A stretch of DNA of 64,000 nt. Origin: Acorus gramineus. Taxonomy: Eukaryota > Streptophyta > Magnoliopsida > Acorales > Acoraceae. A program made the translations under genes and the position numbers. The notes below the pieces were generated by a model. It searched no databases. It worked only from the letters and a program-made list of their open reading frames with translations, and was not told where the DNA came from. Of this stretch, positions 1 through 64,000 are shown piece by piece (the stretch's first letter is position 1; each line of letters begins with the position of its first letter). Location of the stretch: positions 20,693,868-20,757,867 of the forward strand of contig CM060852.1 of assembly GCA_030737835.1 (NCBI GenBank). The letters run 5' to 3'.

Positions 1-88
1 AGTCGACGAATTCTTTGCAGACTCCATCACCGCACCTTGTGATTCGATTATGACGCCGTGCCCCCCATCAGACGAAGAGAAGCCATGA
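1..88 (+). CDS. 3' end of an unknown gene (partial)
   Basis: A reading frame open from the window edge (frame starting at base 2) runs about 28 codons to a TGA at 86-88. The peptide ends in an acidic-proline tail (ends ...PPSDEEKP). Base composition is GC-richer than the following AT-rich DNA, and the stop is followed by a typical plant 3' flank. I do not recognise the protein. It could also be a chance open stretch, since only 88 bases are visible. Confidence 0.4.
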   Translation, partial: VDEFFADSITAPCDSIMTPCPPSDEEKP

Positions 89-829
89 AAAGGCGGGCTG
101 TGCCCACATTCAGGAGAGCCACACTGGTTTTTAGGAAACATCAGTTTTGGTAGGGAACTGATCAGTAAAGTTGATAGGAGAAACATCCATCACCCATGCC
201 TATGGCATGCTGCCTTCTTCTTTAATTAGGGCAACTGATGTTTTCATTAGTGTATTAATGTAAATGCAGGAAGGACATAGGTGTACTAAGTCACTGGTGA
301 ATTGTTTTATATATGCATATACAGTGCTGTTTACCTGGACCTCAGAAATTAAATCCTATTGAGAAGCTCCAACACGTGTCATTCTTTCATTGGTTCCTGT
401 TTGATTTTTTTAAAAGGTAAAAAGGTGAAAGATATTACTGACCTTCATAGATTTTCAAAAAATTCTTTTCAATTAAATCATATGCTAATTAAAACTTTAT
501 AACGGATTGCTAAAAAGTCGGGTTAGAAAAAAACAAATCGGCAATCAACGAACAAATAAAAAAAATATTGACGGCCTAGGGTTTACGAAATTGGCAAAAA
601 CAAACAAAAAAAAATATTTGACAACATAGAGTTTACAAAATCAGCTGATTTCCTTCCCCGAACAAATAGAAAAAGATGGCAAAAAAATGTCAGATTTCTA
701 CCCGCAATCTCAAATTCCCCATTTTGATTTTGATTTTTTTTAAAAAGACCAAAAAAACAGAACTTCTTGAAATAAAAAATCACTGATTTGAAATGAAACA
801 TGAAATATTAAAATCGTCAGGTATCTTGT
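89..829. other. AT-rich gene-free stretch
   Basis: No coding or RNA signal is seen. The first 300 bases may be the 3' UTR of the gene ending at 88. 480-800 is A-rich on the plus strand with short AAAAAA runs. Confidence 0.5.
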
Positions 830-1152
830 ATGTCCGTTATTCATTTGTGGATCTGAAAAAAGTGATTTACGAACATGTATCTGAATCTGAATATTTTGAC
901 TTATTTATTAGATAATGATATTCACAAATGTATGTCAAAATTGTATCATGAGAATTCAGATACATGTGTATCTGAATCTGTATATGCATCTTGATTTATA
1001 AAATTAAAACACTCATCTGTATTGGTAGCTGTATCTGAAATTATTAAGATAAAATTTTTTTTAGTGAATCTGTATCTGAAACTGTATATTTTATGTCACT
1101 TAAAAAAATCTCGAGTATGATATATATGACTGATGTAAAATGACTAATGTAG

Positions 1153-1359
1153 GTATGCATTGAGGAGCTGAACTATAGACTAGATAAACTACGATTACTT
1201 GGGGACAAGGCCTCTGCTGCAGTTCAATCCGAGTCTGAGGATGATAATGATAGTGAGACTCATAGTGATTCAAATGAAGATAGTGAGGAGGAAAATGAAG
1301 GAGAGATGTTGGGAGGAAAATGTTGGGATATGTTTATGAATTTTGTAATGTGTATCTGA
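1153..1359 (+). other. Possible orphan exon, acidic C-terminus
   Basis: After a splice-acceptor-like ...ATGTAG at 1147-1152, a frame stays open for 68 codons to TGA at 1357-1359. It begins with an amphipathic stretch (CIEELNYRLDKLRLLGDK), then a Ser/Asp/Glu-rich run of about 30 residues. This composition is unlike the surrounding repeat DNA, so it may be a relic of a real terminal exon, perhaps a transposon-encoded or captured gene. No upstream exon was found and the family is not recognised. Confidence 0.25.
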
Positions 1360-1368
1360 AATCGTTAT

Positions 1369-1612
1369 AAAATGCAACAGGGAAGCTGAATTGTAGCTGA
1401 ATTTTGTCATGTATACCTGAAATCTTTATGAATCACAACAGGGGAGCTGAATTGTATTTGAATGTTGTGATGTGTATCTGAATCTGTATAAAATACAACA
1501 GGGAAACTGAATTGTATATGAATTTGTGATGTGTATCTGAAATCTGGTTATGTATATAATTTTTGTGATGTGTATCTGAAATCTGGTTATGTATATAATT
1601 TTTGTGATGTGT
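1369..1612. repeat. Small tandem repeat, 60-61 bp then 39 bp units
   Basis: Three units of 60-61 bp begin at about 1375, 1436 and 1496 (each with CAACAGGG...CTGAATTG). They are followed by two near-perfect 39-bp units starting at 1526 and 1565 and a partial third at 1604. It lies within the GTGTATCTGAAT field and is made of the same words. Confidence 0.7.
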
Positions 1613-1988
1613 ATAAAATGAAACAGGTGAGAACCGATTAAAAATCAAATGGGAAGCCTATTTTGTTGGTTGTTTGTACTTACTAATATGTGAGACTTTT
1701 TAATAAACGTATCTGAATTTCAATTATAGTATCAGAAACTGGTTATATCTATTTCAAAGTAACTATGTTATTAATTACATATACCCAAATGAACCTGGCA
1801 ATACATTGAGAACATATAAGTGCAAAAACAAATTGACACAAACATGAAATCGTTAAAATATCTTCATAATGTTCACATTTTATTTTACTTTACAAAAAGG
1901 GGATACATAGCAATGTAAATGTAAAAAAAAATGAACTCAGCATGGAGAAAATCCAACAGCTCTCTTCAACTTTCAGAACATTGGAACC

Positions 1989-2082
1989 TTATGGTATCTT
2001 TGCTTTCTTGTTCCTCGACATGTAAACCTTGGGTGCGGGTGCCTTCCTTTGCGATGGAAGTCGTCCTTTACTTCGAACCTTG
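1989..2082 (-). pseudogene. Basic C-terminal tail fragment, FAR1/MULE-like
   Basis: On the minus strand about 30 codons end at a TAA at 1989-1991 and encode a Lys/Arg/Pro-rich tail that starts KVRSKGRLPSQRKAP. Such 'K-x-KGRP' basic tails occur at the end of FAR1/MULE transposase-derived proteins. No SWIM finger or upstream domain is visible, so this is a weak resemblance, best read as a fragment of an old Mutator-type transposase or a chance match. Confidence 0.2.
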
Positions 2083-2904
2083 ATAAACACATCACAAGAT
2101 TCATAAACATATCCCAACATTTGCATTGGTCAGTAACTATTGCATTCGCTTAATAAATATGGAAAATAGTTACCACTTGCGTGTAATATTAAGATACAGT
2201 TTTTATGTATCTGAAATTCAAATGAAACAATTATGGTCCATATGCTGATAGGTCAATGCTTTGATGATTAATAGATATCATTAATTATACAAGACAAAAA
2301 CATATATAAATTTCATCTTACTTACATTATTCAAATCATCAGAAAACAAACAAAACATACAAAATACGATATGCATACATTATTCAGATGCACAAGACAT
2401 ATTATTCAGATACACAATACATGTTCTGGAATCATATTAAAAAAACTTTACATTAATCAAAAGTATATGAATTGAGACAGGATTGTGCAAGATTAAATAT
2501 GCTCAAATATTCAATATGCATAATTATCCACATAAACAACATCATAAACGATTATACAAACTGTAAGAAAACATAATGTGTATGTATTGTTCAGATACAC
2601 CTAATATGTATTCAGATTCAAAAAATAAAAATATGGCTGCACAAATGTAAATGAGGCTTCGAAAAATGAATGTGAAATATTAAACATTATCAACCAAGAA
2701 CAATATGCTTTATTTTGATCGAATTAGCTTAACCTGAAACGATTGCCATTTATTGCACTATAAAACAGATCTCTCGATAGAAGAAGAAAAATTGAATATC
2801 CTCACAAAACTAGAATCAATTTTTTTTTTTTTTTTTCACACAACTGGAATCGAAATTCACATTAGACGAATTGATCTACAATTTCATATAAATAAATGGT
2901 TTCA

Positions 2905-3040
2905 ATTAATCCGGGCCCACATTTCTCCGGACCCGCCGGGTCTTGGGTTGAACCCGGACCCGCCGGGTCCTGTCACGGGTCGGGTCCGGGTCCACCCCGA
3001 CCCGACCCGGACCCGACCCATTGATAGGCCTTTTGCCAGC
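2905..3040. repeat. GC-rich dyad fragment, hAT-MITE-like end
   Basis: An abrupt GC-rich patch in AT-rich DNA, built from GGACCCG / CGGGTCC words that fold back on each other (for example GGACCCGCCGGGTC at about 2928 and 2958). It ends in GACCCATTGATAGGCC at 3014-3029, whose complement resembles the TAGGCCTRTCAATGGG ends of plant hAT-type MITEs. Only one end is recognisable, so it is likely a truncated MITE. Confidence 0.4.
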
Positions 3041-3560
3041 TCATGGGACTTGGAATATGGCTTATCAGTTGGACTGGATAAATTATTCAAATACACATTA
3101 TATGTATCTGGAATCGTCATTAAAAATTTTACATTAAACAAATGTATATGAGTTGAAAAATGATCATGCAAGACTAGAATACGCTGAAGATTCAATATGT
3201 ATAATCATACACATAAACAACAACATAAATGATTATACAAATCATACCTAAACACAAAATGCATATAAAATCCAGATACATCAGACATGTATCTGAATTA
3301 TTCAGATACACATTACATGTATCTGAAATCGTCATTAAAAAATTTACATTAGACAAATGTATATGAGTTGAAAAATGATTATGCAAGACTAAAATATACT
3401 GAATGATTCAATATGCATAATTATACACATAAACAACAACATAAACGATTATACAAATCATACTTAAACACAAAATGCTTATAAAATCCAGATACATCAG
3501 ACATGTATCTGAATTTATATTAAAAAAATATGATCTCACAAATGTATATAAGGATTCAAA

Positions 3561-4177
3561 AATGAATGTAAAAAATTAAACATTCTTGACTCAGATCAAA
3601 ATATTTTATTTAGATCGAAATAGCTTAACATGAAAACCTAACATGAAAGGATAATAAATTTGAAATTCAAGAGAGAGTTTTTATATCTTCTTCATAATTT
3701 CCTTACAAACGAAATGATGGATAGATGAAAAAACCAAAAAAAAACAAAAAACAAAGAAATGACGAATAGAGAGAGCAATTGTCTTTGATGCTGCAGAGTA
3801 TATATCATATATGCATCTCGGATGGTGGAAGTGAAATAACAATAACACAATAAGAGTCGGCTATAGAACGTCTATCATTTGACGTAGCCGTCCCATGTTG
3901 GAGTCAAACATTAGATGAACATTTATCTCCATTAATTGTTTCACCAGCCATAGAACGTTTATCCTTATAGTTCATGAACCTGGTTCCTTTAATCCAATTG
4001 AATTGATTGTTTTTAAAAAAAGAAAGAACGAACCAAATCATAACCACCTCGTAAATTAAGGGATTTGTTATGGTATGAAAAACACAAATTATATTGAAGG
4101 GTATATTAGGAAATTCAATCTTGCCATGAATATCTCATGGGGCTTGAAATTGGGTCTACCAATTGAAATTTAAAAAT

Positions 4178-4221
<44 letters not shown>

Positions 4222-4404
4222 GTCATTTAATCGAGTTTAGACTACTATTTACTTGACATTATTATTATTTTATTTTATTTTGTCTTTTGTGGGATCATGT
4301 GCTTTTGGATTGATTTCATTATGTTCAGGTGTTGATGGAGATTTGGCAATACAATTATCATTTTAGATCAGTAAAAAGAAACAGAGATGCCATATCATGT
4401 TTTA
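3561..4404. other. Gene-free stretch with (AT)n microsatellite
   Basis: No gene is seen. An (AT)n run of about 34 bases lies at 4182-4217. The rest is AT-rich without clear repeats. Confidence 0.5.
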
Positions 4405-5039
4405 GGGAAAAATCAAAATAACCCCCTGTAAATTGTTTGAAAACCATATGACTCACTGTTAGAAATACACGTTACCCTTATTTTTTTTAAAGTCCATATA
4501 AACACCTGAAAATACTTATATAAATTCAAATAATCCCATAAATCAAACTTCCATTAACATATAAGGAATATTATGCGAATATTTTATTTTTTGATTAACC
4601 CTAATTAAAAACATAGTAAAACCACCTACAATTTGTTAAAAATGCAAAAAACATTCTATACATAATGATTTTACTCCTTTAGATAAATTATAAAATCCTA
4701 TTCGAAGGAATAAAATTATCATTACAAATGATTTTTTTACATTTTTAACACATTATAAAGATTTTTTTAGTATTATCATGTTCTTAACCGAAATTGACCA
4801 AATAGAATGTTCACAGAATAATCATAATATGTCAATGAAAATTTAACTTAAACGACTATTTGAATTTACATAAATGTTATATAATATTCACAAAATAACC
4901 CTAACATATCAATAAAAATTTAACTTAAAGAGCTATTTAGATTTACATAAATTTTTTTAAGAGGATGTATGAATTTTAGAAAAAAAAATTAGAAGGTTAC
5001 ATGGATCTCAGGGACGCGGGTTGTTTGGATTTTTTTCCC
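4405..5039. mobile_element. Mutator-like MITE, about 635 bp
   Basis: Imperfect terminal inverted repeats: the left end starts GGGAAAAATCAAAATAACCC, and the right end read in complement starts GGGAAAAAAATCCAAACAAC. The similarity continues through a 'CATATGAC / CATGTAAC' block. The 9-bp flanks CATGTTTTA (4396-4404) and TATTTTTTA (5040-5048) agree at 7 of 9, as expected for an old Mutator target duplication. The interior is AT-rich and non-coding. The same family occurs at 23625-24074 and 37700-38149. Confidence 0.55.
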
Positions 5040-5605
5040 TATTTTTTATGTAGGTAATATCAATTTTTGGGAATCATCTGAGGGCCTCGGGAAACACAAA
5101 CCCAAAAGCAACTTTAATGAAAAATAAGCTTTACAAAACATAATTATCAGAACCAATACTTTCTTAGTTTTGTTTTAAAAGTGTACTTTTTGAAAAAAAA
5201 TCTGATACGTTTTTAAGCACACGTAGGATAAAACAAAATTAATCACAAAACAATTTTTTATAAGGGTCGGTTTGATAAGGAAATAAATATTAAAATAAAA
5301 AGTAATCATGAGATAATTCAGTAAGAAAACAATTTATCCTGTGAAAAATAATTAAGATAAACGATGCACAATTGTTTCAATTTTAAAATGAAAATGGTGA
5401 TATTTTATTCCATTTAAAGATTGGGATATCATTTATCTTCATTTTTTATTCCAATATTGACAAATATAAATATGGACAAAATTGATGAATTTTTTATTCT
5501 CTAAAATTAAAAGAATTTATCATCAAAACTTTAACCCCTTACCTAGCTAGCCCTGAGTAAAGCAAGAAAGAGGAGCTTATGAGAGCAAAACGTGTTGGTT
5601 GGAAT
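5040..5605. other. AT-rich intergenic DNA
   Basis: Nothing gene-like or clearly repetitive is seen. Confidence 0.5.
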
Positions 5606-6079
5606 TAAGCCTGTTAATTATCTGAAAAAAATTTGAATCCCATCCGAATTTGTATCCAAAAAATCAGAAATATCCGATATTCGAAAATCCAGAGTACTGA
5701 TATGGATATTAGTCTATCCGATCCAAAAAATATTCGTATCCAACATATATTATAAATATATATATATATTTGAATTATATATTACCCATATTGTTATCTT
5801 GTATGATTAAACACAATGATAATATATTATAATACTATTAAATTTTTAATGTATAATATCTAAAAAAGAGAATAAGCCTAAAAAATCTCAATTTTAACAT
5901 CTCTTTAAAATATCACTTGATTATCTAAAGTAATGTTAATATTTAGACATGTCAATTATCCAAAAAATATCTGTATCCGTATGGATCTGAATCCGAAAAT
6001 TAATATCCATATCTGAATCCAAAAGTTAGGATATGGATATTAACATATCCGATTCGTATCCGTCCGATTGGCAGGCTTA
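5606..6079. mobile_element. hAT-like MITE, 474 bp
   Basis: Ends TAAGCCTGTTAATTATC (left) and GATTGGCAGGCTTA (right) are inverted repeats. The 8-bp flanks GTTGGAAT (5598-5605) and GCTGGGAT (6080-6087) agree at 6 of 8, the duplication size of hAT elements. The interior repeats GGATATnnn/ATCCGAATCC words in both orientations and has no coding capacity. Confidence 0.65.
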
Positions 6080-6924
6080 GCTGGGATGAGATCCAAAATC
6101 CAAAAACTTTTGTTAGTGTCTAATTGAATACTAACACTTATTAAAAAATGAACACAAAATCTCACATATTTAATATGTAAGATTACATATGTCAACAACA
6201 CATTAGATACTAAGAGGAGGTGGACCTTTTAGATCTAATCAAGATTGATTCCAATCATCAATCCCATCAATGTCAATTTACACAACCTATGAATCGAAGG
6301 CACAATTAATTCTTGAGTTTAGGCTTACTCTCCTATTGGACTCGGTCGAACTTTGGTTTTGATAAAATCTAATCACGATGTTATGATGATGGTGAAATAT
6401 CGAAAAAAAACTTATATTTCCAGAAGTGATAGTTATATTATATAAAAATAAAAATACCAAAAATAAACTTTAAAAGAAAAAGAGTTCCTTCACCAACGCA
6501 GTTAAGGTAAAATCTCATGCATTGTTTCATATCTGCATATGCACTTCAGCATGCACACTTGCAATTTTTTGGACAAAAAACATGGTGAATTTAACATATT
6601 TTCACCGAAATAAAAAAAGGATCAACAACAATAACCAGCACCAACTACACCAAATCAGAGGAAGGCATTGATTATAAACACTCAAAATTCAGATCCATTT
6701 TACATATGCAAATGTAAAAAGATGACCAAGAACAACAAAATATTGATATTAAGGTGCCTAAGCAAATCTAGTCAGGGTTATCTAACCTAAATATATATGA
6801 ATAAAACATTCAAAATGAAAACAGGGTCTTTAATTCTCCCAACAAGCAACAAAAAAAAGAAACAGAACGAATGACATTCTCAAATGATAGAAACCAGAAA
6901 ACACAAAATGGATTGAAATATAAG
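6080..6924. other. Intergenic DNA and probable PP2C 3' UTR
   Basis: No separate gene is seen. The stretch just before 6924 should hold the 3' UTR and poly(A) site of the minus-strand PP2C gene. Confidence 0.4.
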
Positions 6925-9900
6925 TTATTCTGGATTCAGGTGCTCACTTCTATCAGGGGAGGGTGGCGGGCCACCCGGATTGTCGCTCAATTCGTTCTCT
7001 TTGCTGCCCAATTTGTCGTCCATTTTGTCATGGTGAAATCTCACAACAATGCAAGTGATGTTATCCGCACTGCCTCGGGTGTAGGCGGCCTCCGTCAACT
7101 TCCGGGCCGCCGCCTCAGGTTCGTCTTCTGAACCAGCAAGCGTAACGGCATCCTTACATAAGACGGTACACATGATTTAGGCAACTGTTTGGAACCATTT
7201 TTTTTTATAAAAAAAGTCTTATTTTCTAAAAGGCACTCTCAATCAGTTTTATTTTTTTCGTAAAAATTGTTTTATTGAAACATAAAACATATATTTGAAA
7301 AATACGTGATTGGAATCCAGAAATGGATTTTGTTTTAGACTGGTTGGTTCGTACCCAATAAAGGAAGTATAATTACATCAATTTTACTCCGACCAACCAA
7401 AGGTTCCTTATTCCAGATTAGGTTTCTACAATGTTACCAAAAGGGACTGCTATTAAATAAAGGATAAAAAAATGATATTAATCCTATGATATTAACCCCC
7501 CTGCAAACTTCTTGAAATTGTGATAACCCTTCTAGAATTACGAAAGCGAAATAACCCCTTTAGTAAATTTGCCTAGTTAAGCTTTTAAACCCCAGTTACA
7601 TTGCCATCCATATAAATAGTAAATATATTGAGAGAGAGGTTCAGTTGAATGTCAGTTACCCATTTTTGAAATATATGAAAATCCCCTTGCAAAAAATACA
7701 GAAAATTCAAATAGAACCCTCTAGTCATGATTATACCTTATCCATCTAAGGGTGCGTTTGGTTGCGCGATTGCAAAACTGATTCTCTAAGAATCTGGGTT
7801 TTAAAACTGATTCTGCAGGAAGCTCACTTTCTCAGCTTTTTGAAATCGCAGCTTTTGGGCACTATTTGCATGAAATCTGTGTGCAGGAAACTGCTACAGA
7901 AAAACTGTTTGATTGCACAATTGCAAACGCAGCTTCCTGTAATCGCAAACGATGCGCAATCACGCAACCAAACGCACCCTAAGAGATATTTCTCCTAACA
8001 CTTGAAAGTGGGGGATAGGAACATAGTTTCTTACCCATGATTTGGTAAAAAAATGTGACCTAAGGGGGTGCATGAATTTGTTGAAACTTTGCGGAGGTTT
8101 ATATTGATTTTGTAATTATGCAGGGGGTTATCACCATTTCAAAAAGTTCAAGGGGTTTACATCAATTTTTTCTGCAATTAAAGTTGATGCAAGATGATAA
8201 GGTGCATGTGTGGGCTACAAGATTATAGGCCCTTACAATTATTTTGGAAATGTTGTTTCACACACATGGATAGAGGACAACACAATGATGCTCGTGTAAT
8301 TGGGGTGGCAAAGGAATACTAACCTCATTAGGCACTACATCCCAAAGCCCATCACTGGCCAGAACCATGAACTCCAATTCTTTGTCAACCTCATCCTCCT
8401 GTGACAAGCGTAAAACAGGATATATGATAACCATATATGCGGCCAAATATAGTACTATTGTAAGTCCATAACATGCCAACAAAATGCTTCCATGTAGAAA
8501 ATTTAAGAGACTTGAATCAATATGGAAAAATGCAAAAGGTTTCGTGTCGGTTGATGCATAAATATGTTGGCATGCTTTTTAATGGTTATTAAGTCATCCA
8601 AATGGAACAAATCCCCAACTATCAAACTATAATGCATGAAATTATGCCAGTTGTAATTCTATATCTTGGGTTCTGGAAGATCTTAATTTTTCATGAAAAT
8701 AAATCTGCCCACATGAGGGGATGCATATGGGTGAAAATGCATTGGCTTCATTGATTGCATAACTACAAAAAATCCCCAATGTTTCAAATTGGCAATCCAT
8801 CTATGCAATAGGCTAGCAACTCAATCTTCAATTATATATCATCATTAAAGGCAAAGTATTCGAGAGTGGAAAGACAAACTGGAATCACTTCGCTCAGTTG
8901 TTGAAATTTATACCATGCATCAAATCATCATACATGATTCCCTGACCACATGTGAGTTGTTGGGCTGGGGTTATTATGTACCAGAGTGACTAATCAGGGT
9001 GATTGTTTAATTACTTTGCATCAAGTACATGTGGGTATTCTACATAAATATAGATTGCAATGACAAAAACAGAATAAATTGAGAAACAACGGCTCATTTG
9101 AAATACACTAATTCTCTTGGAAATATCATCAAGTACCTGAATCTCAGGCTCTGCCACAACAAACTGTTTCAGTAATCGGTTACCGAATGCACGTGACATT
9201 GCTAACACACCCCCAACTCTCCATGTACCTGTGGCGTGACATGCAAAAGTCCTCAAATGGATTTGCCATAAATGGAGGATTTATTTGTTATGTTTTCTGT
9301 ATGCCAAAATGAAACGCTATGATCAGAGACAATGCATGCAATAGCTAATTATGAGACAAGCTCCCATTAGATCCCATCAGCAGACACTTGAATTCTGTGC
9401 CTTTTTTAAGGGCCCTGTTATGCAATATACCCTTCTAAACCCACAAATGACTCAAAAACCTTGACATTTAGATCTACTGCCAAGCAGAACTTCCTCAAAA
9501 TGAGATTCTAATATGGAAAATATTGTGATCAGTAAGGGAGACTTGCCAGCCCACATAACAATTCCACCAGCATTTTCTATTCTCCGGCGCTCATCACTTC
9601 TATTTGGCTTGTGGTCATCTGAGAGAGCAATGGCTATCCAGCAGAAGAAATGGAACACTTTAGAGATAAATTGAATGCATTCTAATCTAGGTAAAGAGTG
9701 AGCCATCAACAAATAATCATACCATATTTTAGAACAAGAACAATAAGAAATGGTCAATTTAATAAATTTTTATTCCAGAACCAGCATGCAAAAACTGACA
9801 GAACTGTCCATGATGAATAAAGTTAAATGTAGAGCTACTTTCTATCGAATTAAGACAATAAATTCCACTTGGTGCTTTTCGAGCAGCAGAAAAACAGGAG

Positions 9901-12900
9901 TGACAAACGCATGCAAGCATTAAAGATGCATTACCAATCCAGAAGAATTGTCTAAAAGCATCTTCATTCCTTAATGTACTTTACACTTGTACCCCCTGCT
10001 TTTGTCGCTTGAGAGGTGTGGTATCTATATAAAAACTAAGTGGTTTCTTTATCTCGCTACAGAATATCAAATTGATGATTGTTTTGCACGGGTTGTTCTT
10101 TACATAAATGATGATCTAGTGATTATAGGAGATAAATTCAAATTTTCATATGCTAGGTTAACAGTTTCTAACATATCAATACATCTAGCATGCTTTTTCA
10201 ATGACCGACAAAGCTTACAAAAAATCTTAGCACACTAAGGCTGTGTTTGGTTGCACAATTGCAAAACTGATTTTAGGCAAAAGCTAGGTTTAAAACTGAT
10301 TTTGCATGAAGCTGTCTTTCCACGGCTTCTGGAAAACTTAGGTTTTGAGTATTTATTCTCAAAAATTTTCTGCAGTTTTTGGCCCCAGTTTTTCTATTTG
10401 GAAACGGGTTTAGAAAAAGCAACTTTCTGCAAACCCAAAAACCGTCCAACCCGTTTCCAAATGGGACCTAAAAGAGAAGCTCTAATGGGCAAAGATGAGT
10501 ATAATTAAAATACAATGTATTGATGACAGACCATTTTTGGTTTGCAGTTTAGATGTAGTTCTCATTCCATAATGTTTTTTTCATAAACACCCATTTGACT
10601 AATAATTCTCAATGGCTATCCAGTCATAAATTATAAGCATTACAGCAATTCATGTAGGAGAAACTGAACATTCAGAAGGAAGAAGAGCTCAATAGTCATA
10701 TATATTTAGTATCAGTGGCTGGTAAGCAATGTGCATCCAAACTAAGGCGATATAGTAACATCTCTTTCAGTTTCATGCTGTAATATCAGAGGGATACAAT
10801 TCATTTTCCAAAACAGATTCTCTGTATATCCAAGAACTAGTACCTTTCCCAGCCTTTGATATCACTGCACGGGAATCTCCAACATTTGCTACATATAAAT
10901 GGCGGCCAACTAATACAGCTGTTGAAGCTGTGGATCCATCATCTCTTGAACTATGACTTTCAGAATCCAAGAACTCTGAATCAGTCTTCTGATATGTATC
11001 ACCTGCAGCATGACCAGCAAAACAAAATAAATCAAAAGCAAAAACTTTACTGTAATATGTTACTGAGAAATAAACATGTCTAAACAAGCTAACAATGCAC
11101 TTAGCAATGTGTTAAGAACTTGAACACACTTATGGCTCTTTTAGTATCGGTCATGAACAGTGGATGTTTCATGAGATTCTCAAATAAGTGCTCTTTCAAG
11201 TACTCAGCAGCACGAGACCCTCCATGACCTGCAATGAGAAATCATTGTCAGTAAGTCCATAAAATAATTCATTACACGCAAAGTTACACATGAGAAGAGC
11301 AGAAGAGAAGCATACCGTCAAATATCCCAAACATGCAAACTGTCTGTCCATCAACCTTTGAGAGTTTAACATCAAAGAAATCTTCCATTGTTACTCGCTT
11401 TCCTCTAAAACTTGAGAAACCACAGCTCAATCTTCCATCTTCACTGACAATCAATTAAAAAATCCATGAGAATTATGTGATATAGCCCTCCAAACAAAGC
11501 ATCAAAACAAATAGTAAAGGGAAATACCAAAATATTGACAGTATGGAAAAGATACACTATTAGCTTTCTTTTTCTATGTAGAAACTTATTAAATCCTACA
11601 TGAGATCATTGGCAGTACAGAAAAGATACAGCCATTAGCTTTCTTTTCTAGGTATGTAGAAACTTATTAAGTCCTACATGAGATCATGACTCAACCTCAG
11701 AATAAAGCAGTCTTATTCCTTATTTATAGTAGTCAGAGAAAATTTCATAGGGCATGAATGTCATTTTTAAGTCATTCATCTTAATTTGCCTCTTAAGACT
11801 GGGATTATCAGGGACTGTGACAATTTATTGAAATTTATCAACTCAAAGTAAAACATGCTTATTTGTATTAATAGCTGCCAGACAAAAATATTGCTGTTCT
11901 TAGGTGCATTTACTTCTTATGACGATGATTATCTGCTCATTATAAAAGAGAAGCAATCAATGGAGATGAGCCAAGCTAGGCGAACTCCAAATGATTGATC
12001 AGCTATGAATTGGCCTGGATTGGTGGAACCATTACAACCCCGGAGGCTACAATTAACTCACACCAAAAGTCTATTGTACATGGTCAGTAATTAATTCAAG
12101 CCTAATGTACACATTTTTCCTTGTTTGAAGCCCTCATCTCCTTTGTTTGGGGCTTCTTTTATTAATAAGATAGCTCCAATATCTTCTTCCACAAAGAAAA
12201 GGAAAAAAGAAAAAGAATTGACCATATATTTTGTATGCTATAATTTAAATTTGGACCCAGGCAAGCTTGACAAAAATAAGTCCTAGGTAAATCTTGCATG
12301 CAAGACAAGCTAACTTGCCTTACTGACAATGTTTACCTCAGGTACCCGCCCACCCCACCCCAACCAAAAAAAAAAACTTCTGCAAGAACCACTCCAAATC
12401 TAGGTTTCCTCCCACATGATGGGCACTTAATTTTCAATTGAATTGCAGAAAGTCACAATAGGTACTTTTTCCAACAAACAGCAAAAATAAGCTTCTCCAA
12501 CCTCAAATATCCAATACTACTACCACTACCAGGCGAACATTCCGATATGTCCTCTCTTCTTCTTTTTTTCTAAAGATTCCAAAATAATAGGGGAAAAACA
12601 GGTTTTTGACTGAATATGTCAGTTGACTCATTTCAATAAATTTTGTATGCCCATTTTAATTATGCACTCAATTGAGCCTCTCCAGCACATAAGATGCAGA
12701 TATCCATCATCTTTATCCTACTTTGTATGATTGCTCTTGTAACGATGCTAATCTTACAGGGTACTGAACTTGTAAAGAGTAGGGCAAACTCCTATAACTA
12801 GTATATCGTTCTATGAGATGACTTCATTCAGAAAAATACTGAGGTTTCGTTAGACAGGTAAAATGTAATTTGAGGAAGGAAAATACTAAGCATGAATGTA

Positions 12901-13872
12901 ATTTTCATTCATTTTCAATTTGATGGCTCTCTAAGTTGATGTGATCTCATTTTATGTAGCCAGATATATGTTTGTGAAATTTATTATGTTATTTTCACCA
13001 TATGTGTTTGACGATCGATCGAGCTTTCCCTCTATAAATAGCACATACTCATTTCATAAAGAGTGTATATAGCTCTCAGACATGTGCCGTCCACTTGCCC
13101 ATTGCGGAGATTCTAAACTCAATACGACAATCTAAACCCATCGACCTTTCTTTATATGATTTTAACGAAAACACAGGTATAGTCCACGTTTCCAATAAAA
13201 CCCAAGGAAATTAACAAGCGACTGGATCACCAATATCTGGTCCTATCCCATCATTGAATCTCAACAAACGACAAAAAGAACAAAAATCTGCACAGTGGTT
13301 TCAACTCATAAAACATGACAAAAACAGGCAGCAACAATGAAAAGTTGCCTTTTTCCCACAATTTTCTTCTCTCAGAATTTAAAACTACAACCACAGATTG
13401 AATTCAAGTTTTTGAATTTCCCATATCAGCCACAGGCAAAGAAACCACAAATATCAAGAAGCACCAACTAATCAGAATCAAATTTTCAGACAATAAGAAA
13501 AATCAAAATTTTAAAATATTTCAGGCGCACATTGAACACTCAATCACCGTATACCAATAATAATAATAATAATGATGATGATAATAATGATGATGATGAT
13601 GATGATCACCTTTTCCAACCCCCGCTCGAGTAACCTCCGTCGTTATGGTTCCGCTCCTTCCTCGGCAACACATCCACCACCGCCCCAGAATCGGCGGCGT
13701 TCGCCGTCATCCCCCCCACGTCGACCATCATCGTCGATACAAAAGCCCTGAACCCGCGCTTCGGAGAGAAAAGCGACCTCGGATTCGGATCCAGCTCCCT
13801 CCGCCGCAACAACAACCTGGGCAGGCCAACCGCACGAACCACCGCGCTCCTCAAGCTAGCACTGCATAACAT
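6925..13872 (-). CDS. PP2C76: Protein phosphatase 2C, PP2C76 type (copy 1, complete)
   Basis: Metal-dependent Ser/Thr phosphatase. Eight coding exons on the minus strand: 13610-13872, 11316-11443, 11130-11228, 10844-11002, 9547-9633, 9137-9228, 8324-8398 and 6925-7152 (1131 nt, 376 aa); all junctions keep frame. The start is the ATG at 13872, directly after an in-frame TAG. Residues 1-47 are Arg/Ser-rich and look like an organelle presequence (inference). The PP2C core starts near 93: GKRVTMED (E108, D109), FDGHGG (D130, G131), [41 protein letters not shown] (D292) and [11 protein letters not shown] (D331). All metal-binding acids are present. The order and wording match Arabidopsis At5g53140 from memory; the C-terminal tail is shorter. 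Intron 5 is GC-AG. It is head-to-head with a SnRK1 alpha gene; target unknown. Confidence 0.93.
7463..8180. mobile_element. TIR element in PP2C intron 7, Mutator-like
   Basis: The left end (GATATTAACCCCCCTGCAAAC..TTGAAATTGTGATAACC blocks) is mirrored by the right end (complement TTGATGTAAACCCCTTGAAC..TTGAAATGGTGATAACC blocks). Interior AT-rich, non-coding. Flanks share ATTAAA but no clean target duplication is visible, so the ends are approximate. It hosts a nested Tourist-like MITE at 7750-7979. It is present only in copy 1 because copies 2 and 3 lack this part of the gene. Confidence 0.5.
7750..7979. mobile_element. Tourist-like (PIF/Harbinger) MITE, 230 bp
   Basis: Near-perfect terminal inverted repeats GGGTGCGTTTGGTTGCGCGA / complement GGGTGCGTTTGGTTGCGTGA, flanked by the 3-bp target duplication TAA (7747-7749 and 7980-7982). 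The interior carries CAAAACTGATTCT words. It sits inside the older TIR element of intron 7. Clean ends suggest it is younger than its host element. Confidence 0.8.
10239..10468. mobile_element. Tourist-like MITE in PP2C intron 4 (copy 1)
   Basis: Same length (230 bp) and same left half as the MITE at 7750-7979 (GTGTTTGGTTGC, CAAAACTGATTTT). It is flanked by TAA on both sides (10236-10238, 10469-10471). The right end has diverged (ends CCAAATGGGACC), so the inverted repeat is now poor. Confidence 0.65.
11539..11690. repeat. 74-bp tandem duplication in PP2C intron 1
   Basis: Two imperfect units (starting 11539 and 11613) share GAAAAGATACA, TTAGCTTTCTTTT, GTAGAAACTTATTAA and CCTACATGAGATCAT. 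The same duplication is in copies 2 (about 26714-26865) and 3 (about 40789-40940), so it predates the array. Confidence 0.75.
13554..13609. repeat. Trinucleotide microsatellite next to the PP2C intron-1 donor
   Basis: (TAA)n/(TGA)n runs end directly at the donor of intron 1 on the minus strand (donor GT at 13609-13608). The tract differs in each array copy (28734-28782 and 42816-42860), so bases from about +6 of the intron differ between copies. Confidence 0.75.
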
Positions 13873-14130
13873 CTAAAAGCCTCGTGAACGGAAAACCAGA
13901 TCTCTCTCTCCCTCTCTCTAAAAAAGATAAAAACCTCGTCCGGAAGTCGAATCGTGTATCGATCTCGCGATCGGTGGAAGGCGGATCTCTTGATTTGAAG
14001 AAGAGAAGCTTCGGATTGTCGGATCGGGATCATGTAGGGGGCGATCGAACGTAGAGAGGATTGAAACCCTAAGAGAGAGAGAACAAGCGGAGGAGGAGAG
14101 AGAGAGAGAGAGAGAGAGAGGGTATATATA
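13873..14130 (-). promoter_or_regulatory. PP2C 5' leader and core promoter (copy 1)
   Basis: Reading leftward, a TATATATA box lies at 14123-14130, followed by a CT-rich (GA on plus) tract at about 14095-14120, typical of plant leaders, then about 220 bases of leader to the ATG at 13872. A second CT tract lies at 13900-13922. The transcription start is inferred near 14095. Confidence 0.55.
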
Positions 14131-15239
14131 GGGGGGGAGAGGACCGACTATCGGGAGCAACGAACGTGGCACAGGCAGACCCCCGCATGCATCCAGCTCC
14201 TCCTCCTCTAGAACTGTCTGTTCCGGAGTCCGGTCTGTTGCTTCGCGGGGTTAAACACGGTTGTTAAGCTGCTCTTGCGGACGTCTGGGGTCAGGATAGC
14301 TTGAATAAACCAGTATTTGTATATCATAATCATAATTAATTTATATATAGAGTGTTATTCTAAGTTATTCAATCTAAAAAAATATATGGATCCACTGTTA
14401 AATCAATCGTCATCATTTTTTATAAATCTACTATCATTATTTTTCATCTTTTATAAATTATTATCCACGTTTTATTTACATTTTATTTAAAAAAATCATA
14501 AAAAATTTATTATTACATCTTCCAATGAAAATAATTCAAAACATAACCAACAAAAAAATTATTTTATCTTTATTTATACTAGAATAGTTATAAAACTCAG
14601 AATAACTTAATTCTCAAACCAAACAGGACATTGGAGACTTGGAGTTATTTTAGGTCCTCAAACCCCATTATTTGATATTTCTAAATCCTTTTGAGTAATA
14701 GCTAAGTTCATCATTAACATTTCTATTTTTATTCTACCTTTCACCTTGTTAAGAGGTCTGGACTCTGGATACATTATTAAAAAGTCTAAATACACTATTA
14801 ACAAGTATAGGTACATGGTTAAGACCCGCGAGAGGAAATGACAGGAGAGAGAGTCACCAAAAGGAGGGGTGACTGGAAGGCTGCACGCAGAGAAGAGAGA
14901 CTGTCGTTAATGTAGATGGAAGAAAGAGGAGGGGACAAAAATAAAAAATGAAAATAGATGCAAAAGTGTAAAAAAATTGAGTAAAAAAATGACCCCAATT
15001 GAATAGAAGGACCTATAAATAATACTTCAACTAATTTAGATGTCTAAAAATAAATTCAGTTGCTTCATAAACCTAAAAATGTATATACTTATCTATATTA
15101 GAATACATACTCTTACATGAATTAGAATACACTTGATATACACTAATATATTTTTTAAAAAATAAAACTTTTTATAAACTAGTTACTATTATAAAAGCCA
15201 TACAATGTGATGACGCAGATCAGATCTCGTCTGTTATCG
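14131..15239. promoter_or_regulatory. Bidirectional intergenic promoter region, copy 1 only
   Basis: About 1.1 kb between the divergent genes, absent from copies 2 and 3. An ACGTGGC word (ABRE-like) lies at 14164-14170, 34 bp upstream of the PP2C TATA. A TTATAAAAG box at 15189-15197 could serve the kinase gene. The rest is AT-rich with no gene. The segment is bounded by GGAGA on both sides (about 14136 and 15238), which fits loss in the other copies by microhomology joining. Confidence 0.55.
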
Positions 15240-15333
15240 GAGACCAAAAAAGCCCACGCCCAATTAAATTTAACCTTTATAAAGACAAAAAAACTAGGAC
15301 CGTTTAGTCGCTGGACCTTGTGGGTTTCCATCG

Positions 15334-15381
15334 ATGATTCGACGGTCAGATCTTCAAGAATCACTCAGAACACCTGTTTGA
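15334..15381 (+). CDS. Short upstream ORF in SnRK1 alpha leader (copy 1)
   Basis: ATG at 15334 opens a 15-codon frame (MIRRSDLQESLRTPV) closed by TGA, wholly inside the inferred leader exon and out of reach of the main start. Copies 2 (29405-29452) and 3 (43486-43533) carry the same uORF. A role in translational control is possible but unproven. Confidence 0.3.
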   Translation: MIRRSDLQESLRTPV

Positions 15382-16124
15382 CGGTTGAGATTCTCAAATA
15401 ATTGTCTGAACTCGTACTGGTTGGGGGGACCCCCCCTCTTCCCCCAAATCAGAAGCTTTTCGTCTTCGTTGAGATCGGTTGTCGTAGTAAAAAAAAAAAC
15501 GATTTCGGACTCCCGAAATCCCCCAATTTTCAGTGCTTTCTTGAAAGCCGTCGTCGAAAAATTGAGGTACTTTTGTGTTTTTATTTTCACGTCGGTTCAC
15601 GGTCGAATCGGCGGAGTATCGTATGTTCGATTGTCGTGGTTTTAATCGATCTCGGTTTTGGGGGGGACTTTTTAGGGTTCGGTTGGTGTTTTTTGGTGGA
15701 ATATAGGGTCTATTGGAGGGTTTTTTTTATTCAGAATTGAAGCTTGGATTCGGATTCTGGTTTTTGTGATATTTGAAGGTTTGGATCTGTTCGATTCGAT
15801 GTTTTGAGTTACTTTGATGGATTCCGTTTTGGCATCAGATAAAGAATTCATGAAAAAGTTCAGGTTTTGGAATTTTAAGGATTATCCAAAGAAAGTTTGG
15901 GCTTTCGTGTCAAATTATAGATAATGATGTTGTTGATTTGGCCTTTTGAATGCTGAATTTGGATGGTAAACGAAAAAGAATGTGTAAACGGGTCTATAAT
16001 GTTATTGGTGGATTTTAATCTCTTTTAATAATTGAGTATACTTGGATGGGATCTCATTTAATGTAGTCTATAGGTTAATGTAATAGATGTTAATTCATCT
16101 AGATGGAGAGTGTTTTTAGTTTGT

Positions 16125-16200
16125 GCGTTGACATAGATCAATGGTTGACAACAGAATTTGCAACCACGAGGTGCTTGGTTCAAATCCCGTCATTTACTTA
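16125..16200 (+). mobile_element. tRNA-derived SINE-like head in leader intron
   Basis: ATAGATCAATGGTTGACA (16133-16150) resembles a tRNA A box, and GGTTCAAATCC (16177-16187) is a perfect B box, spaced as in tRNA genes. The intervening stem is not tRNA-like and no CCA-type end is seen, so this is a SINE head rather than a tRNA gene. The same sequence is in copies 2 (about 30204) and 3 (about 44305). The tail is not defined. Confidence 0.5.
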
Positions 16201-16672
16201 TTAATAAAAAACACATCGAGGATGGAAAATGTGTGGGAAAACTTAAAAGAACGTTGAAATATCTTCCGTCTGAGTAAGGTGGATGATGGTTCAAATGAAG
16301 TTGAATTAGTTGTTTATTCTACGTAGAATTAGTCAATTAGATCCGATTATCATGAATATAAAAGCTAATGACTTGAAGGCACAACTATCATCTATTGATA
16401 GATGATATATGGTTTCTGATTTACTCTAAATTCATAAATTAGCATCGGTCAGTGTTGGTCAAATTTGAAACTTTTTATGAAGTTTGTAAACCATGAGAAT
16501 TTCTCATTCAATTTATGACAGCAGGTTTTTTTTTATTTTATTATTATTTTGGTTTTGTTTGTTTGGGTCATATGTTTAGATGGGTGAAAATTTTATAACT
16601 TTTATCAGTGCATGCATGTTTGAACTCATGTTTTTTGGTCTGATATTCTTGGTTGTGCTTTTCACCTAGGGA

Positions 16673-21944
<5,272 letters not shown>

Positions 21945-22648
21945 ATCTCAGTTACGTGCCCGAAGATCATTTGAAGCCTTCCTGTCTGTTGTGAAATAAG
22001 TGTATGTCGACGCTGTAAATTCTGTCCAAATTTTTTTTGTTCTGCTTGAGGTATTTCTATAACTTGGACTATTTTGTTTTCCTTAACCAGTCTTTTTGAG
22101 GTGTGATTTGCAACTTAAGCACCCGTGGGCAGGTGACCAAACTTTGGCAGTTCTGTTGCTCTGTGGTGATTTTTTTGGCCAATGCCGCCTATATTTGGCT
22201 TGGTGAATGTTGCTCCTTTTTTTTGTTTGAATTGGTTCTCTCTCTAAATGAGTAAATCTTCAGTTTTTCTTAAGAAAAATATATTTGGATTATGACATTG
22301 TTTAACCTACTTACTGCCGTTGTCAAGTTTTTCCATATTTTTCAGTGGTAAGAGATTTAATTCCAAAACCAAACAATCTGTGGATTTAACTACTCTGTTG
22401 TTTTTCGGAATGATCTCATGAACCAGATGCTTTGTAAGGTTATATTAATGGTTGGAGGTGGCAAGGGATTTAGAAGTTGTCTGTTTAGTGATGATAGAAA
22501 AATGGAGATAATAGATTTTGGTGTGCATGAATTTTAGCACTGATATATTTGTAGAGCTTAGCGTGATGTTAGCTTGCAGTAGATCCTTGTAGTCACATCT
22601 ACTCTTCTTTTTATAGGCGTGGTAAATTTTTTGTTTTGTTAAATTTTA
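21945..22648. other. SnRK1 alpha 3' UTR and flank (copy 1)
   Basis: The 3' UTR is inferred to start at 21945; no further gene is seen. It ends at a 10-bp word TTAAATTTTA (22639-22648) that is the left target duplication of the Mutator-like element. Confidence 0.5.
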
Positions 22649-23071
22649 TGGTTAAAGACATTCAAGTCTTTACAAACTTGAAAAAATCTATGTAAATCTT
22701 TGTTAAAGTTGGGATAGACGTATAAGTTCTTTTACAAATGCTAAAAAAGCCATATACATCCTTGCAATTAATAGAAGTTAACCTTAACTTAACCTAACTT
22801 ACTTGACCCTGAAATGACTAATACATCCTTGACTTATTCTCTCCCATCGATCTCTCTCATCTGCCCCCCCCCCCCCCCCCCCCCCCCTTCAACCCTCCAT
22901 GAGACCCGAAGATCTAGTTTGGCATGAGGATAATGAGTTAGGATAAAGAAAAAAATTAAATTAAATCCCTTTATATCTTATATGGCATAAAAAAAAATGG
23001 GGATAAAGTATGGACAATTGTACACGTTTTGAGATAAAAAAATATGAATAATTTGTTATGAGTTAAAAGTG
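22649..23071. mobile_element. Left part of Mutator-like element (after copy 1)
   Basis: Matches the left 425 bp of the whole element at 51140-52763, including its long terminal repeat-like end and a poly-C run (24 C at 22864-22887). It stops at 23071, exactly where the array junction spacer starts. Confidence 0.7.
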
Positions 23072-23243
23072 GAATAAGTCAAGGATGCATTAGTATCACC
23101 ACAAGTCATTGATGGAGTCCACGTGGCGATCACCCGACCGCCGATCTTAAAAAGACAATCACAGCCGATGGACTGAATTGGACTTGTGGAGCTGTTAGAC
23201 GGACGCGTGGCAGTATCGGGTCCATCCGTTGGCTCACCGTATC

Positions 23244-23519
23244 TAGGGATGAAAGTGAAACGGGATAAATGGAAAACTCGTCTCGACCTTATTGAGATGA
23301 GATTTTCAAATTTGTACCCTTCTAAATAGTATGAGATGTGACGGATTTGAGTTCTTTAAAAATCCGTTGGAACGGGTTTAGGATGACATAATAAAACCCG
23401 ACACAGGTTTGGGGCGGAATAATAAAACCCGTCACGGGTTTAGGGAGGGTTTATGATAAAATTTTATTAGTGGGTTTGGGATTGAAATTGACCAAACATC
23501 TGCCCCGTTGCCATCCCTA
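23244..23519. mobile_element. hAT-like MITE in junction spacer 1
   Basis: Ends TAGGGATGAAAGTGAAACGGG and complement TAGGGATGGCAACGGGGC are inverted. The 8-bp flanks ACCGTATC (23236-23243) and ACCATATC (23520-23527) agree at 7 of 8. The interior repeats AAACCCGTCACGGGTTT dyads. Confidence 0.7.
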
Positions 23520-23624
23520 ACCATATCGATCTCGACCACCCAATAGAACAAGGCGGAGTGACTGGTTTTATTGGGATGTATTAGAATCGTTAGATTTCGC
23601 ATTAGACGGATACTATTTTAATGA

Positions 23625-24074
23625 GGGGAAAATCCAAATAACCCATATAAATTGCCTGAAATCTATGTAACCTTTAATTTTTCCTAAAATCATATAACTC
23701 CTGAAAACACATATATAAATATAAATGATCCTTTAAGTTAAACTTCTGTTGACAGATAAGAAATATTATGTAAATATTCTGTTTGATTAGCTATGACTAA
23801 AAACAAAGTATATCAAAAACCCCTTATAATTATTTTAAAATGCAGAAAAACATCTATAAATGACGATTTTATCACTTCGAATAGATTATAAAACTCTATT
23901 CACATGGACAAAATCATTATTTATATAAGATTTTTCATATTTTAAATATTATGTTTTCATCTATGGTTAATCAGATAAAATATTGACATAATAATCATAA
24001 TCTGGCTATTTGGATTTGTTTTCATGGAGTTAAATGGATCTTAGATAGTTTACAAGGGGTTATATGTATTTTCC
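23625..24074. mobile_element. Mutator-like MITE in junction spacer 1, 450 bp
   Basis: Inverted ends GGGGAAAATCCAAATAACCC / complement GGAAAATACATATAACCCC, flanked by 9-bp TTTTAATGA (23616-23624) and ATTTAATGA (24075-24083), 8 of 9 matching. Same family as 4405-5039. Confidence 0.65.
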
Positions 24075-24113
24075 ATTTAATGAATAATGTGACAGTTGTA
24101 TTTGTTGTTATTT

Positions 24114-27100
24114 TTACAATGTAATGAAATGATGAGAATGTCTACAGTACGTGAATAAATGACACGTGTTTATTAATGATTGATCCAACGATCTTGCTGC
24201 ATGTATAAATGTGGGTCTATAAATATAGATTGCAATGACAAAAACAGAATAAATTGAGAAACAACGGCTCATTTGAAATACACTAATTCTCTTGGAAATA
24301 TCATCAAGTACCTGAATCTCAGGCTCTGCCACAACAAACTGTTTCAGTAATCGGTTACCGAATGCACGTGACATTGCTAACACACCCCCAACTCTCCATG
24401 TACCTGTGGCGTGACATGCAAAAGTCCTCAAATGGATTTGCCATAAATGGAGGATTTATTTGTTATGTTTTCTGTATGCCAAAATGAAACGCTATGATCA
24501 GAGACAATGCATGCAATAGCTAATTATGAGACAAGCTCCCATTAGATCCCATCAGCAGACACTTGAATTCTGTGCCTTTTTTAAGGGCCCTGTTATGCAA
24601 TATACCCTTCTAAACCCACAAATGACTCAAAAACCTTGACATTTAGATCTACTGCCAAGCAGAACTTCCTCAAAATGAGATTCTAATATGGAAAATATTG
24701 TGATCAGTAAGGGAGACTTGCCAGCCCACATAACAATTCCACCAGCATTTTCTATTCTCCGGCGCTCATCACTTCTATTTGGCTTGTGGTCATCTGAGAG
24801 AGCAATGGCTATCCAGCAGAAGAAATGGAACACTTTAGAGATAAATTGAATGCATTCTAATCTAGGTAAAGAGTGAGCCATCAACAAATAATCATACCAT
24901 ATTTTAGAACAAGAACAATAAGAAATGGTCAATTTAATAAATTTTTATTCCAGAACCAGCATGCAAAAACTGACAGAACTGTCCATGATGAATAAAGTTA
25001 AATGTAGAGCTACTTTCTATCGAATTAAGACAATAAATTCCACTTGGTGCTTTTCGAGCAGCAGAAAAACAGGAGTGACAAACGCGTGCAAGCATTAAAG
25101 ATGCATTACCAATCCAGAAGAATTGTCTAAAAGCATCTTCATTCCTTAATGTACTTTACACTTGTACCCCCTGCTTTTGTCGCTTGAGAGGTGTGGTATC
25201 TATATAAAAACTAAGTGGTTTCTTTATCTCGCTACAGAATATCAAATTGATGATTGTTTTGCACGGGTTGTTCTTTACATAAATGATGATCTAGTGATTA
25301 TAGGAGATAAATTCAAATTTTCATATGCTAGGTTAACAGTTTCTAACATATCAATACATCTAGCATGCTTTTTCAATGACCGACAAAGCTTACAAAAAAT
25401 CTTAGCACACTAAGGCTGTGTTTGGTTGCACAATTGCGAAACTGATTTTAGGCAAAAGTTAGGTCTAAAACTGATTTTGCAGGAAACTGCCTTTCCACGG
25501 CTTCTGGAAAACTTAGGTTTTGAGTATTTATTCTCAAAAATTTTCTGCAGTTTTTTGCCCCAGTTTTTCTATTTGGAAACGGGTTTAAAAAAAGCAACTT
25601 TCTGCAAACCCAAAAACCGTCCAACCCGTTTCCAAATGGGACCTAAAAGAGAAGCTCTAATGGGCAAAGATGAGTATAATTAAAATACAATGTATTGATG
25701 ACAGACCATTTTTGGTTTGCAGTTTAGATGTAGTTCTCATTCCATAATGTTTTTTTCATAAACACCCATTTGACTAATAATTCTCAATGGCTATCCAGTC
25801 ATAAATTATAAGCATTACAGCAATTCATGTAGGAGAAACTGAACATTCAGAAGGAAGAAGAGCTCAATAGTCATATATATTTAGTATCAGTGGCTGGTAA
25901 GCAATGTGCATCCAAACTAAGGCGATATAGTAACATCTCTTTCAGTTTCATGCTGTAATATCAGAGGGATACAATTCATTTTCCAAAACAGATTCTCTGT
26001 ATATCCAGGAACTAGTACCTTTCCCAGCCTTTGATATCACTGCACGGGAATCTCCAACATTTGCTACATATAAATGGCGGCCAACTAATACATCTGTTGA
26101 AGCTGTGGATCCATCATCTCTTGAACTATGACTTTCAGAATCCAAGAACTCTGAATCAGTCTTCTGATATGTATCACCTGCAGCATGACCAGCAAAACAA
26201 AATAAATCAAAAGCAAAAACTTTACTGTAATATGTTACTGAGAAATAAACATGTCTAAACAAGCTAACAATGCACTTAGCAATGTGTTAAGAACTTGAAC
26301 ACACTTATGGCTCTTTTAGTATCGGTCATGAACAGTGGATGTTTCATGAGATTCTCAAATAAGTGCTCTTTCAAGTACTCAGCAGCACGAGACCCTCCAT
26401 GACCTGCAATGAGAAATCATTGTCAGTAAGTCCATAAAATAATTCATTACACGCAAAGTTACACATGAGAAGAGCAGAAGAGAAGCATACCGTCAAATAT
26501 CCCAAACATGCAAACTGTCTGTCCATCAACCTTTGAGAGTTTAACATCAAAGAAATCTTCCATTGTTACTCGCTTTCCTCTAAAACTTGAGAAACCACAG
26601 CTCAATCTTCCATCTTCACTGACAATCAATTAAAAAATCCATGAGAATTAGGTGATATAGCCCTCCAAACAAAGCATCAAAACAAATAGTAAAGGGAAAT
26701 ACCAAAATATTGACAGTATGGAAAAGATACACTATTAGCTTTCTTTTTCTATGTAGAAACTTATTAAATCCTACATGAGATCATTGGCAGTACAGAAAAG
26801 ATACAGCCATTAGCTTTCTTTTCTAGGTATGTAGAAACTTATTAAGTCCTACATGAGATCATGACTCAACCTCAGAATAAAGCAGTCTTATTCCTTATTT
26901 ATAGTAGTCAGAGAAAATTTCATAGGGCATGAATGTCATTTTTAAGTCATTCATCTTAATTTGCCTCTTAAGACTGGGATTATCAGGGACTGTGACAATT
27001 TATTGAAATTTTATCAACTCAAAGTAAAACATGCTTATTTGTATTAATAGCTGCCAGACAAAAATATTGCTGTTCTTAGGTGCATTTACTTCTTATGACG

Positions 27101-29045
27101 ATGATTATCTGCTCATTATAAAAGAGAAGCAATCAATGGAGATGAGCCAAGCTAGGCGAACTCCAAATGATTGATCAGCTATGAATTGGCCTGGATTGGT
27201 GGAACCATTACAACCCCGGAGGCTACAATTAACTCACACCAAAAGTCTATTGTACATGGTCAGTAATTAATTCAAGCCTAATGTACACATTTTTCCTTGT
27301 TTGAAGCCCTCATCTCCTTTGTTTGGGGCTTCTTTTATTAATAAGATAGCTCCAATATCTTCTTCCACAAAGAAAAGGAAAAAAGAAAAAGAATTGACCA
27401 TATATTTTGTATGCTATAATTTAAATTTGGACCCAGGCAAGCTTGACAAAAACAAACAAAGTCCTAGGTAAATCTTGCATGCAAGACAAGCTAACTTGCC
27501 TTACTGACAATGTTTACCTCAGGTACCCGCCCACCCCACCCCAACCAAAAAAAAAAACTTCTGCAAGAACCACTCCAAATCTAGGTTTCCTCCCACATGA
27601 TGGGCACTTAATTTTCAATTGAATTGCAGAAAGTCACAATAGGTACTTTTTCCAACAAACAGCAAAAATAAGCTTCTCCAACCTCAAATATCCAATACTA
27701 CTACCACTACCAGGCGAACATTCCGATATGTCCTCTCTTCTTTTTTTCTAAAGATTCCAAAATAATAGGGGAAAAACAGGTTTTTGACTGAATATGTCAG
27801 TTGACTCATTTCAATAAATTTTGTATGCCCATTTTAATTATGCACTCAATTGAGCCTCTCCAGCACATAAGATGCAGATATCCATCATCTTTATCCTACT
27901 TTGTATGATTGCTCTTGTAACGATGCTAATCTTACAGGGTACTGAACTTGTAAAGAGTAGGGCAAACTCCTATAACTAGTATATCGTTCTATGAGATGAC
28001 TTCATTCAGAAAAATACTGAGGTTTCGTTAGACAGGCAAAATGTAATTTGAGGAAGGAAAATACTAAGCATGAATGTAATTTTCATTCATTTTCAATTTG
28101 ATGGCTCTCTAAGTTGATGTGATCTCATTTTATGTAGCCAGATATATGTTTGTGAAATTTATTATGTTATTTTCACCATATGTGTTTGACGATCGATCGA
28201 GCTTTCCCTCTATAAATAGCACATACACTCATTTCATAAAGAGTGTATATAGCTCTCAGACATGTGCCGTCCACTTGCCCATTGCGGAGATTCTAAACTC
28301 AATACGACAATCTAAACCCATCGACCTTTCTTTATATGATTTTAACGAAAACACAGGTATAGTCCACGTTTCCAATAAAACCCAAGGAAATTAACAAGCG
28401 ACTGGATCACCAATATCTGGTCCTATCCCATCATTGAATCTCAACAAACGACAAAAAGAACAAAAATCTGCACAATGGTTTCAACTCATAAAACATGACA
28501 AAAACAGGCAGCAACAATGAAAAGTTGCCTTTTTCCCACAATTTTCTTCTCTCAGAATTTAAAACTACAACCACAGATTGAATTCAAGTTTCTGAATTTC
28601 CCATATCAGCCACAGGCAAAGAAACCACAAATATCAAGAAGCACCAACTAATCAGAATCAAATTTTCAGACAATAAGAAAAATCAAAATTTTAAAATATT
28701 TCAGGCGCACATTGAACACTCAATCACCGTATACCAATAATAATAATAATGATGATGATGATGATGATGATATGATGATCACCTTTTCCAACCCCCGCTC
28801 GAGTAACCTCCGTCGTTATGGTTCCGCTCCTTCCTCGGCAACACATCCACCACCGCCCCAGAATCGGCGGCGTTCGCCGTCATCCCCCCCACGTCGACCA
28901 TCATCGTCGATACAAAAGCCCTGAACCCGCGCTTCGGAGAGAAAAGCGACCTCGGATTCGGATCCAGCTCCCTCCGCCGCAACAACAACCTGGGCAGGCC
29001 AACCGCACGAACCACCGCGCTCCTCAAGCTAGCACTGCATAACAT
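24114..29045 (-). pseudogene. PP2C76 type phosphatase, 3'-truncated (copy 2)
   Basis: Exons 1-6 match copy 1: 28783-29045, 26491-26618, 26305-26403, 26019-26177, 24722-24808 and 24312-24403. The gene is cut in intron 6 at 24219, so exons 7 and 8 are gone, including the metal-binding aspartates of LASDGLWD and GSADNITC. Without splicing of the lost intron, exon 6 reads on in frame into the remaining intron and the junction spacer, adding 65 foreign residues and stopping at 24114; a 341-aa protein is conceivable but should lack activity. Promoter and leader remain, so it may be transcribed. One substitution unique to this copy changes GSTASTA to GSTASTD next to the core strand. Best called a truncated duplicate. 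Confidence 0.88.
25414..25643. mobile_element. Tourist-like MITE in PP2C intron 4 (copy 2)
   Basis: Duplicate of the copy-1 MITE, carried by the tandem duplication. TAA flanks are kept. Confidence 0.65.
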
Positions 29046-29315
29046 CTAAAAGCCTCGTGAACGGAAAACCAGATCTCTCTCTCCCTCTCTCTAAAAAAGA
29101 TAAAAACCTCGTCCGGAAGTCGAATCGTGTATCGATCTCGCGATCGGTGGAAGGCGGATCTCTTGATTTGAAGAAGAGAAGCTTCGGATTGTCGGATCGG
29201 GATCATGTAGGGGACGATCGAACGTAGAGAGGATTGAAACCCTAAGAGAGAGAGAACAAGCGGAGGAGGAGAGAGAGAGAGAGAGAGAGAGAGGGTATAT
29301 ATAGGGGGGGGAGAC
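29046..29315. promoter_or_regulatory. Fused divergent promoter, copy 2
   Basis: PP2C leader and TATATATA box (about 29296-29303) joined directly, through GGGGGGGGAGACC, to the SnRK1 alpha leader region. The retained kinase TTTATAAAG box starts at 29347, so the two divergent TATA-like boxes are about 45 bp apart. The ABRE-like word and the upstream TTATAAAAG box of copy 1 are missing. Confidence 0.6.
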
Positions 29316-30741
29316 CAAAAAAGCCCACGCCCAATTAAATTTAACCTTTATAAAGACAAAAAAACTAGGACCGTTTAGTCGCTGGACCTTGTGGGTTTCC
29401 ATCGATGATTCGACGGTCAGATCTTCAAGAATCACTCAGAACACCTGTTTGACGGTTGAGATTCTCAAATAATTGTCTGAACTCGTACTGGTTGGGGGGA
29501 CCCCCCCTCTTCCCCCAAATCAGAAGCTTTTCGTCTTCGTTGAGATCGGTTGTCGTAGTAAAAAAAAAAACGATTTCGGACTCCCGAAATCCCCCAATTT
29601 TCAGTGCTTTCTTGAAAGCCGTCGTCGAAAAATTGAGGTACTTTTGTGTTTTTATTTTCACGTCGGTTCACGGTCGAATCGGCGGAGTATCGTATGTTCG
29701 ATTGTCGTGGTTTTAATCGATCTCGGTTTTGGGGGGGACTTTTTAGGGTTCGGTTGGTGTTTTTTGGTGGAATATAGGGTCTATTGGAGGGTTTTTTTTT
29801 ATTCAGAATTGAAGCTTGGATTCGGATTCTGGTTTTTGTGATATTTGAAGGTTTGGATCTGTTCGATTCGATGTTTTGAGTTACTTTGATGGATTCCGTT
29901 TTGGCATCAGATAAAGAATTCATGAAAAAGTTCAGGTTTTGGAATTTTAAGGATTATCCAAAGAAAGTTTGGGCTTTCGTGTCAAATTATAGATAATGAT
30001 GTTGTTGATTTGGCCTTTTGAATGCTGAATTTGGATGGTAAACGAAAAAGAATGTGTAAACGGGTCTATAATGTTATTGGTGGATTTTAATCTCTTTTAA
30101 TAATTGAGTATACTTGGATGGGATCTCATTTAATGTAGTCTATAGGTTAATGTAATAGATGTTAATTCATCTAGATGGAGAGTGTTTTTAGTTTGTGCGT
30201 TGACATAGATCAATGGTTGACAACAGAATTTGCAACCACGAGGTGCTTGGTTCAAATCCCGTCATTTACTTATTAATAAAAAACACATCGAGGATGGAAA
30301 ATGTGTGGGAAAACTTAAAAGAACGTTGAAATATCTTCCGTCTGAGTAAGGTGGATGATGGTTCAAATGAAGTTGAATTAGTTGTTTATTCTACGTAGAA
30401 TTAGTCAATTAGATCCGATTATCATGAATATAAAAGCTAATGACTTGAAGGCACAACTATCATCTATTGATAGATGATATATGGTTTCTGATTTACTCTA
30501 AATTCATAAATTAGCATCGGTCAGTGTTGGTCAAATTTGAAACTTTTTATGAAGTTTGTAAACCATGAGAATTTCTCATTCAATTTATGACAGCAGGTTT
30601 TTTTTTATTTTATTATTATTTTGGTTTTGTTTGTTTGGGTCATATGTTTAGATGGGTGAAAGTTTTATAACTTTTATCAGTGCATGCATGTTTGAACTCA
30701 TGTTTTTTGGTCTGATATTCTTGGTTGTGCTTTTCACCTAG
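29316..30741 (+). promoter_or_regulatory. SnRK1 alpha leader and leader intron (copy 2)
   Basis: Same structure as copy 1: donor GAG|GTACTT near 29638, acceptor CCTAG before 30742, uORF at 29405-29452, SINE-like head near 30204. Confidence 0.6.
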
Positions 30742-30744
30742 GGA

Positions 30745-36014
<5,270 letters not shown>

Positions 36015-36719
36015 ATCTCAGTTACGTGCCCGAAGATCATTTGAAGCCTTCCTGTCTGTTGTGAAATAAGTGTATGTCGACGCTGTAAATTCTGTCCAAA
36101 TTTTTTTTGTTCTGCTTGAGGTATTTCTATAACTTGGACTATTTTGTTTTCCTTAACCAGTCTTTTTGAGGTGTGATTTGCAACTTAAGCACCCGTGGGC
36201 AGGTGACCAAACTTTGGCAGTTCTTCTGTTGCTCTGTGGTGATTTTTTTGGCCAATGCCGCCTATATTTGGCTTGGTGAATGTTGCTCCTTTTTTTTGTT
36301 TGAATTGGTTCTCTCTAAATGAGTAAATCTTCAGTTTTTCTTAAGAAAAATATATTTGGATTATGACATTGTTTAACCTACTTACTGCCGTTGTCAAGTT
36401 TTTCCATATTTTTCAGTGGTAAGAGATTTAATTCCAAAACCAAACAATCTGTGGATTTAACTACTCTGTTGTTTTTCGGAATGATCTCATGAACCAGATG
36501 CTTTGTAAGGTTATATTAATGGTTGGAGGTGGCAAGGGATTTAGAAGTTGTCTGTTTAGTGATGATAGAAAAATGGAGATAATAGATTTTGGTGTGCATG
36601 AATTTTAGCACTGATATATTTGTAGAGCTTAGCGTGATGTTAGTTTGCAGTAGATCCTTGTAGTCACATCTACTCTTCTTTTTATAGGCGTGGTAAATTT
36701 TTTTTTTTGTTAAATTTTA
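36015..36719. other. SnRK1 alpha 3' UTR and flank (copy 2)
   Basis: Counterpart of 21945-22648; no gene seen. Confidence 0.5.
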
Positions 36720-37139
36720 GGGTTAAAGACATCTAAGTCCTTATAAACTTGAAAAAATCCATATAAATCCTTGTTAAAGTTGGGATAGACGTATAAGTTC
36801 TTTTACAAATGCTAAAAAAGCCATATACATCCTTGCAATTAATAGAAGTTAACCTTAACTTAACCTAACTTACTTGACCCTGAAATGACTAATACATCCT
36901 TGACTTATTCTCTCCCATCGATCTCTCTCATCTGCCCCCACCCCCCCCCCCCCCCTTCAACCCTCCATGAGACCCGAAGATCTAGTTTGGCATGAGGATA
37001 ATGAGTTAGGATAAAAAAAAAATTGGATTAAATCCCTTTTTATCCCATATGACATAAAAAAAAATGGGGATAAAGTATGGACAATTGTATACGTTTTAAG
37101 ATAAAAAAAAATGGGATAGTTTGTTATGGGTAAAAAGTG
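36720..37139. mobile_element. Left part of Mutator-like element (after copy 2)
   Basis: Same truncated left part as after copy 1, with an interrupted poly-C run near 36936-36955, ending at the junction spacer. Confidence 0.7.
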
Positions 37140-37311
37140 GAATAAGTCAAGGATGCATTAGTATCACCACAAGTCATTGATGGAGTCCACGTGGCGATCA
37201 CCCGACCGCCGATCTTAAAAAGACAATCACAGCCGATGGACTGAATTGGACCTGTGGAGCTGTTAGACGGACGCGTGGCAGTATCGGGTCCATCCGTTGG
37301 CTCACCGTATC

Positions 37312-37594
37312 TAGGGATGAAAGTGAATCGGGATAAATGGAAAACTCGTCTCGATCTTATTGAGACGAGATTTTTAAATTTGTACCCTTCTAAATAGAAT
37401 GAGATGTGATGGATTTGAGTTCTTTAAAAACCCGTTGGAACGGGTTTAGAATGACATAATAAAACCTGACACAGTTTGGGGCGGAATAATAAAACCCGTC
37501 ACGGGTTTGGAGCGGGTTTACGATAAAATTTTATTAGTGGGTTTGGGATTGAAATTGACCAAACCCATCCCAACCTGCCCCGTTGCCATCCCTA
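37312..37594. mobile_element. hAT-like MITE in junction spacer 2
   Basis: Counterpart of 23244-23519. It keeps a few bases lost from spacer 1 near its right end (CCATCCCAACCTGCCCCG). Confidence 0.65.
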
Positions 37595-37699
37595 ACCATA
37601 TCGATCTCGACCACCCAATAGAACAAGGCGGAGTGGCGGGTTTTATTGGGATGTATTAGAATCGTTAGATTTCGCATTAGACGGATACTATTTTAATGA

Positions 37700-38149
37700 G
37701 GGGAAAATCCAAATAACCCATATAAATTGCCTGAAATCTATGTAACCTTTAATTTTTCCTAAAATCATATAACTCCTGAAAACACATATATAAATATAAA
37801 TGATCCTTTAAATTAAACTTCTGTTGACAGATAAGAAATATTATGCAAATATTCTGTTTGATTAACTATGACTAAAAACAAAGTATATCAAAAACCCCTT
37901 ATAATTATTTTAAAATGCAGAAAAACATCTATAAATGACGATTTTATCACTTCGAATAGATTATAAAACTCTATTCACATGGACAAAATCATTATTTATA
38001 TAAGATTTTTCATATTTTAAATATTATGTTTTCATCTATGGTTAATCAGATAAAATATTGACATAATAATCATAATCTGGCTATTTGGATTTGTTTTCAT
38101 GGAGTTAAATGGATCTTAGATAGTTTACAAGGGGTTATATGTATTTTCC
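37700..38149. mobile_element. Mutator-like MITE in junction spacer 2
   Basis: Counterpart of 23625-24074, same length and flanks (37691-37699, 38150-38158). Confidence 0.65.
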
Positions 38150-38188
38150 ATTTAATGAATAATGTGACAGTTGTATTTGTTGTTATTT

Positions 38189-41100
38189 TTACAATGTAAT
38201 GAAATGATGAGAATGTCTACAGTACGTGAATAAATGACACGTGTTTATTAATGATTGATCCAACAATCTTGCTGCATGTATAAATGTGGGTCTATAAATA
38301 TAGATTGCAATGACAAAAACAGAATAAATTGAGAAACAACGGCTCATTTGAAATACACTAATTCTCTTGGAAATATCATCAAGTACCTGAATCTCAGGCT
38401 CTGCCACAACAAACTGTTTCAGTAATCGGTTACCGAATGCACGTGACATTGCTAACACACCCCCAACTCTCCATGTACCTGTGGCGTGACATGCAAAAGT
38501 CCTCAAATGGATTTGCCATAAATGGAGGATTTATTTGTTATGTTTTCTGTATGCCAAAATGAAACGCTATGATCAGAGACAATGCATGCAATAGCTAATT
38601 ATGAGACAAGCTCCCATTAGATCCCATCAGCAGACACTTGAATTCTGTGCCTTTTTTAAGGGCCCTGTTATGCAATATACCCTTCTAAACCCACAAATGA
38701 CTCAAAAACCTTGACATTTAGATCTACTGCCAAGCAGAACTTCCTCAAAATGAGATTCTAATATGGAAAATATTGTGATCAGTAAGGGAGACTTGCCAGC
38801 CCACATAACAATTCCACCAGCATTTTCTATTCTCCGGCGCTCATCACTTCTATTTGGCTTGTGGTCATCTGAGAGAGCAATGGCTATCCAGCAGAAGAAA
38901 TGGAACACTTTAGAGATAAATTGAATGCATTCTAATCTAGGTAAAGAGTGAGCCATCAACAAATAATCATACCATATTTTAGAACAAGAACAATAAGAAA
39001 TGGTCAATTTAATAAATTTTTATTCCAGAACCAGCATGCAAAAACTGACAGAACTGTCCATGATGAATAAAGTTAAATGTAGAGCTACTTTCTATCGAAT
39101 TAAGACAATAAATTCCACTTGGTGCTTTTCGAGCAGCAGAAAAACAGGAGTGACAAACACGTGCAAGCATTAAAGATGCATTACCAATCCAGAAGAATTG
39201 TCTAAAAGCATCTTCATTCCTTAATGTACTTTACACTTGTACCCCCTGCTTTTGTCGCTTGAGAGGTGTGGTATCTATATAAAAACTAAGTGGTTTCTTT
39301 ATCTCGCTACAGAATATCAAATTGATGATTGTTTTGCACGGGTTGTTCTTTACATAAATGATGATCTAGTGATTATAGGAGATAAATTCAAATTTTCATA
39401 TGCTAGGTTAACAGTTTCTAACATATCAATACATCTAGCATGCTTTTTCAATGACCGACAAAGCTTACAAAAAATCTTAGCACACCAAGGCTGTGTTTGG
39501 TTGCACAATTGCGAAACTGATTTTAGGCAAAAGTTAGGTCTAAAACTGATTTTGCAGGAAACTGCCTTTCCACGGCTTCTGGAAAACTTAGGTTTTGAGT
39601 ATTTATTCTCAAAAATTTTCTGCAGTTTTTGGCCCCAGTTTTTCTATTTGGAAACGGGTTTAGAAAAAGCAACTTTCTGCAAACCCAAAAACCGTCCAAC
39701 CCGTTTCCAAATGGGACCTAAAAGAGAAGCTCTAATGGGCAAAGATGAGTATAATTAAAATACAATGTATTGATGACAGACCATTTTTGGTTTGCAGTTT
39801 AGATGTAGTTCTCATTCCATAATGTTTTTTTCATAAACACCCATTTGACTAATAATTCTCAATGGCTATCCAGTCATAAATTATAAGCATTACAGCAATT
39901 CATGTAGGAGAAACTGAACATTCAGAAGGAAGAAGAGCTCAATAGTCATATATATTTAGTATCAGTGGCTGGTAAGCAATGTGCATCCAAACTAAGGCGA
40001 TATAGTAACATCTCTTTCAGTTTCATGCTGTAATATCAGAGGGATACAATTCATTTTCCAAAACAGATTCTCTGTATATCCAAGAACTAGTACCTTTCCC
40101 AGCCTTTGATATCACTGCACGGGAATCTCCAACATTTGCTACATATAAATGGCGGCCAACTAATACAGCTGTTGAAGCTGTGGATCCATCATCTCTTGAA
40201 CTATGACTTTCAGAATCCAAGAACTCTGAATCAGTCTTCTGATATGTATCACCTGCAGCATGACCAGCAAAACAAAATAAATCAAAAGCAAAAACTTTAC
40301 TGTAATATGTTACTGAGAAATAAACATGTCTAAACAAGCTAACAATGCACTTAGCAATGTGTTAAGAACTTGAACACACTTATGGCTCTTTTAGTATCGG
40401 TCATGAACAGTGGATGTTTCATGAGATTCTCAAATAAGTGCTCTTTCAAGTACTCAGCAGCACGAGACCCTCCATGACCTGCAATGAGAAATCATTGTCA
40501 GTAAGTCCATAAAATAATTCATTACACGCAAAGTTACACATGAGAAGAGCAGAAGAGAAGCATACCGTCAAATATCCCAAACATGCAAACTGTCTGTCCA
40601 TCAACCTTTGAGAGTTTAACATCAAAGAAATCTTCCATTGTTACTCGCTTTCCTCTAAAACTTGAGAAACCACAGCTCAATCTTCCATCTTCACTGACAA
40701 TCAATTAAAAAATCCATGAGAATTAGGTGATATAGCCCTCCAAACAAAGCATCAAAACAAATAGTAAAGGGAAATACCAAAATATTGACAGTATGGAAAA
40801 GATACACTATTAGCTTTCTTTTTCTATGTAGAAACTTATTAAATCCTACATGAGATCATTGGCAGTACAGAAAAGATACAGCCATTAGCTTTCTTTTCTA
40901 GGTATGTAGAAACTTATTAAGTCCTACATGAGATCATGACTCAACCTCAGAATAAAGCAGTCTTATTCCTTATTTATAGTAGTCAGAGAAAATTTCATAG
41001 GGCATGAATGTCATTTTTAAGTCATTCATCTTAATTTGCCTCTTAAGACTGGGATTATCAGGGACTGTGACAATTTATTGAAATTTTATCAACTCAAAGT

Positions 41101-43123
41101 AAAACATGCTTATTTGTATTAATAGCTGCCAGACAAAAATATTGCTGTTCTTAGGTGCATTTACTTCTTATGACGATGATTATCTGCTCATTATAAAAGA
41201 GAAGCAATCAATGGAGATGAGCCAAGCTAGGCGAACTCCAAATGATTGATCAGCTATGAATTGGCCTGGATTGGTGGAACCATTACAACCCCGGAGGCTA
41301 CAATTAACTCACACCAAAAGTCTATTGTACATGGTCAGTAATTAATTCAAGCCTAATGTACACATTTTTCCTTGTTTGAAGCCCTCATCTCCTTTGTTTG
41401 GGGCTTCTTTTATTAATAAGATAGCTCCAATATCTTCTTCCACAAAGAAAAGGAAAAAAGAAAAAGAATTGACCATATATTTTGTATGCTATAATTTAAA
41501 TTTGGACCCAGGCAAGCTTGACAAAAACAAACAAAGTCCTAGGTAAATCTTGCATGCAAGACAAGCTAACTTGCCTTACTGACAATGTTTACCTCAGGTA
41601 CCCGCCCACCCCACCCCAACCAAAAAAAAAAACTTCTGCAAGAACCACTCCAAATCTAGGTTTCCTCCCACATGATGGGCACTTAATTTTCAATTGAATT
41701 GCAGAAAGTCACAATAGGTACTTTTTCCAACAAACAGCAAAAATAAGCTTCTCCAACCTCAAATATCCAATACTACTACCACTACCAGGCGAACATTCCG
41801 ATATGTCCTCTCTTCTTCTTTTTTTCTAAAGATTCCAAAATAATAGGGGAAAAACAGGTTTTTGACTGAATATGTCAGTTGACTCATTTCAATAAATTTT
41901 GTATGCCCATTTTAATTATGCACTCAATTGAGCCTCTCCAGCACATAAGATGCAGATATCCATCATCTTTATCCTACTTTGTATGATTGCTCTTGTAACG
42001 ATGCTAATCTTACAGGGTACTGAACTTGTAAAGAGTAGGGCAAACTCCTATAACTAGTATATCGTTCTATGAGATGACTTCATTCAGAAAAATACTGAGG
42101 TTTCGTTAGACAGGCAAAATGTAATTTGAGGAAGGAAAATACTAAGCATGAATGTAATTTTCATTCATTTTCAATTTGATGGCTCTCTAAGTTGATGTGA
42201 TCTCATTTTATGTAGCCAGATATATGTTTGTGAAATTTATTATGTTATTTTCACCATATGTGTTTGACGATCGATCGAGCTTTCCCTCTATAAATAGCAC
42301 ATACACTCATTTCATAAAGAGTGTATATAGCTCTCAGACATGTGCCGTCCACTTGCCCATTGCGGAGATTCTAAACTCAATACGACAATCTAAACCCATC
42401 GACCTTTCTTTATATGATTTTAACGAAAACACAGGTATAGTCCACGTTTCCAATAAAACCCAAGGAAATTAACAAGCGACTGGATCACCAATATCTGGTC
42501 CTATCCCATCATTGAATCTCAACAAACGACAAAAAGAACAAAAATCTGCACAGTGGTTTCAACTCATAAAACATGACAAAAACAGGCAGCAACAATGAAA
42601 AGTTGCCTTTTTTCCCACAATTTTCTTCTCTCAGAATTTAAAACTACAACCACAGATTGAATTCAAGTTTTTGAATTTCCCATATCAGCCACAGGCAAAG
42701 AAACCACAAATATCAAGAAGCACCAACTAATCAGAATCAAATTTTCAGACAATAAGAAAAATCAAAATTTTAAAATATTTCAGGCGCACATTGAACACTC
42801 AATCACCGTATACCAATAATAATAATAATAATAGTAATAATAATGAAAAACAAAAATCACCTTTTCCAACCCCCGCTCGAGTAACCTCCGTCGTTATGGT
42901 TCCGCTCCTTCCTCGGCAACACATCCACCACCGCCCCAGAATCGGCGGCGTTCGCCGTCATCCCCCCCACGTCGACCATCATCGTCGATACAAAAGCCCT
43001 GAACCCGCGCTTCGGAGAGAAAAGCGACCTCGGATTCGGATCCAGCTCCCTCCGCCGCAACAACAACCTGGGCAGGCCAACCGCACGAACCACCGCGCTC
43101 CTCAAGCTAGCACTGCATAACAT
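38189..43123 (-). pseudogene. PP2C76 type phosphatase, 3'-truncated (copy 3)
   Basis: Exons 1-6 at 42861-43123, 40566-40693, 40380-40478, 40094-40252, 38797-38883 and 38387-38478. Same truncation as copy 2: the join at 38294 removes exons 7 and 8 and with them two metal-binding aspartates. Exon 6 can again read through in frame to a stop at 38189, giving a 341-aa product with a 65-residue foreign tail. The encoded part matches copy 1 (it has [10 protein letters not shown], not the change seen in copy 2). The intron-1 donor is followed by different bases than in copies 1 and 2 (GTGATTTTTG). Confidence 0.88.
39489..39718. mobile_element. Tourist-like MITE in PP2C intron 4 (copy 3)
   Basis: Duplicate of the copy-1 MITE. 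The left flank has changed from TAA to CAA; the right flank is still TAA. Confidence 0.65.
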
Positions 43124-43346
43124 CTAAAAGCCTCGTGAACGGAAAACCAGATCTCTCTCTCCCTCTCTCTAAAAAAGATAAAAACCTCGTCCGGAAGTCG
43201 AATCGTGTATCGATCTCGCGATCGGTGGAAGGCGGATCTCTTGATTTGAAGAAGAGAAGCTTCGGATTGTCGGATCGGGATCACGTAGGGGACGATCGAA
43301 CGTAGAGAGGATTGAAACCCTAAGAGAGAGAGAACAAGCGGAGGAG

Positions 43347-43377
<31 letters not shown>

Positions 43378-43396
43378 TATATAGGGGGGGGGAGAC
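43124..43396. promoter_or_regulatory. Fused divergent promoter, copy 3
   Basis: Same fusion as in copy 2 (TATATATA near 43376-43383, then GGGGGGGGGAGACC), lacking the 1.1-kb segment of copy 1. Confidence 0.6.
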
Positions 43397-44841
43397 CAAA
43401 AAAGCCCACGCCCAATTAAATTTAACCTTTATAAAGACAAAAAAACTAGGACCGTTTAGTCGCTGGACCTTGTGGGTTTCCATCGATGATTCGACGGTCA
43501 GATCTTCAAGAATCACTCAGAACACCTGTTTGACGGTTGAGATTCTCAAATAATTGTCTGAACTCGTACTGGTTGGGGGGACCCCCCCTCTTCCCCCAAA
43601 TCAGAAGCTTTTCGTCTTCGTTGAGATCGGTTGTCGTAGTAAAAAAAAAAACGATTTCGGACTCCCGAAATCCCCCAATTTTCAGTGCTTTCTTGAAAGC
43701 CGTCGTCGAAAAATTGAGGTACTTTTGTGTTTTTATTTTCACGTCGGTTCACGGTCGAATCGGCGGAGTATCGTATGTTCGATTGTCGTGGTTTTAATCG
43801 ATCTCGGTTTTGGGGGGGACTTTTTAGGGTTCGGTTGGTGTTTTTTGGTGGAATATAGGGTCTATTGGAGGGTTTTTTTTTATTCAGAATTGAAGTTTGG
43901 ATTTCCGATTCCGTACTCGACTCGGATTCTGGTTTTTGTGATATTTGAAGGTTTGGATCTGTTTGATTCGATGTTTTGAGTTACTTTGATGGATTCCGTT
44001 TTGGCATCAGATAAAGAATTCATGAAAAAGTTCAGGTTTTGGAATTTTAAGGATTATCCAAAGAAAGTTTGGGCTTTCGTGTCAAATTATAGATAATGAT
44101 GTTGTTGATTTGGCCTTTTGAATGCTGAATTTGGATGGTAAACGAAAAAGAATGTGTAAACGGGTCTATAATGTTATTGGTGGATTTTAATCTCTTTTAA
44201 TAATTGAGTATACTTGGATGGGATCTCATTTAATGTAGTCTATAGGTTAATGTAATAGATGTTAATTCATCTAGATGGAGAGTGTTTTTAGTTTGTGCGT
44301 TGACATAGATCAATGGTTGACAACAGAATTTGCAACCACGAGGTGCTTGGTTCAAATCCCGTCATTTACTTATTAATAAAAAACACATCGAGGATGGAAA
44401 ATGTGTGGGAAAACTTAAAAGAACGTTGAAATATCTTCCGTCTGAGTAAGGTGGATGATGGTTCAAATGAAGTTGAATTAGTTGTTTATTCTACGTAGAA
44501 TTAGTCAATTAGATCCGATTATCATGAATATAAAAGCTAATGACTTGAAGGCACAACTATCATCTATTGATAGATGATATATGGTTTCTGATTTACTCTA
44601 AATTCATAAATTAGCATCGGTCAGTGTTGGTCAAATTTGAAACTTTTTATGAAGTTTGTAAACCATGAGAATTTCTCATTCAATTTATGACAGCAGGTTT
44701 TTTTTTATTTTATTATTATTTTGGTTTTGTTTGTTTGGGTCATATGTTTAGATGGGTGAAAATTTTATAACTTTTATCAGTGCATGCATGTTTGAACTCA
44801 TGTTTTTTGGTCTGATATTCTTGGTTGTGCTTTTCACCTAG
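43397..44841 (+). promoter_or_regulatory. SnRK1 alpha leader and leader intron (copy 3)
   Basis: As copies 1 and 2, with 19 extra bases in the leader intron at about 43902-43920 and the uORF at 43486-43533. Confidence 0.6.
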
Positions 44842-44844
44842 GGA

Positions 44845-50449
<5,605 letters not shown>

Positions 50450-51139
50450 ATCTCAGTTACGTGCCCGAAGATCATTTGAAGCCTTCCTGTCTGTTGTGAA
50501 ATAAGTGTATGTCGACGCTGTAAATTCTGTCCAAATTTTTTTTGTTCTGCTTGAGGTATTTCTATAACTTGGACTATTTTGTTTTCCTTAACCAGTCTTT
50601 TTGAGGTGTGATTTGCAACTTAAGCACCCGTGGGCAGGTGACCAAACTTTGGCAGTTCTTCTGTTGCTCTGTGGTGATTTTTTTGGCCAATGCCGCCTAT
50701 ATTTGGCTTGGTGAATGTTGCTCCTTTTTTTTGTTTGAATTGGTTCTCTCTCTAAATGAGTAAATCTTCAATTTTTCTTAAGAAAAATATATTTGGATTA
50801 TGACATTGTTTAACCTACTTACTGCCGTAGTCAAGTTTTTCCATATTTTTCCAAAACCAAACAATCTGTGGATTTAACTACTCTGTTGTTTTTCGGAATG
50901 ATTTCATGAACCAGATGCTTTGTAAGGTTATATTAATGGTTGGAGGTGGTTGGGATTTAGAAGTTGTCTGTTTAGTGATGATAGAAAAATGGAGATAATA
51001 GATTTTGGTGTGCATGAATTTTAGCACTGATATATTTGTAGAGCTTAGCGTGATGTTAGCTTGCAGTAGATCCTTGTAGTCACATCTACTCTTCTTTTTA
51101 TAGGCGTGGTAAATGTTTTTTTTTTTTTGTTAAATTTTA
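50450..51139. other. SnRK1 alpha 3' UTR and flank (copy 3)
   Basis: Counterpart of 21945-22648 with a 20-bp deletion near 50851. No gene. Confidence 0.5.
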
Positions 51140-52763
51140 GGGTTAAAGGCATCTAAGTCCTTATAAATTTGAAAAAATCCATATAAATCCTTGTTAAAGT
51201 TAAGATAGACGTATGAGTCCTTACAAATACTAAAAAAGCCATATACATCCTTACAATTAACAGAAGTTAATTTTAACTTAACTTAACTTATTAAACCCTA
51301 ACATATATAATGAAATGACTAATGCATCCTTGACTTATTCTCTCCCATCGAGCTCTCTCATCTGCCCCCTCCCCCCCCCCCTTCAACCCTCCATGAGACC
51401 CGAAGATCTAGTTTGGCATGAGGATAATGAGTTAGGATAAAAAAAAAATTGGATTAAATCCCTTCTTATCCCATATGACATGAAAAAAAATGAGGATAAA
51501 GTATGGACAATTGTACACGTTTTAAGATAAAAAAAAATGGGGATAGTTTGTTATGAGTAAAAAGTGAAACAGACTTTGTCCTAATTTTTTATCCTAATTT
51601 TATAAAATTGGGATAACATTTATTACTACCATTTTAAAAAAAAATAAATGAAAAAAAAAAAAAAAATGTGTTCCACTAAACAATATTAATGCCCCATTTA
51701 ATAGGAAGGATATATTTGATATTTTTTAAAAAAATTTAAAATTATTCCATATGTGATTCAAATGCAGGATAATAAAATAAAAAATAAAGATAATAAAAAA
51801 CATTATCAAATACAAATTTGAATAAAAATAATAATTTTTTTATCTTCATAAATTAAACTAATTTATCATAAAAATTTATCCTTCTACGAAATTAGACTTA
51901 AAAATAAAATAAAAGGGTCTGCTGATCCCTCCACGAATCGTCCACGACAACAACCCTGTCAGTGTTCATTGTTGGCGTCCGGCGGCGTGGATCTTACGAA
52001 GAAAGACCGATAATCGTTCATCATTAGCGTCCCTTGTTAATTATTTTGGACGGTGTTTAGTGGAAAACAAATTCATCGGAAGGGATAGTAGAGATTGGGA
52101 TTTGATGGTTTTGTCGAAGATATTTTCGAATGTGTTGCATGTTGATATTTGGTCAAAGATTCGTATGGGTTGAAGAAGAGATCAATGACATTCGGTGGTA
52201 AATTTAGTAAAGGCTAGGGGCTTTAAAGAATGTCACATGGGTTGTCACGTGAGCATGGTTTAATTCGTTTTTCCCTGTGTATTTTAATGAATGTTAGTGG
52301 CTCTAAAACACAATGGAAGTTGAATGAAAATAGTTTGATGTTTATTATATTTTATTTAGTTTGATAATATTTTAGTAAACTAGAATTATTTGAGTCTTTT
52401 TTAACCAGTAATGATATGGGAAATTGATTTCATAAAAAAATATGAATAATGTAGGGACTAATTTATCTTTATGATTGTTTATAGGGATCAAAATGTGTAT
52501 ACAACTTAACATAAAAATCTTTCAAGAGCAATTTTGTCTTTTGCATAGACTAATTTATTTTTATGACTGTTTATAAAACTTTAATGTCTACACAATTACG
52601 TGTGATGAAATATTCTGTTAAGTTTGAATGAAAATTTAACTCAGGGATGATAATTGGATTTTTGTGAGTTTTTAAAGACTCGTATGTTTGTCCTTGTCCT
52701 AACTTTAAATGGGACTTATATGGATTTTCTCATGTTTGTAGGGATTTAGATGTCTTTAACCCT
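51140..52763. mobile_element. Mutator-like element, non-autonomous, 1.6 kb
   Basis: Long imperfect terminal inverted repeats of over 100 bp: left GGGTTAAAGGCATCTAAGTCC, right in complement GGGTTAAAGACATCTAAATCC. They are flanked by an exact 10-bp duplication TTAAATTTTA (51130-51139 and 52764-52773), in the Mutator size range. The interior has a C-run (51364-51380), AT-rich parts and a GC-richer block at about 51915-52060. No transposase is seen. The right breakpoint of the gene array (51566) lies inside it; copies 1 and 2 keep only its left part. Confidence 0.75.
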
Positions 52764-52807
52764 TTAAATTTTATCATATCAAAATGAACAAGATTCAAAG
52801 GTAAAAT

Positions 52808-53108
52808 TGTTGTTTGTATTGTAAAAATAACAAAAGAGAAAGGAAAAACACAAAAGATTATAGAGAACTATTCTTCAAGAGATTGTTATTTCATTTCAAT
52901 GCTTTTCATATTTTACAAGCCCTCTATTTATAGGGGAAATAACTATAATGACTCATTCATGTATTTCCAATATACATGAATTTACAATAAATTTGGTACA
53001 CTAATGTATACATGCACCAAGAGGTCATCCACAATTACATGCATCTACAATTACATGCACATTCATATGCATGTATTTACAACACTTCATATGCATGTAT
53101 TTACAACA
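52808..53108 (-). repeat. 3' LTR of the copia element
   Basis: 301 bp, bounded by TG...CA with the polypurine tract directly to its right. It contains a TATA box in element sense (CTATAAATAG, near 52923-52932) and a 24-bp tandem duplication at about 53061-53108. Confidence 0.65.
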
Positions 53109-56100
53109 CTCCCCCTTGGATGACCTTCACACAAGCAATATGCCTCGTTAAAACCTTGCTAAGAAAAACCTCGTGGGATAAAAACTTAGCGAAGGAAAAA
53201 GAGTACATATTCTTGTGTATACTTGACTACTACCTCATTAAAACCTTGCCAAAAAAAAAAAACCCAATGGGAAATAAAAACTGGACGAAGGAAAAAGAGT
53301 ACAGTAAATAAAATTTAATTGCTCCCCCTCATGTCAGCATGAAGATCCTTGAATTGACGCATTCCGATATTTTGCACTAGCTTCTTAAACGTCGTAGTTG
53401 GTAACGCTTTAGTGAATAGATCCGCTAAATTATCACTTGAGCGAATTTGTTGGACATCGATATCACCACTTTTCTGGAGCTCATGCGTGTAGAAAAATTT
53501 AGGCGAGATATGCTTGGTCCTGTCACCTTTGATGTAACCTCCCTTAAGCTGTGTAATACATGCAGCATTGTCTTCATATAAAATAGTTGGCCTATCTGTG
53601 GTCGAAGACAATCCACATGTATTTCGAATGTGTTGAACCATAGATCTTAGCCAAACACATTCTCTGCTTGCTTCATGAATTGCGAGTATCTCAGAATGAT
53701 TTGAAGAAGTGGCAGTTAAGGTTTGTTTCACAGACCGCCATGATATTGCTGCATTATTACAAATAAAAACATATCCAGTTTGCGACCGAGCCTTGTGTGG
53801 ATCAGAAAGATATCCAGCATCCGCATATCCAACTAGTGGTTTTGATCCTTTTGAATAAAATAAGCCCATATCAATTGTTCCACGGAGGTAGCGTAATATG
53901 TGTTTTACTCCATTCCAATGTCTTCTAGTTGGTGCAGAACTATATCTTGCCAATAGATTAACTGAAAATGCTATATCAGGGCGTGTGCAGTTAGCAAGGT
54001 ACATCAAAGCACCAATTGCACTAAGATATGGTACTTCTGGACCAAGGACTTCTTCTTCATCGTCTTTAGGACGAAAAGGATCTTTCTTTACATCGAGTGA
54101 TCGAACAACCATTGGAGAATTCAGTGGATGTGCTTTATCCATATAAAAGCGCTTTAAGATTTTTTCTGTATATGCTAACTGATGGATAAAAATTCCATTC
54201 GGTAAATGTTCGATTTGTAGCCCAAGGCAAAATTTTGTTTTTCCCAGATCTTTCATCTCAAACTCTTTCTTCAGATAGGATGCAGTTTTTATAAGCTCTT
54301 CTGAAGTTCCTACCAAATTTAGATCATCGACATAAACTGCAACAATAGCAAATCCAAATTCTGATTTTTTAATAAAAATACAAGGACATATTGGATTATT
54401 CTCATACCCCTCTTTCAATAGATATTCACTGAGACGATTATACCACATGCGCCCAGATTGTTTTAATCCATACAGTGATCTTTGTAACTTTATAGAATAC
54501 ATGCTATGGGGTTTTGATTTGCTTACTTCAGGAATTTTAAATCCTTCAGGAATCTTCATATATATATCACTATCCAATGATCCGTACAAGTATGCTGTAA
54601 CTACATCCATTAGATGCATATCTAGTCCTTCCATGACTACCAAGCAAATCAAAAATCTAAATGTGATTGCATCCATTACAGGAGAATATGTCTCTTCATA
54701 GTCAATGCCCGGTCTCTGAGAGAAACCTTGTGCTACAAGACGTGCTTTATATCTCACAATTTCATTTTTATCATTGCGCTTTCTTACAAATACCCATTTG
54801 TATCCTATAGGCTTTACATCTTTAGGTGTTTGGACTACAGGCCCAAATACTTCACGTTTCGCTAGCGAATTTAATTCAGCCTGTATTGCCTCTTTCCAAT
54901 TTGGCCAATCTTTTCTACGTCGACATTCGTCAACGCTTTGTGGTTCAGGATCCTCATTATCATTCACAATATTAAGAGCAACAGCATATGAAAATACATT
55001 GTCAACAATGATTTTGTTTCTATCCCATTCTTTAATGAGATTTCATTATTTACATGTGCCTCTTCAGGGGCTACCTCTTCTGGGGTCATTTCTTTAAAAA
55101 TATGAGATTGATCAGTTATTTCTGTTGCTGTTTTTGAGGTCTCTTCAGGAGCACCAATTATTTTATTTTCCTTTTCTTGTGCCTTTCTTTTTCTTGGAAT
55201 TTTGTCTTTCGCACCAATCGGTCTACCACGCTTCTGGTATGTTTTAGATTCACTCGCTGCAATATTAGTAGATTGTCCTATAGGGACATCAATCCTTGCT
55301 GGAACGTTTGCAGCTGGTATATGTGATTTTACTACCCTTTTTGTATCAATGAATGCGTCTGGTAATTGATTTGCAATATTTTGCAATTGGATTATCCTCT
55401 GAACTTCTAGTTCACATTTACTTGTTCGACAATCAAGATGAGACAAAGTCGACGTATTCCAAGTGATTTCATGTTGTGCTTTTGTTTGCTGTTTTTCTCC
55501 CCCTAATGATGGAAAAAATGATTCATCAAAATGACAATTAGCAAAACATGCTTTAAAAACATCTCCTGTCAAGGGTTCAAGAAATCTGATGATAGATGGT
55601 GAATCAAAACCAACATAAATTCCAAGACGACGTTGTGGGCCCATTTTAGTACGCTGAGGTGGTACAATAGGAACATATACAGCACTACCAAAAACTCTTA
55701 AATGAGATATATTTGGTTGTATACCAAAGACAAGTTGTAATGGTGCAAATTTATGGTAAGTAGAAGGTCGAATACGAACTAAGGCAGCTGCATGTAATAT
55801 GGCATGACCCCAAGCAGAAATAGGTAGTTTTGTTTTCATGAGTAATGGTCTAGCAATTAACTGAAGGTGCTTAATAAAAGACTCAGCTAAGCCATTTTGG
55901 GTATGAGTATGGGCAACAGGATGCTCAACATCAATTCCTATTGACATGCAATAGTCATTAAATGATTGAGATGTAAATTCAGCGGCATTATCTAGACGAA
56001 TTTTCTTGATTGGATACTCAGGAAATTGTGCTCGCAAACGAATGATTTGTGCAAGAAGTCTAGAAAATGCAGCATTACGTGTAGAAAGTAGAGAAACATG

Positions 56101-57153
56101 TGACCATCTTGTTGAGGCATCAATCAAAACCATAAAATAACGGAAAGGACCACATGAGGGGTGGATTGGACCACATATATCACCTTGAATTCTTTCCAAG
56201 AATGTAGGACATTCAAAGGTAATCTTTGAAGGAGATGGTTTGACTATCAGTTTCCCTTGTGAGCAAGCTGAACATGAATAATCACTTGGCAAAAGAATCT
56301 TTTGGTTCTTTAATGGATGTCCATGTGAATTTTCAATAATTCGACGCATCATTATTGATCCTGGATGGCCCAGACGATCATGCCAAAGTATAAAAGTTTT
56401 TGGATCAGAGAACTTCTGGTTCATCACTGCATGTGATTCAACTAATCTTATAGTTGTGTAATATAACCCAGAAGAGAAAGCAGCAAGTTTCTCTAGTACA
56501 TGCTTCTGGCCTGAAATAGTAGAAGTGATGCAAAGATATTCTATAGTATTTTCATTTATGGTTTCAATATGATAACCATTGCGACGAATATCTTTGAAGC
56601 TTAGCAAATTTCTTCTGGATTTGCTTGAATATAAAGCATCATTGATGTGCAATTTTGTTCCATTTGATAACAGAATATTAGCTCTGCCTGAGCCTTCAAT
56701 AAGATTTGCAGTTCCAGATATTGTAGAGACATTAGCCTTAGATAATACTAAGTGCGAAAAATATTTTTTGTCTCGGAGAATTGTGTGCGTTGTTGCACTG
56801 TCTGCTAAACATATATCTTCATCACTCATCTTGGAATCCGACAGTGCATTAATAGGATCCATGTCACTTCATGTATGAAAAAGAAAAAGAAAAAGAAATT
56901 AAAATTTAATTACTTTAATGAAAAAAAAGTGCATCCAACTTTATTTTATAACAATATGATAAAACTTTATTATAAAACAGCCACAGTTATTACATAAAAC
57001 ATATAACAATATGATAAAGCTTTATTAATTGGTGTGGGCATTCCCATCACCAATAACATTGGGATCAACAAAGAAATCTGAAACATCAAGATGAGTTAGG
57101 TCCATTGGATCAGAAACATTAATGAGACCAAAGTTTGTAGAATCATAGTGATC
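52808..57153 (-). mobile_element. Ty1/copia element, broken fossil
   Basis: Minus-strand copia retrotransposon. From left to right: 3' LTR 52808-53108 (TGTTG...CAACA ends), polypurine tract beside it (AAGGGGGAG in complement), a short untranslated stretch with two similar modules, reverse transcriptase and RNase H part (about 53.3-55.0 kb), protease-adjacent/integrase part (about 55.0-56.9 kb), and a gag-like tail near 57.02-57.15 kb. The head and 5' LTR are not in the window because another repeat starts at about 57154; they may lie beyond it. It looks broken, with about two breaks in what can be seen. Coding parts are still long, suggesting a moderately young fossil. Lineage within copia not resolved. 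Confidence 0.85.
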
Positions 57154-57839
57154 ACGCCCCGGGCGTCCCCGAGACGCGGCAAGTGTATATAAAATATCAG
57201 AATCTACACAGGAGGTCAATAATATCATACAAATGACACACAGACAACAAAAGCAGGGCTGACATGATATATACACCAAATGCGGATAACTAAAGACTGA
57301 ATCTGTAATCAAAACACACTACAGACTCCATACATAATCACATGTCCTGTGAGAGCCAATATACATACAAAGACGTCCAAATACAACATAAACGCGTGCC
57401 CAAGCACGGAAAATAATACATACTGGTACAAGGGATGCTGATAGTCTCTGCAACTCGCGGGACGTGGCGCTACTCCGCTACTGATGAAGTCCCTCGGGGA
57501 GCTCCTCCTCCGGATCCGACTCAGATGGCACTGAAGAAAAAAAATATTGTGCGAGGGGTGAGCCACACGCTCAGTGAACGGCACAACCCATGCATCACAG
57601 ACAATATTTACCACAATTCCATTATTTATCCAGCCTCTAAGACATAACAACATGATCCAGTGATTCGTACTTCGCCGAACCACCACACCCTCACCCTCAC
57701 CCATCAATGGGTGACATAGGTTATTGGGACTGATAATAATCCATTCACAAATCCAGTAGGTCGCTCATCGCCAACCCACTACACCCTCACCCTCACCCTC
57801 ACCCTACCACGGGTGACATAGGATTTTGGGACTGACTAC
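57154..57839. mobile_element. LTR-like repeat fragment, unclassified
   Basis: Starts abruptly with a GC-rich ACGCCCCGGGCGTCCCCGAG against the copia gag-like tail. It ends in two 96-bp imperfect repeats (from about 57673 and 57769) holding ACCCTCACCCTCACCC and GGGTGACATAGG; the second is cut off at 57839. The pattern suggests part of another element's LTR, into which the gypsy element inserted. It could instead be an outer part of the gypsy LTR. Confidence 0.35.
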
Positions 57840-58179
57840 TGTCGGTGTTGGATTTTGACACGGCGTTGGTCGTGAATCCGGGTTCCGTCAAGTTTGGTTC
57901 CGTTACGCGCACGGCGCTCCGAATCGCCACTTGAGGGATCGTCCAAGGTTGCCCGACCGCTTCCAGGGACGTTGGTGTGATCGCCACTTGCTTTTCCTCA
58001 AAAGCAAGAAAAGAATATTTCTTCTATTATCACTCGCCTTCAACGGGGGATGCGGGTTCTCCTCTCAAGGATCACGGCCGGCCGTGCCTTGAGGTGTTTA
58101 AGCTCAGATTGGTCCTGCAAACCCAAAGAGAGAGAAAGATACTTTTTCCTTTTTTTTTTGTGTAGGATTGGCAAACGAA

Positions 58180-58776
58180 CCAGGAGGGATTGTCGGTCTC
58201 GACGAACCACGGGGAGTTGTCAGGATCGACAAACTATGATTGGATTGTCGAGTTCGACGAGTTAAAGGGGGGTTGTCGGGTTTGACGATCTATGGGTGGA
58301 TTGTCGGGTTCGACGAGTTAAAGGGGGATTGTCGGGTTTGACGAGTTAAATGGGGATTGTCGGGTTTGACGAGTTAACAGGGGGTTGTCGGGTTTGACGA
58401 TCTGTGGGTGGATTGTCGAGTTCGACGAGTTAAATGGGGATTGTCGGGTTTGACGATCTGTGGGTGGATTGTCGAGTTCGACGAGTTAAAGGGGGATTGT
58501 CGAGTTCGACGAGCCAGGGGGGATTGTCGAGTTCGACGAGCCAGGGGGGATTGTCGAGTTCGACGAGTTGAAGGGGGATTGTCGAGTTCGACGAGCCAGG
58601 GGGGATTGTCGAGTTCGACGAGTTGAAGGGGGATTGTCGAGTTCGACGAGCCAAGGAGGGTTGTCGAGTTCGACGAGCCAGGGGGGATTGTCGAGTTCGA
58701 CGAGTCGAAGGGGGATTGTCGAGTTCGACGAGCCAGGGGGGATTGTCGAGTTCGACGAGCCAGGGGGGGGTTGTCG
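58180..58776. repeat. Minisatellite A, about 22 units of 27 bp
   Basis: Units of the form GGGGGATTGTCGAGTTCGACGA followed by GCCAG or GTTGAA, more degenerate at the left (GGGTTTGACGATCTGTGG variants). Each unit holds the dyad GTCGA-GT-TCGAC. Open frames across it on both strands follow from the 27-bp (multiple of 3) period and are not genes. Confidence 0.9.
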
Positions 58777-59194
58777 AGGGTAAACTCCAAGGAAAATTTA
58801 ACAAAATTGGTGAGAAGCTTTATGTTAACAAGAAGCTGAGAAAAACAAAAAAAAAAACAGCATATAAACAGTATATAAAAGGGTAATAACAAACATATAA
58901 AGCAGTAAATGACAAATAAAGTAAACAGAATAAAACAAAAGGGGTTAGTAGTCCTTGGGAGGTACCCAAACTTGCAAAGGGGGGTGTTCAAATGGTCCCT
59001 AGACCAACTGACCAACGATCCAAGCTAGGGTCGTCCGCCAGCTGCGTATAGTTTCCAAAAGAACTGATAAAAGTCCAACGATGTACTCCAACACTCTCAA
59101 CTTTGATTAAACTTATATTTATTAGATTTAGTAAGTTTGTTACAACCTTATACAAGTTCTTTTAGGAAATGATATGTTATACAAGTTCTCTTAA

Positions 59195-59525
59195 GTAAAA
59201 AAAAAAGAGGAGAAGAAAGAAAGGAAAGGGAAGGGAGATGAAGGTGGTGGGTGGTTGTTTGGAGGGGGTGCTGGTGTAGGGAGTGGTGGTGCTTGGAAAT
59301 GGAGGGTGGAGGGTAGTGAGGGGCTGTTGGTGATGAAGGAGGATGGATGGGTTCGGATGGGTGGTGTTGGGAGAGAAGATGTAGGTTTTGAGTGGTGAAT
59401 GAGGGAGGTGGGTGAGTGTTGGTGTGGCTGCTGGTGTAGGAGGTGGTGGTGCTCGAAAATGGAGGGTGGAGGGTGGTGAGGTGCTGCTGCTGGTGTGGGA
59501 GGTGGCTAGGAGAGGTTGGAATGGC
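59195..59525. repeat. G-rich imperfect repeat in the gypsy LTR
   Basis: GGTGGTGG/GGAGGG-rich plus strand with two imperfect modules of about 180 bp (GGTGCTGGTGTAGG...GGAGGGTGGAGGG). It has potential for four-stranded G structures. No gene. Confidence 0.6.
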
Positions 59526-59765
59526 TTTGGAGAGTAAAAAAGTGGGTAAAATATGAGTTTTAGGTGGTTCTCCTCCTCCAAAACCTCCCTTTTATAGCCC
59601 CAAACGACCACCACCTTCTTGACACCTGTTTGGGGAAGTCATGAGTGCCCCACGACGCTCCCACGTTCACCCGAAGTGGCTGACGTTGGTGGAGAGGCGA
59701 AAAAATGCAAGCCATGCCGTCCTTTCCGAGCTGAACTTATCCCAGTATTTTTGACGATCCGTCAT

Positions 59766-60050
59766 CCCATTGTCGAGGTCGACAATCCCACCAAAGATCG
59801 TCGAAGTCGACGATCCTCAGAAAGATCGTCCAGTTCGACAATCCCACCAAAGATCGTCGAAGTCGACGATCCTCAGAAAGATCGTCCAGTTCGACAATCC
59901 TTTCAGAGATCGTCGAAGTCGACGATCCTTAGAAAGATCGTCCAGTTCGACAATCCTTTCAGAGATCGTCGAAGTCGACGATCCTCAGAAAGATCGTCCA
60001 GTTCGACAATCCTTTCAGAGATCGTCGAAGTCGACAGTCCTCAGAAAGGT
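59766..60050. repeat. Minisatellite B, 28-bp half-units in 56-bp pairs
   Basis: Alternating GATCGTCGAAGTCGACGATC and GATCGTCCAGTTCGACAATC cores with CTCAGAAA or CTTTCAGA linkers, about ten half-units. Read in complement, the core GGATTGTCGA matches minisatellite A, so it is an inverted relative. Confidence 0.85.
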
Positions 60051-60799
60051 CGTCCAGTACGACGGGTGGGTGGTCGCTTGTCTTAGTCACCAGAGAGATT
60101 TTCATATCTTGTACAACAACCCAAGGCTTAACCGTTCTGGGCGATGGTACTGCTTTTCTTGAGCTTTCTTTTAAGAACTTGTTGCGCTCATGCTTTCTTT
60201 TCTTCCCTTTCCCTACTCAAGTGACTATTTTGACTCAGAGAAGATCATCGGGGTTTAGACCTGCAAACTAAGATATCGCAAATGATAAGTGTTTTACAGT
60301 TCTGACCGATCAAAATGGGGTATCTACAATTGCCCCTCCTCGGATGGTGTTTCAAGTGAAGCTTGAAGCGCCATTCGAGGATAAGAAGAGAGACCTCATT
60401 TTGATCGGTTTAACCATCAGGCATTGTTTTCTGGTAAATACAAGTCAGGAGATAAACATGGAAGCAATTTTCTTATGATCCATTAATGAAATGATCCTTG
60501 AAGGGAGAAGGAAATATTTGATCTAAATGTCAATGAGTGATCCAGCCTTGGTTGGGGTTCCTGGCCTTTGTGTGCTGCAGCCCGGCGTTGGATTCCCTGT
60601 GCCTACCGTGCGTTGCAACTCAGCAAACAGGGGGATATCATGACAGAAATAAAAAGGGGACACTTTCGAATAATTGGAGAAGGATCATTTTATTGATAAC
60701 TCAAAGAAAATTGGACTATGGGAAATCAATCCTGACTTGCATGTACTGAGAGACAAAATGCCCAGGTTTAAATGCCGTAGCCCTAATGAAAATCCTAAA

Positions 60800-61190
60800 A
60801 ATGTACCGAAATGCTATTGACATATGCAATAAAAATGCTTATAGATGCCCAAAAGATGTGCCAAAAATTTGTTTTGAGAATTATGCAATAGAATGCTCAA
60901 AAGGTGCTCAAAACATAGAGAGAGTGCAGAAAAATCAGAACATCCATTGATATGTGATATAACACCCAAAACGACCAAAGTATATGCAAGACCCACTCAA
61001 GATATATGCAATAAAAGGCCCAAAGATGCCCAAATGCAAAGAAAGCACAGAAAACCAGGACACCAATTGATATATGCAATATAACATCCAAAAATGCCCA
61101 AAATATGAAAATGTGTCCAAAATCTGCTTGAGATATGTGCAACAAAATGTTCTAAGATGCTCATAAAGCAGAACTATACAGATCCAAACC
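60800..61190. repeat. Degenerate tandem repeat, about 120-131 bp period
   Basis: Three units marked by ATTGAYATATGYAATA (about 60815, 60946, 61066) and by ATGCAATARAATGCYCAAA-like words (about 60880, 61000, 61132). Confidence 0.6.
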
Positions 61191-61206
61191 ATGTATATGC
61201 TTATTT

Positions 61207-61208
61207 AG

Positions 61209-61235
<27 letters not shown>
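61207..61235. repeat. (AT)n microsatellite
   Basis: Uninterrupted AT dinucleotides, about 26 bases. Confidence 0.85.
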
Positions 61236-61239
<4 letters not shown>

Positions 61240-61319
61240 TATATGTGAGGGATTGGACATACCTACGCGGGCTTTAAACGTGGCTTGACTACTGATCGCA
61301 TCGTAAGTAGATTGCCCAA

Positions 61320-61520
61320 CCTGACGGTCTGCTTAAGGATTGTTCAAGTCGACGTTCACTATCAAGATTGTCATAGTTGACGCTCATCGTCAGGATTGTC
61401 TAAGTCGACGTTCCTGCCAGGGTTCGTCTTTGTCGACGGTCGACGTTCACCGCCAGGCTTGTCCCCGTCGACGTTCCACGAGGAGTTGTCTTTGTTGACG
61501 TTCGCACCAAGATTCGTCCA
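61320..61520. repeat. Minisatellite C, degenerate, about 30 bp units
   Basis: About seven units of the form GGATTGTCTAAGTCGACGTTC plus a short linker, in the same orientation as minisatellite A but more diverged. Confidence 0.75.
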
Positions 61521-62923
61521 GAAGCATGTGTCCAGTCTTGTTTGGTTTTTTTTTTTTGTTCTCTTGTATTCTTGCTCTGTTCTCCTTTCCTCTTGACCCT
61601 GTACAACAATATTAAACACAGAGCTAAGTAGATATACCCACTCAATTAAGCATATGTTCACACTTCAATACTCCCCTTTAAAATTACAAGATGGCCTTTG
61701 TTTAGATTATCGACAATCCATACGGAAACTGTTTGAATTGATATCCATCTAGGGGGACCACGCAAGTTCTGTCTGCTTGTTTAATGATCGTTCATTCGTC
61801 CGTTCCCTTCTTGCTTCTCCTAGGCCCTACAAAACAACTTAAGAGACTAGACCAAATGATCATATCTGTTCCGTTTGGGCCCCTGCTCATCTTTTTTTTT
61901 TATTTCTCCTTGTTAATTTGTCAAGGGCCCAAATAATGATAAAATTGGGGGTAATGGGTTATGGAGAAACAAACCTGATGATGCATGGTGCTATCTTGAC
62001 CTTGATGCCAGCAATGAGAGATTATTCACATGCTTACCAGTTATTAAAAGGACTCATGGTGATCAACTGTTTGCCATATCAAGGATACCTTGCGTGATTT
62101 TGTCGATGGGGATAGTTCCCAAGTCTGGAAGTTCTCGTATGCTTGATCATGTTACCAAAATGTACTGAGAACTCTATAAATGTGCCAGGATAACATTCAA
62201 AGACCGACTTTTAGATGAACAAGGTTTTAAGTAGACTCATGTGCAGTGTGTGGTAGCAGTTTAAGAAGTGGCTCACCTCTAGACCGAAAATTTCACTTGA
62301 CCCAAAAGAACTGGTTTAATTCATATCTTGTCACAAAAAGGGGAGAAGTGAATGAATGTGGGTGAGAGTAGTGTCCTCCTTGAACCAACTAAAAATTGCC
62401 CCAGTCCTAGCACATGTCCTAAGTCACTCGGTCCCCCCAGCTTTCTTCTTTACTGCTTTTTTTTTTTTTTTTATATTAAAGGGTGGAGGACGCAGGCCCG
62501 CATTGGATACCCACTTTATCCTCTCTCTCTTTTTTTTATTTTTATTTTTATAATGGCCAACTTGCCTTATTTTGGAGGGTATTTCTGTTTTTACCTTCTC
62601 CTTGGAAGCATCGACAGTGCCAGAGCCAGCTCTTTTGGGACATGCGCCAAGACTAAGGTATTTTCATGGATCATAGGCAACACGAGTTAAAATACAAACA
62701 AAAGAATGACAATTACAAATTGCCCCAGTCTAATGTTGTGGGCGATCTTTTTATCCATCAGTGAACCAGGTCTTAAACTGTATAAGTGTGATGACAGTGG
62801 TAAGAGCGGTGAGTATGAGTCTATATAAAACACATGCTATCCTTAAGGCTATCAAATCATATCATCAGGCATAGATACTAGGATTCACAGTAAGTAATGG
62901 TAAAATTTCTCAAACATCAAGTA

Positions 62924-64000
62924 TTAAGCATAGAATTTTTTCAAATACAGTGCATTCCATGTACCTGAGACCTCGTCCCCTTCGGCGTTCACCAAGCGAT
63001 AAGCATTCCCGGAATAGGCATGGGTGATTACATAAGGTCCTTCCCAAATTGGTTGCAGTTTTCCTCTCGGGTGTGGTTGTCGAGAAGGCATGAGCTGCTT
63101 GAGCACCATTTCCCCAACTTGGAACTTTCTTTCAATTACCTTTTTCTGGAAGGCTCTGGACATTCTCCTTTGGTAAATTTGGGCGTGTTCGGCTGCTCGC
63201 AACCTTTTCTCATCTAATAGTTCAAGTTGTAGAAGGAGTGCTTCCCTCCTATCCTCTGGTTGTAAATCCTTGTCCAACTCCACTCTCAAAGACGGGATAA
63301 GCACTTCATAGGGAACCACCGCCTCCATCCCAAAAGTAAGGGAGTAAGGAGTCTGACCTGTGGGGGTCCTGATGGAGGTGCGATAAGCCCAAAGTGCATC
63401 AACTAGCTTGTCCGGCCAATCGGTAGCCTTATGCGTCTCCACGGTCTTTTTGATGATCTTCAGGAGAGTCTTGTTTGTAGCCTCCGCTTGTCCATTCCCT
63501 TGGGGATAATATGGGGTGGAGTGATGCAGCTCAATGTGGTGCTTGTTGCAGAGGTCTTGAAATTCCTGAGAAATGAACTGAGGACCATTGTCAGTAAGGA
63601 TTACCTTCGGAGCGCCGAATCGTGCGAGGATATGAGTACGAACGAAGCGAACAAGAGTAGAACTTTTGATCACTATGTACGACTCAGCTTCGGCCCATTT
63701 GGTGAAGTATTCTGTGGCAGTGAGGATGAAGGCTTTCTGACTGGTGTTTTCAACTGTATCCCTAAAGGGGCCGATGATGTCAAGAGCCCACATGGAGAAA
63801 GGCCAAGGAGAGGTCATGGAATGCAATGCGGAGGCGGGTGCATGGATCTTATTGGCATGGGTCTGGCACTGAACACACCGTTTGACGAATTTGTGGCAAT
63901 CCCCCTCCATTGTGGGCCAATAGTAACCCATCCTTAGAACTTTCTTTGCGAGCATCTGTGAATTCACATGGCCTCCACAAACTCCGGAATGTGCCTCTTT
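62924..64000 (-). mobile_element. Ty3/gypsy integrase part (Tat/Ogre-like), runs off edge
   Basis: Minus-strand integrase: HHCC zinc-binding region (GGH...CVQCQTHANKIHAP), catalytic core with SMWALDIIGPF, LTDNGPQFIS and YYPQGNGQAEATNK, and a C-terminal GPY-type segment (IWEGPYVITHAYSGNAYRL) ending NALYLKKFYA. The wording fits the Tat/Ogre lineage. The visible part is open and continues past base 64000; the rest of the element is outside the window, so whether it is whole cannot be judged. It looks younger than the copia element beneath it. Confidence 0.85.

Follow-up and report, generated by a model that had tools for sequence, protein, structure and literature searches.

A tandem array of three SnRK1-alpha units with one complete and two truncated PP2C genes in the genome assembly of Acorus gramineus

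Genes and units of the array

The sequence examined, called the window throughout, is a stretch of 64,000 nucleotides of Acorus gramineus (C6:20693868-20757867) from a genome assembly of 398.6 Mb in 137 contigs. Comparison of the window with itself revealed a head-to-tail array of 42.5 kb (9044-51566), made of three tandem units which match one another at 98–99%, and the features of this array are collected in Table 1. The initial annotation had described three SnRK1-alpha genes in tandem with identical 509-aa products, each standing head-to-head with a PP2C gene or remnant, and both points were borne out in all three units, the first by the units of the self-comparison together with a CDS of 1530 bp which is identical letter for letter in the three copies, and the second by a PP2C on the opposite strand upstream of each kinase gene.

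The reading frame of SnRK1-alpha is intact in all three copies, and each has nine coding introns, all of GT..AG type. The protein gives Pfam matches to Pkinase (PF00069, E 7.9e-82), UBA (PF00627, E 8.3e-09) and KA1 (PF02149, E 9e-13); by these kinase, UBA and KA1 domains, and by the presence of the T-loop segment, it is like Arabidopsis KIN10/KIN11, SNF1 and AMPK-alpha. The array exons match a KIN10 sequence one by one. The number of coding exons also agrees with the 10 exons which the available text of one study gives for two SnRK1 genes of Eucalyptus (PMC6600528).

The PP2C gene of unit 1 has a complete catalytic domain, and its product covers PF00481, the domain of plant PP2C (PPM) phosphatases, from 3 to 255 of 255. 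Units 2 and 3 keep exons 1–6 only, since each unit begins within intron 6; the catalytic domain is incomplete there (exons 7–8 absent), and the remnant type covers 3–196 of PF00481 only, when the unit 1 letters of exons 1–6 are used as query. If the intron is read through, the remnants reach 341 aa and are without the SDGLWD and ADN segments, which we take to hold metal-binding residues (C-terminal Asp). The earlier description of the SnRK1/PP2C locus as tripled is thus true of the whole gene only for the kinase, as two of the three PP2C copies lack the exons bearing SDGLWD and ADN. The PP2C of the array presumably resembles Arabidopsis PP2C76. Its intron 5 (9547, minus strand) is GC-AG in all three units and begins with GT in the paralogue on contig C3, which is described below.

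At the junction of units 1 and 2, the right end of the segment and PP2C intron 6 have only short words in common, e.g. ATGTGGGT, and the junction of units 2 and 3 (38293/38294) is identical to it over 50 bp. In the self-comparison the repeat similarity of unit 3 ends at 51566, and the missing part of this unit lies further on: the stretch 23097-24218 of unit 1 recurs at C6:20777709-20778848, 97% identical and about 32 kb to the right of 51566. The span 6925..51566 given in the initial annotation is therefore correct at its left side, where 6925 is the end of the PP2C stop codon, and at its right side marks the end of similarity, the true end of unit 3 being the displaced piece. The spacer 23072-24218 was also considered as junction filler, and this was rejected on account of the same displaced end. 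A genome search with the whole spacer gave no second locus among the best 40 of 4,734 candidates, with shorter and weaker pieces only elsewhere.

The region to the right of the array has repeats of its own. Open reading frames of a Copia-type retroelement (RVT_2, rve and gag_pre-integrs by Pfam) occupy 53315-56868 on the minus strand, in the part of the interval between unit 3 and its displaced end that is inside the window. Two minisatellites follow at 58242-58778 and 59772-60063, with units of 28/55–56 bp which are rich in GTCGA-type words.

Table 1. Features of the array (positions in the window unless given for contig C6)
Feature	Position	Strand	Length	Remarks
Unit 1	9044..24218		15,175 bp	Retains the 1.1-kb intergenic piece
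Unit 2	24219..38293		14,075 bp	Mosaic: left-part deletion in common with unit 3, right-part deletion in common with unit 1
Unit 3	38294..51566		13,273 bp inside window	Final 1.1 kb outside, at C6:20777709-20778848
Complete PP2C gene, unit 1	6925..13872	-	376 aa	8 exons, open frame; intron 5 GC-AG
PP2C remnant, unit 2	24312..29045	-		Exons 1–6; one missense (A192D) against unit 1
PP2C remnant, unit 3	38387..43123	-		Exons 1–6; coding letters as in unit 1
SnRK1-alpha copy 1	16673..21944	+	509 aa	10 coding exons
SnRK1-alpha copy 2	30745..36014	+		10 coding exons; CDS as copy 1
SnRK1-alpha copy 3	44845..50449	+		10 coding exons; CDS as copy 1
Intergenic piece, unit 1 only	14140..15238		1,099 bp	PP2C end (to ~14194) matched on C3
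Piece in first coding intron of SnRK1, unit 3 only	45155..45487		333 bp	About the first 100 bases aligned on C3
Fast-diverging unit tail	22241..23072		832 bp	50 substitutions among the three copies
Duplication junction, unit 1/unit 2	24206..24230			Right end of segment joined to PP2C intron 6

Differences among the three units

The units are distinguished by two large pieces, one intergenic and one intronic (Table 1). Both are read as ancestral and lost elsewhere because C3 matches each of them at one end, and at that end only; for the 1,099-bp piece the matched stretch includes an identical word of 17 bp. On this reading, which comes from sequence comparison, the 1,099-bp piece would have been lost from units 2 and 3 and the 333-bp piece from units 1 and 2. 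The longer piece carries the words ACGTGGC (14164) and CATGCA (14186), which we take to be ABRE/G-box-like and RY-like respectively, and both words are also present on C3 near the PP2C start. Private transposon insertion was considered for both pieces, as match overlaps of 7–8 bp resembled target-site duplications, and was rejected because C3 matches part of both. A smaller piece of 19 bp at about 15749 is found only in unit 3 and likewise sets units 1 and 2 together; C3 has sequence of similar length at that place.

Among the units 102 substitutions were counted, of which 23, lying in three repeat stretches, were removed by masking. In the masked alignment of the left part (about 4,930 bp) units 2 and 3 differ at 8 sites, units 1 and 2 at 16 and units 1 and 3 at 12. 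In the SnRK1 region (about 6,949 bp masked), where the copies are about 0.1% apart, the differences are 7 for units 1 and 2, 6 for units 1 and 3 and 9 for units 2 and 3, and in the spacer they are 21, 19 and 25 for the same pairs. In the masked alignment of the tail units 1 and 2 differ at 24 of 827 sites, units 1 and 3 at 46 of 800 and units 2 and 3 at 30 of 801. The nearest relative of unit 2 is thus unit 3 on the left and unit 1 in the tail. After masking, unit 2 has in addition 15 substitutions which are private to it, including one within a homopolymer and one that is the PP2C missense change.

The SnRK1-alpha CDS has no substitution among the copies, whereas 3742 intron bases contain 11 (p 0.041, and 0.115 after masking), which gives a weak hint of constraint or conversion. 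The tail has another pattern: 40 of its substitutions are transitions and 38 of these stand in CHH context, and its stretch 22914-23072 is about 85% identical to a dispersed repeat (best 40 of 1,113 candidates). In the spacer, by contrast, the final 0.6 kb has four differing sites only among the three copies. To date the duplication by the divergence of units 1 and 3 in the tail is less likely to be correct because of this repeat, the CHH bias and the four-site spacer end.

Relatives of the array elsewhere in the genome

A SnRK1-alpha gene with open frame is present on contig C3 (26979891-26985693), and its protein is 88.6% identical to that of the array over 508 codons (Ks 0.53, Ka 0.056). 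To the left of it, in the same divergent orientation, lies a homologue of the array PP2C (best 109 of 139 candidates), and a second PP2C pair further right is also matched between C6 and C3. By these matches of PP2C and SnRK1-alpha the two regions are read as paralogous blocks. On C3 the distance between kinase and phosphatase is 37 kb and holds a LINE-like element (RVT_1) and a cyclic-nucleotide-binding (channel-like) gene, so at this one paralogous locus the short intergenic region is not kept. The channel-like gene gave no match in the window or near the array when all 12 candidates were scored, the nearest on C6 being at 18.96 Mb and 41% identical. The direct adjacency of PP2C and SnRK1-alpha on C6 may accordingly be ancestral or may be the result of loss of this channel-like gene. 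The proposal that kinase and phosphatase are paired across one promoter region is weakened, as units 2 and 3 are without 1.1 kb of the intergenic sequence and the C3 genes stand 37 kb apart with another gene between them.

Besides the array, the protein search of the genome (best 84 of 937 candidates) gave as SnRK1-alpha relatives at least the C3 gene, a more distant one on C2, and a broken fragment which is found on C10 and again on C64, and among the same candidates no further copy of array-like identity was found. The C2 gene (L041, 324-5412) is a divergent SnRK1-alpha-like gene, 37–73% identical per matched piece. The fragments on C10 (L042, 3877-6056) and C64 (L043, 4678-6835) are broken and partly inverted, with stops, and these two loci are 99% identical over 8 kb.

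Origin of the array and its meaning

Taken alone, the presence of three real units is considered highly probable. A fuller account, in which a segment of 15 kb was truly triplicated and unequal crossover gave the mosaic middle unit, is judged probable on the sequence comparisons made here. The segment would include all of SnRK1-alpha together with its upstream side, and exons 1–6 of the divergent PP2C. In the first step a single duplication of 15 kb would have given two units, A and B, with the join made in PP2C intron 6 at short common words. In the second step B would have been shortened by 1.1 kb upstream of the genes and A by 0.33 kb within an intron, and in the third an unequal crossover of misaligned units within about 15239-15749, on the upstream side of SnRK1, would have produced the order A - B/A - B.

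Crossover is proposed because unequal exchange between two units yields a middle unit with the left part of B and the right part of A, and unit 2 has two conflicting large deletions, the 1,099-bp one as in unit 3 and the 333-bp one as in unit 1, with the direction taken from C3. Tandem duplication and growth by unequal exchange are events of a known kind, and the array is like others of such origin in its head-to-tail units, in the junction repeated twice and in the mosaic middle unit; it differs from them in that the gene affected encodes a central regulatory kinase and belongs to a small family. The mechanism is thus of known kind, and it is the gene affected that makes the array unusual. 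By its appearance the array looks fairly recent.

To the right of the proposed crossover, the substitutions of the SnRK1 region and of the spacer do not make unit 1 the nearest to unit 2, and on this side the support for crossover comes from the indels and the tail only, the differences in the tail being clustered. Because the right-side substitutions do not settle the crossover, gene conversion between the units, in place of the crossover that added the unit, is retained as a rival source of the mosaic in a real triplication, and we regard it as unlikely. The SnRK1 region and the spacer have a nearly star-like pattern of substitutions, and the gene body has diverged little against the tail, both of which would agree with conversion; on the other hand, it requires a separate amplification with an identical junction plus long conversion tracts, whereas a single crossover agrees with both large indels and with the substitutions of the left part.

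It is also quite improbable that the middle unit is a product of assembly, in which an additional assembler loop turned two units, or a pair of two-unit haplotypes, into three, the false one being B-type on its left and A-type on its right. A loop in the graph does predict a mosaic such as unit 2, and a second near-identical duplication exists in the assembly, that of C10 and C64; but a plain loop would leave unit 2 with the letters of units 3 and 1, and a simple loop is unlikely because unit 2 has its 15 private substitutions, the PP2C missense among them. The copies are moreover about 0.1% apart in the SnRK1 region against about 1% for C10/C64, and even an artefact would require one or more real duplication junctions. 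A conserved and co-regulated kinase/phosphatase module amplified for joint dosage is very improbable, for although the divergent order is the same on the C3 block and the Arabidopsis PP2Cs ABI1 and PP2CA dephosphorylate SnRK1-alpha1 according to the available text of PMC4033248, two of the three PP2C copies are truncated and without 1.1 kb upstream, the channel-like gene and the LINE-like element stand between the genes on C3, and any action of the array PP2C on SnRK1 is conjectural.

If triplication with unequal crossover is accepted, its likely consequence, judged from gene structure, is a set of three kinase genes that all encode one protein, with less upstream sequence at copies 2 and 3, and a single working PP2C. 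If transcribed, the array represents three genes encoding one protein. A higher dosage of SnRK1 from it is putative. That the array naturally raises SnRK1-alpha dosage and alters its regulation, in that copies 2 and 3 are expressed from a trimmed upstream region without the ACGTGGC/CATGCA block, PP2C has a single working copy, the kinase-to-phosphatase balance is shifted and the identity of the CDS is kept by selection or conversion, is a tentative and rather doubtful possibility. In plants SnRK1 acts as a central switch for energy and stress, with SnRK1-alpha as its catalytic part, and by the gene-balance idea tandem duplication of dosage-sensitive regulators would be expected only rarely. 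An array which arose recently, and whose three copies encode identical proteins but differ in their upstream regions, would allow SnRK1 dosage to be tested in a natural setting, and the mosaic middle unit would be a record of how such arrays grow.

Published SnRK1 families are small in the available text of two studies, which accords with the initial statement that SnRK1-alpha is usually held in few copies: two to four genes are given for families elsewhere (PMC6600528), and three to four for Arabidopsis, rice and Liriodendron (PMC9578244). The two Eucalyptus SnRK1 genes, as described in the text available, lie on chromosomes 2 and 10, in contrast to the three identical tandem copies found here (PMC6600528). 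A study of seven Rosaceae species, in the part available, reports nine SnRK1 genes and counts tandem SnRK pairs without their subfamily, so that a SnRK1 pair may be among them (PMC10181103). In Brassica rapa SnRK1 genes were preferentially retained after whole-genome triplication, as stated in the accessible portion of PMC5301275. Among the titles and abstract beginnings covered by the literature search, neither a tandem array of SnRK1-alpha nor a head-to-head pair of SnRK1 and PP2C was found.

For the beta-type partner domain AMPKBI, the genome search gave seven matches on six contigs, with all seven candidates scored and none at the array locus. Two of these AMPKBI (SnRK1 beta-type) matches lie 14 kb apart, at C2:22600586 and C2:22614696, and are possibly a tandem pair.
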